Shown: piece after piece, positions 1 through 64,000 of the stretch
Layout: every line of letters begins with the position of its first letter
Position numbering within the stretch: position 1 is the first letter of the stretch
Origin: Armatimonadota bacterium
Lineage (GTDB): Bacteria > Armatimonadota > Fimbriimonadia > Fimbriimonadales > Fimbriimonadaceae
Direction of reading: 5' to 3'
NCBI GenBank assembly: GCA_018268395.1
Contig: JAFDWQ010000001.1
Span: 144,788 to 208,787, forward strand
DNA length: 64,000 nucleotides
Translations under genes and position numbers: made by a program
Notes under the pieces: model-generated
Told to the model about the DNA's origin: nothing
What the model saw: the letters and a program-made list of their open reading frames with translations, nothing else
Databases searched by the model: none

Positions 1-1060
1 GGTCGTGGCTCAACAGGAGCTGGATCTTGAAGGTCCCGCTGTGGACCATCTTGGCCGTCACGGCCCAGTCGATCGCGGTCGGGGCCGTCTTGGTCGTGGT
101 GTAGTCGAACCGGACCCGGACGATCGGCGATGTCGCCGAAGTCACGACGAACTTGCAGACGCGCCAGGACACGCCGTCGACGGCAGCGGTGTCGCCGAAA
201 CCGCCAGTATTGGACTTGCCGATGTTCACGGCGCCGTTCACCGGAGCGAGCGTTTCAGACGTCGAAGCGGGCCCCACGTTGAGATTGTCGTAGCACACTA
301 CGTTGCCGTTCGTGCTACCGCCCGCAAAGAAGCGGACGGCTGTCGCTTGCGGTTGCGCCAACACGTTGTTCGCACCGCCCGAGAGGTACCAGTCGGTCGG
401 ATTGAACGTCGTCTTTGCGCCGCCCGTCGTCAAGTCTTGGATCGAGACTTCCGTCACCTGGTTGGTCGCAAAGTCCCACGTGGTGCTACAGCGGTACCAG
501 TGGTTCGTCGGCAAGTTCTGCCATGCGGCGCCGGCGCTGAAGAACGTGGTAAAGCCGCCGCTCACGCCCCCTGCAGGGGCTACGCCGTAGTCGAACGTGA
601 ACACGGTCGGGTTGTTGAAGTCCGGCCAGTGATAGAGCGTTTGGAAGTAGTTCGCCGTCGTCGAAGGCTGCAACGAGAAGCTTCCGAGATTGTCGGTCGA
701 CGGCGGCGTGCCGTTGAACAGAGGACAGAAGTCATACGTCACAGACCACTTGCCGCCCGTGAAGGTGGTGTCGTGTTGTGACCGGGACACGATCTGGCTC
801 GTGTACGTCGTGTCAGCCTTGTTCGCGAGAAACTGGTCGCCGCCGAACGGGTTCAGCGGAACGCTGAGCGCGTTTCCGGCCGCGACGTAGACGAAGCCAG
901 GCGCAGAACCCGTCACAGGGATGTACCACCCCTGCTGGCCCGTGACGTCGACGCCGGACGTACTGCCCGAATATCCTTCACCAGCTTCGAAGCCGGTGGA
1001 GAACTGTGCGTTCGCGCCCGCCACCAGGAAAAGGCAGGCGATCGAAAGATAGGTTTTCAT
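1..1060 (-). CDS. Secreted protein of unknown function, 3' part outside window
   Basis: The frame is open from an ATG at 1060 to the left edge, so the C-terminus is missing. The N-terminus MKTYLSIACLFLVAGANAQ is a clear Sec signal peptide with an Ala-x-Ala cleavage site, followed by FSTGFEAGEGYSG. The mature part is rich in Thr, Ser, Gly, Asn and aromatic residues, with beta-type segments such as WSVTYDFCPLF and VRFFAGGSTNGNVVCYDNL. This resembles a jelly-roll (LamG/MAM-like) extracellular domain, but I cannot name a family. AGGAG at 1066-1070 lies six bases before the ATG and fixes the start. A C-terminal sorting tag (for example PEP-CTERM) would lie outside the window and cannot be judged. 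Confidence 0.75.
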   Translation of the reverse strand, partial: MKTYLSIACLFLVAGANAQFSTGFEAGEGYSGSTSGVDVTGQQGWYIPVTGSAPGFVYVAAGNALSVPLNPFGGDQFLANKADTTYTSQIVSRSQHDTTFTGGKWSVTYDFCPLFNGTPPSTDNLGSFSLQPSTTANYFQTLYHWPDFNNPTVFTFDYGVAPAGGVSGGFTTFFSAGAAWQNLPTNHWYRCSTTWDFATNQVTEVSIQDLTTGGAKTTFNPTDWYLSGGANNVLAQPQATAVRFFAGGSTNGNVVCYDNLNVGPASTSETLAPVNGAVNIGKSNTGGFGDTAAVDGVSWRVCKFVVTSATSPIVRVRFDYTTTKTAPTAIDWAVTAKMVHSGTFKIQLLLSHD

Positions 1061-1357
1061 GGTCTCTCCTAGCTCCGTTCCCGGAGCTCGGATTCAGTAT
1101 AAGTCACATGTCAGAAAAACGGGCACGAGCTCTTAAGTGGCCACTTGGAACGATCGGAAAGCACCAGCGGCCAGAATCCTCAGCGTCGTCGCTAGATGGG
1201 GCGCAAGGGGTCTCAGGTTCGCTTGCCCGCGGGTTGCGGTGCCTGACGATGTGAGGACAAAAAGTGTTCGGATTTGTGCAAAGTTCGACTGCAACCCCGT
1301 ACAAATACGAGCACAGGGGCCGGAGGCACTTCACCTCCGGCCCCTGGCCTCAAACTT
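1061..1357. other. Gene-free interval with 5'UTR hairpin and weak promoter
   Basis: No credible gene lies here. A 7-bp hairpin (1071-1077 with 1082-1088, loop TTCC) sits in the leader of the secreted protein gene just upstream of its ribosome site. A TATACT-like -10 reads leftward at 1096-1101 without a good -35. The tRNA-side terminator hairpin lies at 1315-1345. Positions 1102-1314 show nothing I can name. Confidence 0.4.
1315..1345 (-). terminator. Terminator-like hairpin downstream of tRNA-Gly
   Basis: A perfect 12-bp GC-rich stem (1315-1326 with 1334-1345) has a 7-base loop and begins 12 bases past the 3' end of the tRNA. There is no long U tract, so it could also be a processing structure. 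Confidence 0.55.
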
Positions 1358-1432
1358 TGGAGCGGGAAAAGAGATTCGAACTCTCGACCCTCTCGTTGGC
1401 AACGAGATGCTCTACCACTGAGCTATTCCCGC
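1358..1432 (-). tRNA. tRNA-Gly(GCC)
   Basis: The minus strand folds as a full cloverleaf. The acceptor stem is GCGGGAA with TTCCCGC, followed by discriminator T and an encoded CCA at 1358-1360. The D arm contains AGCTCAGTGGTAGAGC. The anticodon stem TCTCG/CGAGA holds loop TTGCCAA with anticodon GCC (plus-strand 1398-1400). The T loop is TTCGAAT. Total length is 75 nt including CCA. Confidence 0.96.
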
Positions 1433-1446
1433 CCGCTCTTGTTCCT

Positions 1447-1475
1447 ATTATGGCCGAAACGGCCGCGATCATCAA
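1447..1475 (-). promoter_or_regulatory. Sigma70-type promoter of tRNA-Gly
   Basis: Read on the minus strand, TTGATG (1475-1470) and CATAAT (1452-1447) are separated by exactly 17 bases. The -10 lies 14 bases upstream of the mature tRNA 5' end. Confidence 0.7.
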
Positions 1476-1529
1476 GACTTGGGACCCCCGTCCGGCCCAG
1501 ATCGACGGGGCCGACGCATACTTGAACCT

Positions 1530-2282
1530 GTGACGTCCGACCTCTTGAACCTGACTGTGCCCATCGTCCAGGAGGCCGGCAAGTTGGCCCGGTCCCTTCG
1601 GGACACGATGGAAGTCCGGCTCAAACAGGACGGTTCGCTCGTCTCCGACGCCGATACCCTTGTTGAAACCCGGTTGCGTGAGCAACTCGCGCCCCTCGTG
1701 CCTGGAGCCACGACCTGGGGCGAAGAAATGGGGTTCGAAGAGCCCGCCGAACCGGGTTGGTGGCTGATCGACCCCATCGACGGAACCTCCAACTACGTCT
1801 TTGGCCAACCGCTTTGGGGCGTTTCCGTCGCCTTGTACCGCCAGAACCGGCTCGAACTCGGCGTCGTCGACCTGCCCGACCTGGGATGGACGTTCGCTGC
1901 GGCCCTCGGAGCCGGCGCGACGAAGAACGGCGAACCCTTGGCCGCCGTCAAGTCGGGCCCGATCGCACGTCACGAACTGCTGGGCCACGCCGACGACAAC
2001 CAAGAGGCGTTCTCCTTCCTGCCAGGAAAACGCCGTCACCTCGGGGCCTTCGTCATCGAGGCCATGTTCATGGCGGCCGGTGGACTTCGGGCGATGACGT
2101 CGACCAAATGCAAGCTGTACGACGCCGCCGCGAGCATCGTCGTGCTCCGTGAACTGGGTGCTGAAGTCAGGACCGCGCGGGGGTGCCTCTTCGAAGAGAG
2201 CGAATGGGCTCGGCCCGTCCTCTGCGAGCCGTTCGCCATCGTAGGCCCTGACGCCTGGCCCTGGGAAACCCTCGAGGACTAG
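1530..2282 (+). CDS. Inositol monophosphatase family sugar phosphatase
   Basis: The protein has the Mg-dependent phosphatase signatures of the IMPase/HisN/CysQ superfamily: GEE near residue 63 and WLIDPIDGTSNY near residue 77. The Asp residues of DPIDGT and the Glu residues of GEE bind metal. About 250 residues is usual for the family. Members hydrolyse inositol-1-phosphate, histidinol phosphate or PAP, and the sequence alone does not choose between them. I take GTG at 1530 as start because the alignable family core begins a few residues later. A TTG at 1479 in the same frame adds 17 residues but begins right beside the -35 region of the tRNA promoter. Neither start has a convincing ribosome site. 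It converges on dnaG with a 4-bp overlap of the two 3' ends. Confidence 0.85.
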   Translation: MTSDLLNLTVPIVQEAGKLARSLRDTMEVRLKQDGSLVSDADTLVETRLREQLAPLVPGATTWGEEMGFEEPAEPGWWLIDPIDGTSNYVFGQPLWGVSVALYRQNRLELGVVDLPDLGWTFAAALGAGATKNGEPLAAVKSGPIARHELLGHADDNQEAFSFLPGKRRHLGAFVIEAMFMAAGGLRAMTSTKCKLYDAAASIVVLRELGAEVRTARGCLFEESEWARPVLCEPFAIVGPDAWPWETLED

Positions 2283-4033
2283 TCGGGAGGGGCGATCGTG
2301 TCCGCTCCCTTCGCCGACCTGAGGCGACGCTGGAGTTCCAACACCGCGTCCTTGTCGGACAGGTCCACCTGAAGTCCGTGTCGCTTGCGGTCTTCCCGTT
2401 GCGTCCGAAGGCGCACCACGGCCGCCTCGAACGACTCTTGTTCCACCCGTTGGAGATCGCGGTTCGGCAACACCTCGGCCTCAAGCCCCCATAACGCGTC
2501 CCTGAGTTCGTCGGACCGGACGTTCGGGAGCCACGAACTGACGGGCCCTGCCGGAACGGCGCCGCCCAGTTCCTCGACGACCGCTTGCGCCAATCTCGTG
2601 CCTGCCGCCGTGACGAACAGGTCGGGCTCGCGACACGCGTCCACCGCTTGGTTCCTCAGCTCCTGGCGCAAAACGGCTTTGATGACCGTGGCCTCCGAGC
2701 CGACCATCCGCTCTCTGACGGATGAAGAGACCGAAGCCCGTGCCGGGGTCGCCGCATTGCGGTTCCGAACCCTCGCCGCCCGGATCGACCGCTCGATGTT
2801 CAGCCGGGCGAGCGTCCGGTCTTTCGTGAACGGATACTTGGGAACGAGCATGTCCACGAGACCCACGACCTCCTGATGGCGCTTTCCTTGCGCCAGGATC
2901 CCGGCCGCTTCGTCCCAGAACGCCTCCCCCGTCGCCGGGTGCCTCGCTTCGAGTTGGGCCAGGAGGTACTCCAGGGCCGTCATCGGCTTCTCTACAAGTT
3001 TACGGACCGCCGCCGCGCCTTGGTCGCGGAGCAGTGTGTCCGGATCCTTCCCCGCCGAAACGACGGAGACCCGGGCCTTGAGCCCTCCCTCGGTCAGGAG
3101 CGCACATGCCCGCTCGGCCGCTTTAAGCCCGGCTGCGTCGCTGTCGTACAGGACCACGACTTCGTCGCACCAACGCCGCAAGAGTCGGACGTGCTCGTCG
3201 GCCAGAGCCGTACCAAGGCTCGCCACTGCGCTCGTTACGCCGGACCGGTGACAGGCGATCACATCGAGATAGCCCTCGACAAGGACCGCTTGGCGACTCT
3301 TGGCCATCGACTCCTTGGCTTTGTCCAGTCCGTAAAGCACGCGCGACTTGCTGTACAAGGGGGTGTCGCCGCTATTGATGTACTTCGGCTGGCCGTCTCC
3401 GATGATCCGCCCCCCGAACGCGACGAGCCTCCCTCGTTCGTCACGTATCGGGAACATGAGGCGTCCCTTGAACCGGTCGTCGAATGCGCCGTGCCCGTCG
3501 CTCTTGACCAGAAAGAGCTCCTCGGCCAAGTTCAATCGGTGCCCCTTGCGTTGTAACGCGATCGCCAGTGCGCCCGTCACGTCCGGCCCGTAGCCCAGTC
3601 CCCAAGCTTCGACCGTCGCAGGGTCCAGACCCCGCTGACGACAGTAGTCTTGGGCGGAGGAAGACTTCTCGAGCTGGTCTTTGAAGAACGCCTGGGCCTC
3701 GGCCATGACCGCTTCCTGGGCTTCGGCAAGGGTGCGGTCCTTCTTCTCGTGCCTCGTCAGTTCGACGCCGGCGAGCTTCGCCAAGATCCTGAGCGCCTCG
3801 GGAAAGTCGACGTGTTCGGTCTGCATGACCCACTTGTAGACGTCCCCGCCCTCGCCGCACGAATAGCACTTATAGAGGCCTTTGTCGCGGCTGACATGCA
3901 AAGAAGGGTTCCTGTCGTCGTGAAACGGACAGAGACCCTTCCAGTCTTTTCCGGCCTTCTTGAGGCTGACGCGTTGGCCGACGAGTTCGACGATGTCGAT
4001 GCGTGAGCGGATCAGTTCTCGCTCGTCGGCCAC
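2279..4033 (-). CDS. dnaG: DNA primase DnaG
   Basis: This enzyme makes the RNA primers for DNA replication. The N-terminal zinc-binding domain shows CPFHDD near residue 36 and CYSCGEGGD near residue 56. A primase core follows with LMFPIRDERGRLVAFGGR, and a Toprim domain with VLVEGYLDVIA and YDSDAAG. The C-terminal part has helical, charged sequence as expected for the helicase-binding region. The length of 584 residues is normal. The start is GTG at 4033. A TAAGAT hexamer seven bases upstream of the GTG could be a -10 for a nearly leaderless transcript, but there is no matching -35. The upstream gene on the same strand ends 18 bases before it, so co-transcription is also likely. Confidence 0.97.
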   Translation of the reverse strand: MADERELIRSRIDIVELVGQRVSLKKAGKDWKGLCPFHDDRNPSLHVSRDKGLYKCYSCGEGGDVYKWVMQTEHVDFPEALRILAKLAGVELTRHEKKDRTLAEAQEAVMAEAQAFFKDQLEKSSSAQDYCRQRGLDPATVEAWGLGYGPDVTGALAIALQRKGHRLNLAEELFLVKSDGHGAFDDRFKGRLMFPIRDERGRLVAFGGRIIGDGQPKYINSGDTPLYSKSRVLYGLDKAKESMAKSRQAVLVEGYLDVIACHRSGVTSAVASLGTALADEHVRLLRRWCDEVVVLYDSDAAGLKAAERACALLTEGGLKARVSVVSAGKDPDTLLRDQGAAAVRKLVEKPMTALEYLLAQLEARHPATGEAFWDEAAGILAQGKRHQEVVGLVDMLVPKYPFTKDRTLARLNIERSIRAARVRNRNAATPARASVSSSVRERMVGSEATVIKAVLRQELRNQAVDACREPDLFVTAAGTRLAQAVVEELGGAVPAGPVSSWLPNVRSDELRDALWGLEAEVLPNRDLQRVEQESFEAAVVRLRTQREDRKRHGLQVDLSDKDAVLELQRRLRSAKGADTIAPPD

Positions 4034-4051
4034 GCTACCTATCTTACTGTG

Positions 4052-4861
4052 TCACTTGCCTGCCGCGACGACGATGCCCGTCACGACTTGCGGCTTACCG
4101 GCTTTGACCCTCTGAAGCTTGAACGCGACCCGGTCCCGGGTGAGGTACCGCATGACGATGGTGTCACCGCTGATCTCATAACCGTCCGGAGCGTTGTACT
4201 TCTTGATGATCGACTGGAACGTCGAACCGAAGGCGGCCCCTCGCTTCGTGCGGACCCTGCCGTCATAAAGGCCCACGGCTTCGATTTGGACGACGCGGTT
4301 GAACTTGTCGAGGACAAAGGCGTACCTGCTGTTGTTGCGGTTGTAGACCCAACGCGTGTACTGGACCATCGCGCCGCTGCCCTGTGTCGCTCCCGCCGGG
4401 CCACCACTGGCGCCGGCCGCGCTCGGGCCTCCGCCGCCCGGGCCTTTGCCCAGGGTCCCGCCGCCGCCACCGCCGCCGCCACGGGCCGCCGGTTCGTCGC
4501 CCGGGGCGATGCCCAACTGGTTGAACCGGCCCGAGTCGAACGGATCGCCGATCATCATGGCGCTCTGCGCCGCACCACCGGCTCCACCGCCGCCCGCAGG
4601 AGCCGTGGAAGAGGGGCCTCCGCGGCCGCCGCCCGAAGCCGGAGATCCGCCGGCGGCGCCCGAACCCAACGTCAACGGCTGGATCTCGTCCGGGTTACCG
4701 TACCGGGTCACGACCTTCGTGCCCGTGTCGTAAAGCGAAATGCCGAGAAGGGTCGTCTCGGCGGTGCCTCGGTGCGCCTGAGGCGTCGATTGGGCCGTCG
4801 CCAACGCAAAAACGGTGGCCACGCCTGCCGCGATCGTCATGAACTTGAGCGTCCTGTTCAA
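4052..4861 (-). CDS. Secreted Gly/Pro-rich protein of unknown function
   Basis: The protein of 269 residues starts with a Sec signal peptide, MNRTLKFMTIAAGVATVFALATAQ. Next comes the segment LYDTGTKVVTRYGNPDEIQ, then a long low-complexity Gly/Ala/Pro/Ser region (residues ~70-165), and then a beta-rich domain containing RYAFVLDKFNRVVQIEAVG. The C-terminal half holds GSTFQSIIKKYNAPDGYE, which looks like a second copy of the first motif, so two related modules flank a flexible linker. It lies directly upstream of dnaG on the same strand. The Gly-rich linker resembles those in the type IV pilus proteins of this window, but no direct link is shown. The function is unknown to me. Confidence 0.8.
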   Translation of the reverse strand: MNRTLKFMTIAAGVATVFALATAQSTPQAHRGTAETTLLGISLYDTGTKVVTRYGNPDEIQPLTLGSGAAGGSPASGGGRGGPSSTAPAGGGGAGGAAQSAMMIGDPFDSGRFNQLGIAPGDEPAARGGGGGGGGTLGKGPGGGGPSAAGASGGPAGATQGSGAMVQYTRWVYNRNNSRYAFVLDKFNRVVQIEAVGLYDGRVRTKRGAAFGSTFQSIIKKYNAPDGYEISGDTIVMRYLTRDRVAFKLQRVKAGKPQVVTGIVVAAGK

Positions 4862-4996
4862 AGTTGTTTCCTCAAGAGAAGGTTTCCCGCCGTATGAGAC
4901 GGTGGAACACGGTCGGTTTGTTACACCGCCCGTCCGTACGTCCTGGGGCGAGGTATACCTGGAACCCTCGGCCGAAGTCTCGGCCTTAGAGGAATT

Positions 4997-5320
4997 ATGG
5001 GATCGAACCTCGCCGTGTCCACAGCCGATTTCGAAAAAGAAGTGCTTCAGTCCGAACTCCCGGTCCTCGTGGACTTCTGGGCGACCTGGTGCCGCCCGTG
5101 CATCGCGATCGGGCCGTCGGTCGAAGAGATCGCTTCGGAAATGACCGGGAAAGCCAAAGTCTTCAAGGTCAACGTGGACGAAGAGGGCGACGTCGCGATG
5201 AAATACGGCGTCACCAGCATTCCCGCCTTACTGGTCTTCAAAGGGGGCCAGATGGTCGACCACCTTGTCGGAGCCTATCCGAAAGACCAGATCAAAGCCC
5301 TGATCGAACGGCACGTCTGA
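4997..5320 (+). CDS. trxA: Thioredoxin
   Basis: A single thioredoxin fold of 107 residues without a signal peptide, hence a cytoplasmic disulfide reductase. The core is PVLVDFWATWCRPC, with the conserved cis-proline in TSIPALLVF. The active site reads WCRPC where most thioredoxins have WCGPC; Arg at this position should shift the redox potential. AGAGGA ends a few bases before the ATG. A 6-bp hairpin (4970-4975 with 4980-4985) lies just upstream of the ribosome site. The gene is divergent from the secreted-protein/dnaG pair and shares a 135-bp spacer with it. Confidence 0.92.
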   Translation: MGSNLAVSTADFEKEVLQSELPVLVDFWATWCRPCIAIGPSVEEIASEMTGKAKVFKVNVDEEGDVAMKYGVTSIPALLVFKGGQMVDHLVGAYPKDQIKALIERHV

Positions 5321-5328
5321 CCCCAAGG

Positions 5329-7302
5329 TCAGGCCGCAAGGTCCGCTTCTGAAAGGACGGCCAGGATCATCGGGTCGTAACGTCCCTCGTCGTCGCCCGA
5401 CGCCTTGTGATCGTGCGACACAAGCGCGCGGATCACGGAAAGGATCCGGGTCAGCACAGGGATCGAAGCGCCCTGCACCCCGTCTTTGCCCCGACCGTCG
5501 TAGCGTTCATCGATCCACTTCAAGACCGACGCGACCGCGACAAGACCGCCGCCTGCCCTGGACAGTCCGGCCGCGCCGTCCGGTGTCGCCCAATACGGCC
5601 ACAACAGCGCTGCCGCCTGCAAAGTGTGCGACTGGGACGCGGGCAAGCCGAGTTGGGACACCGCGTGGCCGATGTAGGGCCGGCAACGGTCGAGGAACGC
5701 CTCGCACTGCTCACGGAACGCGATCGGGACGGCTTCGCGGGCGTCGTCGACCACCGTCGGGCCGTCGGTCGACCGCTTCTGCACGAACGTACCGCCATAG
5801 AGGACGGTCGCGTTACGGCTCCTGGCCTTCGCTTCGTAGAGCGCCGAATCGGCCGCCTTCAGGATCGAAGCCGAGTCGGCCGCGTTGTCCGGATAGATCG
5901 CGCATCCGAAGCTGGCCGTGACCTGGCGGCGCTCCCCCGAAGCCGAGATGAAGTCGATCCGCTGGATCTCCTGGCGGACGCGCTCCGCGACGGCCGTCGC
6001 CACTTCCGCGTTCGCTCCCGGCATGATCACGGTGAACTCTTCCCCGCCGTACCGGGCCGCCAGATCATAGGGCCGGACGCAACGGTTCAAGGCGTTGGCC
6101 ACCATCTTGAGGACCTTGTCACCGGCGTCGTGACCTTCCGTCTCGTTGAAGAGACGGAAATGGTCGACGTCCAACATGATCACTCCGATCGTCGAACGGG
6201 AACGCTGGGCTTCCAGGATCCGACGGTGCAAGAACTCCTGCATCGCCCGATGGTTGGCGATCCCGGTCAAGGGGTCGAACGACGCCTGCCTCTCGACGTG
6301 CTCGAACATCAAAGCAGAGCTCAATGCCAGCGCCAAGTGTTCGGCCACGGTCTTGAACAGGTCTTCCGACTTCGCAAAGTTGACGTCGCCCTCCCGGGAC
6401 ACGAGTTCGAGAAGACCGATCAATCGGTGTCCGATGGTCAATGGCAAAACCATCAGACCGCCCGGCGGCAAGTGGCAGAATCGGGCTTCGAGGCCCGCCG
6501 TCATCGGGTTGTCATGGACGTCCGGGACGAAAAGGGGCTCGCGCCGGGCCGCACAGATCTCGGCCGCGCAACTCATACCGTGCTCGACGTCGATCTTGGC
6601 GACCGAAGTCGTTCCGACCCGGTTGGCGCCGACACTGGCCACGAGTTCCATGGCCCCGTCTTCGGACGGCCTGGCCCACAAAAGCACTGCGGCCATCTCG
6701 GTCGAGGCCGCGATCGCATGGGCCGCCGCGACGGCCAGCGGCTGGAGCGTTTGATGGGTGGTCAGAACCTTGCCGATCGACTTCAAAGCATCGGCCATTC
6801 GTCCACTGACCTGGGCCAGTCGCTTCGCTTCCGCTTCCTCTTTGGCATCGAGGACGAGCACCATGGCGTGTCCCGGACGTTCGGGGACAGGCCCGACGAA
6901 ATACCGGTAACCCTCAAGGTGCAGCGATCCCGTCGCCCCCGCGAAAGCGTTCCGCAGCAGGTTGGACATCCGCGGGTCGGCCAACGGGTCTCCTTGGAGG
7001 TGCGGGCACGTGGCGGCCAGTCCCCACTTCTGGGCCGCCTGACTGTCGGCCGAAATGGTCGCAAGGCCTACACGCTTGACGTCCAAAAAGGACAGCATCG
7101 GAGGTTCGACGAACCCGACCGTGCACGTTGACCCGTCAGACAGCTTCAGACGCCCCGGAAATCCGCCGGTCCCTGACCGGACGGATCCCTCCGGACGAAG
7201 TCCAAGCCGCTCGAGGGCCTGTTCCAGGTCGTTGGGTCGGTGCGGAGTCAATCCTATGCTATTTTCGGCTCGAAACCGGAACAAAAAGACCTCTGAAAGC
7301 AA
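5329..7302 (-). CDS. GAF-GGDEF diguanylate cyclase with degenerate HD-GYP-like tail
   Basis: A predicted cyclic-di-GMP synthase. An unassigned N-terminal region of about 180 residues is followed by a GAF sensor domain (~185-330), then a GGDEF domain (~340-500) with FDPLTGIANH and the intact active site RYGGEEF. No membrane segment is seen, so it is probably soluble. After the cyclase the last 110 residues contain DERYDGRGKDGVQG followed by IPVLTRILSVIRAL. These resemble the C-terminal half of HD-GYP phosphodiesterases (usually DGxGYPxGL...IPxxARIL), but GYP is GKD and the metal-binding HD residues are missing. The start is uncertain: TTG at 7302 opens the frame, TTG at 7251 is an alternative, and neither has a strong ribosome site. 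Confidence 0.88.
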   Translation of the reverse strand: MLSEVFLFRFRAENSIGLTPHRPNDLEQALERLGLRPEGSVRSGTGGFPGRLKLSDGSTCTVGFVEPPMLSFLDVKRVGLATISADSQAAQKWGLAATCPHLQGDPLADPRMSNLLRNAFAGATGSLHLEGYRYFVGPVPERPGHAMVLVLDAKEEAEAKRLAQVSGRMADALKSIGKVLTTHQTLQPLAVAAAHAIAASTEMAAVLLWARPSEDGAMELVASVGANRVGTTSVAKIDVEHGMSCAAEICAARREPLFVPDVHDNPMTAGLEARFCHLPPGGLMVLPLTIGHRLIGLLELVSREGDVNFAKSEDLFKTVAEHLALALSSALMFEHVERQASFDPLTGIANHRAMQEFLHRRILEAQRSRSTIGVIMLDVDHFRLFNETEGHDAGDKVLKMVANALNRCVRPYDLAARYGGEEFTVIMPGANAEVATAVAERVRQEIQRIDFISASGERRQVTASFGCAIYPDNAADSASILKAADSALYEAKARSRNATVLYGGTFVQKRSTDGPTVVDDAREAVPIAFREQCEAFLDRCRPYIGHAVSQLGLPASQSHTLQAAALLWPYWATPDGAAGLSRAGGGLVAVASVLKWIDERYDGRGKDGVQGASIPVLTRILSVIRALVSHDHKASGDDEGRYDPMILAVLSEADLAA

Positions 7303-7333
7303 GCAACTTGGCGACTTTTCACGTCTAACACCC

Positions 7334-9139
7334 GTGCGTTGGACTTCCTCGTTGGTGTTCGTCTTGGCCCTGTGGGGTTGCGGTGGAGGAGGCGGAGGCG
7401 GTTCCCAGGCCGGACGGGTCTTCGGCGATTCCTGCCCGGGCGTGTCCCCAGGATCGGTCGCCTATTCGACGACGTGGGACGCCACGCACCCCAACGCCTC
7501 TCAAGTCGTCCAAGTCCTGGACGCTTCAGGTGCCCTGCTGCGGTCGGCGTCGCTCAACAAGCTGAGCGGGTCGGAAATCAACATTTCGAACGTCCCCGCC
7601 GGCATCTACGAAATTCGGGCGGCCTTGTACGACGGCCCGAACGCGACGGGCTCCAAGATCGGCGAGACCAGCACCGTCGCCGACCTCTGTGCGGCCGTCG
7701 GAGGTTCGACCGTCAACGTACGAACCACGGCCGCGTCTCCCGTCGCCAGAGTCGTCGTCCAACCGACGACGGTCACCGTCCAACAGCAGTCGACCCGCCG
7801 TTTCCTGGCCGAGACTCTCGCTTCGAACGGAGTTCCCGCCTTTCATAGCGTCGGGGGAATCGCCTATTCGGTCACCGGCGGGATCGGGACCGTCGCCCCG
7901 AACGGGCTGTTCACGGCGACCAACGCGGGCCAAGGGAGCGTCCGGGCCGTCTTGAACGGGTCTTTGGCCGGAGCCGCCAACGTCACCGTCACCGCATTCA
8001 ATCCGAGCCGGAGCAAATGGACGGTGCTCGTTTACATGAACGCGGCGAACGACCTCTTCCCTGCCAGCGATTTCAATGTGAACCAGATGGAAGCCGTGGC
8101 CGACAGGCCCGCGGACCTGAGGTTCGTCGTCCAGTGGAAGCAGTCCAAGGACTTCGACCCGGGTTCAACGTTCGACGGCGTCCGTCGGTACCTCGTCAAG
8201 CACGACACGAACACGAACATGGTCGGCAGCGAACTCGTCCAAGACGGCTTGGTCGACGGCCAGGGTCAAGCCTTGGACATGGGCTCGCCTGGAACCCTGC
8301 TCGACTTCGTCAAATGGGGCAAGAAGAACTACCCCGCCGACCGGTACGTGCTCGTGATCTGGAACCACGGGAACGGCTGGAAACGAAGACCCGGCGACGG
8401 TCAGACACGAGGGGTCAGTTATGACGACCAGTACGGGACAAGGATCGACACGTGGCAGCTCGACCAAGCCTTGTCCGGAGAACGTTTCGACGTCATCGCG
8501 TGGGACGCGAGCCTCATGCAGATGCTGGAAGTGGCCTATGAGGCGCGCGGCCATGCCGACTTCATCGTGGGCAGCGAGGAGAGCCCGCCCGCAGAAGGAT
8601 ATCCGTACGACTCCGTGTTCGCCGGCTTCCGGGCGACTCCGGACGCCGCGACGTCCGCCCTGACGAAGGGCTTTGTGGACGGGATGCTGGGATACCCGCC
8701 GTACGCGAGCCGAAAGATCACGCAAAGCGTCTTGGACGTCACCAAGCTACCGGCCCTCGCCTCGGCCTTGGACGACCTGGGCCACCGCCTGTTCGACGAC
8801 AGGGCCGTCCTGGGGACGGTCTTGCCGAAAGTCCGGGACGACGCCCAATCGTACAGTCCGACCGCGACGCGGTACTACCGGGACCTCTACGACGTCTGCC
8901 GGCTCTTGATCTCCGACGCCGGAGTGCCGACCGCCGTCAAGGCGGCGGCGTCCAACGTCCAGGCCGCGGTCGACGACGCGACGGTCTGGGAAGGCCACAA
9001 CGCCCAGTCAGCGAACAGCCACGGTGTGTCGATCGACTTCTCGGAAGGCTCCAACTTCCAGTCGTACCGGTCGGACTACATCCGGCTGAAGCTGGCCGCG
9101 GACACGTTCTGGGACGAGTTCCTCGGTTCGTCCCCCTGA
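7334..9139 (+). CDS. Clostripain-like (C11) lipoprotein with catalytic Cys replaced by Ser
   Basis: From GTG at 7334 the protein begins MRWTSSLVFVLALWGCGG, a compact lipoprotein signal with Cys in a lipobox-like LWGC. ATG at 7256 in frame would add 26 residues ahead of it. A Big-2-like beta domain (~residues 130-220) has VVQPTTVTVQQQSTRRF. The C11 protease domain begins at KWTVLVYMNAANDL, contains the catalytic-His segment VIWNHGNGW, and reaches IAWDASLMQM. In C11 enzymes this last motif is DACLM, with Cys as nucleophile. Here the codon is AGC (Ser), so the protein is either inactive or uses Ser. The rest of the fold is well kept (GSEESPPAEGYPY). A GC-rich hairpin follows the gene. Confidence 0.88.
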   Translation: MRWTSSLVFVLALWGCGGGGGGGSQAGRVFGDSCPGVSPGSVAYSTTWDATHPNASQVVQVLDASGALLRSASLNKLSGSEINISNVPAGIYEIRAALYDGPNATGSKIGETSTVADLCAAVGGSTVNVRTTAASPVARVVVQPTTVTVQQQSTRRFLAETLASNGVPAFHSVGGIAYSVTGGIGTVAPNGLFTATNAGQGSVRAVLNGSLAGAANVTVTAFNPSRSKWTVLVYMNAANDLFPASDFNVNQMEAVADRPADLRFVVQWKQSKDFDPGSTFDGVRRYLVKHDTNTNMVGSELVQDGLVDGQGQALDMGSPGTLLDFVKWGKKNYPADRYVLVIWNHGNGWKRRPGDGQTRGVSYDDQYGTRIDTWQLDQALSGERFDVIAWDASLMQMLEVAYEARGHADFIVGSEESPPAEGYPYDSVFAGFRATPDAATSALTKGFVDGMLGYPPYASRKITQSVLDVTKLPALASALDDLGHRLFDDRAVLGTVLPKVRDDAQSYSPTATRYYRDLYDVCRLLISDAGVPTAVKAAASNVQAAVDDATVWEGHNAQSANSHGVSIDFSEGSNFQSYRSDYIRLKLAADTFWDEFLGSSP

Positions 9140-9149
9140 CGCAGAAAAG

Positions 9150-9170
9150 GGGCCGGCGGGAGGCCGGCCC
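9150..9170 (+). terminator. Terminator-like hairpin after the C11 lipoprotein gene
   Basis: An 8-bp stem GGGCCGGC/GCCGGCCC with loop GGGAG starts 11 bases after the stop codon. It lacks a U tract. Confidence 0.55.
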
Positions 9171-9286
9171 TGGGCTGGAGGGGTGCGTATGGGACTGGAT
9201 GGGCGATCCAGCTTTTCTGTTGGAGGAAGGTTGGGCGCCTTCCAACGGTGGTCTTCCATCCCCAGACCGACAGCGGTCATGTACTG

Positions 9287-9308
9287 CTACCGGGCTCGGG
9301 CCCGGTAG
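9287..9308. other. Perfect 9-bp hairpin with TCGG loop upstream of rpsR
   Basis: CTACCGGGC and GCCCGGTAG pair perfectly around a TCGG tetraloop. The element lies upstream of the rpsR -10, so it is not in the rpsR leader if that promoter is correct. It could be a second terminator for the upstream gene. Confidence 0.45.
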
Positions 9309-9360
9309 TCTCATTTCCGGACGAATTGCCATGGTGGGAATGCCGTGAGCGACCGACGGG

Positions 9361-9369
9361 TGCTATAAT
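9361..9369 (+). promoter_or_regulatory. Extended -10 promoter of rpsR
   Basis: TGCTATAAT is a perfect extended -10 (TGnTATAAT). No good -35 lies at 17 bases, which is typical for extended -10 promoters. The rpsR start codon is 38 bases downstream. Confidence 0.7.
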
Positions 9370-9407
9370 CGCGCTTCGCCAGGCCCGAGGAGGGCCCGAT
9401 CAGACCA

Positions 9408-9758
9408 ATGAGCGAAGACGTCAAAGAAGAATCGCAGGCCTTCGACCCGATGGCCGAAAAAGTCGCTGCAGACGACGGTCGTGGTGACGGTAAGGCCAAG
9501 AAGGCTCGGAAGCGCAAAGTCAGCTTTCTGACCACGAACAAGATCGACTACGTCGACTACAAGGACGTCGCCGTCCTCCGGCGCTTCCTGACGGACCGCG
9601 GCAAGATCCTTTCTAGCCGCCAGACCGGGAACACCGCCAAACAGCAGCGCATGATCGCCAGGGCCATCAAGCGGGCCCGGGAAATGGCCCTCTTGCCGTT
9701 CGTCGTGACGGACCTGACGGACGAACCGCGCGCTCCGCGTCCGCCTCGAGGCGAATAA
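9408..9758 (+). CDS. rpsR: Small ribosomal subunit protein bS18
   Basis: The core contains the bS18 hallmarks: [22 protein letters not shown], then RRTG-type [23 protein letters not shown], and the hydrophobic end MALLPFV. The family is about 75-90 residues. This one is 116, with an acidic, Lys-rich N-terminal extension of about 35 residues and a short Pro/Arg tail. It is monocistronic here: it has its own promoter and a strong terminator and is not next to rpsF or rplI as in many bacteria. GAGGAGG lies about 14 bases before the ATG, rather far. Confidence 0.95.
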
Positions 9759-9778
9759 CAGCACGAAACCGTGCAGTC

Positions 9779-9813
9779 AAAGGGCCGGAACCACGGGGTT
9801 CGGGCCCTTTTTT
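9779..9813 (+). terminator. Rho-independent terminator of rpsR
   Basis: A GC-rich stem with AAAGGGCC...GGGCCCTTT arms plus an inner GGAACC/GGTTC helix is followed by a run of six T after the CCC. It starts 20 bases after the rpsR stop codon. Confidence 0.9.
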
Positions 9814-9838
9814 GGTCTAAAGTCCTCAAAGTACGCGG

Positions 9839-9874
9839 CGTATGATTCTCCCCTTTCATGCGTTTCGTATGATT
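9839..9874. repeat. Direct repeat CGTATGATT, possible operator of the efflux operon
   Basis: CGTATGATT occurs at 9839-9847 and again at 9866-9874, a 27-bp repeat unit. The pair lies 38-73 bases upstream of the AbrB-like start codon. Such spacing suits a regulator bound on one DNA face, but binding is not shown. Confidence 0.4.
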
Positions 9875-9899
9875 TACATGAATCGTCATGCAGATTTGT

Positions 9900-9907
9900 G
9901 GAGGTGG
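9900..9907 (+). promoter_or_regulatory. Ribosome binding site that fixes a TTG start
   Basis: GGAGGTGG is followed after four bases (CCGA) by TTG at 9912. This selects the TTG rather than the ATG at 9888, which lies upstream of the site. Confidence 0.7.
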
Positions 9908-9911
9908 CCGA

Positions 9912-10145
9912 TTGGACGTCGACAAGTGTTTTTACGGTGCTGTCACCGTCGGTGAACGCGGACAGATCGTGATCCCGGCAGAAGCCCGGGGACAACTGGG
10001 CATAAAGCCAGGGGATAAGATCCTGATCCTTCGCCACCCCGTATACGAGGGACTCGTGATGACCAAGCTCGAAGCGTTCAGCGGGTTCGTCGACGAGTTC
10101 CAGCAGACATTGGAGAAAGTGAAGCAGATGGCAGGTGAAGAGTGA
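9912..10145 (+). CDS. AbrB/MazE/SpoVT-type DNA-binding protein heading an efflux operon
   Basis: A 77-residue protein whose N-terminal half is a swapped-hairpin AbrB domain: VTVGERGQIVIPAEAR, then GIKPGDKILILR. The C-terminal 25 residues are helical and charged (DEFQQTLEKVKQMAG). Proteins of this type act as small dimeric transcription regulators or as antitoxins. No toxin gene is present; instead the stop codon overlaps the GTG of the TolC-family gene (GTGA). It is therefore most likely the local regulator of the RND efflux operon. The two CGTATGATT repeats upstream are candidate operators. The start is the TTG directly after GGAGGTGG. Confidence 0.88.
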   Translation: MDVDKCFYGAVTVGERGQIVIPAEARGQLGIKPGDKILILRHPVYEGLVMTKLEAFSGFVDEFQQTLEKVKQMAGEE

Positions 10146-11419
10146 TCGGGCTTTGGACGGTCCCGTTCGCCCTGGTCGGGTCGCAAGACGTGCTGACCAA
10201 GGACGAAGCTATACGGATCGCCATGGAGCGGGCGTTCAGCCTTCGCATTTCTGAAGTCCAGGTCCGGAAGAGCCGGCAACAAGAAAGCCAGGCAAGAGGC
10301 GCCTTTGGCCCCAACATCACCCTTCAAGGCAACTACACGCGCATCGACGGCTCGTCGTTCTCGACCGGAGGGTCGGGGGGGTCCGGATCGTTCGACTCCA
10401 AGACCGCGAGTGTTTCGGTGTCCGAAACGATCGACGTTTCGGGCACGATCCGCAGGGCGCTGAGAGCGGCGGAGTTCAACCGGATGGCTGCCGAAGCCGG
10501 GCTCGGCGCAGAGGCCAACGCCCTCAAACTGAAGGTCCGCCGGTCCTATGACGACGTGCTCCTTTCCAAAGCCCTCGTCGAAGTCCAGAACGACGCGGTC
10601 CGCGCGTCGAAGGAGCGCCTCGACAAGGCACGGGTACGGTTCGAAAACGGAGCCGTGCCTCGGTTCGACGTGCTCCGTTTCGAGAACGAGCTTCGGAAGT
10701 CCGAACAAGCGGTCGTCCAGGCTCAGGGCAACGTCAAGACGTCGAAACAGTCGCTCAACAGCTCCCTTTCCCGACCGATCGAGACCGAGTTCGAACCCGT
10801 CCCCGTCGACAGCTTGCCCGCACTGCCCTCCGATCTCACCGGACTCGTCGTTTTGGCCGTCAAGAACCGGGACGAAGTGCGCCAAAGCGGATATATCGTG
10901 ACGGCGTTGACCGAAGCCGCCTACGCCCAGGAGGCGGGCAACAAGCCGCAACTCGTCCTCCAGGCGACCCACTCCCGGAACTTGGACCCGCCCGCCGGCT
11001 CGAGGGACAACGGCACGACCAGCTCCGCCGTGATCTCGTTCCCGATCTTCGACTCCGGCCGCACCCGGCACATCGTCGAACAAGCGCTCAGCGACCGGGA
11101 CATCGCCAAGATCCAGTTCGAGCAGCTCTTACTTTCGATCGCCCTGGAAGTCCGTTCCGCCCATACCCAAGCGGACACCGCGAAGCAAGCCTATGACGTG
11201 GCCGTCGACAGCGAACGGCTCGCGACCGAGGCTTTGCGCCTTGCGGAGATTCGGTACAACGAGGGCGCCGGGATCCTCATCGACGTCATTCAAGCCCAAG
11301 CCGATCTGACCGCCGCACGAGGCAACGTCCAGACGGCGAAATACGGTTACCTGAACGCCTACGCCGCTTTGCAGAAAGCGGTCGGAAGGGACGACTTGAA
11401 CGCAGTGGAAGGCACATGA
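10142..11419 (+). CDS. TolC-family outer membrane efflux protein
   Basis: A protein of 425 residues with the two-fold repeated helical-barrel layout of the TolC/OEP family. Each half has long Gln/Ala/Glu-rich helices (KALVEVQNDAVRASKERL; HTQADTAKQAYDVAVDSERL), and RYNEGAGILIDVIQAQADL is the typical end-of-repeat motif. A short hydrophobic N-terminus (MIGLWTVPFALVGS) can serve as signal peptide. The GTG start overlaps the stop of the AbrB-like gene, and the 3' end overlaps the start of the adaptor gene (ATGA), so translation is coupled across the operon. It forms the outer membrane duct of the tripartite pump. The substrate is unknown. Confidence 0.93.
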   Translation: MIGLWTVPFALVGSQDVLTKDEAIRIAMERAFSLRISEVQVRKSRQQESQARGAFGPNITLQGNYTRIDGSSFSTGGSGGSGSFDSKTASVSVSETIDVSGTIRRALRAAEFNRMAAEAGLGAEANALKLKVRRSYDDVLLSKALVEVQNDAVRASKERLDKARVRFENGAVPRFDVLRFENELRKSEQAVVQAQGNVKTSKQSLNSSLSRPIETEFEPVPVDSLPALPSDLTGLVVLAVKNRDEVRQSGYIVTALTEAAYAQEAGNKPQLVLQATHSRNLDPPAGSRDNGTTSSAVISFPIFDSGRTRHIVEQALSDRDIAKIQFEQLLLSIALEVRSAHTQADTAKQAYDVAVDSERLATEALRLAEIRYNEGAGILIDVIQAQADLTAARGNVQTAKYGYLNAYAALQKAVGRDDLNAVEGT

Positions 11420-12858
11420 AACTCTGGACACCCATTCTGTTGGCGGCCGTTTGCGCGGCCGGTTGCGTCGACCGGGCCGCCCAGTCGCAGGCCAAGAAGA
11501 CACAAGACCTGCTCGCCGACCGGACGCAGGCCGTGGACGTCGCGTCGGCAAGGACCGCCGATTTGACCGAGACCCTTCAGGTCACGGGCAGCTTTACGGC
11601 GAGCCAAGAATCCTCCGTCGGCCCGGCCGTGGCCGGACGGCTCGTCACGGTCTACGTGCGCGACGGTGACAGTGTCCAGGCGGGTCAAGCCATCGCCCAG
11701 CAGGAGACGCAAGACCTGATGACCAGGCTCCGGCAAGCACGGTCTCAAGCCGATGCCGCCCGCGCCGCGCTTCAACAAGCCCAGAGCGACGCCAGGACCG
11801 GGCCGACCAAATCGTCGGCCAGCGTCCGCGCCGCACAAGCGCGCCTTGCCCAGGCCCGCGCCCAATATCAGAAGGCGCGGAACGGGGCCAGGAGCGAAGA
11901 GCGGACTCAAGCCGAATGGACCGTCAAGCGGACCAAGTCCGACCTCGATACGGCCAAAGCCAACCTCGACCGCCAACAACGTCTCTTCGCCGAAGGAGCG
12001 GTCGCCAAGACCGAAGTCGAAGCGGCCGAAAACCGCTACGCGAACGCGATGGCGGCCTATGAGGGCGCACTCCAGAGTCTGAGCATCACGCAATCGGCGA
12101 CAAGGCCCGAGGACTTGCAGGCCGCGCTGAACGAGGTCCGGGCCGCTGAAGAGTCCGTCCGGCTGGCCCAAGCGGACAAAGGGAACGACATCGTCTTCTC
12201 GCAACGGGTCGAAGGCGCCCGCGCGAACCTGAACTCTGCGCTCGAGCTGGTCAGCCTCGCACAAAAGGCGTTGAGCGACGCCACTATCCGGTCTCCGTTC
12301 ACCGGAAGGGTCTCCGGCAAGCCTGTGCAGGCCGGCACCTTCGTCGCTCCGGGGGCTTCGATCGCCACGATCGTAGGCCGGTCCGGGCTTTATTTCGTCG
12401 CCGACGTCCCGGAGTCCAAGATCGCGCTGATCGCCCCCGGTTCCGAAGTCTCGCTCAAAGTCGACGCCTTGCGAGGGGCCGTCTTGAGGGGTAGCGTCAT
12501 CGCCGTCGACCCCGTCGCCAGTGGCCAAGGGCGGCTCTTCAGCGTCCGGGTCACCCTGCTCGAATCGCTGGACAAGGTCAAACCTGGGATGTTCGCTAAA
12601 GGGACGATCGATCTCGGACGTCGGACGGGCGTGACCGTCGTCCCCCACGAATCGATCATCCGCGACGGAGAGAACACGTACCTGTTCACGGTGGTCGGCG
12701 ATGCGGCGAAGCGCGTCGACGTGAAAACAGGGCTGGAAAGCGGTCCGGTGACCGAGGTCACGGGCGTCTCGCCGGGCGACAAAGTCGTCATATCGGGGCA
12801 GACGACCCTCGTCGACGGAGCAAAGGTCCGGATCGAGTCCGGGAAGAAAGGAGCCTGA
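11416..12858 (+). CDS. Periplasmic adaptor lipoprotein of the RND pump (HlyD/MFP family)
   Basis: The first residues MKLWTPILLAAVCAAGC form a lipoprotein signal (lipobox AAGC), so the protein should be anchored by lipid in the inner membrane. The lipoyl half-motif (SVGPAVAGRLVTVYVRDGD) is followed by an unusually long coiled-coil hairpin (~residues 90-265) rich in Ala, Gln and Arg. Then come the second lipoyl half (DATIRSPFTGRVSGKPVQ), a beta-barrel domain, and a membrane-proximal domain. At 480 residues it is longer than AcrA-type adaptors (~380-400), mainly through the coiled coil. It joins the TolC-like duct to the RND transporter encoded 3 bases downstream. Confidence 0.94.
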   Translation: MKLWTPILLAAVCAAGCVDRAAQSQAKKTQDLLADRTQAVDVASARTADLTETLQVTGSFTASQESSVGPAVAGRLVTVYVRDGDSVQAGQAIAQQETQDLMTRLRQARSQADAARAALQQAQSDARTGPTKSSASVRAAQARLAQARAQYQKARNGARSEERTQAEWTVKRTKSDLDTAKANLDRQQRLFAEGAVAKTEVEAAENRYANAMAAYEGALQSLSITQSATRPEDLQAALNEVRAAEESVRLAQADKGNDIVFSQRVEGARANLNSALELVSLAQKALSDATIRSPFTGRVSGKPVQAGTFVAPGASIATIVGRSGLYFVADVPESKIALIAPGSEVSLKVDALRGAVLRGSVIAVDPVASGQGRLFSVRVTLLESLDKVKPGMFAKGTIDLGRRTGVTVVPHESIIRDGENTYLFTVVGDAAKRVDVKTGLESGPVTEVTGVSPGDKVVISGQTTLVDGAKVRIESGKKGA

Positions 12859-12861
12859 CGC

Positions 12862-15800
12862 ATGGGGTTGACGCAGGTCGCCATCACGAGGCCCATCTTC
12901 ATCTTCATGGTGATGGTGGCCGCCCTGATCCTCGGTACGGGCGCGTTCCAAAGCCTTCGTAAGGAGCTGAACCCGGACGTCAGCTTCGGGACGATCACCG
13001 TCACGACCGTTTATCCTGGAGCCGGTCCGGAAGAGATCAACGAACTCATTTCGCGACCGATCGAAGAGTCGGTCTCGAGCGTCGCCAACGCCCGTGAGGT
13101 CACGAGCACGTCCCAGGAAGGCGTCTCGACCGTCATCGTCCTCCTGAACATCGGCACGAACGAGAACGAAGCGTTGAACGACGTCCGGTCGAAAGTGGAC
13201 GGCGTCTTAGGCCAGCTTCCCCGCGACGCCGAAAAGCCGATCGTCCAAAAGTTCGACACTTCGAGTTCGCCTGTCGTCACGTTGAGCCTGCGCAGTCAGT
13301 CGTTGTCCAACCGGCAGATCCGCGACCTCGCCGAGAACACGCTGAAAGACCGCTTTGCCCGCATCGACGGCGTCGCTCAGGTCGAAGTCAGCGGCGGTGA
13401 CCAACGGGAGATCCAGATCCGCGTCCGCAAGGACGCGCTTCTCAGCTACAAACTTGGCATCACCGACGTCCAACGGGCGGTCGTCGCGGCAGGGCTGAAC
13501 ATCCCGAGCGGGCGTGTCGTGACCGACCGGGAAGAATACGCCGTCCGCGTCAAGGGGGAGTTCAAAACCGTCTCCGAGATCGGTGACATGTGGCTGACCT
13601 TCAGCGACAATAAAGGCGACGGTCTCAATAAAAGTGTCCGCCTTCGCGACATCGCCACGATCCTGGACACGAACGCCGAACGACGGTCGTACAGCCGCCT
13701 GAACGGATCCGACGCCGTCACGATCTCCATCGCCAAGGCCAAGGCGGGCAACGCCGTCCAGATTTCCGACGCCATCCGAAAGCCGGAAGGGTCCAGCCTC
13801 CTTGACACCCTGCAGAAGAGCTACGGCGTCGACTTCGAAGTCACAGAAGACCAGTCCGAACAGATTTCCGAGTCGTTGTTCGACCTTAACTTCTCCCTCA
13901 TCTTCGGGATCTTCCTGGTCATGGGCGTCGTGTGGCTGTTCCTGCACAACTTCCGCGGGACGATGATCGTCGCGATCGCGATCCCGACTTGCATCTTCGT
14001 CACGTTCCTTGTCTACTCCATCGCCGGGTTCACGATCAACAACATGTCGATGTTGGCGTTGTCGTTGGCCGTCGGCGTCCTTGTCGACGACGCCATCGTC
14101 GTCATCGAGAACATTTACCGCCACCTCACGCTCGGAGAAGACCCGGTCGAAGCTGCCGTCAACGGCCGGGCCGAGATCGGGCTCGCCGCGATCGCCATTA
14201 CACTGGTCGACGTCGTCGTCTGGCTCCCGATCGCCTTTGCGGGCGGCATCGTCGGCCAGTTCTTCAAACCGCTCGGACTCGGTTTCGCCACAGCGGTCCT
14301 CGCGTCCCTGTTCGTCTCCTTTACCGTGACGCCGATGCTCGCCTCACGCTGGTACAAGAAGGGCGAGGACTGGGAGCACCCGAAAGGGAGGTTCGCCCAC
14401 TGGTTCGAGGACCGGTTCCACGCTTTTTCGCTCGGCTACCGAAGGGTGCTCGAATGGAGCCTCCGCCATCGTTGGCACACGTTCGCCATGGGATGGGTCG
14501 CCCTCTTCGCCGTCTTCATGTTCATCGGGGGCGGGAACCAGCCCGACATGCCAAAAGCGGTGATGGCGGGTATCCCCTTCTTCGGCGTCGCCATGGTGAT
14601 CACGGTCATCGTGTTCGTGGTCAACGCGTTCCGGGGCCATACCAAGCCGGCCATGTTCCTTCATGGCTTGCTGTTCGGTGGAGTGTTCGTCGTCGCCGCC
14701 ATCGGCGGGTTCGCGTATCACTCGTGGAAAGGCGACGCCCTCTTCAAGTTCGTCTTCATCCCTCCGACCGATTCGGCCCAGGTCAACCTGACGATCGACC
14801 TCCCGCCCGGAGCGAGTTTGGACGAGACCGAGAAGACGGTCGCGAACCTTGAGAAGACCGTGGCCAAGCACCCGGAAGCCAAATACGTCCTGTCGCGCGT
14901 CGGTCGCCGGGGCGGTGGTTTCGGCGCGGCGCAACAAGGCACCAACTACGCCTCGATCGCCGTCACCCTCTACGACAAAGAGTCGATCACCGACCGCTTA
15001 GCGTTCTGGGTCAAGCACAAGGAACACTTGAGGACGGTCAGCGATACCGCCGTGGCGGCCGATATCCTCCAGATGATCGGCAAGCAGCCCGGCGCGAACG
15101 TCACCGTGAGCTCAGGGGCCAACCAAGGATTCGGCGCCGCGATCCAAATGTCGTTCCGTGGCGACGATCACGCCCTCTTGTTGGCGACCGCCAACAAGAT
15201 CCGCAAAGGCCTCGCCGAAGGGGCCGTCAAGGGCGTCATCTCTCCGGACATGTCGTCCAAACCCGGTAAGCCCGAACTCGTGGCGCGACCGGACCGGGCC
15301 CGCCTCGGCGACGTCGGACTGACGACCGCCGACGTCGGTGCCGCCCTCCGCGTCATGTACGAAGGCGACATCCAGTCCAAGTTCCGCGTCAACGGGCGCG
15401 AATACGACATGCGCGTGATGATGGACAGAAAGGACCGCGACGACCCGGACGTCCTCGCGACCGTGCCCGTCTCGTTCAAAGAAGGCCAGCCCGTCTACCT
15501 TTCCGAAGTCGCGAACCTGGAAATGGGCCAGGCCGCGGACAAAATCGACCGGCGCGACAGGCAAGAAGAGATCACGGTCATCGCCGACCTACTCCCCGGC
15601 TACGCCGCTGGAACGGTCCAATCCGACATCGACAAGTGGATGAACGGCGAGAAGCTGATTCCGGAAGGGGTCCAGTACAAACCGCTTGGCCAGGCCGATG
15701 CCCAGTCCCGGGAAATGGTCTACCTTTTCACCGCCTTCGGACTCGGCATCGTGCTGGTCTTCATGGTCCTCGCCTCCCTGTACAACAACCTGCTGTACCC

Positions 15801-16269
15801 GTTCATCATCCAGCTCGCCCAGCCTCAGGCCATGGTCGGGGCCATCCTCGCGTTGGTCTTGACCGACAAGCCGCTGAACATCGTCGGCTTCGTCGGGATC
15901 ATCGCCCTCGTCGGCATCGTCGGCAAGAACGCGATCTTGCTCGTCGACTACACGAACACTTTGAGAGAGAGGGGCGAAGACCGTCATAAGGCCCTTTGCG
16001 ACTCCGGACAGACCCGACTCCGGCCGATCATGATGACCACGCTCGCCCTCATTTTCGGCATGCTCCCGGTCGCCCTCGCCATCGGTCGAGGCTCGGAGTT
16101 CCGTGAGACGATCGGCATCACGATCATCGGAGGCGTCATGCTGTCGACGTTCCTGACCCTGCTCGTCATCCCCTGCTCGTACACGATCTTCGACGACATG
16201 TCGCAGGCGATGTCCCGCAGGCGGAAGCGACCCGATACGGCCGATCCGGTCCCTTCTGGCCCGGACTAG
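12862..16269 (+). CDS. RND-superfamily multidrug efflux transporter (HAE-1 type)
   Basis: The protein has 1135 residues and uses the proton gradient to export substrates through the adaptor and TolC-like partners. It starts with ITRPIFIFMVMVAALILG. The TM4 region LSLAVGVLVDDAIVVIENI carries the paired Asp residues of proton relay, and the C-terminal half has IALVGIVGKNAILLVDYTN. Both porter domains are present (VYPGAGPEEINELISRPIEE; VRVMMDRK-like repeat). It is about 80-100 residues longer than usual because two extra hydrophobic segments follow the TM7-like segment (see findings). It ends the AbrB-tolC-adaptor-RND operon. The low-confidence point is the substrate, which cannot be deduced. 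Confidence 0.95.
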   Translation: MGLTQVAITRPIFIFMVMVAALILGTGAFQSLRKELNPDVSFGTITVTTVYPGAGPEEINELISRPIEESVSSVANAREVTSTSQEGVSTVIVLLNIGTNENEALNDVRSKVDGVLGQLPRDAEKPIVQKFDTSSSPVVTLSLRSQSLSNRQIRDLAENTLKDRFARIDGVAQVEVSGGDQREIQIRVRKDALLSYKLGITDVQRAVVAAGLNIPSGRVVTDREEYAVRVKGEFKTVSEIGDMWLTFSDNKGDGLNKSVRLRDIATILDTNAERRSYSRLNGSDAVTISIAKAKAGNAVQISDAIRKPEGSSLLDTLQKSYGVDFEVTEDQSEQISESLFDLNFSLIFGIFLVMGVVWLFLHNFRGTMIVAIAIPTCIFVTFLVYSIAGFTINNMSMLALSLAVGVLVDDAIVVIENIYRHLTLGEDPVEAAVNGRAEIGLAAIAITLVDVVVWLPIAFAGGIVGQFFKPLGLGFATAVLASLFVSFTVTPMLASRWYKKGEDWEHPKGRFAHWFEDRFHAFSLGYRRVLEWSLRHRWHTFAMGWVALFAVFMFIGGGNQPDMPKAVMAGIPFFGVAMVITVIVFVVNAFRGHTKPAMFLHGLLFGGVFVVAAIGGFAYHSWKGDALFKFVFIPPTDSAQVNLTIDLPPGASLDETEKTVANLEKTVAKHPEAKYVLSRVGRRGGGFGAAQQGTNYASIAVTLYDKESITDRLAFWVKHKEHLRTVSDTAVAADILQMIGKQPGANVTVSSGANQGFGAAIQMSFRGDDHALLLATANKIRKGLAEGAVKGVISPDMSSKPGKPELVARPDRARLGDVGLTTADVGAALRVMYEGDIQSKFRVNGREYDMRVMMDRKDRDDPDVLATVPVSFKEGQPVYLSEVANLEMGQAADKIDRRDRQEEITVIADLLPGYAAGTVQSDIDKWMNGEKLIPEGVQYKPLGQADAQSREMVYLFTAFGLGIVLVFMVLASLYNNLLYPFIIQLAQPQAMVGAILALVLTDKPLNIVGFVGIIALVGIVGKNAILLVDYTNTLRERGEDRHKALCDSGQTRLRPIMMTTLALIFGMLPVALAIGRGSEFRETIGITIIGGVMLSTFLTLLVIPCSYTIFDDMSQAMSRRRKRPDTADPVPSGPD

Positions 16270-16278
16270 GCCCGGAAC

Positions 16279-16308
16279 TTGCCGGACACCGCAGCGGCGT
16301 GCCATAAT
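16279..16308 (+). promoter_or_regulatory. Promoter of rplU-rpmA
   Basis: TTGCCG (16279-16284) and CATAAT (16303-16308) are 18 bases apart. A short hairpin in the leader (16323-16328 with 16332-16337) precedes GGAGG and the rplU ATG. Confidence 0.65.
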
Positions 16309-16368
16309 GACGGTTCGCCGCTAGCCCGTGTCGGGCTCGGCACGCCTAAGGGCACGGACGGAGGAACG

Positions 16369-16686
16369 ATGTACGCGATAGTCAAGACGGGCGGCAAGCA
16401 GTTGAAAGCCGCCAAGGACGAGACCCTGATCGTCGAAAAGATCGAAGGCGAGCCGGGGACGACCGTGACCCTGGAAGAAGTCCTGATGGTGGTCGACGGG
16501 GCGAACGTGACGGTCGGTAGCCCGTTCGTCAAGGGCGCCAAGGTCAAAGCCGAGATCGTCCTTCAAGGCAAGGCCAAGAAGATCAACGCATTCAACTATA
16601 AGCCTAAGAAGCAGGTGCGCAAGCGCTGGGGCCACAGGCAGAAGCAGACCCACCTCAAGGTCCTTGAGGTCGTCGGAGGCAAGTAA
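16369..16686 (+). CDS. rplU: Large ribosomal subunit protein bL21
   Basis: The protein is 105 residues, the normal size, and begins MYAIVKTGGKQLKA as bL21 does. It ends with the basic RNA-binding stretch KKQVRKRWGHRQKQTHLKV. ATG at 16369 follows GGAGG by five bases, so the upstream in-frame extension to 16279 is not used. rpmA follows after 3 bases, the standard rplU-rpmA pair. Confidence 0.97.
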   Translation: MYAIVKTGGKQLKAAKDETLIVEKIEGEPGTTVTLEEVLMVVDGANVTVGSPFVKGAKVKAEIVLQGKAKKINAFNYKPKKQVRKRWGHRQKQTHLKVLEVVGGK

Positions 16687-16689
16687 GAC

Positions 16690-16947
16690 ATGGCACATAA
16701 AAAAGGTCAAGGCTCGACCAAGAACGGTCGCGACAGCAATTCTCAACGCCTCGGCGTCAAGCGGTACGGGGGCGAAGTCGTCAAGCCTGGCAGCATCCTT
16801 GTCCGCCAACGAGGTACGAAGTTCTATCCTGGCCCCGGAGTCGGCATGGGCAACGACCACACTCTTTACGCCCTTATCGGCGGCCAAGTCAAGTTCGAGG
16901 GCCCGACGGCTCGACGCCGAATCGCGGTCTACGAGCATCAAGCCTGA
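16690..16947 (+). CDS. rpmA: Large ribosomal subunit protein bL27
   Basis: Starts [16 protein letters not shown], which is the classic mature bL27 N-terminus reaching the peptidyl-transferase centre. There is no Firmicutes-type cleavable extension and no Prp protease gene between rplU and rpmA. The core [20 protein letters not shown] and [11 protein letters not shown] are conserved. 85 residues is the normal length. Confidence 0.98.
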
Positions 16948-16969
16948 CCGTAACCGCATCCGGCCCTAA

Positions 16970-17001
16970 GCGGGGCGCGACTCACGAGGGTCGTGCCCCG
17001 C
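16970..17001. terminator. Shared terminator hairpin between rpmA and kdsD
   Basis: GCGGGGCGCGAC pairs with GTCGTGCCCCGC (one mismatch) around a short loop. It lies between the two convergent genes and can serve both; the T runs are short. Confidence 0.65.
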
Positions 17002-17013
17002 GTTCGTTTAGGA

Positions 17014-17970
17014 CTAGACGATTCCGGCCCTGAGAAGGTCTTTCAGCATCAAGAGCCCGACGACCTTCCCTTGGTCGACGACCGGCATCTCTCCGATCGG
17101 GCGCGCAAAGTTCTGGAACATCTCAAGACCCTCGATCGCCATGAGCCCGGGCTCGATCGTCCCCGGACGCTCGGTCATGATCTCCGCAGCGGTCCCCTCG
17201 ACCCGTCCCTCGTTCGCAATGATCCGGCGGCGAAGGTCGCCTTCCGTGATCAGGCCCAAGAGGCGCCCGTCCGCGCCGACGACGCACGTACAGCCTGCTC
17301 CTGCCTTTGCGATCGTCCTCATGACGTCGAGAAGACTGTCTGTGGGGCTGGACAGGGCCAGGTCTTCCCCCCTCCGCATGACGTCCTCGACTCGAAGCGT
17401 CAGGCGGCGGCCCAGGGCTCCGGAAGGGTGGAACCGTGCGAAGTCTGCGGCGCTGAAGCCGCGTTCTTCCATGACGGCAACGGCCAAGGCGTCTGAAAAC
17501 GCGAGCATGACCGTCGTCGACGTCGTCGGGGCGAGGTTGTTCGGGCACGCCTCCGTGTCGACTTCGACGTCCAGGAACAGGTCGGCGGACTGGGCCGCGC
17601 TCGAACCCCGTCGGCCGCAAACGACCATCGACCTTGCACCTTGCGCACGGACGGCCGGGATCAGCCTTTGGATCTCGTTGCTTTCGCCGCTGTACGTGTA
17701 GAACAGGACGATGTCGACGTCCGTGACCATCCCCAAGTCGCCGTGCAGAGCCTCAGCCGCATGCATGAAGAACGACGGGGTCCCCGTCGAAGCAAAGGTC
17801 GCGGCCGATTTCGCTGCGATGTGGCCGCTTTTCCCGAGACCGCTGCAGACGACCCGGCCCGTACACGTGAGGATCCAGTCGACGGCCTGCCTGTGAGCCG
17901 GCTCTAAATGTCGGGCCAACGCCGTCAAGGCGGCCGCTTCTTGCTCCAAAACCCGCTTCAGCGACTCCAT
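17014..17970 (-). CDS. kdsD: D-arabinose-5-phosphate isomerase (SIS-CBS), KpsF/GutQ family
   Basis: The enzyme interconverts ribulose-5-phosphate and arabinose-5-phosphate, the first step to Kdo. The SIS domain (~35-170) shows GLGKSGHIAAKSAATFAST and HGDLGMVTDVD. Two CBS domains follow (~200-318) with VVGADGRLLGLITEGDLRR and GLLMLKDLLRAGIV. 318 residues is the family norm. I start at ATG 17970; the longer in-frame extension to 18363 only shadows the arginase gene. The arginase stop is eight bases upstream, so the two genes are probably co-transcribed. No other Kdo or LPS gene is in the window, yet the enzyme supports an outer membrane with LPS-like material. Confidence 0.93.
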   Translation of the reverse strand: MESLKRVLEQEAAALTALARHLEPAHRQAVDWILTCTGRVVCSGLGKSGHIAAKSAATFASTGTPSFFMHAAEALHGDLGMVTDVDIVLFYTYSGESNEIQRLIPAVRAQGARSMVVCGRRGSSAAQSADLFLDVEVDTEACPNNLAPTTSTTVMLAFSDALAVAVMEERGFSAADFARFHPSGALGRRLTLRVEDVMRRGEDLALSSPTDSLLDVMRTIAKAGAGCTCVVGADGRLLGLITEGDLRRRIIANEGRVEGTAAEIMTERPGTIEPGLMAIEGLEMFQNFARPIGEMPVVDQGKVVGLLMLKDLLRAGIV

Positions 17971-17978
17971 AGGCACGC

Positions 17979-18986
17979 TCAAACCGTCGCTTCCGTCCGA
18001 CCGGGATGGGCGCCGTGCAAGATCGTCTTCCCGAAGAGCGACTGCACCCATTCGACCGCGATCCGGGCCGTCTCGTTCTTGTTGTCCCGAAGAGGATTGA
18101 CTTCGACCACGTCCAATCCGGCCAACCGATAGGGGCTGTCGTCCCGACCTAGCAGGCGGCATAAGGACTCCGCCAAGAAGTGTCCTTCCCGGTAAGACAA
18201 CCCGCCGCGGACGGCCGTTCCTGTGCCGGGCGCATAGATCGGGTCGAGGACGTCCACGTCGAAGCTGACCCAAAGGGCCTCGGCAGACGAAGCGGTCAAC
18301 CACCGGTCCAGCGCCTCCACCGTCGCCTTGATCCCGATACTGTCCACGTCCTGCATGGTCCAAGTCGCCGATCCCGGCATCTTGGCCAAGTTGGCGACTT
18401 CTCCCGGGTCGACGTCACGAAGACCGATCCAAGCGGCCTTGTCACGGGCCAGACCGCTACCGGGAACGACGTCCAAGAGCTTCGGCCAGAGGTCGTAGAC
18501 GGATCGCTCCCACGGCTTTGTCTCAGGCGTGGGCTCGCCGATCGATCGGACTGGTAGCAACTTGGCCAACGCCGCGACCGACATTCCGTGCAGGTTCCCG
18601 CTTGGCGTCGTATCGGGCGTGTTGACGTCCATATGGGCGTCGATCCACAACAAGGCGAGGCGTTCGCCGAAAACGTCCAAGGCACCCGCCACCGAACCGA
18701 TGGCAATGCTGTGGTCGCCGCCGATCACCAACGGGACAGACCCCTTGCGGATCGTCGCCGCCACGTGGTCGCGCGTAGCACCGTAGACGCGGAGGGCTTC
18801 GTCGTCGCACTCCGCACGAGGGCCCGGAAGGCGACCGTCCAACGTGTGGACCTCCGTATGCACGCTCTCGACGCCGATCTGTGCGAGGCTCGGGCCGAGC
18901 CCCTCGAGCTGCATCGCCAGCGACCCGAGCCGACTCCCGTGATGGGGCCCGCAAAAGTCAAACGGTACGGCGATCGTCTCGACCAT
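17979..18986 (-). CDS. rocF: Arginase-family ureohydrolase, probably arginase
   Basis: A binuclear manganese enzyme of the ureohydrolase family. Ligand motifs are all intact: GGDHSIAIGSV, WIDAHMDVNTP and SFDVDVLDPIYAPGTGT. The N-terminus VPFDFCGPHHGSRLG and the length of 335 residues fit arginase (L-arginine to ornithine and urea) better than agmatinase or formiminoglutamase, though substrate assignment by eye is not certain. It precedes kdsD by eight bases on the same strand. It is divergent from pdxT with a 58-bp spacer. Confidence 0.88.
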   Translation of the reverse strand: MVETIAVPFDFCGPHHGSRLGSLAMQLEGLGPSLAQIGVESVHTEVHTLDGRLPGPRAECDDEALRVYGATRDHVAATIRKGSVPLVIGGDHSIAIGSVAGALDVFGERLALLWIDAHMDVNTPDTTPSGNLHGMSVAALAKLLPVRSIGEPTPETKPWERSVYDLWPKLLDVVPGSGLARDKAAWIGLRDVDPGEVANLAKMPGSATWTMQDVDSIGIKATVEALDRWLTASSAEALWVSFDVDVLDPIYAPGTGTAVRGGLSYREGHFLAESLCRLLGRDDSPYRLAGLDVVEVNPLRDNKNETARIAVEWVQSLFGKTILHGAHPGRTEATV

Positions 18987-19032
18987 GAACCCGGAGTCTA
19001 CTCAGGCCCGGACGCAGGCGCGAAGGGCCCTG

Positions 19033-19038
19033 TAAACT
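19033..19038 (+). promoter_or_regulatory. Putative -10 element of a leaderless pdxT transcript
   Basis: TAAACT lies six bases before the pdxT ATG, placing the expected transcription start at or next to the start codon. No ribosome site is seen upstream of the ATG. No clear -35 is found. Confidence 0.4.
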
Positions 19039-19044
19039 TGTCCC

Positions 19045-19611
19045 ATGGGTGTGGAAGCCGGAGTCGTCGCGGTTCAAGGCGACTTCGACCGGCACACGAA
19101 GGCGCTCCTTTCGGCCGGAGCGACCTCCGTCCGGGAGATCAGGACGCCAGAAGACCTTCAGGGCCTGGATCACGTGGTCATCCCAGGGGGCGAAAGTACG
19201 ACGGTCGGAATGCTCATGGAGAGGTTCGGCCTCAGGTCCGCGCTCCAAACCTACGCCGCCGAGGGGCACGCCCTTTGGGGCACGTGTATGGGCATGATCC
19301 TCATGGCCAAGGAGACCGAAGGACGGGAGCAGCTCCTTCTCGAAGTGCTCGACGTCACCGTGAAGAGGAACGTGTTCGGCGCTCAAGTCCACAGCTTCGA
19401 AGACGACGTCCCCGTTACTTTCCTCGACGGGTCTGTCACCGGCGTCTTCATACGGGCACCGATCGTCGTCCGGCAAGGCCCGGGCGTCGAGACCGTCGCA
19501 ACCTATAAGTCGGACATCGTCGGAGTGCGGCAAGGCCGCCTCCTCGGAACGTCGTTCCACCCCGAACTGACGGACGACGACCGCCTTCATCGCTGGTTCT
19601 TGGAAAACTGA
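19045..19611 (+). CDS. pdxT: Pyridoxal 5'-phosphate synthase glutaminase subunit PdxT
   Basis: The glutaminase half of the DXP-independent PLP synthase, which feeds ammonia to PdxS. The start is GVVAVQGDFDRH. The substrate-binding loop is PGGESTTVGML, the nucleophile elbow GTCMGMILMA (usually GTCAGM), and the His-Glu pair lies in SFHPELTDDDR. 188 residues is normal. Its partner pdxS is not within the window, although the two are usually adjacent. No Shine-Dalgarno sequence precedes the ATG, in line with a leaderless mRNA. Confidence 0.95.
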   Translation: MGVEAGVVAVQGDFDRHTKALLSAGATSVREIRTPEDLQGLDHVVIPGGESTTVGMLMERFGLRSALQTYAAEGHALWGTCMGMILMAKETEGREQLLLEVLDVTVKRNVFGAQVHSFEDDVPVTFLDGSVTGVFIRAPIVVRQGPGVETVATYKSDIVGVRQGRLLGTSFHPELTDDDRLHRWFLEN

Positions 19612-19627
19612 CCCCGCAAAATTAAGT

Positions 19628-19658
19628 GCCCCGCTCTCGAGGGCAAGAGAGACGGGGC
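19628..19658. terminator. Terminator-like hairpin after pdxT
   Basis: GCCCCG and CGGGGC close a longer imperfect stem containing CTCTCGAGGGCAAGAG. A second small hairpin TGACAC/GTGTCA at 19698-19715 lies between it and the end of ribD and may serve the minus-strand operon. Confidence 0.55.
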
Positions 19659-19749
19659 TTGGTTCGGGGGAGGAGAGAAACCTTTGTCTATATTCTATGA
19701 CACCCGCCAGTGTCAGAACGTTCCCCAGACCTCCTTATTTTAGAGTGAT

Positions 19750-20790
19750 TTACGTGCAAACGCAAGCAAATTCGAGCGCAGCGTCCGTTTCAGACTGGAA
19801 AGCACGTAAAAGTACTAGGTCACATGTCCCAAAAGCGGCGTAGGGAAAGGCAGCGCCGGTACCAAAGACCGTCGGGGCGACGAACGTGATGAGCCGATCG
19901 ACGGCTCCCGCCCTCGCGAACCGGCCGATCGTTTCTGGACCGCCCTCGATCAGCACACCTCTGACACCGATCGTAAAGAGGGACTCGAGCAACCGCACTT
20001 CGAACCCGTCGCCAAAGTCCATCGGCAGTTGCCTCGGGTCGGCTTGCCGCTGTCCAGCGACGCACCAGACCGTCTGACCAGGCTGTTGGAAGGCGCGCTC
20101 CTTTCCGGTCAGGACCGCCCGAGGGTCGATGATGACGCGCACGGGCTCATTGACCGCCTCAGGCTCCCGGACGGTAAGGAGAGGGTCGTCGGCCTGGACG
20201 GTCCCTCGCCCGACGAGCACCGCCCCCATTTCGGCTCGCAGCAACCGACCTGCCCTGCGGGACGCCTCGCACGTGATCCAGCGGCTTGTCCCGTCCGATC
20301 GCGCCATGAAACCGTCCAGAGTGACCGCGGCTTTGACCGTGACATAGGGTCGCCTGCGTTCCATGGCCGTCAGCCAGACGACGTTCGCCGCCCTTGCGTC
20401 GTCGGCCAGAAGGCCCGACTCGGTCTGCACCCCTTTGGACCTGAGGACTTCCAGACCGCCGGACATCGCCGGATTGGGGTCGAGGGTCGCTGCAACGACC
20501 CGCTTCACTCCAGCGGCCAAGAGAGCCTCGGTACAGGGCGGCGTCCGCCCATGGCCGGAGCAAGGCTCCTGGGTCACGTAGACGGTCGAGCCTCGCGCGG
20601 CCGGACCCGCCTCGTTCAAAGCGACGATCTCGGCGTGCGGACCTCCGGCAAAACGATGAAAGCCCTCCCCGACGATGCGGCCGTCTTTGACCAGGACGCA
20701 GCCGACGTGAGGGTTCGGAGCCGGATAGCCGCCGCGGGCCAGTTCGACCGCCCGGCCCATGAATGCGGCCGGATCACCGCTCATGGTCAC
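19750..20790 (-). CDS. ribD: Bifunctional riboflavin biosynthesis protein RibD
   Basis: The N-terminal deaminase domain carries the zinc signature HAEIVAL with PCSGHGRTPPC. The C-terminal reductase domain has VTVKAAVTLDGFMA, RGTVQADDPLLTVR and GVRGVLIEGG. It carries out two steps of riboflavin synthesis, deamination then reduction of the pyrimidine. 346 residues is typical. GTG at 20790 is preceded by GAAGGGG at a spacing of six; ATG at 20784 is the alternative. It overlaps the preceding small membrane-protein gene by 17 bases and ends the aroK-to-ribD operon. No other rib gene is nearby. Confidence 0.94.
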   Translation of the reverse strand: MTMSGDPAAFMGRAVELARGGYPAPNPHVGCVLVKDGRIVGEGFHRFAGGPHAEIVALNEAGPAARGSTVYVTQEPCSGHGRTPPCTEALLAAGVKRVVAATLDPNPAMSGGLEVLRSKGVQTESGLLADDARAANVVWLTAMERRRPYVTVKAAVTLDGFMARSDGTSRWITCEASRRAGRLLRAEMGAVLVGRGTVQADDPLLTVREPEAVNEPVRVIIDPRAVLTGKERAFQQPGQTVWCVAGQRQADPRQLPMDFGDGFEVRLLESLFTIGVRGVLIEGGPETIGRFARAGAVDRLITFVAPTVFGTGAAFPYAAFGTCDLVLLRAFQSETDAALEFACVCT

Positions 20791-21061
20791 GGAGAGCCCC
20801 TTCGACGAGGCCGGTGAGGTTGGCCTTCTCGCTTAGAAGGAACTCTTTCCGGGTTTGCCGGGCGAGCAGGAGCGCCGAAAACGCCGTGCCGACCCAGACT
20901 CCTGCCGTGACGCCGAAGTACAGGATCGCCCGCCGCCCCCACTGCACCAAGCGGGGACGGCCCGCGTCGACAGGAGGTTTGGCCCCGACGACGATCGGCC
21001 AGCACAGCATCAGGACGATGCCTGTGACGAGAAAGCCGGTCGTCAGGACTTTGAGACGCAC
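20774..21061 (-). CDS. Small two-helix membrane protein between rpe and ribD
   Basis: A 95-residue protein starting at GTG 21061 with MRLKVLTTGFLVTGIVLML. Two hydrophobic helices (~7-25 and ~48-68; AILYFGVTAGVWVGTAFSALLL) are joined by a basic, Pro-containing loop. A charged tail (ARQTRKEFLLSEKANL) follows. It overlaps the end of rpe by 19 bases and the start of ribD by 17 bases, so the frame is embedded in a tight operon. The longer in-frame extension to 21448 runs antiparallel in composition to rpe and is not credible. The function is unknown. Confidence 0.72.
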   Translation of the reverse strand: MRLKVLTTGFLVTGIVLMLCWPIVVGAKPPVDAGRPRLVQWGRRAILYFGVTAGVWVGTAFSALLLARQTRKEFLLSEKANLTGLVEGALRDHER

Positions 21062-21696
21062 GCGTTCTTGAGCTCCTCGATGTTGCCTCGGATCGTGCCT
21101 CCGGACACCAAGTAACTGCCCGTCACGAAGGTCGTCGCTCCGGCCTCCCACAGTCGTCCGATCGTCAAAGGCTCGACACCACCGTCGACCTCGATCTCGA
21201 CGTCGGGATCGGCCAACCGCACTTGAGCGACCTTCTCGATGCACTTTTCGATCAAGGACTGCCCTCCCCAACCTGGGTTCACGGTCATGACCAAGACCAC
21301 GTCGAGCCCGCCCAACAGAGGGAGGACCGTCTCGAACGGCGTCCCCGGATTCAACGCGATGCCGGCTTGCACACCGCTCTGCCGCAGTCGCTGCACGTGT
21401 CGATGGGCGTGCGGCGTCGCTTCGACGTGGAAGACGACCCGCTGACAACCCGCTTCGATAAAGGCGTCGAAGTGCCGGTCCGGGGTCTCCGTCATCAAGT
21501 GGGCTTCGAACGGTGTTCCGCCCAAGCCTCTCAGGCTACGGACCAGGCCCGCCCCGAACGTGATCGGCGGCACGAACTGGCCGTCCATCACGTCGAAGTG
21601 GATCCAGTCCGCCCCTCCGTCGATCATCTCCTTCACCGGCCTCCGGAAATCGGACGGGTCGCAGGACAAGATACTGGGAGCGATCTTCGGGTTCAT
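21043..21696 (-). CDS. rpe: Ribulose-phosphate 3-epimerase
   Basis: A TIM-barrel enzyme of the pentose phosphate pathway converting ribulose-5-phosphate to xylulose-5-phosphate. Start IAPSILSCDPSDFRRP, metal-site WIHFDVMDGQFVPPITFG, FEAHLMTETPD and VMTVNPGWGGQ, then IEVDGGV are all conserved. 217 residues is usual. Its ATG overlaps the stop codon of the pseudokinase gene (ATGA), a sign of coupled translation. Confidence 0.97.
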   Translation of the reverse strand: MNPKIAPSILSCDPSDFRRPVKEMIDGGADWIHFDVMDGQFVPPITFGAGLVRSLRGLGGTPFEAHLMTETPDRHFDAFIEAGCQRVVFHVEATPHAHRHVQRLRQSGVQAGIALNPGTPFETVLPLLGGLDVVLVMTVNPGWGGQSLIEKCIEKVAQVRLADPDVEIEVDGGVEPLTIGRLWEAGATTFVTGSYLVSGGTIRGNIEELKNACVSKS

Positions 21697-23468
21697 TGTC
21701 GGGCGTTTCCGTCGTCGGCCGGCTGGTCGTCCGGCAAGGCGTCGGCCTCGTCCGCCTTCTTTTGAACCTGGTCGATCAGATCGCCGTCGAAGAACACCCG
21801 GAACGTGACTTCCTTGCCGAAACCATCGGCCTGAATATCGAACGTCTCGCTCGGCTCGTGCTTCTTTTCATGGATCGTTCGTGTCTGTCGGTCGTCCGTC
21901 ATATCGATCCGGACAAGGACCGCCGCCGCTCCCGGAGGCATCGTCACCTTCAGCTTGTACGTGTACCGGTCGCTGGACGTGGTGCCGTTTTCGACGGACT
22001 TGTCCCCGTTACTGACCTTGACGCGGAGTTTCGAACCCCGCTCGATCTTCTTGCGGGCCTCAGGGTTCTGCGAGACGATCAGGCCCTCAGCGAGGTCTTT
22101 GTCGCGCACCCGGTCGATCGTTTCGGAAAGGTCGAGGTCCATGTCTTGCGACACTTTCCTAGCCTCCTCGATCGTCATGCCGCGCAGGTCCGGCACCTCC
22201 ACGAACCGTCCGCCTGCGCTCAGGACGACCTGGACGATGCCGTTTTCTTTGACCTTGTGGCGACCCGGCTCCGGGTCTTGGTCCAAGATGACGCCCGAAG
22301 GGTATTTGTCGCTGGCGACGTTCCGTTCGACCGACATGCGGAGTCCGAGCTTGTTCAAGACCATCGCTGCCTCGGCTTGTGTCTTGAAGCGGATGTTGGG
22401 CATGTCGATGAGCTTGGGACGGTGCGTGATGAACCCGATGTAGGCGAACACTCCGATCAACGTCCCGATGATCGAGAGGTACACCAGGCCGACGAGCCAT
22501 CGCGGTGTGCCGTCCGAATCCGCTGGTTTCGCCCTTTGCTTTTTCAAAGTCTGTTTCGGTCTCTCTGCAGGCTCCTGGACGACGGGAGCGACCGGGGCCG
22601 CCTCGACGTCTCCGGCCCGAAGGGGCCACGTCAGCGGCCGTCCGAACCGAAGTGCGTCCTGGATCGACCGCAGATCGGACAGGAGGTCGTTCACGCTGGC
22701 GTATCGCTCGCTCGGAGACTTAGCCATGCACTTTCGAATGACTTCGTCGAGCGCAGGCGGCACCGAAGGGTTGATCGACCGGACCGACGGATAAGGCGCG
22801 GTCGCGTGCTTCGTCGCGATGGCGACGGTCGAGTCTCCGCCAAACGGACACCGTCCCGCCAGCATCTGATAGATCAAGACACCCACGGCATAGATGTCGG
22901 ACGCACGGCTCGGCATCCCGCCCGCAGTGACTTCCGGAGCCAGGTAAGGCGCCATGCCGCGCAGCATCGCGAGCCCGGCCTTCGAGCTCGCCGGATACGT
23001 CGTCCAAAAGCCGGACATCGACAGTTTGACCATCCCCGAGGGGGTCACGAGCACGTTACGGCCGCTGATGTCCCCGTGGACGAAGCCTGCCTGATGCACC
23101 ACCATGAGGGCCTCGGACACGCTGACCGCCGTCCCGACCGCCAATTGGACCGAAAACGAGGCCAGCCGTCGCACGCGCTCGTCCATCGGGGACGACGGGA
23201 CGTATTCGCTGACCAGGATCAGCCGTTCCTCGTCCTCGACGACGTCCAGAACACGCTCGAGCGAAGGGTGCACGAGCGGCTGGAGCTGCTCCGCATGGTC
23301 CTTCAAGGCCATCGAGAACTTCCGTTCGGCATTGAACGGCTCTTCCAGGATCCGGAGGCGGACTTCCTTCCCGGACTGACGGTCGAGCGCCCGATAGCTG
23401 GCGAACAAAGGGGACGTTTCGAGTTCTTGCTGGATTTCATACCGGACGGCGATGAGGTCCCCGATCAT
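21693..23468 (-). CDS. PASTA-domain Ser/Thr pseudokinase, membrane anchored
   Basis: Built like PknB/StkP: a kinase-like domain (~10-270), one transmembrane helix near residues 317-340 (GLVYLSIIGTLIGVFAYIG), two PASTA modules (~350-485; NIRFKTQAEAAMVLNKLGL and DLRGMTIEEARKVSQDMDL), and a C-terminal beta segment. The fold is recognisable (VHGDISGRNVLV, APEVTAGGMPSRASDIYAVG). However, key residues are lost: no GxGxxG loop, the VAIK lysine region reads VRLRILE, and DFG is replaced by MSG in VKLSMSGFW. It is probably catalytically dead and senses or scaffolds. PASTA modules usually bind peptidoglycan fragments. It sits between aroB and rpe with 4-bp overlaps. Confidence 0.9.
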   Translation of the reverse strand: MIGDLIAVRYEIQQELETSPLFASYRALDRQSGKEVRLRILEEPFNAERKFSMALKDHAEQLQPLVHPSLERVLDVVEDEERLILVSEYVPSSPMDERVRRLASFSVQLAVGTAVSVSEALMVVHQAGFVHGDISGRNVLVTPSGMVKLSMSGFWTTYPASSKAGLAMLRGMAPYLAPEVTAGGMPSRASDIYAVGVLIYQMLAGRCPFGGDSTVAIATKHATAPYPSVRSINPSVPPALDEVIRKCMAKSPSERYASVNDLLSDLRSIQDALRFGRPLTWPLRAGDVEAAPVAPVVQEPAERPKQTLKKQRAKPADSDGTPRWLVGLVYLSIIGTLIGVFAYIGFITHRPKLIDMPNIRFKTQAEAAMVLNKLGLRMSVERNVASDKYPSGVILDQDPEPGRHKVKENGIVQVVLSAGGRFVEVPDLRGMTIEEARKVSQDMDLDLSETIDRVRDKDLAEGLIVSQNPEARKKIERGSKLRVKVSNGDKSVENGTTSSDRYTYKLKVTMPPGAAAVLVRIDMTDDRQTRTIHEKKHEPSETFDIQADGFGKEVTFRVFFDGDLIDQVQKKADEADALPDDQPADDGNARQ

Positions 23469-23671
23469 GTTCGAGGCTCCTGGTCAGGTACGAAACTCAG
23501 GGCCACCGCCGTGACAAGGACCACGAGCGCGACGAGCGGCACAGGCGAGGCGTCCAATTGCGCGACGTAGCGGGCCGTACTGCCCGAGAAATAAGACCAC
23601 TGGCTCGCGAAATAGCCTCCCGCAGACAGAAGCGCCGCCGCCAGTCCGACGGCCGTTCGCAGAGCCTTCAT
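23465..23671 (-). CDS. Small two-helix membrane protein between aroB and the pseudokinase
   Basis: A 68-residue protein with hydrophobic segments VGLAAALLSAGGYFA and PLVALVVLVTAVALSFV separated by a short polar loop, topped by a Lys/Arg start. Its start overlaps the end of aroB by 4 bases, and its stop overlaps the pseudokinase start by 4 bases, so it is part of the same translationally coupled operon. I see no family signature. Being coupled to a membrane pseudokinase it may be a partner protein, which is inference only. Confidence 0.7.
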   Translation of the reverse strand: MKALRTAVGLAAALLSAGGYFASQWSYFSGSTARYVAQLDASPVPLVALVVLVTAVALSFVPDQEPRT

Positions 23672-24687
23672 CGTATCGCCAACGCTTCCAGGACTGCCGA
23701 CCTTTCCACGCCTCTGATAAGTTTACACTCGCCTGGCCTTTCCACGAGGCTGAACGTCAGGCCCTGCCCCTCGACTTTCTTGTCCCGGCGCATGGCGTCG
23801 GCCAACGCTTCGGCCGCAAGGCCCTCGGGAACGACGGTCGGAAGCCCCTGTAACGCGAGGCCCAAGCGGGCCCGATCGGCCGTTCCGGGCTCCGTGACGC
23901 CGATCCGCTCTCCGAGCCTCGCTTCCACGACCATCCCTACGGCGACAGCCTCGCCATGGTTGAGTCCGCGATACTCCTGAAGCGCCTCGATCGCGTGTCC
24001 GACCGTGTGGCCGAAGTTCAAGACGGCCCTGCGGCCCGTCGTCTCGAATTCGTCGTTTTGGACGACCTCCGCTTTCAGCTCCAAACACCTTCGGACGATC
24101 CCGTCCAGGTCCGACCCGAGTCCCAGGGGCTGGGTCTCGAGCTCGGCAAGCAGACCGGCGTCAAGGGTCAGCCCGTACTTCCAGACTTCTGCCGCCCCGC
24201 AAAGGAGCTCACGGTGCGGAAGGGTCTTGAGGAACCCCGTCGCGACCCGGACTTCTCTTGGCGGCCAGAAGGCGCCGACGAGGTTCTTCCCTTCCGGAAG
24301 GTCGATCGCGACCTTGCCACCGATCGACGAGTCGACCATGGCCATCAAACTGGTGGGCACCATCACGAGGTCTACGCCCCTCATGTATGCAGCGGCGACG
24401 AAGCCGGCCAAGTCTCCGACCACGCCACCTCCGAACGCGACGACCGTCGTCCGCCGGTTGGCGCCGGTCTCGGCGAGCCAGGACGTACAACGGCCGAACT
24501 CCCCGAGGCACTTGCTCGACTCTCCGGCAAGCACCGAACGGACGGTGCGACCGTCGAGGAGGTCCGGATACAGCCTCGACAGGTTCGAATCCGTGACCGT
24601 CCGGACATCTACCGGAAGACCCGCGAATGCCTCCGCAACGTCGACGAAGCGGATGGGATATTCGCCCCGGGAGGTCTCGACCGTCAT
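23668..24687 (-). CDS. aroB: 3-dehydroquinate synthase
   Basis: The second step of the shikimate pathway, DAHP to 3-dehydroquinate, NAD- and metal-dependent. Signatures are VVAFGGGVVGDLAGFVAA, VPTSLMAMVDSSIGGKVA and the metal-site NFGHTVGHAIEA with LNHGEAVAVGM. 339 residues, normal to slightly short. It overlaps aroK by 4 bases upstream and the small membrane protein by 4 bases downstream. Confidence 0.97.
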   Translation of the reverse strand: MTVETSRGEYPIRFVDVAEAFAGLPVDVRTVTDSNLSRLYPDLLDGRTVRSVLAGESSKCLGEFGRCTSWLAETGANRRTTVVAFGGGVVGDLAGFVAAAYMRGVDLVMVPTSLMAMVDSSIGGKVAIDLPEGKNLVGAFWPPREVRVATGFLKTLPHRELLCGAAEVWKYGLTLDAGLLAELETQPLGLGSDLDGIVRRCLELKAEVVQNDEFETTGRRAVLNFGHTVGHAIEALQEYRGLNHGEAVAVGMVVEARLGERIGVTEPGTADRARLGLALQGLPTVVPEGLAAEALADAMRRDKKVEGQGLTFSLVERPGECKLIRGVERSAVLEALAIR

Positions 24688-25190
24688 TCCCCCAGCAGCA
24701 TCTCCTTGATGCGCGACGCGACGACGTCATGGTCCTCCGCACCTGAGGGCACGACGAAATCGGCTCGAAGGTACAGGTCGCGGCGCTGGGTGAGGAGAGA
24801 GTCGAACCGCTCTTCCCAGTCGGCATGTTCGAGCAAGGGCCGCTTGCGCTTGGTCGTCCTTAACCGCTCTTTGAGGACTTCAGGCAGGACGTCGAGGAAG
24901 ACGACGACGCCCAAACGGTGCATTTCGGCCCAGTTGTCTTCACGGAGGACGATCCCGCCCCCCGTCGCTAAGACGCCTTCTTCCTCGGTCATCTCGGCAA
25001 GGACCAAGTGCTCGTGTTCGCGGAAGGCGGTCTCGCCATAGATCTGGAACCATTGACGGATCGGGCGTCCGAGCCGCCGCTCGAGCAAGACGTCCGTATC
25101 GAGGAACGGGACGTCGAGCGATCCGGCCAGCTTCATGCCGACCGTACTCTTCCCGCTACCCATCATACCGACCAAGATCACGAGAGCCAT
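24684..25190 (-). CDS. aroK: Shikimate kinase
   Basis: A small P-loop kinase of 168 residues: Walker A GMMGSGKSTVG, substrate-binding DTDVLLERR, and ATGGGIVLRE. It phosphorylates shikimate. It directly follows the pilMNOPQ block, as in gamma-proteobacteria. The ATG lies only 10 bases past the pilQ terminator hairpin, and no Shine-Dalgarno sequence fits between. Expression may depend on read-through of the hairpin or on an unseen start signal within it. Confidence 0.96.
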   Translation of the reverse strand: MALVILVGMMGSGKSTVGMKLAGSLDVPFLDTDVLLERRLGRPIRQWFQIYGETAFREHEHLVLAEMTEEEGVLATGGGIVLREDNWAEMHRLGVVVFLDVLPEVLKERLRTTKRKRPLLEHADWEERFDSLLTQRRDLYLRADFVVPSGAEDHDVVASRIKEMLLGE

Positions 25191-25200
25191 AGAAAACGAA

Positions 25201-25230
25201 GCGACGGAAGGGATCGCTCCCGTCCGTCGC
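25201..25230 (-). terminator. Terminator/attenuator hairpin between pilQ and aroK
   Basis: Read on the minus strand, an 8-bp stem plus a 4-bp inner stem (one mismatch, 4-base loop) is followed by TTCGTTTTCT, which runs straight into the aroK ATG at 25190. Confidence 0.75.
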
Positions 25231-25259
25231 CGGAGGATACTGGTTTTTTCCGCTCGGTC

Positions 25260-26828
25260 TTACGGTTGCAGACCGAGTTCGTCTTCTTGGACGATGTTCG
25301 GGGTCACGAAGACCACGAGCTCGCTCGAACTCTTGGCATCGTTGCGGCCCCGGAACAGTTGGCCGATGATCGGCAGGTCGGACAGCACCGGGATCTTCTT
25401 CACGGTGTAGCTGTCGTTCTTCGTCGTGAACCCGGCCAGAGCGATCGTCTCGCCGTTCTTCACGATGGTCGCCACTTGGATCTGCTGGCTCGTGAAGTTC
25501 GGGTACTGCGTGCCGTCCGGACCGACCGAGAAGCCCGTGATGTTCGCGATCTGCGGCGTCAGGGTCATCGCGATCGAGTTGTCGTTGTTGATACGCGGCC
25601 GGACGACCAAGAACGTCTGGATCGTGAGAGGCGTCGGGTTGTAGAACGTGGTCTGACCACCGGGGCCGTTCGTGACGATCGGCAGGAAGAGGTAGGTCGT
25701 GACGTTCTGCGAAACGAGCGCCGTCTGGTTGTTCAACGTCCGAAGCAACGGCGCACTGACCACGCGGCCCCAACCGTTGTTCATCAGGGTCCGCAAGCGG
25801 GTGCTGATGTTGCCCGTCGCATAGTTGAAGAACACGGGGTCGCCGGACCGGGCGAACTCGCCAGGCCGGACGCCGGCGTTGACGGTGCCGCGGCTATAGA
25901 GCCAGTCGATGCCGAGCGCACGGTCCGAGCTCTGCGTCGTCGAAACGAACTCGACCTTGATGACGACCTGTCGGGGCTGCTTGTCGAACTGCTCGATGAT
26001 CCGTTCGAGTTCGCGGATGGCTTCTTCTGTGCCTTGCACGAGGAAGGAGTTGTCCGTCGGGTCGTACATGATGCGGTCGATGCCTTGCGGCACGAGGCCG
26101 TCACCGCCGCGGAGCCCCGTGACGCCGCCCTGTTGGCCGCCCGGGTTGTTCTGTCCGCCCGCTCCACCGCCGGGTTGGCCGCCTCCGGCGCCGCCGCCCA
26201 ACTGTGGGGCCGCTTCGTCCGGCAGGACGATGTCCGACGTGGTCGGCTTGGGGCTCGCCGTCTGAAGGACGGACTGGCCCGAACCGTACATCTGGAACAC
26301 GTTGTTCATCGCCTTCGGCGTCGTCGACGAGTTCTGCATGAACTTGTCGATCTCGGTCAGGCCGTGGTCGCTGTCGTAGACGACGTCCTTCAGCATCGCC
26401 CGGACCAGGTCCGGATCGGCCTTCATCAGCTTGATCGTCTTGGTGATGTGCGGCCTCGCGACCGCGACTTCGGGCTGCTGCTTCTCGGTGGTCGGCTCTT
26501 CCTTTTTGCCGCTCGAAATGACGAAGACGCCGTTCGAGTCCTTCTCGGCATAGGCGCCTGCCGCGTCGCAGATGTACCGGATCGCCTGCTCCGCCGTTTG
26601 CTGGCTGAGCTGCAGGCTGATCTTCTTAAAGTCGCCGGAGCCGGGCTTCACGACGAACTGGAGGCCCGTCTGAAGCGTCAGCGCCTGGATGGCTGCTTGA
26701 AGGTCGGCGTCCCGCAGGAAGAGGTCGACCTTCTTCTGAAGGACGTCCTCCTGCGCGAATGCGAGGGTCGTGAACGAGACCGTCGCCGCGAGCGCCGCGA
26801 CGGTCCTTGCGAGTCTGTTCCAATTCAT
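25260..26828 (-). CDS. pilQ: Type IV pilus secretin PilQ
   Basis: The outer membrane pore through which the pilus fibre passes. Signal peptide MNWNRLARTVAALAATVSFTTLAFAQ. An STN/N0-like domain (~28-100) contains DLFLRDADLQAAIQAL. Secretin N1-type sequences (TKTIKLMKADPDLVRAML) are followed by a Gly-rich linker (~residues 208-243), an N-domain (NSFLVQGTEEAIRELERIIE) and the secretin core with VVIKVEFVSTTQSSDRALGIDW, the ending VKKIPVLSDLPIIGQLF and ELVVFVTPNIV. At 522 residues it is shorter than proteobacterial PilQ (~700) because the AMIN domains are absent. AGGAGG lies nine bases before the ATG. Confidence 0.95.
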   Translation of the reverse strand: MNWNRLARTVAALAATVSFTTLAFAQEDVLQKKVDLFLRDADLQAAIQALTLQTGLQFVVKPGSGDFKKISLQLSQQTAEQAIRYICDAAGAYAEKDSNGVFVISSGKKEEPTTEKQQPEVAVARPHITKTIKLMKADPDLVRAMLKDVVYDSDHGLTEIDKFMQNSSTTPKAMNNVFQMYGSGQSVLQTASPKPTTSDIVLPDEAAPQLGGGAGGGQPGGGAGGQNNPGGQQGGVTGLRGGDGLVPQGIDRIMYDPTDNSFLVQGTEEAIRELERIIEQFDKQPRQVVIKVEFVSTTQSSDRALGIDWLYSRGTVNAGVRPGEFARSGDPVFFNYATGNISTRLRTLMNNGWGRVVSAPLLRTLNNQTALVSQNVTTYLFLPIVTNGPGGQTTFYNPTPLTIQTFLVVRPRINNDNSIAMTLTPQIANITGFSVGPDGTQYPNFTSQQIQVATIVKNGETIALAGFTTKNDSYTVKKIPVLSDLPIIGQLFRGRNDAKSSSELVVFVTPNIVQEDELGLQP

Positions 26829-26863
26829 TACCAGTATCCTCCTGATCGTGTCGTCCTGAGCGG

Positions 26864-27583
26864 TCAGCGCCCGAAGCCGCCGCCGCCGCCGCCGCCAAAG
26901 CCGCCGCCGCCGAAGCCGCCGCCGCTAAAGCCGCCGCCGCCGAAACCGCCGCCGCCGAAGCCGCCGCCGCTAAAGCCGCCGCCGCCGAAGCCGCCGCCGC
27001 TGAAACCGCCGCCCGAGAAGCCGCCGCCGCTGAAACCGCCGCCCGAGAAGCCGCCGCCGCCGAAGCCGCCGCCGCCGCCGAGCCCCGTCATGGTGCTGGA
27101 CTCCGGCTGCGTACCGATGTCGATCGTGCCCGCGAGGATCTGGCTGATCAACTGCGGGTCGGCGTGGCGGACCTTGATCCGGACCGTCGGCTTGGACGTC
27201 GACGTGTTCGGCAGGTTGCCGGTGTCCGTGTTGCCCGGGTTCAAGTTGACTTCAGGCTTCGGGATGATCGTGTAGGTCGTGCCCTCGACGCGGTACGTCG
27301 CATTGACCTGGTTGAGGATGTTCCTCAACGCGGTCTGGAACGGGACGTCCTTCAAATGGACGGTGACCGTGCCTTGGACTTCCTGCGAGACCGTGTAGTT
27401 AGCGTTCACGATCTTGAACAGGGCCTTCAGAGCGTCGCGGACGTCAGCCTGATCGAGGTTGAGTTCGGCGATGTTCTGGTTGTTGACGTCCTGGTTCTGG
27501 GCCGTCGAGGAAACGGGCGCGGTCAATGCCGTCGCCAGTACCGCGAAGCCCAGCAAGGTTCCGAAGAGAGTTCTTGATTTCAT
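26864..27583 (-). CDS. Periplasmic STN-domain protein with C-terminal [S/G]GGGF repeats
   Basis: From ATG 27583 (GAGG six bases upstream; an earlier ATG at 27595 overlaps that site) the protein has 239 residues. A signal peptide is followed by an STN/secretin N0-like domain (~40-110): LNLDQADVRDALKALFKIVN and VTVHLKDVPFQTALRNIL. A second segment, VRIKVRHADPQLISQIL, resembles the start of an N1 domain. The last ~70 residues are 14 Phe-ended Gly blocks, mostly [S/G]GGGF pentads. The gene lies 35 bases upstream of pilQ, which has its own N0 domain, so this is an extra, separate N0-like partner not found in the classic pilMNOPQ operon. It may cap or gate the secretin; that is inference. Confidence 0.85.
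   Translation of the reverse strand: MKSRTLFGTLLGFAVLATALTAPVSSTAQNQDVNNQNIAELNLDQADVRDALKALFKIVNANYTVSQEVQGTVTVHLKDVPFQTALRNILNQVNATYRVEGTTYTIIPKPEVNLNPGNTDTGNLPNTSTSKPTVRIKVRHADPQLISQILAGTIDIGTQPESSTMTGLGGGGGFGGGGFSGGGFSGGGFSGGGFSGGGFGGGGFSGGGFGGGGFGGGGFSGGGFGGGGFGGGGGGGFGR
26870..27081. repeat. Tandem GC-rich repeats coding for [S/G]GGGF pentads
   Basis: About 14 imperfect 15-base units of CCG-type triplets separated by GAA (Phe on the minus strand), with GCT/GCC variation giving S or G at the first position. The tract lies wholly inside the STN-domain gene and is prone to length change by slippage. Confidence 0.9.
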
Positions 27584-27651
27584 TCTGGTCCTCATAGTCT
27601 TAGAAGCCCGAGATGACCGATGGCTTCGCTGTCGTCGATTTCGAATTCATT

Positions 27652-28350
27652 TTAGCTTCCACTCATGGAGGCGCCGCCACCGCCCGCCGGGTTGCCGCGG
27701 CTCGGACCGGAAGGAGGCCCGTCGTTTCCGCCTCGGTTGCCGCCGCCCGTTCCTCCGCCTGTACCGCCCGATGGCTGGTCTCGAGGAGGTGCGCCTTGTA
27801 ACGGGACGACGAAGACGGTCGGAAGTTTGCCCGCTGGTCTCCGAAGGACGGCACGGTCGGAGTCGATCGATACCACCGTCCAGTCGCTGTTCGGGATCTT
27901 CATGCCAGGCCGGATGTCGAACACCTCGTTGCCGGTATCGAGCAGCGCGACGACACCGTTCCCGATGATCACGCCCGTCAGGCGCCATGCCGGCAACGGT
28001 TCGACCACCGGCGCGACGTCGTCTTTGGCCTCGGGCTCAGTGAACATAGTCGCAAAGCCGCCGCCGTCGTTCAAGAGCCGGAACGACGTTTGGGCCCGTT
28101 CGAACGTGGCTTCTGACGGAAGGAGCGCAAAGGCGTCCCGCCGTGTCCGGAAGAACTTTGTCTGTGCGAGCTGCAAGGCGTCGTTCCCAGGCGTCGCGAC
28201 GACGGCCGCGCCGATGCCGGCCGCAGCGGCCGGTTGATGGGCCGGCGGGTTGTACGGCGGTACGGTCGTCAGCTCCTGCGTCTTGTCGCCGACGTCGCAT
28301 CCCGTCAGGACGACGGCCAGCGCTCCCAGCACGATCCAGCTCTTCGACAT
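27652..28350 (-). CDS. pilP: PilP-like pilus assembly lipoprotein
   Basis: From ATG 28350 (AGGA five bases upstream) the protein begins MSKSWIVLGALAVVLTGC, a lipoprotein signal with lipobox LTGC. Its 232 residues hold a low-order central region and then a small beta domain with AWRLTGVIIGNGVVALLDTG and FDIRPGMKIPNSDWTVVSID, which has the pattern of the PilP/GspC HR domain that contacts the secretin. The C-terminal ~45 residues are Gly/Pro/Asn-rich. Assignment rests on this domain pattern and on the pilM-N-O-P-Q gene order more than on strong identity. The in-frame extension to 28467 is ignored because the lipobox start is convincing. Confidence 0.82.
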   Translation of the reverse strand: MSKSWIVLGALAVVLTGCDVGDKTQELTTVPPYNPPAHQPAAAAGIGAAVVATPGNDALQLAQTKFFRTRRDAFALLPSEATFERAQTSFRLLNDGGGFATMFTEPEAKDDVAPVVEPLPAWRLTGVIIGNGVVALLDTGNEVFDIRPGMKIPNSDWTVVSIDSDRAVLRRPAGKLPTVFVVPLQGAPPRDQPSGGTGGGTGGGNRGGNDGPPSGPSRGNPAGGGGASMSGS

Positions 28351-28396
28351 GGTGTTCCTGTTCCTAATGATCGGTAGACCGACTGTTTTCATCGCC

Positions 28397-29143
28397 TTAT
28401 CTGCCTCCCGGCTTAGGGCCGGTCGGGCTCGGAGCGTTGCCGCCCGGAGCTTGACCGCCGCCCGCACCCGTCGATTCCGGCACGGTCGGCGCGACTTCCG
28501 TGCCCCGGATGTAGGCCACGAGGGTCAGATTGTACGTCCCCGTCATGGTCGGGGTCGTCCCTGATAACTGAAGACCGTCCGCGACGGCCAGATAGTTCGG
28601 CATGCTCGACCAGGCCCGGACGTGGGACATGATCTGCGCGTAGCTCCCGGTCACCGTGACCGCACCCAAGTTGAAGACCAACACGGGGAACCGGATCGCA
28701 GGATAGTTGTAATACTCGACGATCTGGGCCGCGTTGCCAGGAGGCGACGGGATCCGCGGACCGTTCACGACCCTGACCCCGCCGCGCCGCAATTGGGCGT
28801 TGACGGCGTTCTGGACGCTGTTCCGGAACTTGACGGAATCGTTGGTCAACTGCCAGCGGTTGACCGCCAGGTTGATTCCGCCCGAGCCCACGTTGTTCGG
28901 CGGCGTCTTGACCGCGACGATCTTCTGCCACTCGAGCTCCATCTTCTGGACGTCTTGCTCGGCTTTCTTGACCTTGTCGTTGGCCTGCTTCTGCTTGCCG
29001 GCTTGCTCGATGTAGCGGTTGGCCAGTTCGTTCTGGTACTTGGCTTCCTCGACGTTCGGCAGGAAGTTCGTCAGGGTGACCATCGCCGCGATCACGGCAA
29101 GGCTCAACCCGATGACGAAGATAGAAATTGGACTTAATTTCAT
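28397..29143 (-). CDS. pilO: PilO-like inner membrane pilus assembly protein
   Basis: A 248-residue protein with one N-terminal transmembrane helix (ISIFVIGLSLAVIAAMVTL), a charged coiled-coil region (~33-75; QANDKVKKAEQDVQKMELEW) and a periplasmic alpha/beta domain with FNLGAVTVTGSYAQIMSHV, as in PilO/GspM. The last ~28 residues are Gly/Pro-rich. Its place is 15 bases after pilN. It should form heterodimers with PilN that link PilM to PilP. Confidence 0.85.
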   Translation of the reverse strand: MKLSPISIFVIGLSLAVIAAMVTLTNFLPNVEEAKYQNELANRYIEQAGKQKQANDKVKKAEQDVQKMELEWQKIVAVKTPPNNVGSGGINLAVNRWQLTNDSVKFRNSVQNAVNAQLRRGGVRVVNGPRIPSPPGNAAQIVEYYNYPAIRFPVLVFNLGAVTVTGSYAQIMSHVRAWSSMPNYLAVADGLQLSGTTPTMTGTYNLTLVAYIRGTEVAPTVPESTGAGGGQAPGGNAPSPTGPKPGGR

Positions 29144-29158
29144 GACCGTTCTGCCTCC

Positions 29159-30058
29159 TTAGTCGGCGTTGTCCCCTCCGACGCCGCGACGGTTGTTCGG
29201 TCCGGCCGGACCGGGCGCCGGCCCGCTCGGTGTCGGCGTCGTGTTCCCAGGGCCGCCGCCGCCGCCAGGAGCGGGCGAGTTGGACGCGCCGCCTTGGGCC
29301 CTCAACGTCGCCTCAGGGTCCGGGGTCTGGATGTCCCGGTTGATCGTGACGACCAGGGTGATGACCGACCAGTCCGGCATCGCGCCCTTCCGGGTCGCGT
29401 CCGGAACGCCGAACCCTTCGGCCCCGACGAATCCGCGCGGAGCCGATTCGGCCCTCGCGATCATCTCTTCGAGCCTGGCCATCGGGTCGCTCGGTAAATT
29501 CGATTCGCCCGGCCTCACGGGGAGGCCGCGTTGGTCGCCGTCGTTCAGCGCCGGGACGACCGGCCGGACGTCGGCGAAACCGGCCCGGGTCACGTTCGTC
29601 GCTCCCGGGATCCTCAACATCGCGAGCATGATGTCCGCGTATTGCTGGTACGTCTGGATGACGCCCGTCAACGAGACCGTGCACAGCCCCGGCCCCAGCG
29701 ACGTCGCGGTGACGTCCGTCACACGGAAGAACGTCGGGACATAGGACAGGACGTCGCGGTACAGGTCGGGATAGACCGTATTGTGCTTGAGCATGGCGTT
29801 CGCCAGCTTCAAGTTCCGGTCGATGACCACGGAACCGGCCATGATGTCGTCGGCCTTCTTGGCCGTGGCGACCGCCGTGTCGTAATTGGTCTTGTACTTG
29901 GCGGCCCGGTCCTTCGCGGCCGTCAGTTCCTGGTTCGACCAGAACATCGCATAGGCGCCGACGGCGATGGCGCCGACCACCATCAGGCCGGACGCGACCC
30001 AGGCGACTTTGGACTGTCCTTCCTTTGAGACGTGCGTTGGCAGCAGGTTGAGCTTCAT
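29159..30058 (-). CDS. pilN: PilN-like inner membrane pilus assembly protein
   Basis: The N-terminus MKLNLLPTHVSKE matches the conserved INLLP motif of PilN, which docks in a groove of PilM. A transmembrane helix (VAWVASGLMVVGAIAVGAYAM) and a periplasmic coiled coil (ELTAAKDRAAKYKTNYDTAV) follow, then a ferredoxin-like domain with VSLTGVIQTYQQYADIMLAM. At 299 residues it is longer than usual (~190-230), owing to an inserted loop and a Gly/Pro/Asn-rich tail of about 45 residues. It starts nine bases after pilM. Confidence 0.88.
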   Translation of the reverse strand: MKLNLLPTHVSKEGQSKVAWVASGLMVVGAIAVGAYAMFWSNQELTAAKDRAAKYKTNYDTAVATAKKADDIMAGSVVIDRNLKLANAMLKHNTVYPDLYRDVLSYVPTFFRVTDVTATSLGPGLCTVSLTGVIQTYQQYADIMLAMLRIPGATNVTRAGFADVRPVVPALNDGDQRGLPVRPGESNLPSDPMARLEEMIARAESAPRGFVGAEGFGVPDATRKGAMPDWSVITLVVTINRDIQTPDPEATLRAQGGASNSPAPGGGGGPGNTTPTPSGPAPGPAGPNNRRGVGGDNAD

Positions 30059-30067
30059 CTTTCGTCC

Positions 30068-31282
30068 TTAAAAGCAGATGTGCAGGCCGTTGCCCAGCGC
30101 CACTGCGAACTCCTGACGGTCCTCGTCACGGAAACTGTCGGTCTTTTTCGCCGAAACCGTCAGGCCCCGGAGCGGGTCCATGAGTTCGGCAGGAAGTCCG
30201 ATCGCGGATTCGAGAAAGGCGACTAGCCCCTTCATTTTCGCCCCGCCGCCGCAGACCAGCAGCATGTCCACCTCACCGCCTTTGCTGCGGAAATAGTCCA
30301 CGGAGCGCCGCACCTCGGCCACGAACTCGTCCATGACCGCGGCCATCGCTTGATAACCCCGGTCGGGAGCGACGTCCTGGGCCACCGGGACCGGGGCGGC
30401 AGGAACGGCCTCTTCGGCCGCGGGCTCTGCCGGCGGGGCGCCCAACGACTCGTCGGGCTCGGCGAACGGGTTGTAAGGGGTGAACGTCTGGGTCGCGGCC
30501 GTATCGAACGGGTTGTACGACCCGGACTGGGCTCCGGGCCCGGTCGGGACGACCACTTCGGACTTAATGTGTTCGGCCTCGTCGAAGGACACACCAAGAC
30601 CGTCGGCGATCGCCTTGGTCATCATTTCTCCGCCGATCGGGACTTGGCGAGGCATCAAGAGCTTGCCGTCCCGGTAGACGTTGATGGCCGTCGTCTTGTG
30701 GCCGATGTCGACCACGCAGACGGACTTGCCCGCAAGCTCGGAACTGTAGGCCGTAGCGACCGTCCGGGCCATGCCGAGCGGCTCGACGTCGATCGCGGCC
30801 GGTTTACGGCCAGACTTCTTCACGAGCGAGATCAGCGAGTCCACCGCGGACTGCGGCGCGATCGCCATCACGACGTCCATGTTCTGTGGGTTGTTCGGGG
30901 CCGGCGGGAACGCTTTGTAGTCGCTCACGACCGTGCTCTCGGCGAACGGGATGTTCCGGGTGATCTCCCAGTCCATGTGCTGTTTGAGCTCCGCGTCGCT
31001 CATCGCAGGGACCTCGAGCGTCCGGACAAGGACCGCGCCTTGGCCCGCGACCGAGATCACGACGTCGCCGACGCTGGCCCCTGCCGAACCGCAGAGTTGC
31101 TTCAGGACGTTCGAGACGCTGTCGTAGTCGTGGATGCCGATATGGTCGACGGCACCGTCCGGAGTTTGGGCCAGTCCAAGAGCGGTCACGGTCGGGCGTC
31201 CGCCCTGCAACTTGACCTCGGCGATCTTGATGGTCTGACTTCCTATGTCCACACCGAGGACACTGCTCAATTTCTTGGCCAT
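30068..31282 (-). CDS. pilM: Type IV pilus assembly protein PilM
   Basis: A cytoplasmic actin-like (FtsA-like) ATP-binding protein: phosphate-1 motif LGVDIGSQTIKIAEV, phosphate-2 region VCVVDIGHKTTAINVY, adenosine motif LLVCGGGAKMKGL. It anchors PilN and connects the motor with the alignment complex. It has 404 residues against ~350 usually. The excess is an Ala/Pro/Glu-rich insert (~240-310) carrying two YNPF tetrapeptides. It is the first gene of pilMNOP-STN-pilQ and has a strong promoter 34 bases upstream. Confidence 0.96.
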   Translation of the reverse strand: MAKKLSSVLGVDIGSQTIKIAEVKLQGGRPTVTALGLAQTPDGAVDHIGIHDYDSVSNVLKQLCGSAGASVGDVVISVAGQGAVLVRTLEVPAMSDAELKQHMDWEITRNIPFAESTVVSDYKAFPPAPNNPQNMDVVMAIAPQSAVDSLISLVKKSGRKPAAIDVEPLGMARTVATAYSSELAGKSVCVVDIGHKTTAINVYRDGKLLMPRQVPIGGEMMTKAIADGLGVSFDEAEHIKSEVVVPTGPGAQSGSYNPFDTAATQTFTPYNPFAEPDESLGAPPAEPAAEEAVPAAPVPVAQDVAPDRGYQAMAAVMDEFVAEVRRSVDYFRSKGGEVDMLLVCGGGAKMKGLVAFLESAIGLPAELMDPLRGLTVSAKKTDSFRDEDRQEFAVALGNGLHICF

Positions 31283-31315
31283 GAACGATCTTTCCCTAGC
31301 TCAGCAGGCGGCATC

Positions 31316-31345
31316 ATCATAGCACCCGGAGCGACTGGCTGTCAA
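31316..31345 (-). promoter_or_regulatory. Sigma70-type promoter of the pilM operon
   Basis: On the minus strand TTGACA (31345-31340) and TATGAT (31321-31316) are 18 bases apart. The -35 is consensus and the -10 is one base off. It is the best promoter in the window and separates the pilM operon from the giant-protein genes upstream. Confidence 0.85.
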
Positions 31346-31419
31346 CGAGGCCGGCCTGCACGGCGGACCGCGTTCGTACCGAAGCAGACGCGCTCAAGAG
31401 GCTGAAAAGTTTCGTCCCG

Positions 31420-31456
31420 AGGGCCCGGAAGTCGAAAATTCGTCCTTCCGGGCCCT
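31420..31456 (-). terminator. Terminator hairpin after the 2307-aa protein gene
   Basis: A perfect 12-bp stem AGGGCCCGGAAG/CTTCCGGGCCCT with a 13-base loop starts nine bases past the stop codon. It closes the pilD-pilin-giant protein operon. Confidence 0.75.
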
Positions 31457-31464
31457 GGACGCCC

Positions 31465-34400
31465 TTACTGGTTCGGCCGTTTCGGCGAGAACCGGGGCGC
31501 GACCGTCTGGAAATAGACGTCCGGTTGCCCCGTCCGAGAACTCGACCAGAAGAACCAAAGGAGGCCGGGTTTGCGCCCTGCCACAGGGTCGATGTTGTTG
31601 AACGGCGAGTTCAACGGGTCCAGTGCGATCGAGAGGCCCGACTCGTTGCCCACCTGTTCGATCGGAACTGCTTGTTCGAGCAGTTCAGGGATCTGCCGGA
31701 CGGTCCACGCCTCGGTGAGCCGGCCGATAAAGCGGCCGCTTTCGTCCACCGCATCGTACGTCACCGTCACCCGTCGGTCCTCGTTCCCGGTCAGGAAGAA
31801 GACGCGGCCTGTCGCCGGGTCGAACTGGGCATAGTGCTCGACGGCCACGCCGCCGCCCCAGTTGTCGACGCGGAAGTAGGTCGCGGCCCCGTTCTGGTCC
31901 GTCTGGATCGCATTGGCCAGGACGATTCCCGGCCGGAGCGTCTGATAGAACGGCCGGGCCGCGGCCGTACCGTCGCCCGAAGTCCGAGTGTAGGCGACGA
32001 CCGTGCGGTCCCACCTGAGCGGCGAGTCCGGCTGAGCGGCGTTGACTTCGCCGACCCAGTTCTGCAGGTCGCCCAAGAGGTTGCGCTGCGGGTTGCCCGG
32101 CACGACCCGGACGCCGATGAAGCGGTCGTCATAGGTCGTGGCGACCGAGCGGTAATTGGCGCCCGTCCCCGTGCTGACGCGGACGATCGACGGCCGGTAC
32201 TTGATGTACAGCCTGGTCCCGCGGGGCAGGATCACGCCCGTCATGCGGACCGCGCCGGTCGACGATTCGAGAAGGACGCTGCCGCCGAAGCGGGAGTTGA
32301 ACTTCAAGATGCCGGACGCCTGGTCGAAGTCGCGGGTCGCCGTCTTCTGGTCCCAGATCGAGCCGGTCGCGCCGGACGGGTCCGTCGTGATGTCGATCTG
32401 GTCGAGCGACGCCTGGTCGGTCACCCATTGCAGGCCCGGAGCCCAGAACACGCCCGTCGCCGGGTCGAGCGTCAGATCGTCGATCAGAGGATCGGTGGCC
32501 GTGCCGTAAGGCAAGACCGAGTTACGGCCCGTCGGCACGCCCGTGAACAGGCTCGCCGTCAACCGGGCCATGTAGACCTCGCTGAACTTTCGGCCGCGGA
32601 CCTTGCCCGTGAAAGTCAAGTTGATCCGGCCTTGGTTCCCGTCGCGATAGCGGCGGGCGAACGCGCTCGGAGCGCCAAGGTTCTCGAAGGCGTTCCCTAG
32701 CCGCAGGCTGCCCTGCGTCCACAGGTTCGACGTGGAGTTGTAGTTGTTCCAGACGATCTGGCCGAGGCCGTTCGAATAGGTCGAGTAGAACACCGAGGCG
32801 TACGACGTGCTGCCAAGGGTCGTGTTGACCAAGCTCAGCCTGCTCTTCTTGACCGTCGGGTCGAAGGGCGACGTCAGGATCGCACCCGGATTGTAGTTGA
32901 TCGTCCCGTCGGCCGCGAACGTCATCGGCACGAGCATGATCTCGCTCAGCGGGACGGAGGTGCCCGAAGCGTCCCGCTTCGTGGCCTCGCCCAGCATCGC
33001 CATGTACTTGCCGTTGTTCCAAGACCGGCCCGTCGTCGCGGGGTACTCGAGGAAATTGAAGAACCCGCTTGTCGGGAACGTCGGCGCGCCGAAGGCGACC
33101 GAGTCGAGGTCGAGCGTCTCGCCGTTGGCCGTGTCCACCGAGAACACGTTGGCGGGCGGGTCGATCAAGAGCGTCTGCTTGTACCAGCGCGAATTGTTCT
33201 CGGCCGTCCAGGCGTTCAGGTCGTTGATCGGGCTTTCACCGAGGGAGTTCCCCAGCGTCGACCGCAAGGATCCGACGTAGATCCGCCATTTGTCCTGGCG
33301 TAGCAGGTCGGTCTCGGTGCGCTGCATCGCGTTCCAGCCCGGCGTGTTGGCGTTCTCGAGCCTGTTCGAGGCCCAGGCGACGAACACGTTGCCGTTCCCG
33401 TCGCGCATCGCGCTCGGCACGGAGTTCGACCACAGGAAGTTCCCCGTCGCGGTCGGCAGGCTTTCGACCATCGGAGCCGACTTCGTCGTGGGCAGGTTGG
33501 TCATCCGGCCCTCACGGACCGTGAACTTCAGATTCGCTCCAGGGTCGGTGTACGCTTCGTCGGTGCCCAAAGACGGGTTGTCCGCGTTCATGTCGTTACC
33601 CGTGTTGCTGTTCTCGAACGCGAACACCTTTCGGATGTACTGCCCCGAGGGAGCGCCGATCGGTGCGCTGACGCCGATCTTCGGATCGCCGGGAACGATC
33701 TGACCCGGGTTGAACAGGTAGCCGCCCGCCGTCCGCAAGTTCGCGTTCGGCCTGCTCCTGGGGTTGACGTTGTAACGCGTCCCGATCAAGTCGTTCGGCC
33801 TCGGCTTCTGAAGGATGTTCCTTCCGAGCGGGTCGAACCCTGGGCCGCTACCGACCAGCAACGACGCCGAATACCTTCGGTCGATCGACGAGTGCAGGTG
33901 GAGAGAAGCGTCCAGCCAGGCTAGTTCGTGCTGGCCGGGCATGAACAACTCGACCGGGCGGTTGCCGTTCGCGTCGAAGAAGAACTTCGCGAGCCTCAGG
34001 TCGAGCATGTTCTCGTTCCCGTCGTTCGAGACGGCGAACGGTTGGAACAGGTTGTTGTAGGCCGGGTTCCACGGGCTGAACTGCGTGTTCGGGTCCCAAG
34101 GCAGGAACGGGCCGAAACCTGCGCCTCCGTTGTAGCCGCCGCCCGAAGGAAGCGACCCCATGTCCAGGGTGGGGGTCTGGAAGTTGATCCGCTGGTCGCG
34201 GGCGACGTCCAGTCCGATCCCGAACGTGCGGAACGAGCCGACCGTCGGATCGAGCGTCGAGTTTCCGCCCTGCGGGTCGATGAACATGATCTGACTGCCG
34301 TAGTAGTCGCTCTTGCTCGAAGGCTGGTAGCGCGGCACGAGCAGGCTCATCTCGAACACGGTCGGGGTGACCCGGCGGGTCATCTGGGCTTCATAGCCCG

Positions 34401-37400
34401 TCAGCGTCCGGTAGTTGGTGGCGTTCGCCGGTGCGATGAACGGCGCGTTCAGCGAAATGCCGGACGGGTACAGCGGGTTCTGGGCCTGTCCGAACAGATT
34501 GGCCGTCATCGCCAAGCCTTCCCGTCCCACGTTGGGATAGTCAAGGCTCGTGTTCGGCACGTTGACCGGATAGTCTTCGAACCCAGGGTAGTTGACGCCG
34601 TTCTGAAGCAACGGTTGGAACACGCCGCCCGTCGTCGGATCGGTCAGGTCTTTGACCCAAGCGATGTCGCGCGGGCCGACCCGGACTCCGTCCAGGCCGC
34701 GACCCAGCAGGATCGCCATCAAGCTTCGGTCGACGACGTACAGCTGCTGGACGCCGAGCGATCCGTGACTGACGGGTTGCCCCTTGCTCCGGAGGTCAGG
34801 CCCGACCGGGCCTGCTGGCTCGCCCGCCGCCGGGTTCTGGTCCGTTCCCACGTTGCCGTTCGAGTTGTACAGGGGCCATCGCGGGTCGCCCGTGTTGACC
34901 ACGATCGTCGGATCGGGGTTCACGAGGGTCGGCAGGCACACGCTCGAGTTCACGATGCCGCTGTCGTCCAGGTACGCCAGTGCCAACGGGTTCGCGATAA
35001 AGTAGTCGGCATTGACCGGCGGGTTGAACGTGGCCGGCTTGAAGAGCCGGACGGCCGTGCCCTGATTCCGCGTTCCGGCCGAAGTCGCCCGGGCGGAGAG
35101 AAGGTTCGGGCCTGGGCCGATGCCGCCGATACCGGTCGTCATCAGAGGAATGCCCCGGAGCACGAAGCCGCGGTTCTGGGCGTCGCCCGTGTACTGCCGG
35201 ATCGGAGACTGGAAGCGCTGGGCCGTACGGCCCGGGCTGCTCATTTCGAACTCGATGTAGTAGTTCGCGGTCGAACCCGTCCCTTCCGGAAGGTCGTAGA
35301 TCAAGACGTACAGCGTCTCGCCGAAGTCGAAATGGCGCCGTTGGGCGGCCGAGTTCTGGGCGACCTGAAGGACCTCCGCCGCCGTCACCCCGACGTTCGG
35401 GTCGTCGATCTTCTGCCGCAACTGGTCGTACTGCTCGGGCGAGATCAGGATGAACTTGTTCGGGTCGATCGCGTTATCCAGCAGATCGAGGTCGGGATCG
35501 TTCTGTCCAGGATCGCGGAAGCCGGGCGGGACGCCAGGAACCATCGGAATGTCCTTCGTATCGAGGATCGAGTTGAAGGCGTAGAGGTAGCCGCTACTGT
35601 CGCCCGCATAGGCCCACGAATGGACGTTCAGACCGTTATTGAAGCCACCCGTGATGGCGGGCGACACTTGCGCCTGGCCGTCCATCGCGTAGCCCCACAC
35701 CTTGGTGAAGCCGGCCTTGTTCAAGAGGCCGTTCGCGCTCAACGCGGTCAAGCGGCCGTCGACGGTCGTCACGATGACGGCCGGGATGTCCTGCCGGATC
35801 GAGCCGATGTTGTCGTACTGCGCTGTGAACAGGAACCGGAGCGGCCCGGCAGAGCCTGCGGGCAGTTCGTTCGTCGACCACGCGACCGTTCCCGACGCGG
35901 GATCGAGGGACGCGAAAAGCCCGGCGTCGTCGGCGACGAAGAGCCGGTCGTTCCCGGTGTCGGCCGTTCCGCCCCACGTTCCCGCAGGCGGGTTCAACAT
36001 GGAGGCCGGGACCGAAATCGGCGACGACGCGCCGAACCGCGAGAAACCGCCGATGCCGGCGCCGTCTTGCGTCCAAGCCAACGTCCCGTCCCCTTCGTTC
36101 AGGGCGTACATCGTGCCCGTGGTCGCGGTCTGGTCAGGCGCGGCTCCGAAGAACACGCGTCCACCCGTGACCACCGGGGTCATCTGGACCGGACCGAGGA
36201 CCGGGTCGGTCGCCAGTGGGTACTGCCAGACGATCGAGGACTTCTTCGTGGCGAGGTTGCCCGCGGCGTCGAGCGCGATCACGCGCCCTTCTTGCGTCGG
36301 GACGATCACGATCGGGACGTTGCCGGCCGCCGTACCGAAGGACAGGGATCCCACGATCGGCTGGACGCCGGCCTGCATCGGCACGTTCGGAGCCGAAGGG
36401 TCGTAGTCGTCGGGCCAGGTCCAGCGCCTGCGCGCCGTTCCGTCACCACGACCGGACATTTCGATGCAGTACACCTTGCCGTTCTGGGATGCGACGAAAA
36501 GCAGGTCGGTGCCGCCGACGTTGGCCACGAGGGCCGAGGTCAGGTCGAACCCGGCCGCCGTTTCGGCGATCCGGTCCTTACCGTCTTCGGCAGGATCGTT
36601 GTTCGGATCGGTCGACCCTTCCGTCGGGTACGTCCAGTACACCTGGGGCGGCGCGCCGGTCGTCGGGTCGCCATGGGCGTCCGTACAGTACAGCCGGCCG
36701 TTCTCCATGGCCACGACAAGGACGTCGCGGTTGACCGGGCCACCGCCCGTCTGGACGGTCGTCGTCACTTGCAGCGGGGTCGAATCGATACCCAGATCGG
36801 CTTGACGGACGAAGCGCACGGCGTCGGCGTGGACGTCTTTACCCGCGTCGAGCGGCTCGGTGGTCTGGTTGGTGATGACGACCTGGAGCGGCTGAGCGTC
36901 GGAGTGGGCGTACCCTCCCGTCCTTTGGAACGGAACGCGGTACCAACCTCTGGGCTGGCTCTCGTCAAGGTCGAGCAGGTCGACTTGCGTCCCGCCGATC
37001 AAGACCCTCATCTGGACCTTTCTTGGGCCGTTGTTGCCCGGCATCCAGACGTCGATGAAATAGTTGGCCGCAGGCATGTTCTGCCCGAAGGTCGCTTCTT
37101 CGGTCGGGGCGCCCGAGATCGCAGGCGTCGACGCGAAGGTGGGGCCGTAGTCGTCGGCGCCTCCCGCCGATGGAAGGAAGTTGGCCGTCGCGGCGAAACC
37201 GCCGTTCAGGTTGTCGACGACGACGTGCTGGTCGGTACGGTCCTTACCCGCCGCCATGATCCAGTCGCGCTTGTCGCGACCGTAGCGGCTGAGTTCGGCG
37301 TCCGTCCCGTCGAAGGGACGGCGGGCCGGCCAACTGAAGACCTTGTTGTAGCGGGTCTGCCATGAACCTGCGACCGAGAATCCTAGCGCGTCATAGCTCG

Positions 37401-38388
37401 TCACGACGCCGAGGTTGTAGTTCCGGTCAAGGTCGCCGACGACCGCCGGTTCGCTCCGGGCCGCCGAGACCCTCCACGGAATCGACTCGGTGCCGCCTCC
37501 TGGAGGCGGAGCGTTCAGACGGCCGACGATCGGAGCCGCCGTGTAGACGCCCCGGCTCCCGCCGCCCTCGACGCCCAGGCCGACCGCGTCGGCGTAGACG
37601 AGCTGCTGGTTCAAGAGCGCCGGGTTCGCGTTCAAGGCCGGATCCAGGAACTGGCCGTTCTCGCCGACGGGCGCGGTGTTGAAGACCGTGACGGTCAATG
37701 TCGTCCCCGTCGGGGTGAACGTCAGCGTCGTCTGATCGCCGTTGTTGCCCAAGCGGACGAAATCCCCCGCATGCGTGTCGTAGTTGATGACGTCGGTGTG
37801 GTCGCCGCCCTGGGCTCCCGTCACTCGGACGACCATGTACTTCTGCGGATAGCGCAGGTCGAGGATCGTCCCGCCCCCCACGTCGGACGGGCCGACCGGA
37901 ATGTTCAGCGACAACGAATACGCCCGAGCGGTGCTCAGGTTGTTGAACTGGAACGAATAGCTCCGGGTCGATCCTGCCGCCGGATCGTCGGCGCTCGTGC
38001 CTTTGACGAGCCCGCTATAGCGGTAGATCTGCGGAACGCCCAGAGCCTTGTAGTAGTTGAAGGCGACGATTTGGCCCGGTGTCGGATCTCCCCACGACGC
38101 GTTCGGCGTGTCGAACGACGTGCCGAAGACTCCCGTCTGGTCGTTGTCCAAGTAGACTTTGGACTCGACGACGGGATCCCACCACCGGAGGAAGCCCCGG
38201 CCGAAGTCGTTGTACTGCTGGGGCGGGAAAGCCCCGGCATTGACGTCGACAGGGAGGCCCGTGCGGTTCGGGTTGGCCGAGTGCATGGGGAAGTCCTGCG
38301 CCACGGCTACGAGGGCCATGACACCGACGGCCACCACGGCCGTGCCGAGCTTTTGAAGCTTTTTAAGAATCGTCCTCTGAGTGAGCAT
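31465..38388 (-). CDS. Giant secreted PQQ-type beta-propeller protein, PilY1-like in position
   Basis: A 2307-residue protein with signal peptide MLTQRTILKKLQKLGTAVVA...AVAQ. After ~300 unassigned residues there is a golvesin/CBM-like module (~425-525; PRGWYRVPFQRTGGY, HADAVRFV). Next comes a PQQ-like propeller region (~540-950) with repeats such as VVAMENGRLYCTDAHG, VASQNGKVYCIEMSG, TQEGRVIALDAAGN and DRLFVADDAGLFASLDPASG. The remaining ~1350 residues are Asn/Thr/Gly/Pro-rich, beta-like, and contain WASNRLEN and FFWSSSRTGQPDVYF, similar to WD40/TolB-type blades. No C-terminal anchor is seen. It is last in the pilin operon, 14 bases after the 1603-aa gene. The order pilin-pilV-pilW-pilX-this mirrors pilY1 operons, suggesting a pilus-tip adhesin. 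Confidence 0.85.
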   Translation of the reverse strand: MLTQRTILKKLQKLGTAVVAVGVMALVAVAQDFPMHSANPNRTGLPVDVNAGAFPPQQYNDFGRGFLRWWDPVVESKVYLDNDQTGVFGTSFDTPNASWGDPTPGQIVAFNYYKALGVPQIYRYSGLVKGTSADDPAAGSTRSYSFQFNNLSTARAYSLSLNIPVGPSDVGGGTILDLRYPQKYMVVRVTGAQGGDHTDVINYDTHAGDFVRLGNNGDQTTLTFTPTGTTLTVTVFNTAPVGENGQFLDPALNANPALLNQQLVYADAVGLGVEGGGSRGVYTAAPIVGRLNAPPPGGGTESIPWRVSAARSEPAVVGDLDRNYNLGVVTSYDALGFSVAGSWQTRYNKVFSWPARRPFDGTDAELSRYGRDKRDWIMAAGKDRTDQHVVVDNLNGGFAATANFLPSAGGADDYGPTFASTPAISGAPTEEATFGQNMPAANYFIDVWMPGNNGPRKVQMRVLIGGTQVDLLDLDESQPRGWYRVPFQRTGGYAHSDAQPLQVVITNQTTEPLDAGKDVHADAVRFVRQADLGIDSTPLQVTTTVQTGGGPVNRDVLVVAMENGRLYCTDAHGDPTTGAPPQVYWTYPTEGSTDPNNDPAEDGKDRIAETAAGFDLTSALVANVGGTDLLFVASQNGKVYCIEMSGRGDGTARRRWTWPDDYDPSAPNVPMQAGVQPIVGSLSFGTAAGNVPIVIVPTQEGRVIALDAAGNLATKKSSIVWQYPLATDPVLGPVQMTPVVTGGRVFFGAAPDQTATTGTMYALNEGDGTLAWTQDGAGIGGFSRFGASSPISVPASMLNPPAGTWGGTADTGNDRLFVADDAGLFASLDPASGTVAWSTNELPAGSAGPLRFLFTAQYDNIGSIRQDIPAVIVTTVDGRLTALSANGLLNKAGFTKVWGYAMDGQAQVSPAITGGFNNGLNVHSWAYAGDSSGYLYAFNSILDTKDIPMVPGVPPGFRDPGQNDPDLDLLDNAIDPNKFILISPEQYDQLRQKIDDPNVGVTAAEVLQVAQNSAAQRRHFDFGETLYVLIYDLPEGTGSTANYYIEFEMSSPGRTAQRFQSPIRQYTGDAQNRGFVLRGIPLMTTGIGGIGPGPNLLSARATSAGTRNQGTAVRLFKPATFNPPVNADYFIANPLALAYLDDSGIVNSSVCLPTLVNPDPTIVVNTGDPRWPLYNSNGNVGTDQNPAAGEPAGPVGPDLRSKGQPVSHGSLGVQQLYVVDRSLMAILLGRGLDGVRVGPRDIAWVKDLTDPTTGGVFQPLLQNGVNYPGFEDYPVNVPNTSLDYPNVGREGLAMTANLFGQAQNPLYPSGISLNAPFIAPANATNYRTLTGYEAQMTRRVTPTVFEMSLLVPRYQPSSKSDYYGSQIMFIDPQGGNSTLDPTVGSFRTFGIGLDVARDQRINFQTPTLDMGSLPSGGGYNGGAGFGPFLPWDPNTQFSPWNPAYNNLFQPFAVSNDGNENMLDLRLAKFFFDANGNRPVELFMPGQHELAWLDASLHLHSSIDRRYSASLLVGSGPGFDPLGRNILQKPRPNDLIGTRYNVNPRSRPNANLRTAGGYLFNPGQIVPGDPKIGVSAPIGAPSGQYIRKVFAFENSNTGNDMNADNPSLGTDEAYTDPGANLKFTVREGRMTNLPTTKSAPMVESLPTATGNFLWSNSVPSAMRDGNGNVFVAWASNRLENANTPGWNAMQRTETDLLRQDKWRIYVGSLRSTLGNSLGESPINDLNAWTAENNSRWYKQTLLIDPPANVFSVDTANGETLDLDSVAFGAPTFPTSGFFNFLEYPATTGRSWNNGKYMAMLGEATKRDASGTSVPLSEIMLVPMTFAADGTINYNPGAILTSPFDPTVKKSRLSLVNTTLGSTSYASVFYSTYSNGLGQIVWNNYNSTSNLWTQGSLRLGNAFENLGAPSAFARRYRDGNQGRINLTFTGKVRGRKFSEVYMARLTASLFTGVPTGRNSVLPYGTATDPLIDDLTLDPATGVFWAPGLQWVTDQASLDQIDITTDPSGATGSIWDQKTATRDFDQASGILKFNSRFGGSVLLESSTGAVRMTGVILPRGTRLYIKYRPSIVRVSTGTGANYRSVATTYDDRFIGVRVVPGNPQRNLLGDLQNWVGEVNAAQPDSPLRWDRTVVAYTRTSGDGTAAARPFYQTLRPGIVLANAIQTDQNGAATYFRVDNWGGGVAVEHYAQFDPATGRVFFLTGNEDRRVTVTYDAVDESGRFIGRLTEAWTVRQIPELLEQAVPIEQVGNESGLSIALDPLNSPFNNIDPVAGRKPGLLWFFWSSSRTGQPDVYFQTVAPRFSPKRPNQ

Positions 38389-38402
38389 GGGTGTGTTGAT
38401 CC

Positions 38403-41400
38403 TTATTGCCTCGCCGCAAAGACAGGGGCGACGACGCCCCGTGCGCCTTGCACGGGCGGAAGTTCGAACTTGACGCTCAAGCGGTTGAAACCGAGGTTCC
38501 TCCTATTGAGCGCGTAGCCGGGGTCTTCGGTCTGGGTCGCCCCGTCCGCGAACGTGCCGTCGACGAGGACGACCTCGCCTTGGAACGTGGCGCCGGACAG
38601 AAGGGTCCCCGAATAGCCGTTGACGAGCAGGACTTCGCCGGAATCGAGCCGTTTCGCGTAGGTCGGCCGGAAGCCGCGCGGATTGTCGCCCAATTGAGCC
38701 TGGGTGAACGGTCCGGCTCCTCGAGGGTGCCGCATGCCGGTGTACGCCTCGATCGGCATCATCCACCGGACGACCCACGTGCCCGAATTGTCCTGGACGA
38801 GTTCGTAGACGCCCGTAGAGTCCGTGACCATGGCCGAGAGCCGCAATGCACCGGCGACGTCGACGTAACGGAGCGTGACGCTGCTGAGCCCGACGAGCTT
38901 TTGCGTCCTCTCAGGTTGGTCGACGGTCGGCCAAGAGTACGAGAAACTCCCTGAGCCCGGCGGGTTCTCGGCGAGGTACGTTCCGGCCAAGATGGCGGGC
39001 CTCTTGAACTCACGGATCACGGCCGAATTGGGGCCGTCATAAAGGACGATCCCGCCGTATCCGCTCGAACGGTCCGGATCCAGGCCGTTAGAGTCCAGGC
39101 CCAGCGACATTTTGCCCGGCTCGACGTTGCCGAAGCCGAACGCGATGACGTTGTGACGCACGCCGCCCACGTCCTGGACGACCCTGGCGATGCTGTTGTA
39201 GCTGTAATCGCGGCCCGTGAACTCCTCCGGAGTGTGCCAGTTGAGCACGCCCAGTGCGTTCACGAACTTGCCGGAACCGACCGGGTCCTCGTACTGGACC
39301 ACGCCCATGTAACGGCCCGTCGCAGGATCGAGCTGGTACCTGTCGACCAGTTCGACGATCCGGTTGTTACCGGAATCGGCGATCATCGTATGGACCCACC
39401 GCTCGAGCGGCTGAGGGTTCGAGAACGGGTTGTTGCCCGCCACCGAGCCGTCGACCAGCGTCTCCCACGACAAGACGTCCTTCGGCCTGCGGAGCTTGCG
39501 CCCTTCGCCTGCGCTCAGGCCGGCCACTCCGTTCTGGTTCGGCAGCCCGGCCGGCACATAGGTGGGGTCGACCCGGAACGACTCGATCGTCCGGATCTCC
39601 CTCGAAGCTCCGTCCGTCCTGACGACGCGGTTGTTGCCCGTATCGACGACCCAGTAGCCGTTGCCGCCCGCCGGATACATCCGGTTGGGCTCACTGAGCT
39701 GTCGGACCGAGCCTTGACCCGAGGTCGGGGTGTTACGCCCGCCGAGCACCGTCTGGTCGGTGATCCAGATCGGATTGCCCGCCGGATCGAACCGGGAGAT
39801 CCGGCCCGCGTCGACGACGAGGATGTCCGATCGGCTGAAGGCATAAAGCGTGTTCGGGCCCGTCACGGCGAGCGTGTCGTCCCCACCGCTGATGTTGCTC
39901 ACGCCGTCCTCTTCGATGGCGGCCTGCAGGATACGGATCCTGAGGTCGTCCATGTCATTGATGCCCTTGAACTGCGGCCACTTCAAGGCGGGCGCGACGC
40001 GCACGTTGTTGAAGTTGTTGCCCAGGAAGTGGACGAACTGCTGCGTCCAGGGGCGGTCCGGGTTCGGCTGCAGGAACTCGTCGTTGGCGCTGATGTTGGC
40101 GTCCATGGCGAACACCATGCCTCTGGGTGCGAACCCGTTGTTCAGGATCAAGCTCGGCAACACGCTGGCCCCACCCTGGAACAAGGTCTGGCCGCCGACG
40201 AAGGGGCCCGCGCCCGGATCGAAGCCGTTAAAGCACGTGTACCACACGAGAGGGTTCCATTTCCCTCCGGCGTACCCCGCGATGATGCGGCCGTTGTCGG
40301 ACAGGGCCTCAGGCTCGATCAGCGTGTCCGTCTGACCTCCCCGCCTGACGATCACCGGCAGACTGAAGTTGATCGAATCGCGGATCCGGCCCCGCGTCAC
40401 GTTCATCAGGCTGTTCAGCACGACGCGCGAACGCGTCGAACCACCGATCGGCTCCACCGTGAACTGGCCCTGCTGCAGGACGCTGTACGCTTCAGGCGCG
40501 TTCTTGGTGACGCTGATCGCAGGATCGGACTGGACGATCGTGAAGTTCGAATCCGTACTTTGGACCTCGAAGGTCGGAGGGCCGGTCTCGGCCTTGAACG
40601 CCATCGTGACGCCGGTCTTGACGCCCGTGAAGATCGGCTTGATCGCCGACGCCGTCAAGTAGACCGTGTCGCCTCGGAGCACCGGGCCGCTCGTGAACTG
40701 CCAAGTGTTCATTTCCTGGTTCAAGAACCCGATGAGCTGAACGATCGTGTCGTTGTCCGTCAAGACCGGACGCATCGTGATCGTGTCCGCCGCTCCCGAG
40801 GTGTTGTTCAAGGCGAACGACAGACGGTCGTAAAGTTCGAACCGTCCGACCATCGAGAAATTGCCCGGCCCTCGGTTCTCTTTGAACGTGAAGTACGATC
40901 CGCCACCGCCGTTCGCGGTGCCCCGGAACGACGTCGCGAGATAGATGTTGCCGTTCGGCCCCAGGACGGGCGATCCGATGACCTGCCGCAGGTTCCTGTT
41001 GTCGTCAGGAAACTCAAGGTTGCCTCGGACGTAGTTCTCGTACGACGGCGAAAAGGCGCCGGCGCCGGCTTGGCTCCAATCGATGGTGTAGTCGATGCGC
41101 CAACCGATGTCGTCGCCCGTACCGGCCGTCTGCTTGCCGTCCAGGTCGAACCCGGCCGCCACGACCCCGTTCAACTGCAGGACGCCGCGCGTCGTTTCAC
41201 TGACCGAAGCGTTCCCTAAGATCGTGCGCACCGTGTTCGTCGGCAACGGGTTGCCGCTCGAGTCCAACAGCGTGAACTTCAGGCCGAGGCTGTTCAACGG
41301 AGTCGCTCCACCGTGGACAAGGAGGATCGGAAGGCCGTTGTAGGACGCCCGCGTCGAGACCTGCAAGACTTGAGTGGACGCGTCGTAATCGCGGTTGATC

Positions 41401-43214
41401 GGCGACTCGGACCTGGCTCCCAGCCAAAGGCTCGTCATACCGCAGGGCCTCGGTGAAAACGCCGTGTTCGGCATCGTCGGAACGTAGACGACGCGGTCGA
41501 GTCCGCCCGACCCGTCCTGGATCGGAATGTAGCCCACGGTACACGCGGCCGATGGTTCCGGCATGCGGGACGACTGGAAGATCGCCCACTCCTTGGAGGT
41601 GTTGGCCTTGACGGCCCGGTCGACGTCGATGATCCAGACCCGTCCCGTCGTACCGAGAGTGCCGCTAGCGGCGTCCGTCACGAACGCCAGACTTTCATGG
41701 ATGACGACCGGATAGGGGCCGTTGGTCGTCGCGACCGTCGCGTTCGGCGGGGCGATGCTCGTGAGCGGCGGCCAGTTCCCCAGAACGCCTTGGGCCGCAC
41801 CGTCACAGTCAAGGTCGAAGATATGGACGGCCCCCGTGTCGTCGGTCACCCACACTTGGTCGGTCGGCCGGAAACCGGGCCTGTTCGGATTGGAAAGCAC
41901 CGTGTTGGCGGCTTCCACCACCGTCGGAGCGCTGACTTTGCCGCCCAGCGGAGGGCTGACCCAGACGAGGTCGCCGAGGACGCCGATCGGGTTCTCTAGG
42001 CCGTCGTCCGCGCTCCCGTCTCCGTCGATGTCCCGGTCCGGGCGGGCGTCATAAACGTAGACCCGGTTGCCCTTCGAGACCACGACCCGGCCCTTGTACA
42101 GCGCCGGCTGTTGTCCGACGTCGAAACTGCCGGAACCCGCCGGGTTGTCGGAAAACCGCCGCAACAACGGTGCGGTCAGGTCGACGCTCATCGAACCCGT
42201 ATGCCGCGAACCGCCGTCTTTACCCGTCCAAAGACCGCCTAACGAAACGATGTTGACGGCCAGCTTCGCTGCGGCGATGAACGCCGCGTCGCTCGGGACG
42301 CTGAAACCGTTGAACCCCCGGTTCAGGTTGAACTGGGCCGTGTTCGTGTCATAGCCCCTGTTCAGGTTCGCGGACATTCCTCGGCTCGTCAGGACCATGA
42401 AGCCCTGCCCGACTTTGCCGACGCTGATCGTGTTGCCCGCAGACGTACCTGCGACAGGTTGGAAGCTCGTCGAATCCGGCTCGATCCACTTCTCGAACAC
42501 TTCGATGTTGCCCATCGTCCCGTTGGGGACAGGGGTCGTCACGAGCTTGCTCCCTGCCGGCAGTTCGAGTTCCGCCATGGTCACTTCACCGAGCGACAAC
42601 GGGTTCGGGAACTGGAGGACCGGGTGGAACAGGTTCGCGTCGACCGCCGTGTTGGAGTTCACCCAACCGAACGAAAGCGGAGCCGGGTTGACGACATCGT
42701 TGACAAGGTTCGAATTGGTGTCCGCGACCAGATCGACCCAAAGGACGCCGCCCTGGTCGAGATACCGGCGCAGCTTCTCGCGCTCGGGCGCGTTGAGCTG
42801 AAGCGTCTGGTTCACGGTCAAAGACAGGACATTGAACTGGGCGAGGGCGCGGTCGTCGACCGAGTCCAGATTGACCTCCCAATACGGCGCCGAGTTCTTA
42901 TTGAGACGCGTGTTCACTGGCGGCGTCGAGACGTCCAGGGCAGCCCAGCGCGTCCGGACGTTCGACGTGAGGACGGTAGGGCCGAGCGGGTTCGAGAACG
43001 ACCACTTGGCCGGCTTCGTCGTCTGGTCTTGGTCCAGGTTCCCCCAAACGTGGGGCGCGGCGTTCTGTGCGACACCGTTGTACAGTTGTCCCGGAAGGAC
43101 CAAAACGCCGGCCTTGATCTGGACGCTGGCCTGGGCGTAGCTCAAGGGCTGCGCCGCAGCAAGGGTCGCGAAGGCGACGGACGAAAGCAAAGCGGACAGT
43201 CTGGTCAGTCTCAC
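38403..43214 (-). CDS. Giant secreted protein with NHL-like repeats, first of two PilY1-like proteins
   Basis: The GTG at 43214 overlaps the stop of the PilX-like gene (GTGA). From it the protein has 1603 residues and starts MRLTRLSALLSSVAFATLAAAQ, a signal peptide. The N-terminal ~200 residues contain RLDQ-type text LREKLRRYLDQGGVLWVDLV-like sequence resembling the DUF4159/GATase-like fold. A propeller-like block follows (~390-600; VVVSKGNRVYVYDARPD, VWVTDDTGAVHIFDLDCDG). Near residues ~1150-1330 are NHL-type blades: GYWVVDTGNNRVVRTDG and HTMIADSGNNRIVELVD. No anchor is visible. Translational coupling to the PilX-like pilin suggests that the two proteins act together outside the cell. Confidence 0.85.
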   Translation of the reverse strand: MRLTRLSALLSSVAFATLAAAQPLSYAQASVQIKAGVLVLPGQLYNGVAQNAAPHVWGNLDQDQTTKPAKWSFSNPLGPTVLTSNVRTRWAALDVSTPPVNTRLNKNSAPYWEVNLDSVDDRALAQFNVLSLTVNQTLQLNAPEREKLRRYLDQGGVLWVDLVADTNSNLVNDVVNPAPLSFGWVNSNTAVDANLFHPVLQFPNPLSLGEVTMAELELPAGSKLVTTPVPNGTMGNIEVFEKWIEPDSTSFQPVAGTSAGNTISVGKVGQGFMVLTSRGMSANLNRGYDTNTAQFNLNRGFNGFSVPSDAAFIAAAKLAVNIVSLGGLWTGKDGGSRHTGSMSVDLTAPLLRRFSDNPAGSGSFDVGQQPALYKGRVVVSKGNRVYVYDARPDRDIDGDGSADDGLENPIGVLGDLVWVSPPLGGKVSAPTVVEAANTVLSNPNRPGFRPTDQVWVTDDTGAVHIFDLDCDGAAQGVLGNWPPLTSIAPPNATVATTNGPYPVVIHESLAFVTDAASGTLGTTGRVWIIDVDRAVKANTSKEWAIFQSSRMPEPSAACTVGYIPIQDGSGGLDRVVYVPTMPNTAFSPRPCGMTSLWLGARSESPINRDYDASTQVLQVSTRASYNGLPILLVHGGATPLNSLGLKFTLLDSSGNPLPTNTVRTILGNASVSETTRGVLQLNGVVAAGFDLDGKQTAGTGDDIGWRIDYTIDWSQAGAGAFSPSYENYVRGNLEFPDDNRNLRQVIGSPVLGPNGNIYLATSFRGTANGGGGSYFTFKENRGPGNFSMVGRFELYDRLSFALNNTSGAADTITMRPVLTDNDTIVQLIGFLNQEMNTWQFTSGPVLRGDTVYLTASAIKPIFTGVKTGVTMAFKAETGPPTFEVQSTDSNFTIVQSDPAISVTKNAPEAYSVLQQGQFTVEPIGGSTRSRVVLNSLMNVTRGRIRDSINFSLPVIVRRGGQTDTLIEPEALSDNGRIIAGYAGGKWNPLVWYTCFNGFDPGAGPFVGGQTLFQGGASVLPSLILNNGFAPRGMVFAMDANISANDEFLQPNPDRPWTQQFVHFLGNNFNNVRVAPALKWPQFKGINDMDDLRIRILQAAIEEDGVSNISGGDDTLAVTGPNTLYAFSRSDILVVDAGRISRFDPAGNPIWITDQTVLGGRNTPTSGQGSVRQLSEPNRMYPAGGNGYWVVDTGNNRVVRTDGASREIRTIESFRVDPTYVPAGLPNQNGVAGLSAGEGRKLRRPKDVLSWETLVDGSVAGNNPFSNPQPLERWVHTMIADSGNNRIVELVDRYQLDPATGRYMGVVQYEDPVGSGKFVNALGVLNWHTPEEFTGRDYSYNSIARVVQDVGGVRHNVIAFGFGNVEPGKMSLGLDSNGLDPDRSSGYGGIVLYDGPNSAVIREFKRPAILAGTYLAENPPGSGSFSYSWPTVDQPERTQKLVGLSSVTLRYVDVAGALRLSAMVTDSTGVYELVQDNSGTWVVRWMMPIEAYTGMRHPRGAGPFTQAQLGDNPRGFRPTYAKRLDSGEVLLVNGYSGTLLSGATFQGEVVLVDGTFADGATQTEDPGYALNRRNLGFNRLSVKFELPPVQGARGVVAPVFAARQ

Positions 43215-46200
43215 GGGTTCACCTCGCCGAAATAAGCCAAGGTCGGGCTGACGGGCAGTCTCGGCATGGGGGGTAGCACCCATCCATATTCGTCCCGACG
43301 CACGGAGACGAAGGAGTTGCCCGACGGGTCCCAGACTCCCCCGGTGGCGAACACGGGGTCATGGACGACGGTCAAGTTCGGTAATGCGGGGACGATGTTC
43401 GGATCGAACCCCGACGTGTGCGACAGCGGGACGCGAAGGCCGGTCGATCCGATCTGCCTCGGGATCCAGCCCCACTTCATCATCCACTCGGCCTGAGCGT
43501 TGATCGGGGCCGGCATGTTCTCCGAGACGGAACCGACGAAGGAGATCTTGACGTCCAGCGGCTCGCCGAAGAACGGCACCGAAGGTGTGTTGCCGAAAAG
43601 GCTGAACCGCCTCTGGTTCGCTTCGTCGTTCGTCATGTTCGGGTACAGGCCGCCCGCGCTCCGGTCCATCCAGTTCGAACGGGTGTCCTGGGTGTTGGTG
43701 TTGAACCAGTTGCCCGGAATCACGAAGAAACTTCCCTGTTCGGCGTAGAGCGCCGCTTCGATGCGGACGTCGTGCGGTGCGACGGCGGTCCGGTTGGCCA
43801 GATAGTTCTTCATCGGGGCCCCTCCGACGCCGTTCATGCGGACTCGGAAGACGCTGGAGTCGTCGGCCCCGAGCCGGTAGTCGCCCAGATTGGCGTTCGG
43901 CGGGACGATCTGGCGGTTGACCAGATTGAACGCCGAAGTGACGACCGGGAATTCGACCGTCTCGAACTTCGGGTAGGAGTTCAACGTGGGGTTTCCGAGA
44001 CCGTAGACCGGGATGTTCCCGACGCCCGTGAAGTAGCCGGCCGCCGCGTTGAAGACTTCCGTCACTGCGCCGAACGTGACCGTCCTCGGGAAGAGGTAGG
44101 CGCCCCAACCGCCCGCAAGGGCATAGCTGTTCGGTGCCACGTCGAGCGAGACGAACGTCGGACCGTTGTCGTCGGCGCTGCTGGTCACCAAGAGGTTCGC
44201 AGAGAGCGGCGTGTTGCTACCGACCGACGCATAGTTCGTGGCGAACGGCCGCCAGGTCGTCGGGTTGTTCGGGTTGCCGCCGACCGACGCCGGGGTGTTC
44301 GGGTCCAAGAGGAACTGGGCTTCGAGCGTGATCGTCGGGTCTTCCAGTTTGAGTTCGAACGGGTTCGGCGTGTCCGCGACCAGGCTCTCGTTCTTCTCGT
44401 CCACGTTCTGTCCGGGGACGGGCGCAAAGAACATCGTCGGGTTCAAGACCGCGAAGTCCTTGGCCATCAGGGCGACGGCCGATCGCGACGGCCTCGTCAG
44501 CACGGCCCCGGTCTCGGTGACGACGCCTTTCGTCACGCTGCCCTCGACGTAGATCGAGCCCATCGAGACGACCGTGAGCTGTTGGTCGGTCGGGATGACG
44601 CCGCGGACCCGCAGATCGCCTTCGAAGAAGAGGACGCCGTTGAAAAGCTGTCCGTTGTTCCGGAACTCGTCGTCGCTCAGGCTTCCACCCGGCTGCGTCA
44701 CCAGTTGCGGGTTCTGGACGCTGTCCAGAACCATGGGCTGGAACTTGCCGCTACCGAGCGGGTACTCGACCGTCCGCACCCGGAACCGGGCTACGGAGTC
44801 GCCCGAGCTGCGGCCGTCCGGATTGCGCCAGTACGGCGACCGGCTGCGCGTGTCGCGCCGGACCTCGAAGCCGTCGGGGAGCAGTTTCAGGTACGAGGCG
44901 AGCGGGATGTAGTACGGCCCTTTCCAGCCTTGGGACGAGGCGTTGTTCGGGTTCAACCAGTCCGTCGGCAACGACTTGACCGCGCCTGAAATGATCCGTT
45001 CGTCCTCGCTCGAAGAGTTGCCGCGCTCGTTACTGTCGACATAGACGCCCGATCCGAGCCCGAACCGTCCGATGTTGCCACCGTTGACGATGCGGCCGCT
45101 GTCCCTCGTCATGTTGAGGAAGCGGTTCTGCTTGTTCTGCGGGTCGACGGTCAAGATCGATCCCGGATCCTTCCGAGGGATGCCCCGGGTGAACCCGTCG
45201 AGATCGGAGTTCCCACTCGCGTCGCGAAGGACGCTTCCGACCGTCGAGAACGCCGGCTGTTCGCTCTCCAGGCTTGGGCCTGCCAGTTGGATCGGAGTCT
45301 GGACGGTCGAGGTGTTCGGCCCGAAGTTCGAGCGCCACTGGTCGACGGCCCGGTCGTAATACGTCCGCGAAACGGACAGGAGCGACATCGTGTTCGCGGG
45401 CAGGATCTTGCCGGCGACGTTCCAAGACTCTCCGAAACTCGTGTTGACCGCAAGGTCGTGCTCGCCGAACAGCTTCAGGTCGGCGTTGCAGTACAGCGAA
45501 CCAAGGCCCGGAGCCGTCGTCCAAGCGTTCCCGCGGCCCGCGTTGGGCTCTGTGAACACGCGCCCCCAGAGTTGGCGGACGTTGACGGGGCGGACGTCGG
45601 TCGGATCGTTGTTGCCATAGGGCGCGCTGCCGTCGCCATAAAGGACGCCGACGCTGGCCTGGTCGAACGGCGTCGGGCGTCCGTTCTGCGGCGTTCCCGC
45701 GTCGGGCCATCCCAGCTCCGCGGGCCGGCCCAAGCGGTCCATGTTGTGGATGTAGCGGGCGCTCTCGAGCATGCCGAGCGACGCGAACGCCATCATCTTG
45801 CGCGTGTTGGTGAGCGTGTTGTCGACCGTCTTCATGTGGGCGATCGACGCCGTCTTGTCGGCCAAGCTCGCGTAGTTCGTGACCTTCACGTTCTCCGGAA
45901 GTTGAAGGCTGGGGTCGGTGCGCGAACCCGACCGGAGCTGCCCCGGCCGGCCCACGACCTCGATCACGAGGTAGCTGCGGGCCTTGCCCGGATCGCGGAG
46001 CTGGCCGTTCGGGTTGGCGAAAGCGTCATAGTCGAACGGCGCGTACCGCACGCGGACGAGGCTCCGGCCCCGGTCGAAGAACGCTCGGGCGTACGGGCCG
46101 TAACCGTCCGGGCCTCCCAGGTCGGGGACGTTCGCAAGGCGGGGGTCGTCGCTGAACGGCCGCGTTGGATCGGCCGCCCGCAGGTACAGCGAATCCGGAT

Positions 46201-46486
46201 CCCGACTGAAACCCTGAGCGTCGGCTTGGGGTGGCGTAGGGGCGGGCCTCCAGTCGGCTCCGAGCTGCGAGTAGCGCAACTGGTAGTGCGCATACTCGGC
46301 GCCCCCCTTTGCGAGTTCGGTCGCCAGGTTGCGCTGCCGTCCACGGGACGTGTCGGCGATGTTCCGGCTGATGATCCCGGCAAAAGCGAACCCTAGGATC
46401 ATCAGGATGCCCAGGATGATGATCGCCATCACCAGGGTCTGGCCCGACTGTCGTCTCATACTCGCGGCTCTCGTCTGTGAAGTCAT
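43211..46486 (-). CDS. PilX-like minor pilin of exceptional size
   Basis: From ATG 46486 the protein has 1091 residues. Its N-terminus (MRRQSGQTLVMAIIILGILM) carries the short basic leader and hydrophobic helix of PilX/PilX_N proteins, followed by the typical TELAKGGAEYAHYQLRY segment. The remaining ~1000 residues are soluble, beta-rich, and hold many Asn, Pro, Gly and aromatic residues (GVLFFEGDLRVRGVIPTDQ, VYVEGSVTKGV-like). PilX is normally about 170-200 residues. The stop overlaps the start of the 1603-aa gene, and the start overlaps the preceding pilin frame's end region by a few bases of spacing. It probably sits near the pilus tip. Confidence 0.82.
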   Translation of the reverse strand: MTSQTRAASMRRQSGQTLVMAIIILGILMILGFAFAGIISRNIADTSRGRQRNLATELAKGGAEYAHYQLRYSQLGADWRPAPTPPQADAQGFSRDPDSLYLRAADPTRPFSDDPRLANVPDLGGPDGYGPYARAFFDRGRSLVRVRYAPFDYDAFANPNGQLRDPGKARSYLVIEVVGRPGQLRSGSRTDPSLQLPENVKVTNYASLADKTASIAHMKTVDNTLTNTRKMMAFASLGMLESARYIHNMDRLGRPAELGWPDAGTPQNGRPTPFDQASVGVLYGDGSAPYGNNDPTDVRPVNVRQLWGRVFTEPNAGRGNAWTTAPGLGSLYCNADLKLFGEHDLAVNTSFGESWNVAGKILPANTMSLLSVSRTYYDRAVDQWRSNFGPNTSTVQTPIQLAGPSLESEQPAFSTVGSVLRDASGNSDLDGFTRGIPRKDPGSILTVDPQNKQNRFLNMTRDSGRIVNGGNIGRFGLGSGVYVDSNERGNSSSEDERIISGAVKSLPTDWLNPNNASSQGWKGPYYIPLASYLKLLPDGFEVRRDTRSRSPYWRNPDGRSSGDSVARFRVRTVEYPLGSGKFQPMVLDSVQNPQLVTQPGGSLSDDEFRNNGQLFNGVLFFEGDLRVRGVIPTDQQLTVVSMGSIYVEGSVTKGVVTETGAVLTRPSRSAVALMAKDFAVLNPTMFFAPVPGQNVDEKNESLVADTPNPFELKLEDPTITLEAQFLLDPNTPASVGGNPNNPTTWRPFATNYASVGSNTPLSANLLVTSSADDNGPTFVSLDVAPNSYALAGGWGAYLFPRTVTFGAVTEVFNAAAGYFTGVGNIPVYGLGNPTLNSYPKFETVEFPVVTSAFNLVNRQIVPPNANLGDYRLGADDSSVFRVRMNGVGGAPMKNYLANRTAVAPHDVRIEAALYAEQGSFFVIPGNWFNTNTQDTRSNWMDRSAGGLYPNMTNDEANQRRFSLFGNTPSVPFFGEPLDVKISFVGSVSENMPAPINAQAEWMMKWGWIPRQIGSTGLRVPLSHTSGFDPNIVPALPNLTVVHDPVFATGGVWDPSGNSFVSVRRDEYGWVLPPMPRLPVSPTLAYFGEVNP

Positions 46487-46499
46487 GGTCAAAAGGCTC

Positions 46500-48830
46500 T
46501 CAGCGCACAAAGTTTCGGACGGCCGCCGATCCCTTGACCGTGATCGAGGGCGGGTTCGGCAGGTTCTGGGTCTGCGGATAGTTGCGGATCGTCAGCGAGA
46601 CTTCCATCACCTGAGTCGAGTCGTAGTCGACGGCGATGACGTCGTTCGGCTCTGTGTATTGGAAGCGGTACGTCACGAAGATGTTCCCTGTCGGATGGAA
46701 CCCTGACGAGTCGGAGTAGCCGCTCGGGATCGGTTCGCCGAACCTAGAGTTCAACTCGACGTACCCGGCACGGAACTGCGGCTGGATCAGCGCCTGGACG
46801 GGCGTCTGCGGCACCGGCGTCAACGGGTCGTACGGGTTGCCGATGATCGACTGGCCCGCGAAGACCAGCGAGTAGTCGGGCTCGGGTTGGTCGACGTAGT
46901 TGATCAGGTACTGGTTCGGGCCTACGGGCCGCTGGCTCACGCGGGAGTAGCGGACGTACCGGCCGAAGTTCGGGCCGGGCCTCTGGTCCGGGCCGATCAC
47001 GGTCTCGCTGCCCGGCGTCACGAACGCGCGTCCGATCCCGCTGGCTGGATCGAGGACCGACGGCGTGCCGTCCGGTTGCGGACAGACCCGGAGGTCGATG
47101 AACCGTTTGACGTACTGGGCGCGGTCCAGGCCGGGCAACAGCGTCGGGAAGTCGTTCCACAGTTTGTTGAAGCGCCGGTTGACGGGTTGGAAGATCGGGT
47201 CCGTCCATACGCCCGTCCCCACGTCGGGGTCGTTGTTCGGCGTGTAGTCCTGCGCGGCGCCACCGTTGTAGGGGCTGACACGGACGCCCGTCCGAAGGTC
47301 GAACGGCTGTCCCGCGGCCGACTGCTGGCCCCAACTCGGCACGCGGTACTCGTAGGGCAACGTCTGGTCGGTGCCGACCTCGCGGGAATCGAAGCTGGAC
47401 AGAAGCTTGCCGTTCCGGGTGTCCGGTACCGCCGGAACGAAATTGAGCCGGGCGCCGACGTTGCCGTTCAGCGTCGCGGCGTTGACCGAGTCGGTGAACG
47501 CGAACGGGTAGACGTATCCGCCCGCGTTGACGTCCGGCCGAGGAAGGCGCCGGATGTCCAGGCAGCGCGTGACGTTGAAGATTTCGAGGCCGTCGTTCAT
47601 GTCGTCGGCCATGGTCGCCGGATCGTAGTAGAAGAGGCTGAAAACGTCGGCGCCACCGTTGTTCCACGTCCGGCCGACGATGTAGGCCGGGGTCGGGTCG
47701 TTGGGGTCCGAGCCCCACCGCGCCCTTTGGTCGCCGGCGCGGGCGCCGTTCGCGGCAAAGGTGGCGGGCCAAATGCTCGGCCACGTCCTTGTCAGGAGCG
47801 AGGACCACGCGCCGTACTGCGTCGTGAACGTCTCAGGGCCGACCTTCAGGGCATTGTTGGTCTCTTCGCCGGTCCGGACGGCGGTGGTGCCCGCCGCAGG
47901 TTCGCTGGTGACCCTCGTCGGTTGGAACCGCACGAGCGGGACGAGTTGCGGGACGTTGTTCACGTAGTACACGGCCCGAGTACGGCGGTCGTAGACGGCT
48001 TGGACCATGTCGTAGCGGCTGACTTCCGTGACGACCCTGGCTTTCTTCAGCCAGTTCAGGATCCGCAGGCCCTTGGCCTGGCCCTGAGCCGTCAGGCTTC
48101 CGTTCGCATAGTTGGCGTCGACTCCCGGAAGCAGCGTGAAGAAGGCGGGATCGTCGATGTCGTCGGCCTGGCCGTCGTTGTTCGCGTCCTGGAACAGGTC
48201 CGTGTTGACGACGTATTGCCCGTTCCTCCAGACCTTGACCTGGACTTCGGCCCGGTAGAGCACGTAGAGGTTGTCACGGGACGCGTTAAGGGACATGAGC
48301 AGGCCGTCATAAGGGTTGTTGTAGACCCCCGGCGCGACGGGTTGGCCGCCCGCACCGGTCGAAACCGGGCTGTGCAGGCCGACGAAGTACCGCGTCATCG
48401 ACATCCCGGAAGCGGCGGGAAAGTTCGGCTGCCCTTTGGGCGCCTGCAGCGTCGGGTCTTCCTTTCCCGTGTCCGGATTGATGAAGGCCCCGGACGGGCC
48501 GCGCGTCGGGTCGCCTTCGGAAGGCTTATAGGCGTCCAGCTTCGTGAACGGCAGGTCGGTGGCGACCGCCGTCCCGTCCTTGCCCGGCACGACGACGGTG
48601 CACGCGCCACGGCTGGCACTGTTATCGCGCACGGCGGCGGCGTTCTGCAGTTCGCGCTCGAGCCGGGCGATGAGCGACCGCGCCTTGTCCTGCGCGTCGG
48701 CGAACCCTTGAGCCGCCCGTGTCAGGTTGAAACCCTGGACCACAGGGATGAAGATGATCGCCATCAAGATCGCCGTGATCGCCAAGACGGTGATCAGCTC
48801 GATCAGCGTAAAGCCTTTTCGCCTTGCCAT
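46500..48830 (-). CDS. PilW-like minor pilin with very large ectodomain
   Basis: The prepilin leader MARRKG is cut before FTLIELITVLAITAIL, with Glu at mature position 5. The helix is followed by a coiled segment FADAQDKARSLIARLEREL typical of PilW/PulJ. The protein has 776 residues, while PilW/PulJ are 200-350. The large C-terminal domain is beta-rich with many Pro, Asn, Tyr and Asp residues, and I do not recognise a family. The start codon lies one base after the stop of the PilV-like gene. Confidence 0.85.
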   Translation of the reverse strand: MARRKGFTLIELITVLAITAILMAIIFIPVVQGFNLTRAAQGFADAQDKARSLIARLERELQNAAAVRDNSASRGACTVVVPGKDGTAVATDLPFTKLDAYKPSEGDPTRGPSGAFINPDTGKEDPTLQAPKGQPNFPAASGMSMTRYFVGLHSPVSTGAGGQPVAPGVYNNPYDGLLMSLNASRDNLYVLYRAEVQVKVWRNGQYVVNTDLFQDANNDGQADDIDDPAFFTLLPGVDANYANGSLTAQGQAKGLRILNWLKKARVVTEVSRYDMVQAVYDRRTRAVYYVNNVPQLVPLVRFQPTRVTSEPAAGTTAVRTGEETNNALKVGPETFTTQYGAWSSLLTRTWPSIWPATFAANGARAGDQRARWGSDPNDPTPAYIVGRTWNNGGADVFSLFYYDPATMADDMNDGLEIFNVTRCLDIRRLPRPDVNAGGYVYPFAFTDSVNAATLNGNVGARLNFVPAVPDTRNGKLLSSFDSREVGTDQTLPYEYRVPSWGQQSAAGQPFDLRTGVRVSPYNGGAAQDYTPNNDPDVGTGVWTDPIFQPVNRRFNKLWNDFPTLLPGLDRAQYVKRFIDLRVCPQPDGTPSVLDPASGIGRAFVTPGSETVIGPDQRPGPNFGRYVRYSRVSQRPVGPNQYLINYVDQPEPDYSLVFAGQSIIGNPYDPLTPVPQTPVQALIQPQFRAGYVELNSRFGEPIPSGYSDSSGFHPTGNIFVTYRFQYTEPNDVIAVDYDSTQVMEVSLTIRNYPQTQNLPNPPSITVKGSAAVRNFVR

Positions 48831-48831
48831 G

Positions 48832-50964
48832 TCAGTCGTTCCCTCCGATCTGGAGGCTTTCGTTATCCGTCTTGCGCCAACTGCGCATCCAAAACTCGAG
48901 GTCGTTGAAGTTCGCGGCCTGATCGTCGGTCAGCTTCATGGACGTGGGGTTCCACATCACGCGCACCCAGAGCGAGGCCCCTCGGACCCGGCGCACGGCA
49001 TAGCCCCGCGACCAGTCGAAGACCGCCCCGCCCGAGACCTTGTCCCGGATGTCCGCATAGGCCAGGTTCACGCCGTTCACGTTCTCGATACCGGAGAACT
49101 GGAACTCTTGGTCGTAGACAGGATACGGCTGGCCGCCCGTCGTCACCCACATTTCGCCGACGACGATCTTCTGGCCGAGGTCGTAGGGGGCGGAGTAGAT
49201 CCGGTACGGACTGCCGATCGGGTTGCCGTTCGTATCGGGCGAACCGCCGATCAAAACTTGTCCGGGAGACAGGCCTGCGGCCACGCCGTAGGCGGAGACC
49301 CGGTACTGCCGGGCGGCCTTGAACGGCTGGACGGACCACTCGTTGTGGCCCATGTAGAGCACGCGGACGTTCCGGTGAGAGACGTCGGGCAGGAGCTGCC
49401 GGGGCGTCCACGGGTTGAACACGTCGCCCGTCGGATAGCAGGCCCAGACGGACATCCCGTTGGACGCGTCGCCGTCCACGTCGCGGAACAGGATCTGGCC
49501 GTTGATCTTGTCGACCGTCCATCCGCTGTCCGGGTTCTGAGGATAGCTCGCGACCGATGCGTCGTTCGGCTGGTTGCCGAGCAGGATCGCGCCCGTGTCC
49601 ATGTCCTGGACGATGACGTCGGACGTGCCGCCGCCGCTGTAGGTGATCAGGTTCGGAACCGTCAGGCCCGTCCCGTTATACGTCGTCTGGTCCGGGTTGG
49701 CAGTGCCGAACGATTTGATGCCGTTCAGCGTCAGCTTGATCTGCCGTGGTTGGACCGTGGACCCGACCGCCGTGCTCGGAGGCACGCGGAACTCGTCGCG
49801 GATGAGCCGCCAGTCGTAGACCGTGTAATCGACCCTCGCGAGAAGGGCCTGGCTCGTGCCGTTCGGGCCGACGAACCGGGAATTGAAACCGTTGGGATTG
49901 AGAAGGACGGTGCCGAGGCAGAACCCGAGCGTGCCGAAGGTGCCCGTGCCCGCGACCCGGTACTCGTAAGGGTCGTTGCTGAACGACTGCGATCCGGGGA
50001 TCTCCTGGTACACCCGCTGGAGCCGGACCGAATCCGGGTCGGCGTACAGGAAGTTCGACGGATTGAACTGGGACCCGCCGGAATAGATGTCCGGTTGGGC
50101 GACGAGTTGGTCCACGGCGAGGATCCAGTACCGGCCCGAAGTGCGGGCGTAGGACGGCACGTTGTTCGGGTCCAAGTCGGCTTGGACGATGACGTCGTAC
50201 TGCTCCGTCCGGCCGCCGTTGTCATAGGCGAAGCTCAGGGCGATCCGGTACTTGCGGCGCACGTTGTTCGGCGCGATCCAGATCTCGTCTTTCGACGGGA
50301 GGCCGTTGTCCGGCTCGTAGGGCACGTAGTAATACTCGTTCTCGGCCCAGCGGAAGATGTTGGGGATGCTGGCGTCGTAGTTGCCGAAGCGCCGCCGATA
50401 GTCGTTGCCGTAGACCTGGAGGACGCCGTCCTCGCCGATCCCCTGCTGGGTCGGATAATAGTAGGCCGGAGCGAACGTCAGCTGCAGGACGCCGCCGAAG
50501 TCCCGTCCTGCAGGCAGTCCAGGGACGCGCCGGGGAGCAGGGACGACCGTGCTCTCGCCGATGACGCGCGAAAAGAGGTTGGCGCCGCTGACCTTCGGCC
50601 AGCTTCCGATGTTGACGCCGTCGACGATCACGTTGCCCGACTGGTCGACCTTGCCTCCCGTCGTGCCGGGAGACGGCATCAGGTCGGACGTCAACCGGCT
50701 CGAATCGATCTGGACGCGGACCCCGCCAGCCGTGTTGACGTACCGGACCGGCACGATCATCTCGGCCAACTGGTTGGAGCGCCCCTGGATGCGCTGCATC
50801 TCAGCAGTCCCGAGCTGGTTGGCGCTCGTGTTGAAAGCGGCGGTCCTGAGGATGCCGAGGCCCGGCGGGAAGACCTGCACGATGGCGAGGATCCCGACCA
50901 GGAAGACCACGATGACGACCAATAGCTCGATCATCGTCGTACCCGCGCGTCGAAGGTTTCTCAT
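48832..50964 (-). CDS. PilV-like minor pilin with very large ectodomain
   Basis: The N-terminus MRNLRRAG/TTMIELLVVIVVFLVGILA is a class III prepilin-type leader. Cleavage after Gly leaves Thr at +1 and Glu at +5, as in several PilV proteins, followed by VQVFPPGLGILRTAAFNTSA and NQLGTAEMQRIQGRSNQ. At 710 residues it is about four times a normal PilV. The ectodomain contains patterned Tyr/Asn/Val beta strands (FRWAENEYYYVPYEPDN, DVIVQDMDTGAILLG). It lies 32 bases after the PulG-like gene and one base before the PilW-like gene. Confidence 0.85.
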   Translation of the reverse strand: MRNLRRAGTTMIELLVVIVVFLVGILAIVQVFPPGLGILRTAAFNTSANQLGTAEMQRIQGRSNQLAEMIVPVRYVNTAGGVRVQIDSSRLTSDLMPSPGTTGGKVDQSGNVIVDGVNIGSWPKVSGANLFSRVIGESTVVPAPRRVPGLPAGRDFGGVLQLTFAPAYYYPTQQGIGEDGVLQVYGNDYRRRFGNYDASIPNIFRWAENEYYYVPYEPDNGLPSKDEIWIAPNNVRRKYRIALSFAYDNGGRTEQYDVIVQADLDPNNVPSYARTSGRYWILAVDQLVAQPDIYSGGSQFNPSNFLYADPDSVRLQRVYQEIPGSQSFSNDPYEYRVAGTGTFGTLGFCLGTVLLNPNGFNSRFVGPNGTSQALLARVDYTVYDWRLIRDEFRVPPSTAVGSTVQPRQIKLTLNGIKSFGTANPDQTTYNGTGLTVPNLITYSGGGTSDVIVQDMDTGAILLGNQPNDASVASYPQNPDSGWTVDKINGQILFRDVDGDASNGMSVWACYPTGDVFNPWTPRQLLPDVSHRNVRVLYMGHNEWSVQPFKAARQYRVSAYGVAAGLSPGQVLIGGSPDTNGNPIGSPYRIYSAPYDLGQKIVVGEMWVTTGGQPYPVYDQEFQFSGIENVNGVNLAYADIRDKVSGGAVFDWSRGYAVRRVRGASLWVRVMWNPTSMKLTDDQAANFNDLEFWMRSWRKTDNESLQIGGND

Positions 50965-50996
50965 GGCTTAGATCTGGCTCGGTCGACGGTCGGAGG

Positions 50997-51848
50997 TCAG
51001 GGCATCACGCGCCAGCTGTACTCTTTGACCAAGTTCGAAGCGAACGGGCGCGCCGCGCCGCCCAGGAAGAGGACGATGTCGCGGTTCGCTTTGACGAGCG
51101 ACCCGTTGTTGAAATCGCGGAAGTAACCGTTCCAAGTGATCGGCGTCGTCTCGGGCGGATCGGCGTAGCCGAGCTGGCGCGGGTCGTCGTTGGCCGAACC
51201 GTTCCCGTAGCCGCTGCCCGTGCCGATCGCGAAGTTGGTCCAGAACAAGGCGTAACGCAGTTCGTACCGTTTGACCCCGTTCGCGTCCTGGTCCTGGGCG
51301 ACGTCGTAACCGCTGAAGGTGTAAAGCTGGACCTGCTGGTTCTGGTTCGCGCACGGCACGCCGCCGTAGCAAACGGTCCCGTCGGTCGGGCCGTAAGCCT
51401 GACGGGCGCCCGCCACGTCGTCCGTCGCGTCGATCTTGCCGTCACCGTTCGTGTCCACGATCGGACGGACGCCCGCGACCTCTTTGTCCGGCCAGACGGC
51501 CGTGGTCACGTCCGAGAGGCCCGCCCGGTTGAACGCCGGCCGGAACGTATTGATCGAACCGACCCGTTTCGGATAAAGGAAGCCTTTGAGCGCGTTGGCC
51601 GGGACGATGTCCGTCCCTCCCTGTGTATAGGTCGTCACATAGCCCAGCAGCTGCGGGGGGTAGCCGCCCTGGTCGAGCTTGTAGAGCTGGAGGGCCTGGC
51701 GCAGGTTGTTCATGTTCGAGATGTCCCCGGAGCGGTACGCGCCTTCCTTCGTCTTGACGTAGACGGGGAAGATGATCGCGGCCAGGATCGCGATGATCGC
51801 GATGACGGTCAGGATCTCGATGAGGGTGAAAGCTTTCGTCTGACGCAT
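50997..51848 (-). CDS. PulG/GspG-like type II pseudopilin or pilin
   Basis: The prepilin MRQTKA/FTLIEILTVIAIIAIL has Ala, not Gly, before the cleavage site and Glu at +5. The helix runs into FPVYVKTKEGAYRSGDISNM and LRQALQLYKLDQGGYPPQL, the GspG-type alpha-C and loop pattern. It has 283 residues against ~140 for PulG, with a C-terminal part that includes DTNGDGKIDATDD, a Ca-binding-like Asp-rich stretch. It is the first pilin gene after pilD (54 bases) and may be the fibre-initiating subunit, equivalent in position to fimU. Confidence 0.88.
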   Translation of the reverse strand: MRQTKAFTLIEILTVIAIIAILAAIIFPVYVKTKEGAYRSGDISNMNNLRQALQLYKLDQGGYPPQLLGYVTTYTQGGTDIVPANALKGFLYPKRVGSINTFRPAFNRAGLSDVTTAVWPDKEVAGVRPIVDTNGDGKIDATDDVAGARQAYGPTDGTVCYGGVPCANQNQQVQLYTFSGYDVAQDQDANGVKRYELRYALFWTNFAIGTGSGYGNGSANDDPRQLGYADPPETTPITWNGYFRDFNNGSLVKANRDIVLFLGGAARPFASNLVKEYSWRVMP

Positions 51849-51902
51849 GTTGCCCTTCTCGTCTCTTCGACGTTTGACGGACCCCGCGCCGGCCTTGTTC
51901 CC

Positions 51903-52964
51903 TTATGCGCCCCCAAAAAACGTCTGGGTATACGAATTTACGAGCGCCGTCAACTGCGGTTCGAACAGCACCGCACCCAAAGCGCCCGCAGCAAGATAAG
52001 GCCCGAACGGGATCATGGTCAATTCTACTTGAGGCTCGTCCTCGATTGCTTCGACCGCATAGGGGTCTTCGGCGAACCAGCGTTCGTAAAGCTTCGGGAC
52101 CACGAGGCCGATCACGTCGATACAGAGCACGTACCCCAGTCCGCACGTGATCAAGGACCCGAAGCTCTCCGGCTGTTCGTCTTCGTACGCGTCGTCGCTT
52201 TCCGGCTCGCCCTTGCGGGAGAGCGCCCGGACCAACACCAGCAGACCACCGATCACGGCGCCCAATATGACGGCCAGCCCGAAACTGACCAGCGCCATCA
52301 TCGGGAACAAGACGGCCCCGATCCCTCGCGCCATTTTGATGTCACCGTGGCCCATCGCGTCCTTGCGGAAGAGCAGCCGGCCTAAAAAGGCGATGCCCCA
52401 AAGGGCCCCGACTCCGGCCAGAGCCCCCGCCAGGGCGCTCGGAACCCCCGCCGTCCATGCTTCCGGCCGACCCTGGGCGATCATGACCGCGTTCATCCCG
52501 AGTCCGGTGATCAACATGAACGCGTTGACCTGGTCAGGGATGATGTAATGGGCGAGGTCCGTGAAGATCGCGGCCACGAGCGCGCTCGCGAACAACATGA
52601 ACGCGACGGCCTTGACAGGGTCCCCAGCCATCACCGTGACCTGGCCGGCGCCGCCGACGGCGTCGGGACGGCTCAAGTACATCCACCAGATCCAGCCCCA
52701 CAACGTGCCGTTCACAAGTTCGACCCAAAAGTAGCGGCTACTGACCGGGGCTTTGCAGTGGCGGCACTTGCGGCCCAAGAACAGCCAGCTCAGGAGCGGG
52801 ACGAGGTCCGGGCCGGTCAGGCGGTGCTTGCACACGGGACAAAAGCTGTGGGTCGGTTTGGCGACCCCTAGACCCCTAGGGAGCCGATAGATCACGACGT
52901 TCAAAAAGCTGCCGACCGCCGCCCCGATCCAAAACCCGATGATCCACGTCCACTCTGGGAACAC
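51903..52964 (-). CDS. pilD: Prepilin peptidase / N-methyltransferase PilD
   Basis: From GTG 52964 (AAGGAGG eight bases upstream) the protein has 353 residues with about eight membrane helices. The N-terminal methyltransferase-type domain has AAVGSFLNVVIYRLPRG and a zinc-type CPVC...CRHC tetracysteine pair. The A24 aspartic peptidase site uses TDLAHYIIPDQ and GHGDIKMARGIG (usual GxGD). It cleaves and methylates the pilins encoded downstream. A charged cytoplasmic loop (EPESDDAYEDEQPES) and a C-terminal extension after the last usual helix are extra. The in-frame extension to 53096 lacks a start signal. Confidence 0.95.
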   Translation of the reverse strand: MFPEWTWIIGFWIGAAVGSFLNVVIYRLPRGLGVAKPTHSFCPVCKHRLTGPDLVPLLSWLFLGRKCRHCKAPVSSRYFWVELVNGTLWGWIWWMYLSRPDAVGGAGQVTVMAGDPVKAVAFMLFASALVAAIFTDLAHYIIPDQVNAFMLITGLGMNAVMIAQGRPEAWTAGVPSALAGALAGVGALWGIAFLGRLLFRKDAMGHGDIKMARGIGAVLFPMMALVSFGLAVILGAVIGGLLVLVRALSRKGEPESDDAYEDEQPESFGSLITCGLGYVLCIDVIGLVVPKLYERWFAEDPYAVEAIEDEPQVELTMIPFGPYLAAGALGAVLFEPQLTALVNSYTQTFFGGA

Positions 52965-53076
52965 GCCACGCCCCTCCTTGGGCCTCGCGGAGGTTACCGC
53001 AAGCCGCCCTGACCGGATTATCGGGAGCCTGCCCTCGGACGAGGAGTCCGGAACGGTACAGACCCGGCGCGGCCCG

Positions 53077-53085
53077 TGATATCCT
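53077..53085 (+). promoter_or_regulatory. Extended -10 promoter candidate of the glycosidase/esterase gene
   Basis: TGATATCCT fits TGnTATnnT and lies 20 bases upstream of the ATG, giving a short leader that contains AAGGAAGG. No clear -35. On the opposite strand GATAAT at 53022-53017 could serve pilD. Confidence 0.45.
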
Positions 53086-53105
53086 GCCCGCGACAAGGAA
53101 GGACC

Positions 53106-56100
53106 ATGAGTTTCACCTTACTCGCCGCCTGCACCCTCCGGCCCGCCGACCCCGTCGCGTTCGGACGGGCGGCGCTGGAGCGCGACCTTGGGGCCAAGGC
53201 GTCCCTGGTCGACGTCCGGATCGTGCCCGGATCGTCGAAGGAGTCGTTCGAGATCAAGGTCAAAGGCGGAAAGGTCACGGTCACGGGCAGCGACCCCAAC
53301 GGGGCGATGTACGGTGCCCTCGAGTTCGCCGAACGCGTCCGTATTCAAGGTGAAAAGGCGTGGCGGCACGACGTGTCCGCACGGCCGTTCTTACCTGACA
53401 GGGGCCTCAATCTCTTCCTCACGTTGCCGTGGAACGTCGCGAAGAACGACACGGACACGGACGTCGCCGCCCTGACGGATCCGGAACGTTGGTGGTTCCA
53501 GAACGACTCGTACTGGACCTCGCTCCTCGACCTTATGGCCGAGAGCCGCCTGAACTGGTTGGACATCCACGGATGCTGGGACATCAGCGTCACCGACGCG
53601 CCGAACCTGTACGCCTATTTCGTGACGAGCCCGTCCTTCCCGAAGGTCGGCGTGCCTCAGACGGTCAAGGACGCCAACCTCGCCCGGCTGAACAAGGTCA
53701 TCGACATGGCCCATGCGCGCGGCATCCGGGTCAGCTTGATGTCCTATCAAGCGAACCTCAAGATCCCCCAGAACCGAGAGGTCCCGTACCAAGAGACCGA
53801 AGCGACCGTATACGCCTACACCCGCGAAGCCGTCGAGCAGATGGTCCGAAAGGCGCCCGGCCTGGACGCGATCGGGTTCAGGATCGGGGAGAGCGGCAAG
53901 AGCGAGTCGTTCTTCAAGTGCTACCAGGAAGCCGTCGACCGGAGCGGAAAACCGATCCCTTTGATCACCAGGAGTTGGATCACCCGCAGGCAGAACGTCC
54001 TCCCCTTGGCCCGGGCTTCCAAGGACTTCACGGTCGAAATCAAATACAACGGCGAACAATGGGGGGCGCCGTACCAGATCGCGGGCGGGCGGATGGCGAA
54101 TTGGTACAGCTATTCGTTCGAGGACTATCTCAGCGACGCGGGCGATGCGAAGAAGAACGCGAAGACGTGGCCGGGATGGCCGACCGAAGGCGGGGGCCGG
54201 TGGCCTGGAAACCCCTACAAGATCGTATGGCAGGTACGGGCGAACGGCACGCACAGGATCTTCCCGTTCCATAACCCGGACTGGGTGCGACGGTCGATCC
54301 GCGTGATGAGGACGGGCACCGCCTCGGGCTACACGATCGAGGGGCCTGACGCGTACTATCCGAAAGACCCGCTGTACTACCTCGCCGATCCCGACGACAA
54401 GTACTGCGACTGGACGCACCAGCGGGACGAGCTCTATTGGATGGAGTGGGGCCGCCTCGGATATGACCCGGAGACTCCGGACTCCGTCTTCGAAGCAAAG
54501 CTCAAGGACTGGTTCGGCGACGCGTCCGGAACCGTTTCCAAGGCCTGGACCGCCGCGAGCCTGATCGTCCCCACCGCGTTCCTGTCAGGCGCGTTCGGTT
54601 CGGACCACCGTGACCATGCGCCGGAGCTCGAAACAGGGGGGAGCACGTACGACGCCGTCACGTTGCGCCCTCTCGACGAGTCGGCCGTACGGGCTCCTGC
54701 TGACGACGCCATGCAGACGGCTCTTGGCCTCAAGGACGGCCGGAGACCCGTCCAAGACTTGGCGGCGCTCTTGGAGCGCTTTGCCCTCGACGCTCGGGCG
54801 ATCCGGGACGTGACGCCCGACCGGATTCCTGTCAAAGGCAAGGCCCGGTTCAAAGAGATCCAGGCCGCCGTCGAAATGCTCTCTCATCTAGGCTTCTATC
54901 ACGCCATCAAGGCGGAGACGGCGACCGAGTTGGCCGATTCGATGCGCCAAACCGGGCGACCGGGGCTCAGCCAGAGCTCGGCGTCGGCCCCGGACAGCCT
55001 TGTGGACGCATGGAAGCGGCTCTCCGACTCTCCGGAAGCCCGGTTCTACCGGCCCTTCACAGAGCGGTTGCGGATGCACACGAACACCTTCCATTGGGCG
55101 TCCTTGCTCAAGTCGGTCCAGGACGATGCCGCATCGTTGAGAGCCTTAGGGACGACGGGCGTCCAGAGGGCCCCGTCTCGGGTGCCGGCGCCCGTTTCGG
55201 GACAGCGGCTCAAAGTCGGACTCAGTACGCGTCACGTCATCTGCTCGATCGACGGGCCGTTCCGGCGCGCTTGGCTGCTGCACAAACCTTTGCCCAGTTC
55301 GACGTTCTTCCACCGGGTCGCGATGGTCTCCAAAGAGGGACGATGGACGGCGACCATCCGGCGCGAACGCTGGGGGCACTGCCTCGCGGTCGAAACCGAA
55401 GACGCGCGCGGTGTGGTCTCGCGCCAGCCCGGTGCTTTCGCCGGGAACGGCGCGCCGTACCAAGTCGTCCCGTCACTGCCTGGCCAGACACCGCAGATCT
55501 ACAGCAGCGAAGAAGCGCTAGACCACCTCGATCCGAAGGTCTTGGACCCGGACAAGTACGGGCCGCTGCTGCTCGCCCCGCGGGCGTGGCGGTTCTTCAA
55601 CGGCTTTGACTCGTCTCAGAAGCGCAAACTGCTGGAAGCCGTGTCGCGAGGTTTGGACTTGGTCGTCCTGCAGCAGGACTTCGTGTCCGGACGCTACAAA
55701 CTCGACTTCCTGCCCCGTCCGCCCCGGTTCGAAAACTGCCCGACTCCGGACGTCTTCGACCCCTCGGGAGCCTTGGGGATGTCGAAAACGGAGGTGCCGG
55801 GCGTCTTGTGGCAGCGTATCGCTCCGACCGACGGTTGGACGGTCCATGGAAACGGCGGGGTCGCCGAGACCAAGATCGGACGCGGAAGGGTCGTGGTCGT
55901 CATGGCCCGCTTGATGCAGACTTGCGCGTTTACACCCTCGGCCCAAGCCATCAAGGCGCTCTTGAGAACGATCGGCGGTCCCAAGCCGGTCGTGCTCGTC
56001 GACGCGGGGACCGAAGGAGCCCCTTTCACAACCTCGTTTTGGCCTGACACGATGAACGTTCTCGACGTCCCGTTCTTGACTTTGGGCGAAGTCGTGGCTC

Positions 56101-57902
56101 TCGAACAAGGAACCTCTTCGTCCCGGGTCGTCCCCGGCCCCGTCACCGACGGCGACGTCCTCGGCGGAAAAGGCCAGTCGATCGCAAACGCCTATCTCAG
56201 AGGGCGCGTCGTCCAGATGGCGAGCCGGCCCGCACCGGCGTCCAGAGAGGAGGCCGACAAGCTCCGCGCGTCCCGAAAGACCGAATTGCTCCGGACCTTG
56301 GGCCTCGATCCCATGCCACCGAGGACTCCTCTCAACGCGAGGACGACGGGCGTCGTCCAGAGAGACGGGTACACGGTCGAAAAGGTGGTCTTCGAGAGTA
56401 GCCCGCGCTTCTACGTGACCGCCCATGTCTACAAGGCGCAAGGCGACCCGCTCGTACGCCGGCCCGTGATCGTCAACGTGAACGGCCATTGGGCGCACAA
56501 GAAGAACGAAGACCGGATCCAACTCCGTTGTGCCTTCCAGGCCCTGAAAGGCTACATCGCCATCGCGATCGACAGCCCTGGGAACAGCTTTGAAGGCGAT
56601 AGCCTGATCGAACGGCGTGCCGAAGGCAGCCACTTCGAGTTTAAGCTCGTGCAGGGCGGGGCCAACACCACCGGGACCTATGTGTGGGACGCGTTCCGGG
56701 CGCTGGACTATATGGCCACCCGATCAGACACGGACGTGTCCAGAGTCGGGATCACCGGTGCGTCAGGCGGGGGTCTCGCCACGCTCTATGCGTTCGCCGC
56801 GGACGACCGCTATACGGCGGCCGTACCCGTCGTGTACATGTCGAGCATGGAGACCGCCCCCGAGAACGGGTGCCCGTGCAACCACGTGCCGGGAACCTGC
56901 CAGGTGGGCGACCGCTCGGACGTCCTCGCCGTCCAAGCCCCGAAGCCTGTCCTGATCATCGGGGCCGAGAACGACGGTGAGTTCCCGCCGGACGCCATGC
57001 GTCGAACGCGGGACAAAGCGGCTCAGACTTGGGCGCTTTATGGCCGGAAGGACGACGTCCAGGTCCGCATCTTCCCCGGCCCCCACGACTATAACCGGCC
57101 GATGCGGGAGGCCATGATCGGTTTCTTCGACCGTTACCTCCGCGGAACGGGCGACGGGGGCCCGGTCGAGCAACCCGGACTTTCGGCGATCGACCCGCAA
57201 GACCGCTCGCTCTTGGTCCTCGACCCTCCTCCCTCCGACGAACGGACGATGGAGGATCTGGCGAGAGAACGATTGTCGGCATCGACACGTCCGGCTGTGG
57301 TCGAGAACCTGATCGCCGTGAACGGTGGCCGACCACAGCCATCGTCGCGTCAGTGGACCGAAAGCGGAACCGGCAACCGCCGGACCGTCGTGTTCGAACC
57401 GCTGCCAGGGTTAAGAACGCCGGCTGTGCTTCTCGACCGGTCGCGGTCGAAGTCCGTCCGAATCCTTGTCGACGACCGGGGGAAAGCGGCAGCCCTGGCC
57501 TCACGGACGCCCGATGAGGCAGCTTCCGTGCTGGCCCTCGACATCCTCGGGACCGGCGAGCTGTCCGGTGCCGAGATCCGCTACGCCGTATACGCCGGGA
57601 CGTCCTTGGCTTTCACAGGCGCGTTCCAGATCCTGGCGGCCGCACAGGAAACGAAGCGGTCGGGACAGGCCCTGACGGTGGTCGCGAACGGCCCTCTCAG
57701 TTCCTTGGCGGCCCTCTACGCGGCCCTGTTGGAGCCAGGCTTCGCCAGGATCGAGTCCCGAAACGGTCTGCGCGAATGGGCCGACGTGTTCCGGAGCGAC
57801 GTCCCCGACGCCGCGATCCAGCCCCGGGCGAACCTGTGCGGCAAGCTTAGCGACTACCGAAGAACGGTCAAAGACTCGACGTGGTCGTTTCTGGACGAGT
57901 GA
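53106..57902 (+). CDS. Fusion of a GH67/GH115-like glycosidase and an acetylxylan-esterase-like hydrolase
   Basis: One uninterrupted frame of 1598 residues. The first ~110 residues form a GH20b/GH67-N-like beta domain (TVTGSDPNGAMYGALEFAE). Residues ~115-480 are TIM-barrel-like (LLDLMAESRLNWLDIHGCW; HRIFPFHNPDWVRRSIRVM; TIEGPDAYYPKD), which suggests an alpha-glucuronidase-type glycoside hydrolase. Residues ~700-1050 form a GATase-like middle region. From ~1060 there is an alpha/beta hydrolase with the nucleophile elbow GITGASGGGLATLY, GAENDGEFPPDAM for the acid and GPHDYNRPM for the His. A degenerate second alpha/beta part ends the protein. The N-terminus MSFTLLAACTLRP is a weak signal. It is an island on the plus strand within the pilus region and probably attacks decorated plant xylan; the exact substrate is inference. 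Confidence 0.75.
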   Translation: MSFTLLAACTLRPADPVAFGRAALERDLGAKASLVDVRIVPGSSKESFEIKVKGGKVTVTGSDPNGAMYGALEFAERVRIQGEKAWRHDVSARPFLPDRGLNLFLTLPWNVAKNDTDTDVAALTDPERWWFQNDSYWTSLLDLMAESRLNWLDIHGCWDISVTDAPNLYAYFVTSPSFPKVGVPQTVKDANLARLNKVIDMAHARGIRVSLMSYQANLKIPQNREVPYQETEATVYAYTREAVEQMVRKAPGLDAIGFRIGESGKSESFFKCYQEAVDRSGKPIPLITRSWITRRQNVLPLARASKDFTVEIKYNGEQWGAPYQIAGGRMANWYSYSFEDYLSDAGDAKKNAKTWPGWPTEGGGRWPGNPYKIVWQVRANGTHRIFPFHNPDWVRRSIRVMRTGTASGYTIEGPDAYYPKDPLYYLADPDDKYCDWTHQRDELYWMEWGRLGYDPETPDSVFEAKLKDWFGDASGTVSKAWTAASLIVPTAFLSGAFGSDHRDHAPELETGGSTYDAVTLRPLDESAVRAPADDAMQTALGLKDGRRPVQDLAALLERFALDARAIRDVTPDRIPVKGKARFKEIQAAVEMLSHLGFYHAIKAETATELADSMRQTGRPGLSQSSASAPDSLVDAWKRLSDSPEARFYRPFTERLRMHTNTFHWASLLKSVQDDAASLRALGTTGVQRAPSRVPAPVSGQRLKVGLSTRHVICSIDGPFRRAWLLHKPLPSSTFFHRVAMVSKEGRWTATIRRERWGHCLAVETEDARGVVSRQPGAFAGNGAPYQVVPSLPGQTPQIYSSEEALDHLDPKVLDPDKYGPLLLAPRAWRFFNGFDSSQKRKLLEAVSRGLDLVVLQQDFVSGRYKLDFLPRPPRFENCPTPDVFDPSGALGMSKTEVPGVLWQRIAPTDGWTVHGNGGVAETKIGRGRVVVVMARLMQTCAFTPSAQAIKALLRTIGGPKPVVLVDAGTEGAPFTTSFWPDTMNVLDVPFLTLGEVVALEQGTSSSRVVPGPVTDGDVLGGKGQSIANAYLRGRVVQMASRPAPASREEADKLRASRKTELLRTLGLDPMPPRTPLNARTTGVVQRDGYTVEKVVFESSPRFYVTAHVYKAQGDPLVRRPVIVNVNGHWAHKKNEDRIQLRCAFQALKGYIAIAIDSPGNSFEGDSLIERRAEGSHFEFKLVQGGANTTGTYVWDAFRALDYMATRSDTDVSRVGITGASGGGLATLYAFAADDRYTAAVPVVYMSSMETAPENGCPCNHVPGTCQVGDRSDVLAVQAPKPVLIIGAENDGEFPPDAMRRTRDKAAQTWALYGRKDDVQVRIFPGPHDYNRPMREAMIGFFDRYLRGTGDGGPVEQPGLSAIDPQDRSLLVLDPPPSDERTMEDLARERLSASTRPAVVENLIAVNGGRPQPSSRQWTESGTGNRRTVVFEPLPGLRTPAVLLDRSRSKSVRILVDDRGKAAALASRTPDEAASVLALDILGTGELSGAEIRYAVYAGTSLAFTGAFQILAAAQETKRSGQALTVVANGPLSSLAALYAALLEPGFARIESRNGLREWADVFRSDVPDAAIQPRANLCGKLSDYRRTVKDSTWSFLDE

Positions 57903-57921
57903 CGACCGGCCCAAAAACGAG

Positions 57922-57953
57922 ACCGCCCTGCTGAGTGACCTCAGCAGGGCGGT
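57922..57953. terminator. Shared terminator between the fusion enzyme gene and pilC
   Basis: A perfect 14-bp stem ACCGCCCTGCTGAG/CTCAGCAGGGCGGT with a TGAC loop. It lies 19 bases after the plus-strand stop and 24 bases beyond the pilC stop, so it can end both transcripts. Confidence 0.9.
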
Positions 57954-57977
57954 TCTGATCCGGGCGCCCGTCGGACC

Positions 57978-59213
57978 TTACGGCCCTTCGTCGCTTCCGT
58001 TCGAGAGCTGTTCGATGACTTTGATCAGTGGCATGAACATCGCGATGACGATGAAGCCGACGATGAAGCCGAGGAACACGATCAGGACAGGTTCCAATGC
58101 GGCGGTCAACGATGCCAGGGTCGCCTCGACCTCGGCCTCGTAAAAGTCGGCGATCTTCTGGAGCATGAAGTCCAGGGAGCCGGACTCTTCTCCGACGCCG
58201 ATCATGTGGACGACCATGGGCGGGAACATCTTGGAGGCTTCCAAGGGGTCACCGATCCGGTCGCCTTCCCGGATCCTGGCGCGGGCGTCGAGCACGGCAT
58301 CGGCCATGATCGTGTTCCCGACCGTGCCGGCGACGGTCTCCATCGCCTGAAGGATCGGGACGCCTGAGGTCAGGAGGGTGCCCATGGTCCTACTGAACCG
58401 GGCCATACAGACCTTGTGGTGGAGCTTGCCAAAGACGGGGATGACGAGTTTGATCCGGTCGGCGGTCCGTCGCCCGAACCGTGTCGAGACGAACAGTTTC
58501 CAACCGACGATGATCACCGTCGTTGCGATCAAGATGACCAGCCAGTTCTGCGTGAAGTTCTTGCTGAGGTCGATCAGGAACTTCGTCATCGCCGGGAAGT
58601 CCTGGTCCTTCAGTCCGATGTCCTTAAAGAGCTGGGCGAACTGGGGGACGACCCACGACACGAGGAAGATGACGATCGCGACGGCGGCGATCATGACGAG
58701 GACCGGATAGGTCAACGCCGACTTGACTTTGCGCCGCAAGGCGACGTCGGCTTCCAAGAAGGTCGAAAGGCGTTGCAGGGTCTCTTCCAGGACACCGCCG
58801 ATCTCACCGGCGCGGATCAGACCGATGAACAGGTTGTTGAACGTCCTGGGGTGGCGTTGCATCGCCCGGCTGAGCGATTCGCCGCCTTCGACCCGTTCGC
58901 CGATGTCCATCAAGATCTTCTTCAGCTTAGGGTCTTGAGTCTGGCGGCTCAGAACGTCGAGACAGCGCACGAGGGAGACGCCCGCGTCGACCATCGTGGA
59001 GAACTGCCTGCAGAACACGGCGAGGTTGGCGAGTTTGACCTTGCCGTACCGTCGCGCCTTCTGAGCGCTGCCCTTTTTGATGAGCTGGATCTCGACGATC
59101 TCGAGACCTTGCTCACCGAACCTGGCGCGAAGGGCCTCTTCCGTATCGGCCTCGGCCGTGCCCTTTTGAAGGCCGCCGGCGGCGTCTTTGAACGTGTAGC
59201 TGTAGACGGGCAT
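57978..59213 (-). CDS. pilC: Type IV pilus inner membrane platform protein PilC (GspF family)
   Basis: 411 residues with two copies of the T2SSF helical domain (FCRQFSTMVDAGVSLVRCL and RFSRTMGTLLTSGVPILQAM), each followed by membrane helices (LVMIAAVAIVIFLVSWVV; VLIVFLGFIVGFIVIAMFM). The N-terminus YSYTFKDAAGGLQKGT is standard. It couples the PilB/PilT motors to the growing fibre. It starts ten bases after pilT. Confidence 0.97.
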   Translation of the reverse strand: MPVYSYTFKDAAGGLQKGTAEADTEEALRARFGEQGLEIVEIQLIKKGSAQKARRYGKVKLANLAVFCRQFSTMVDAGVSLVRCLDVLSRQTQDPKLKKILMDIGERVEGGESLSRAMQRHPRTFNNLFIGLIRAGEIGGVLEETLQRLSTFLEADVALRRKVKSALTYPVLVMIAAVAIVIFLVSWVVPQFAQLFKDIGLKDQDFPAMTKFLIDLSKNFTQNWLVILIATTVIIVGWKLFVSTRFGRRTADRIKLVIPVFGKLHHKVCMARFSRTMGTLLTSGVPILQAMETVAGTVGNTIMADAVLDARARIREGDRIGDPLEASKMFPPMVVHMIGVGEESGSLDFMLQKIADFYEAEVEATLASLTAALEPVLIVFLGFIVGFIVIAMFMPLIKVIEQLSNGSDEGP

Positions 59214-59223
59214 GTTCCCTTAC

Positions 59224-60519
59224 CTATTTTCGGACGCTCGAGGGCGGTCCACCTTGTGCGCCGCCCAAATTGATCATCTTCTTGAGTTCTTCGACGTTCT
59301 GACAGCGGGTCAAAGCCTCTTCCATCGTGATCACGCCCTTCATGTACATGTCGCGCAGGCACTGGTCCATGCTCAACATGCCCATCGCGGCGCTGGTCTG
59401 GATCATCGACGGGATCTGGTGCGTCTTGCCCTCGCGGATCAGGTTCCTGATGGCGGGGCTCGCGATCATGATCTCGTTGACCGGGACGCGCCCAGGGCCG
59501 CTCGCCCTCGGGAGCAGTTGCTGAGCCACGATCGCCACGATGTTGTTCGATAGCTGGACGCGGATCTGTTCCTGCTGCCCTGGGGGGAAGACGTCGATGA
59601 TACGGTCGATGGACTCGGCCGCGTTGTTCGTGTGGAGCGTGGCGAAGACCAAGTGGCCCGTTTCAGCGGCGGTGATCGCCAACGCGATCGTCTCCGTGTC
59701 GCGCATTTCACCGACGAGCAGGACGTCCGGGTCTTCACGGAGACAGGCGCGGAGCGCGTTCGCGAAGCTCTTCGTGTCGCTACCCAGTTCGCGCTGGTTG
59801 ATGACCGACAGCTTGTGGGTGTGCAGGTACTCGATCGGGTCCTCGATCGTGATGATGTGGTGCGACTTGTTGATGTTGATGTAGTTGATCATCGCCGCGA
59901 GCGACGTCGACTTACCGGAACCTGTCGGCCCGGTCACCAAGATCAGACCGCGGGGCTTCTCCGTCAGTTGCTCGAGCAACGGCGGCAAGTTCAACTCGCG
60001 GCAGGTCGGAATGCGGTTCGAAATGAGACGGAAGGCGGCGGCGACGGCGCCACGGTCGCGGTACAGGTTGACACGGAAGCGGGCGCGCCTGGGGAGCTGG
60101 TACGAAAAGTCGAGCTCGAGGGTCGTCTCGAAGCGCGTGATCTGATCGTCGCTGACGATCTCGTACAGCATGCGCTGACACTGCTGAGGCGTGAACTTTT
60201 CATAGTTCAGCCTTTTGAGCTGACCGTCCTCCCGGATGACGGGTTCGCTGTTCGCCGAAATGTGGAGGTCCGAGCAGTTCCGGTCGACGACCACGTGCAG
60301 GAGTTCGTCGATGTGGAGGTCTTCCAGGGTCTTCGGTTGACCCGAACCGACCTTCGCCATCCCGCCTGCTTCGACCGTCGGCTGTTGCGCCCCGTTCGCG
60401 CCGGGAGGCCCGCCGACCGGCGGCAACGGAGCTTCGCCTTCCGGCTTGGGCGGTTCGCCCGTCGGCGTGACGAGGTCTTGCGGCAAAGGCGACGGCGAGT
60501 ACGGCGATGAGTTGTCCAT
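59224..60519 (-). CDS. pilT: Type IV pilus retraction ATPase PilT
   Basis: A hexameric ATPase that disassembles the pilus. Walker A GPTGSGKSTS, Asp box and Walker B DVLLVGEMRDTETI, and the PilT-specific AIRNLIREGKTHQIPSMIQT are all present. At 431 residues it is longer than PilT (~345-370) owing to a Pro/Gly-rich, probably disordered N-terminal extension of about 55 residues ahead of LEDLHIDELLHVVV. It lies 61 bases after pilB and ten bases before pilC. Confidence 0.97.
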   Translation of the reverse strand: MDNSSPYSPSPLPQDLVTPTGEPPKPEGEAPLPPVGGPPGANGAQQPTVEAGGMAKVGSGQPKTLEDLHIDELLHVVVDRNCSDLHISANSEPVIREDGQLKRLNYEKFTPQQCQRMLYEIVSDDQITRFETTLELDFSYQLPRRARFRVNLYRDRGAVAAAFRLISNRIPTCRELNLPPLLEQLTEKPRGLILVTGPTGSGKSTSLAAMINYININKSHHIITIEDPIEYLHTHKLSVINQRELGSDTKSFANALRACLREDPDVLLVGEMRDTETIALAITAAETGHLVFATLHTNNAAESIDRIIDVFPPGQQEQIRVQLSNNIVAIVAQQLLPRASGPGRVPVNEIMIASPAIRNLIREGKTHQIPSMIQTSAAMGMLSMDQCLRDMYMKGVITMEEALTRCQNVEELKKMINLGGAQGGPPSSVRK

Positions 60520-60580
60520 GTCAGTTCTTTCGGTGTCTTCGAGTTCCAGTTTAGCCTTGTCGGTCGACGGTCTGCGTTCC

Positions 60581-62353
60581 TTAGTATCCCGCCGTGAAGA
60601 CGACGCGCATGACTTCTTCCGGAGTCGTCAGGCCGGAAAGCACCTTGGCGAGACCGTCTTCGCGCAACTCTTTCATGCCGTTCGCCTTGGCCGCGGCCTT
60701 GATGTCGCCGAGCGGTGAACGTCGTACGACCAGTTCGGCGATCTCCTCGTTCATCGTCATGAGTTCGTGGATGCCCATGCGGCCCCGATAGCCGGTCATG
60801 CGGTTCTGATCGGCCGGGATGCCGCGGTACAGCGTGACCCTCTCCTCGGGATCGGCCACCGGGAACCCGAAGCGCCGAAGGTCCATTGCGGGCACTTCGT
60901 ACGGCTCCTTGTTGTCGGAGTCGACCTTACGTCCGAGCCTCTGGGCCAGGACGCCGATGACCGTGGCAGAGATCAGATACGGCTCGACGCCCATGTCGAC
61001 CATACGGATCGTGGCCGAAGGCGCGTCGTTCGTGTGAAGGGTGGACAAGACCAAGTGGCCCGTCAGCGACGCCTCGATGGCGATTTCCGCCGTTTCCAGG
61101 TCGCGCATTTCGCCGACGAGGATGATGTCGGGGTCTTGGCGGAGGAAGGCGCGGAGCGCGGTGGCGAACGTCAGACCGGCCTTCCTGTTGACCTGGACCT
61201 GCGCGATGCCGCCGAGCTGGTACTCGATCGGGTCCTCGACGGTGATGATGTTCACCTCCATCGTGTTCAGCTTGTGGAGGACCGAATACTGCGTGGTCGT
61301 CTTGCCGGAACCCGTCGGGCCCGTACAAAGGAACATGCCGTTCGGCTGGCTGACCATCTCCTCGATGCGCGCCTGCAGTTCCGGCAACATGCCCAGCTTG
61401 TTGAGGCCGACCATGGCGTTCCCCTTGTCGAGGATTCTCATGACGACCTTTTCACCGAACGGGGTCGGGATCGAACTGACGCGGAGGTCGAACTCCTTTC
61501 CGCCGGTCCGGACCTCGATACGGCCGTCTTGAGGGACGCGCCGCTCGGCGATGTTCATCTCGGACATGATCTTCAAACGCGAGATGAGCGGGGCCTGAAG
61601 GTTCTTGGGGACCGTCATGGCCTCCATGAGGACGCCGTCGATGCGGTACCTGACCCGGACCGCGCGTTCCTGCGGCTCGACGTGGATGTCACTGGCCCGG
61701 TCGTTGATGGCCTGCTGGATGACGGCGTTGGCGAGCCGGATGATCGGCGCCTGCTCCGCCATCTCCTCGTCGGACGCCGTGTCCTCTTTGAAACCTTTGT
61801 CCGCGACGTCGCGGCCGACCTGCGCCTGCGCCATCAGGGCGCGGACGTCCGAGGTCATCTTGTCCCCGCCGGGAGCTCCGCTCGCCGGCTTCTCGGGTGC
61901 CGCCTCCCCGTTCGTCGCCGCGCCGGAGTAGTGCTTCCGGATCGCGTCCTCGATCGCTCCAGGGACGGCCACGGCCGGCTTGACGAGCAACCCGCTGGCA
62001 AGCCGCAACTGGTCGAGCGCTTCCAGATTGTTGGGGTTGCCCATCGCGACCCACAGCACGCTGCCTTCTTTCTTCACCGGGATGACGCTGTGCATCTTCG
62101 CGATGCGCTCGGGGACCACGTTGACCGCGCTCGGCTCGATCGCGACGCGGTCCAAGTCCACGAAGGGGTGGCCCGCCTCCTGGGCTTGGGCGTGCAGGAC
62201 CTCCCGCTCGCCCGCGAAACCCAAATTGATGATGGTGCGTCCTAGTTCCGTGTTCGTTTGCTGCGAGACCTTTTTGGCCTCGTCCATCTGCTCGGGTGTG
62301 ACGAACCCTCGCTGAAGCAAGAAATCGCCCATGGGTAAACGCGGAACTGCCAT
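60581..62353 (-). CDS. pilB: Type IV pilus extension ATPase PilB (GspE family)
   Basis: Start at ATG 62353 (a TTG at 62371 would add six residues). N-terminal MshEN-type domain (~5-150; GDFLLQRGFVTPEQMDEAKK), a linker, the N2 domain with ASDIHVEPQERAVRVRYRIDG, then the motor with Walker A GPTGSGKTTTQYSVL and Walker B DIILVGEMRDLETAEIAIE. 590 residues, normal. The tetracysteine zinc motif usually present before TGYRGRMGIHE is missing; that loop reads VTLYRGIPADQNRM and the only Cys is next to Walker A. First gene of pilB-pilT-pilC; a TAGAAT-like -10 lies at 62413-62408. Confidence 0.96.
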   Translation of the reverse strand: MAVPRLPMGDFLLQRGFVTPEQMDEAKKVSQQTNTELGRTIINLGFAGEREVLHAQAQEAGHPFVDLDRVAIEPSAVNVVPERIAKMHSVIPVKKEGSVLWVAMGNPNNLEALDQLRLASGLLVKPAVAVPGAIEDAIRKHYSGAATNGEAAPEKPASGAPGGDKMTSDVRALMAQAQVGRDVADKGFKEDTASDEEMAEQAPIIRLANAVIQQAINDRASDIHVEPQERAVRVRYRIDGVLMEAMTVPKNLQAPLISRLKIMSEMNIAERRVPQDGRIEVRTGGKEFDLRVSSIPTPFGEKVVMRILDKGNAMVGLNKLGMLPELQARIEEMVSQPNGMFLCTGPTGSGKTTTQYSVLHKLNTMEVNIITVEDPIEYQLGGIAQVQVNRKAGLTFATALRAFLRQDPDIILVGEMRDLETAEIAIEASLTGHLVLSTLHTNDAPSATIRMVDMGVEPYLISATVIGVLAQRLGRKVDSDNKEPYEVPAMDLRRFGFPVADPEERVTLYRGIPADQNRMTGYRGRMGIHELMTMNEEIAELVVRRSPLGDIKAAAKANGMKELREDGLAKVLSGLTTPEEVMRVVFTAGY

Positions 62354-62490
62354 CGTGATCGAACCTTTCAAAGGGACGGCAGGTGGCGAGGCACCGGCCG
62401 ACCGTCTATTCTAGCCGCCCAAGCCTCTCGGACGCGACGCCCGGGCACCCTTTTCTTGACGTAATCTTAGCCCGCGAAAGTTCGTCTGCG

Positions 62491-63324
62491 CTACTTGCCG
62501 CCGAGGAACCCGCCGACGCCGCCTCCGACATCGCCCTCGATCCGGAACCACTTCTGGACCTCATAGCGGTCGCAGACCTCTTGGACGAGGTTGTCCGTCT
62601 GCTTGCCCGCCACGTCGATACGGTGGGCGCTCGTGCCCGTCAGACGGTTCAGTTTCGCGATCGCCGCCTGCGCCGCGCCCGTGTCGGCCGGGTCGAACTC
62701 CAGACAACTTTGGATCTCGCCGATCATCGCCTGGGTCTCCGTGAGGCACTGCTGGTACGCGTTGCGGGTCGGGACACATTCGGTGGGCGGCGGCTTCGAA
62801 TTGAAGAACGTGATCAGTTCCCGCCACGAATCCCGGTTGTCCTTGGCCGACTGCGCGACTTCGTTGGCAGGGTTGGCCTTCTCCATGTCGTAATCGTCGC
62901 CGAGGAGTCCCTTGAGGACTTCCGTCGTCGCCCCCGTGCCGCTGAGCATCGTGCCCATCACTTGAAGGCCCGAGATCGCTTCCCGGGACAGATCGTGGCG
63001 CTTGCGCTCGCAGAGCTCCAGGTGTTTCAACCAGTCCGAAACCTCTTTCGGCATCCGCTTGATCGTCTTGGAGTCGCCGGTGAAGGGCGTCGGCCCGCCC
63101 GAAGCGGCCGTCACGGCCGTTGTTTCCGACCCTGCTCCCGTCGTGGCGGGGCCCTTCGTGCCGCGCGCGTCGGTGAACGGCGAGCGCCCCTTCTCGCCGA
63201 AACCGAGGATCCCGGCGCCGATCAGGCCGAACAGGAGGGCGACCACGAGCAACAGGGCACCGATCCAAAAGTACGTCCGGTGTTCTTTAGCCCGTCCCGC
63301 GTAAGGGTCCCTGCTGCCGATCAC
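62491..63324 (-). CDS. Single-pass membrane protein of unknown function
   Basis: From GTG 63324 (AAGAAGGA just upstream; TTG at 63342 is the alternative) the protein has 277 residues. A short basic N-terminus is followed by one helix (YFWIGALLLVVALLFGLIGAG), a Thr/Ser/Gly-rich linker (~45-80), and a largely helical domain with five Cys residues (ELCERKRH, ECVPTRNAYQQC, IQSCLEF, VCDRYEVQKW). The even spacing of four of them suggests disulfides in an extracytoplasmic domain. It ends with a Gly-rich GGGVGGFLGG tail. It is upstream of pilB on the same strand (137-bp gap), so a role in the pilus is possible but unproven. Confidence 0.78.
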   Translation of the reverse strand: MIGSRDPYAGRAKEHRTYFWIGALLLVVALLFGLIGAGILGFGEKGRSPFTDARGTKGPATTGAGSETTAVTAASGGPTPFTGDSKTIKRMPKEVSDWLKHLELCERKRHDLSREAISGLQVMGTMLSGTGATTEVLKGLLGDDYDMEKANPANEVAQSAKDNRDSWRELITFFNSKPPPTECVPTRNAYQQCLTETQAMIGEIQSCLEFDPADTGAAQAAIAKLNRLTGTSAHRIDVAGKQTDNLVQEVCDRYEVQKWFRIEGDVGGGVGGFLGGK

Positions 63325-63460
63325 GATCCTTCTTACTCCCAATTCTGCCGGACTTTACGCCGGGCACCGTCCACTTGTCGAAAAACCCGTCCGAAGATTG
63401 GGTCTATAAGAACTACGACGGGTCGAAGATCGTCCCGAGTTTTACCAAAGAGCGAAAAAG

Positions 63461-63982
63461 ATGTCCGGATCCGGTCGAGAGCACCCGCTCTACCTGCTGT
63501 TTTTGGAACGCGTGCAGCACGCGATGGCCTTGGAGTGCCCCCAGGGGGCGTTCGAAGACGTCGAGGACTACCTCGCTTCGCTCCTCGTGGCGTTCGCACG
63601 GACGGACAGCCTGTTCCGCATCAGGGACGCCTCCGGCCGTAGCCTCAGTTCGGTCTTCGAAATGCTCGCAGAGGGCGACGTCCGCCTCAACGCGGACTCT
63701 TTCGAACGGGAGCGGGACGTCCATAAGCACATCGGGGACTACATCCTGTTCTGGAGCGGCTTGAACCCGATGTTCCTTCGGAGGCTGAAACTCGACGACG
63801 GGCGCGAACTCCTGTGCGACTACACGTTACAGGGCAAGGAGAGCTACCGTCTGGTGTCCTCCTTCGACTATCGCCCCTACGACTCCGAAGCCCCGACCTA
63901 TCGGAAACTCAGTGAGAGCTTTGAGGTCTTGTCCCTAGCCCTCGCCCGGGTCGGTCGGGACCTGCCCTTCCACGCCGCCTGA
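63461..63982 (+). CDS. Conserved soluble protein of unknown function
   Basis: 173 residues, no signal peptide or membrane helix. Recognisable stretches are HPLYLLFLERVQHAM, HKHIGDYILFWSGLNPMFLRRL and YKLVSSF-like SYRLVSSFDYRPYDSE. The composition is that of an ordinary cytoplasmic alpha/beta protein. I do not recognise the family. It is divergent from the preceding membrane-protein gene with a 136-bp spacer holding a TATAAG -10-like hexamer near 63402. The ribosome site is weak (GAGCGAAAAAG). Only 18 bases follow before the window ends. Confidence 0.75.
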   Translation: MSGSGREHPLYLLFLERVQHAMALECPQGAFEDVEDYLASLLVAFARTDSLFRIRDASGRSLSSVFEMLAEGDVRLNADSFERERDVHKHIGDYILFWSGLNPMFLRRLKLDDGRELLCDYTLQGKESYRLVSSFDYRPYDSEAPTYRKLSESFEVLSLALARVGRDLPFHAA

Positions 63983-64000
63983 ACCGGACGGGACCCTCGC

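Follow-up and report, generated by a model that had tools for sequence, protein, structure and literature searches.

STNG, a separately encoded N0-domain protein with a glycine/hydrophobic tail, beside the secretin gene in pilMNOPQ-type operons of Armatimonadota

Secretins are among the largest pores of the bacterial outer membrane. The N0 domain is a ring or docking module in known outer-membrane machines (PMC3093366). In the type IVb systems, TcpQ is required for the stability and location of TcpC, and BfpG for the BfpB multimer; the same source mentions a TcpQ domain family and reports BfpG as a non-lipoprotein (PMC4971541). BfpB is predicted to have an N0 of its own (PMC12114550), so that an N0 within a secretin is compatible with a second, separate one. 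DotD has the N0 fold and is a separate subunit of its outer-membrane complex (PMC2951367), and an extra ring of N0 domains has been proposed for Xanthomonas VirB7 (PMC3093366). The type IVa pilus clusters of Proteobacteria show the gene order pilMNOPQ-aroK-aroB, and the PilQ set described there has its N0 within the secretin chain (PMC7545093).

The gene described here, for which the name STNG is used, lies on the minus strand at 26864..27583 of the window, that is, the whole stretch of 64,000 nucleotides that was analysed. It runs from an ATG at 27583 to a stop at 26864 and encodes 239 aa; an alternative start at 27595 gives a product 4 residues longer. The protein comprises a Sec-type signal peptide recognised by eye (residues 1-28, ending SSTA before QN; 27500..27583), an N0 (STN) domain (residues 33-112; 27248..27487) assigned by Pfam and by an AlphaFold model with pLDDT of about 95, the first half of a Secretin_N domain of the KH-like, N3/N1 type (residues 132-152, PTVRIKVRHADPQLISQILAG; 27128..27190) assigned by profile matches, and a Gly-rich tail (residues 167-239; 26867..27085) that ends in FGR. 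AQ also stands at the end of the signal peptide in the consensus of the STNG alignment (A1). The protein has no cysteine at all and is therefore not a lipoprotein. The Pfam STN model matches with E=1.1e-9 at residues 70-113 in the numbering of the longer form, and positions 6-117 of the NCBIfam PilQ model TIGR02515 match with E=2.1e-12, far below the whole-protein cut-off. A complete Secretin_N is absent: only its first strand and helix are present, and the match to the secretin profile ends at the Gly-rich part. The secretin pore domain PF00263 gave no match in the Pfam search, and the 239-aa protein ends with its tail. Opposite the Gly tail, on the plus strand, runs an open frame of 755 aa with numerous KPPPP repeats (window 25008-27275), which could be mis-annotated as a proline-rich protein.

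The next gene on the minus strand (25260..26828) encodes the cognate short secretin (pilQ) of 522 aa, which consists of an N0, a Secretin_N with a Gly loop, and the barrel. Its Pfam matches are STN (4.2e-7), Secretin_N, and Secretin, and a profile search gave no AMIN match. With 154 bits for TIGR02517 and 139 bits for TIGR02515, both below cut-off, it stands between GspD and PilQ. In its AlphaFold model, residues 167-236 (26121..26330) have pLDDT <50; this stretch includes much of the Gly-rich loop and sits inside Secretin_N, between the helices that follow the first strand and the next strand. A Gly-rich stretch of 18-90 residues (median 57) is found in 37/37 secretins of the secretin alignment (A2), weakest in L045, and its most frequent non-Gly letter is Gln at 24.5%. 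The first-pass annotation had described a separate STN-type protein encoded directly before a secretin with its own N0-like domain, and the gene order and both STN matches bear this out. Its term "N0-domain protein" holds for the N0 and is too narrow for the whole, which also has the first half of Secretin_N; its 14 Phe-ended Gly blocks come to 13 in the 73-residue tail.

Upstream of STNG on the same strand are a gene for a pilP-like lipoprotein (MSKSWIVLGALAVVLTGC..., signal ...LTGC; 27652..28350), assigned by position and form with no profile match, then pilO (28397..29143) and pilN (29159..30058), also by position and form, and pilM (30068..31282), with TIGR01175 above cut-off. Downstream of the secretin, again on the minus strand, are aroK (shikimate kinase, 24684..25190; Pfam SKI 1.3e-41) and aroB (3-dehydroquinate synthase, 23668..24687; Pfam 1.1e-41). 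The order is thus the same as in the type IVa clusters of PMC7545093. Further upstream in the same cluster, all on the minus strand, are a pilB/gspE-like ATPase (60581-62371) and a pilC/gspF-like gene (57978-59213), both below cut-offs, pilT (59224-60519; TIGR01420 above cut-off), a prepilin peptidase (51903..53096; Pfam A24_N_bact 2.3e-28, Peptidase_A24 9.3e-13), a pseudopilin-like gene (50997-51848), and three very large genes that encode pilin-like N-termini (48832-50964, 46500-48830, and 43211-46510, the last by form only). The products of these three (window 43211-50964), of 710, 776, and, by form only, 1099 aa, are unusually large for minor pilins. Between them and pilM lie genes for two exported-looking proteins of 2307 aa (31465-38388) and 1626 aa (38403-43283) with PQQ_2 and DUF4159 matches, which may be partners of the machine, at its tip or secreted. 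A type II secretion system (T2SS) has been assigned to Armatimonadetes (PMC6668835), and the secretin scores between GspD and PilQ; pili and secretion are therefore both possible, and the machine of this cluster may be pilus-forming or secretion-like. The same genome has four secretins in all; its second pil operon, which runs from pilM to a secretin of 924 aa, has no separate N0 gene.

STNG is conserved among relatives. The folded part (167 residues) finds a match at E<=1e-3 in 57/61 genomes, these being its own and 60 relatives. The best E is <1e-19 in 52 of the 61, taken as orthologues, and the weaker matches are one fragment (G056) or presumably other N0 proteins. Across the phylum, the STNG profile matches 255/291 genomes at E<=1e-8, a loose bar that admits other N0 domains, and the secretin profile matches 251/291 at E<=1e-60. 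Among genomes of the order with <=50 contigs, 50/53 have both STNG (E<=1e-40) and the secretin (E<=1e-100), two have neither, and one has the secretin only, counted as presence per genome and not as adjacency. The two without both are G031 and G157 (STNG match only 7e-14), each of 1.5 Mb; the secretin-only genome is G037, and its contigs end there. A scan of contigs with STNG peptides of close relatives gave 3 loci, all titled Fimbriimonadaceae or Armatimonadetes. The gene is also present in G128, taken to be the cultured Fimbriimonas ginsengisoli (PMC4072686).

The place of the gene is kept as well. The secretin gene is next on the same strand after STNG in 44/53 loci from its own genome and relatives, and in 17/40 and 18/30 loci from other families and Fimbriimonas; these loci were chosen by STNG match and are therefore uninformative on absence. 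Five of the nine exceptions among the 53 stop at a contig end (L032, L038, L041, L043, L047), L033 is probably chimeric, and the remaining three are copies that lie outside the operon: L056, L057, and L023, which duplicates L057. Among the 23/40 loci without a following secretin, two (L185, L199) have upstream pil genes and stop where their contig does, and 21 have no pil gene on the fetched stretch; the corresponding 12/30 divide into 3 with pil genes and 9 without, on about 1.5 kb each side. No fusion of the STNG and secretin genes was noticed on reading the fetched loci.

Apparent absences fall at contig ends or go with absence of the secretin. The secretin (E<=1e-100) comes with no STNG match <1e-20 in seven genomes of the order (G025, G037, G057, G147, G150, G154, G177), and in 7/7 a contig ends inside the secretin gene or <= about 140 bp from it, as read from locus length for G154. 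G001, of the same genus and 96% complete, has neither STNG nor the cognate secretin; G031 has no secretin of any kind, and G054 (73% complete) gave no secretin match. Contigs end in this part of the operon in G004, G025, G037, G052, G056, and G057. True absence in relatives was considered as an explanation and rejected, as contig ends or joint absence with the cognate secretin account for the cases. The converse, a strong STNG (E<=1e-40) without the secretin at 1e-60, occurs in three genomes. In G126 and G175 the contig stops within the STNG gene, and in G164 (L268, 3256-4389) the tail continues in frame into two cold-shock domains, named by eye. Unrelated sequence also follows the tail in G050 (L033; L270 after 1648), and the loci of G164 and G050 are probably chimeric contigs joined in low-complexity sequence. 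In G006, G011, G021, G032, G048, G056, G126, G147, G150, and G175 the assembly breaks at the Gly tail, at the start of the secretin, or close to one of them, so STNG will be under-counted in draft genomes. The first-pass annotation had placed the gene as "inserted between pilP and pilQ" and proposed to look for it in related genomes. The position is right and "inserted" is misleading, as STNG is an old component of these operons, found before pilQ throughout the order and also in further families of the phylum. Absence from close relatives that have the secretin was not found: all seven candidates are at contig ends, and G001 lacks both genes. STNG is tied to the secretin by its kept place before pilQ, by co-occurrence, and by its likeness to part of the secretin N-terminus.

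This likeness extends through the folded part. The profile alignment of STNG with the cognate secretin has a probability of 99.7% and E=4e-26 over 154 columns and extends from the signal peptide as far as the first Secretin_N helix. The start of the tail is colinear with the start of the secretin's own Gly-rich part. A tree of the N0 domain was made from 55 rows, comprising every second row of A1 (STNG) and A2 (secretins) and 10 other secretins, over 83 columns and with a midpoint root. Its 26 STNG rows group with support of 100/99, its 19 secretin rows with 90/74, and the two groups are joined at 97/97, which is moderate evidence for one old duplication. STNG probably represents an old, partial copy of the secretin N-terminus, because the folded part aligns throughout, the turn to Gly-rich sequence comes at the same point, and the N0 tree joins both. 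The origin would then be an ancient duplication of the secretin N-terminus, cut inside the Gly-rich loop of Secretin_N. In two distant copies, L053 (1873-2796) and L056, an apparent second half of Secretin_N follows the Gly part, judged by eye from translations. Among seven secretins whose genomes give no STNG match at E<=1e-8, this loop varies: L250 and L253 have their own Gly plus Y/M loop, L249, L251, and L252 an intermediate Gly loop, and L248 and L254 almost none.

The AlphaFold model of the STNG core shows a firm N0 (pLDDT about 95 at residues 41-110 of the 170-residue query), with the rest loose. Its structural matches include EscC (Z 11.6) and PilQ 4av2 (Z 11.0, 30% identity), also XcpQ and GspD, as well as signalling domains of TonB receptors, anti-sigma proteins, and phage baseplate proteins. 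Among Dot/Icm chains it matches 7mud_Ad (Z 9.6), which we take to be DotD, and 6x62_Ad (Z 8.9); Foldseek gives E=0.016 for 3ady, titled DotD. The match to 9u5s_R of the BfpBG complex, presumably BfpG, is weak (Foldseek E=0.026, TMt 0.63, rank 45). The N0 fold is shared by proteins of many jobs, and the narrowing of function therefore rests on gene order and homology to the secretin. Pfam includes a TcpQ model. STNG gave no sequence match to the BfpG, TcpQ, or DotD families, with Pfam searched up to E=1 and most hits >0.1 dropped by the HMMER filters.

The nearest counterparts each share part of this architecture. BfpG and TcpQ (also LngC and CofC) are, like STNG, separately encoded exported proteins of a type IV pilus cluster, and BfpG resembles it in having an N0-like fold as a separate subunit, going by the weak 9u5s_R match; STNG adjoins the secretin gene. 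They serve type IVb secretins, whereas STNG belongs to a pilMNOPQ-type system and, unlike them, can be recognised as a probable copy of the N-terminus of its own secretin. To our knowledge, none of them has a Gly-hydrophobic tail. PilQ shares with STNG the N0 and the beginning of Secretin_N (4ar0, 4av2, 6w6m, 6ve2); STNG differs in lacking the rest of Secretin_N and the pore domain and, set against the PilQ chains of PMC7545093, in having its N0 on a separate protein. DotD and Xanthomonas VirB7 are also separate N0 subunits with a disordered extension for which ring models have been proposed; the cited accounts describe them as lipoproteins with an N-terminal extension, whereas STNG lacks cysteine and bears its tail at the C-terminus (PMC2951367, PMC3093366).

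STNG is a real, conserved accessory component, and among the entries listed by a literature search of open-licence PMC texts there was no description of an STNG-like protein. With somewhat better than even confidence, we read it as an accessory subunit of this operon's type IV pilus-type secretin that works like BfpG/TcpQ or DotD. The protein would be exported by Sec and remain in the periplasm. By binding the secretin it would add a second N0 set to the secretin's N0 end, next to the PilP-PilO-PilN inner-membrane complex, and its likely position is the periplasmic mouth of the pore, because it is tied to the secretin, resembles part of its N-terminus, and has a tail that starts where the secretin's Gly-rich part starts. 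By analogy with the described systems, the N0 layer of STNG, presumably a ring, would sit between the secretin and PilP, stabilise or assemble the secretin ring, and help to dock it to PilP. Against the subunit reading, a second N0 set is not obviously needed because the secretin already has an N0, the other pil operon of the genome has no such protein, and copies away from pil operons are common.

The tail is the most distinctive part of the protein. Its DNA is a tandem repeat with a period of 15 bp, 13.5 copies, and a score of 278 in Tandem Repeats Finder. A two-block pattern of the tail has 9 matches in the genome, 9/9 inside the STNG gene; the same pattern read backwards, as a control, has 2 matches in the genome. 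Of 130 STNG frames surveyed in the fetched loci, 113 contributed tails, not all of them adjoining pilQ; left out were 9 frames cut by a contig end, 4 from loci that were duplicate or truncated, and 4 that had no Gly tail. Tail length has a median of 73 (range 19-185), and median Gly is 68%, a value that is not independent evidence because tails were picked by Gly density and some include spacer. The non-Gly letters are mainly F (25.6%), S (14.5%), Y (10.8%), M (10.0%), R (8.0%), and L (5.8%); F/Y/M/L/I/W together make up 57.2% and D+E 1.3%. The commonest of F/Y/W/M/L is F in 71 tails, Y in 19, M in 13, L in 6, and W in 4. Big hydrophobics stand 3-5 residues apart in 72.9% of gaps, an Arg occurs within the final six residues in 91/113 tails, and the terminal residue is R, F, Y, or W in 80/113. 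Some distant members, e.g., L209, L222, L234, and L237, depart from this chemistry.

The letters of the tail drift across families and the chemistry is constant, and from this we infer selection for a sticker-and-spacer chain. Slippage or a chance repeat was considered and ruled out, as the chemistry is kept across families while the letters change. Residues one base from Gly codons (A+V+D+E+C) are only 7.7% of the non-Gly letters, which are mostly F, S, Y, M, R, and L, and Ser in the tail uses both codon classes. General low complexity of the operon was also set aside: the ends of PilP, PilO, and PilN are rich in Gly/Pro/Ser/Asn as well, but among the last 45 residues FYWMLI number 1, 5, and 0, respectively, and the 5 of PilO precede its Gly-rich part. 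The folded model excludes the tail, since A1 ends before it, and the composition of the tail suggests disorder. Such a chain would alternate Gly spacers with hydrophobic stickers set 3-5 residues apart and finish with a basic or aromatic residue, and at the pore mouth it would touch other tails and the Gly-rich loops of the secretin weakly. FG nucleoporins and Gly-aromatic sticker-spacer proteins share with it hydrophobics at short regular spacing; the likeness to FG nucleoporins is one of composition, with no homology.

From its position, a tail that lines or seals the vestibule, as the first-pass annotation had proposed, is plausible; alternatively, the tails may bind the rings to one another on their outer side. 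In the full form of this idea, all tails and the Gly-rich loops of the secretin would make one cohesive FG-like mesh that keeps the outer membrane tight while the filament passes. The composition and spacing of the 113 tails suit such a mesh, as do the colinear starts of the tail and the secretin loop and the presence of a Gly-Y/M loop inside the secretin itself in two genomes. Against these stand tails of as few as 19 residues, similar tails on copies away from the operon, a lumen-facing loop that is putative in these proteins, and the fact that secretins are already gated (PMC7545093), and the mesh appears unlikely. Somewhat lower still do we place the more specific proposal of a vestibule barrier of this phylum, in which the tails of a separate N0 ring, with 13 Phe each, and the Gly loops of the secretin would make up an FG-like, self-healing seal that the filament passes through.

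Copies without a pil gene on the fetched stretch number 21/40, 9/30, and 3/53 loci. The 21 belong to genera of f1 such as Fimbriimonas and to families f10, f12, f14, and f19, and the three are L056, L057, and L057's duplicate L023. In genus g19, taken to be Fimbriimonas, they lie at L174 (3-2947), L175 (4052-6414), and L177 (2963-3670). Those of L175 and L177 adjoin gyrA, which was profile-tested, and those of L174 a similar-looking 879-aa frame. Tandem copies occur, three each at L174 and L175 and two at L057 (G012). Gly-tailed STNG is also found on stretches without pil genes at L198, L200, L201, and L202 (f19), L203 and L213 (f12), and L196 (f14), and G183 has one copy away from the operon (L198) and one before pilQ (L204). 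At L187 (2036-3064) and L189 (2334-3173) lie genes for proteins that lack a Gly tail and show, by eye, two or three repeats of the N0; each adjoins a membrane protein gene, with TPR profile-tested at L187 only. Gly tails are found on many of the copies away from the operon, and the link between tail and operon is therefore not a strict one; such copies may serve the same ring as alternative subunits or have another job.

Their number would suit a dose-dependent regulator, and the N0 of STNG is well conserved and related to that of the secretin, so that a free N0 might rival the secretin N0 for PilP as a soluble decoy and control the docking of the inner to the outer parts of the machine. This is improbable, a shade more so than the phylum-wide barrier, since the conserved tail chemistry is left unexplained and the fixed place of one copy before pilQ suggests near-stoichiometric production. 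Tails of Gly plus aromatic residues resemble structural Gly-rich proteins. That STNG is an exported adhesive or structural protein leaving through the secretin, with the N0 as targeting piece and the tail as surface glue, is very doubtful even with the T2SS reported from Armatimonadetes, which may make the system secretion-like (PMC6668835), and with copies elsewhere, some in tandem (L174, L175, L057), because one copy stays beside the secretin and N0 elsewhere is a ring or docking module of outer-membrane machines (PMC3093366).

Read as an accessory secretin subunit, STNG would extend the occurrence of separate N0 subunits beyond type IVb pili and type IV secretion to a pilMNOPQ-type system. 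A split-off copy of the pore's first ring domain, as STNG probably is, with a Gly-plus-sticker tail has been kept in many families of one phylum. How secretins stay tight during filament passage is a standing question, and the STNG tail offers a natural test of low-complexity sequence at a pore, with the gene present in what is taken to be cultured F. ginsengisoli. If true, an FG-like vestibule seal would be a bacterial parallel to the nuclear pore barrier.

Follow-up and report, generated by a model that had tools for sequence, protein, structure and literature searches.

Six consecutive minus-strand genes in a 64,000-nucleotide stretch of DNA from an Armatimonadota bacterium (the window, to which all positions refer) are proposed to supply the retractable type IV pilus (T4P) specified by the same locus with its priming and tip complex. 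Four of the genes encode pilin-like proteins and two encode giant secreted proteins, here called G1 and G2. G1, probably together with G2, would do the job of PilY1. A probability of about two in three is assigned to this reading. T4P priming and adhesion are understood chiefly from PilY1 systems. The cassette shares their gene logic, a Glu5-less candidate cap and a putative calcium motif and is present in nearly the whole phylum, and its proteins are several times larger and match no PilY1 model. It may represent a separate evolutionary solution to pilus priming and sticky tips.

A six-gene cassette in a type IV pilus locus

The six genes are tightly packed between positions 31465 and 51848. 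An earlier note on this DNA had described six consecutive minus-strand genes, separated by -4 to 32 bases, right after pilD; the open reading frames, each at the position given there, the gaps and pilD itself were all confirmed. In gene order, the cassette encodes a GspG-like pilin (50997..51848; 283 aa), a PilV-like pilin (48832..50964; 710 aa), a PilW-like pilin (46500..48830; 776 aa), a PilX-like pilin (43211..46486; 1091 aa counted from the ATG), G1 (38403..43214; 1603 aa) and G2 (31465..38388; 2307 aa). The intergenic gaps from the GspG-like gene to G2 are 32, 1, 13, -4 and 14 bases, and 54 bases separate the end of the upstream pilD from the GspG-like gene. The pilX stop and the GTG start of G1 overlap in GTGA. 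Every part of the cassette had been called enlarged; this applies to the PilV-, PilW- and PilX-like pilins, whereas the first pilin is enlarged less and appears GspG-like rather than FimU-like. Homologues in relatives, with identities from 60-70% down to about 20-25%, span nearly the full length of each protein, and the six open reading frames are therefore regarded as real genes. Chance open reading frames on a GC-rich strand were ruled out, because length and order are kept in homologues at 20-25% identity.

The cassette lies within the genes of a complete T4P machine, all on the minus strand. Upstream are pilB, encoding the extension ATPase (60581..62371; Pfam T2SSE and MshEN), pilT, encoding the retraction ATPase (59224..60519; TIGR01420 at 498 bits, above its curated cut-off of 319), pilC for the platform protein (57978..59213; Pfam T2SSF) and pilD for the prepilin peptidase (51903..53096; A24_N_bact and Peptidase_A24, N-terminus uncertain). 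Downstream, a sigma70-like promoter (31316..31345; TTGACA and TATGAT at a spacing of 18, 11/12 matches) precedes pilM (30068..31282; PilM_2 5.9e-51). The pilN-like (29159..30058) and pilO-like (28397..29143) genes are conserved neighbours named by position only, with no Pfam match, and the pilP-like gene (27652..28467), whose start is uncertain, is likewise a conserved neighbour named by position only. A separate STN/N0 secretin-domain protein (26864..27595; STN 1.1e-9) and the PilQ secretin (25260..26828; Secretin 4.4e-36) follow. PilB, PilC, PilD, PilM, PilT and a secretin, by which a type IVa pilus (T4aP) machine is recognised, are thus all present at the locus. The same genome encodes about 40 further N_methyl proteins and five PilT, which weighs against tying the cassette to one pilus. 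An opposite-strand gene (53076-57902) sits between pilC and pilD in the window. The same locus was found in a relative assembled as a single 5.23-Mb contig (G015), where pilB-pilT-pilC-pilD and the cassette are uninterrupted by an opposite-strand gene.

Four pilin-like proteins and two giants with predicted propellers

The pilin assignments refer to the N-termini only. The GspG-like and PilW-like proteins carry N_methyl matches. The first pilin matches GspG best (4e-12) and GspH more weakly, all scores being below the cut-offs, and the PilV-like assignment comes from a sub-threshold match to TIGR02523 (4.6e-5). No family model matched the PilX-like pilin of the window; its identity is suggested by its position, its type III signal (G/QTLVM) and weak matches to PilX_N, Verru_Chthon_A and GspK in one relative each. 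A strong kinship to Verru_Chthon A or GspK was rejected, as these matches are single and weak and none was seen in five distant PilX proteins. Beyond the N-terminal helix, the large ectodomains of the pilins match no Pfam family and no PDB sequence. The GspG-like pilin contains an EF-hand-like loop at aa 131-141 and is a candidate for the base of the tip complex or for the major pilin.

The loss of Glu5 marks PilX and GspK (PMC7541494), and the capping subunit of a tip minor-pilin complex lacks this residue (PMC10191384). Among relatives in which the cleavage site could be placed, which was done automatically, Glu5 is found in none of 68 PilX-like proteins, while Gly occupies position -1 in all 68 and Gln position +1 in 66. 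Glu5 is retained in the GspG-like (48/54), PilV-like (52/54) and PilW-like (49/56) relatives, the exceptions being partly due to the automatic placement, and it is present in all three of these pilins in the window. The PilX-like protein is proposed to be the capping pilin.

G1 and G2 each begin with a Sec-type signal peptide, as judged by inspection. The earlier note had called them two giant propeller proteins, and fold prediction supports propellers in both. Near the N-terminus of G1, a DUF4159-like segment is present in 19 of 21 aligned members. An AlphaFold model of aa 346-1545 (pLDDT 89.2, pTM 0.84) places a predicted eight-bladed BamB/PQQ-type propeller, with insertions, at aa 346-1130 (39825..42179), which aligned with Cake8 at VIA Z 22.0 (310 residues, 2.4 A). 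The C-terminal beta-rich region (aa 1131-1545; 38580..39824) has NHL-like repeats and is probably a second, NHL-like propeller; Pfam NHL was found in relatives, and NHL domains were among the Foldseek matches listed.

A loop of the first propeller contains a putative calcium motif, DIDGDGSAD (aa 395-403; 42006..42032, minus strand), which fits the PilY1 consensus Dx[DN]xDGxxD. Calcium binding at this motif has been shown to be required for PilY1 function in M. xanthus and other species (PMC8833165). In 59 of 63 G1 relatives the motif falls at the corresponding alignment position, and the mean majority residue is 0.83 in the loop versus 0.39 across the whole G1 alignment. It was found in 69 of 77 G1 genes, with 0.6 motifs expected by shuffling. 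The loop suggests that G1 binds calcium. DxDxDG is, however, a common calcium loop, and its origin in G1 could be convergent. By analogy, G1 is proposed as the functional counterpart of PilY1.

G2 combines three recognisable parts. A golvesin C-terminal-like domain (aa 389-528; 36805..37224; Pfam Golvesin_C) was matched in 14 of 20 relatives, at best with 8.6e-20. PQQ/BamB propeller repeats (aa 628-903; 35680..36507; Pfam PQQ_2) are present in 20/20 members, and this propeller matched designed Cake propellers (E 5e-30) and BamB (E 6e-11) in the PDB. The C-terminal region (aa 1577-2303; 31480..33660) is predicted by AF2 to form a sialidase/fucolectin-type propeller (pLDDT 86.1; VIA Z 22.8, 310 residues, 3.3 A). 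Such a modelled fold would fit lectins as well as sialidases, and neither activity follows from it. No enzyme function is claimed for G2. The description of the complex as perhaps enzyme-like in the earlier note has nothing beyond this fold behind it.

Conservation, alternative explanations and proposed function

The earlier note had suggested a search for the same gene order in other Armatimonadota. All 20 same-class genomes compared have the cassette with this order and with similar sizes, the medians for GspG, PilV, PilW, PilX, G1 and G2 being 288, 673, 750, 1043, 1582 and 2298 aa. The order pilD-GspG-PilV-PilW-PilX-G1-G2-pilMNOP-pilQ is common to the class relatives. In one genome (G098), G2 has diverged too far for the pairwise search but is present as a 2133-aa open reading frame immediately downstream of G1. 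A named scan of one genome per species (84,980 species; two peptide patterns, not exhaustive) gave 98 confirmed matches, of which 80 give at least 77 loci; no clear case of the cassette outside the phylum was seen among these 80 of 98 matches. The record titles are nearly all of Armatimonadota type, with a few that are uninformative or resemble mislabelled bins. GspG, PilV, PilW, PilX and G1 are consecutive in at least 54 named loci across Armatimonadota, and G2 joins them in at least 47. Among the loci, 75 contigs were readable upstream of G1, and every one of them has a PilX-like gene directly beside it (70 by script and 5 from the gene listing).

Could the pilins instead form a pseudopilus like that of type II secretion systems (T2SS), with G1 and G2 as secreted cargo that would work externally as adhesins or glycan-active proteins? 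Cargo would not be expected beside pilX in every contig across the phylum, and PilM and PilT in the locus are T4aP features. This explanation is considered unlikely, even though the first pilin is GspG-like and G2 has a sialidase-type fold. Also in its favour, the tip subunit GspK, which is proposed to contact substrates, lacks Glu5 as well, and PilY1 has been described as analogous to the substrates of T2SS (PMC7541494).

The giants and the pilins were also followed across the phylum. G1 is present in 237 of 291 genomes (172 of the 194 good genomes) and the PilX-like pilin in 270 of 291 (188 of the 194). The earlier note had held that giants occurring without the pilins in relatives would speak against a tip complex. 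The outcome favours the note: a PilX match is missing in 5 of the 237 genomes with G1, all of them fragmented assemblies. The simple reading of the giants as independent genes was rejected on the same count. In two reduced genomes (G067 and G068), PilB and PilT are kept, the giants are missing, the PilM match is absent or weak and the PilX matches are weak, a pattern that is no more than suggestive of co-loss. In another genome (G042), the cassette was not found in a 100-contig assembly from which the corresponding region was not recovered. G2 was recognised beside G1 in 53 of 62 cases and a diverged or distant G2 was evident in two more; in the remaining seven none was recognisable, so G2 may not be essential.

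In bacteria, secreted multi-propeller proteins are frequently free or bound to the envelope. G1 and G2 could accordingly be cell-surface or S-layer-type proteins outside the pilus that share the operon for co-expression, and the loci without a recognisable G2 homologue would suit this explanation. It is nevertheless judged improbable in view of the pilX-G1 overlap, the PilY1-like calcium motif in G1 and the loci of one family (f3). There, the six-gene module lies away from pilD and pilM, apart from the T4P core genes, yet is intact, an argument for regarding the six genes as a single functional unit. It is very improbable that the complex serves another filament job, such as DNA uptake or polysaccharide export as in the cyanobacterial hps clusters, where genes for minor pilins lie together with polysaccharide genes (PMC12288463): PilW-like pilins from distant loci match HpsC weakly, in the N-terminal helix only, but the recognised conserved neighbours of the cassette are T4P core genes and aroK, and the giants match no Hps or Com model.

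The preferred reading remains a priming and tip complex. The earlier note had inferred a giant tip complex analogous to pilV-pilW-pilX-pilY1; this is supported in part, by the gene order, the PilX-G1 adjacency, the loss of Glu5, the calcium motif and the machine with PilT, and the tip location, the contacts, the ligand, the calcium binding and the role of G2 are what we infer. In the proposed mechanism, PilD would process the pilins and assembly would proceed tip-first, with the Glu5-less PilX-like pilin capping a stack of PilW-, PilV- and GspG-like pilins. G1 would be exported by its signal peptide and loaded with calcium at Dx[DN]xDGxxD in a loop of the first propeller; it would dock on the PilX-like pilin in the manner of PilY1 in other systems. 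G2 would attach next and bring the golvesin-like domain, the BamB-type propeller and the sialidase/lectin-type propeller, probably as a surface- or glycan-binding head. The complex would then prime assembly in the PilB/PilC/PilMNOPQ machine and mediate attachment at the pilus end. Tip parts this large would need to pass through the secretin, which was counted against the tip-complex reading.

A broader proposal is given slightly less than an even chance. It holds that Armatimonadota evolved a PilY1-independent T4P tip with over 6000 residues. PilY1 would be replaced there by two multi-propeller proteins from outside its family, of which one has the calcium motif of PilY1 and the other a sialidase/lectin-type propeller, and the whole would define a phylum-specific T4aP subtype. 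Fimbriimonas ginsengisoli Gsoil 348 is non-motile and has fimbriae, and its pili have been proposed to serve attachment (PMC4072686). For the fimbriae of Fimbriimonas, the tip complex would provide a first idea that can be tested. In addition, thousands of residues in each genome, labelled by sequence searches only as BamB-like, DUF4159 or nothing, would gain a candidate role.

Comparison with known systems

A description of the cassette was not found in the literature searched, in which subscription journals are thinly covered. The cassette resembles GspH-I-J-K with GspG of T2SS in its pilin types, and GspK is likewise a Glu5-less, capping pilin. Unlike T2SS, the locus has PilM and PilT, the secreted partners are giants and the pilin ectodomains are far larger. 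The Verru_Chthon cassettes (TIGR02600, TIGR02599 and TIGR02596 for A, C and D) are also of prepilin type. Their C and D models gave weak N-terminal matches and A gave 0.0065 in one PilX relative; TIGR02596, TIGR02599 and TIGR02600 either fell far below their curated cut-offs or did not match. We know of no giant propeller partners of Verru_Chthon cassettes. Among the Hps models, HpsB matched the GspG-like pilin at 0.6 and HpsC matched distant PilW-like pilins at 1.6e-7 and 4.7e-7, in the N-terminal helix only. In contrast to the cyanobacterial Hps clusters, no polysaccharide genes were recognised among the conserved neighbours of the cassette. Identity with an Hps or Com system was rejected, the giants having no match to such models. 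Modular pilins enlarged by an extra ectodomain are known from PilB and PilC of Streptococcus sanguinis (PMC10191384). In the cassette, by contrast, the whole pilin set is enlarged and fixed across the phylum, and the ectodomains match no family.

The closest comparison is with PilY1. Kinship between G1 and PilY1 was not found by sequence: G1, G2 and their relatives have no match to PF05567 in Pfam, and a G1 profile retrieved no PilY1 chain from the PDB at E <= 1. G1 and G2 are therefore not filed as PilY1 members, and since no PilY1 family model matches, their replacement of PilY1 would be one of analogy and not of membership. The fold matches listed for G1 do not include the PilY1 domain structure 3HX6, a fold that G1 may nevertheless share. 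A phylum-wide PF05567 search gave 0/291, but its control was silent in every genome as well, and PilY1 may occur elsewhere in these genomes. The operon place, the Glu5-less neighbour, the overlapping genes, the propeller and the calcium motif suggest that the giants may work like PilY1.

As in the fimU-pilV-pilW-pilX-pilY1 clusters of Pseudomonas, Myxococcus and Neisseria (PilC), pilV, pilW and pilX are followed by a gene for a secreted propeller protein. G1 shares with the PilY1 family its secretion, its predicted beta-propeller and a Dx[DN]xDGxxD motif between strands in a propeller loop. As in PilY1-bearing T4aP tip complexes, the candidate capping pilin lacks Glu5 and the other pilins have it. 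A gene overlap at pilX and a whole T4aP machine nearby are common to both, and translational coupling has been described in the tip clusters of M. xanthus (PMC13190605). The cassette differs in having two giants and not one, pilins of about 600-1160 aa and a GspG-like first gene where those clusters have fimU. Unlike PilY1, the giants have propellers of BamB, NHL and sialidase type, and the N-terminal domain of G1 is DUF4159-like and not vWFA. Which features of a pilus tip are truly required? Comparison of the cassette with PilY1 systems would reveal them.

Absent or interrupted parts of the cassette

Parts of the six-gene minor-pilin cassette are missing from two 1.5-Mb genomes of the same family as the source of the window. 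The loci in G067 (L246, on contig C12) and G068 (L247, on contig C19) have a pilB-pilT pair; both giant propeller proteins (G1 and G2) are absent, and a PilM match in these genomes is either lacking or weak. In G053, a complete genome on a single contig, G1 was found in three pieces separated by stop codons (G053:C1:725091-729876), reflecting either a pseudogene or a sequencing error. In Zipacnadia locus L207, a secreted-looking ORF of 1779 aa (15020-20356) lies between G1 and pilM, at the place expected for G2, and showed no match to the G2 profile.

Genome G074 carries two cassettes, one of which (G074:C43) scores identically to that of G081 (G081:C59), and the G074 bin is possibly contaminated. 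Armatimonadota-type cassettes also occur in L144 and L196, whose records are titled Methanoregulaceae archaeon and Propionibacteriaceae bacterium, respectively; these are probably mislabelled bins.

EF-hand-like loops outside G1

The GspG-like pilin (minus strand, 50997-51848) contains an EF-hand-like loop at aa 131-141. Such loops were also found in 14 of 64 PilW genes and 22 of 59 G2 genes, exceeding the shuffled expectation. Calcium may stabilise the entire complex.

Surrounding pilus genes

A plus-strand ORF of 1608 aa (53076-57902) lies between pilC and pilD, opposite to them. It matches NAGLU_N weakly and includes an esterase/prolyl-oligopeptidase-like segment. In G015, pilD directly adjoins pilC. 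Elsewhere in the window's own genome, three further PilT genes are closely clustered (G000:C5:251507-259207), among five in total, and 46 N_methyl matches were found genome-wide (E <= 1), three of them belonging to the cassette.

Just upstream of pilM, a minus-strand TTGACA-18-TATGAT motif with TG (31316-31345; 11 of 12 matches) may provide pilM-pilQ with their own promoter. The secretin seems to be split, with a separate gene for an STN/N0 protein (26864-27595) followed by the secretin gene (25260-26828), both on the minus strand. The window has this arrangement in common with those members of its class in which pilM-pilQ was observed.
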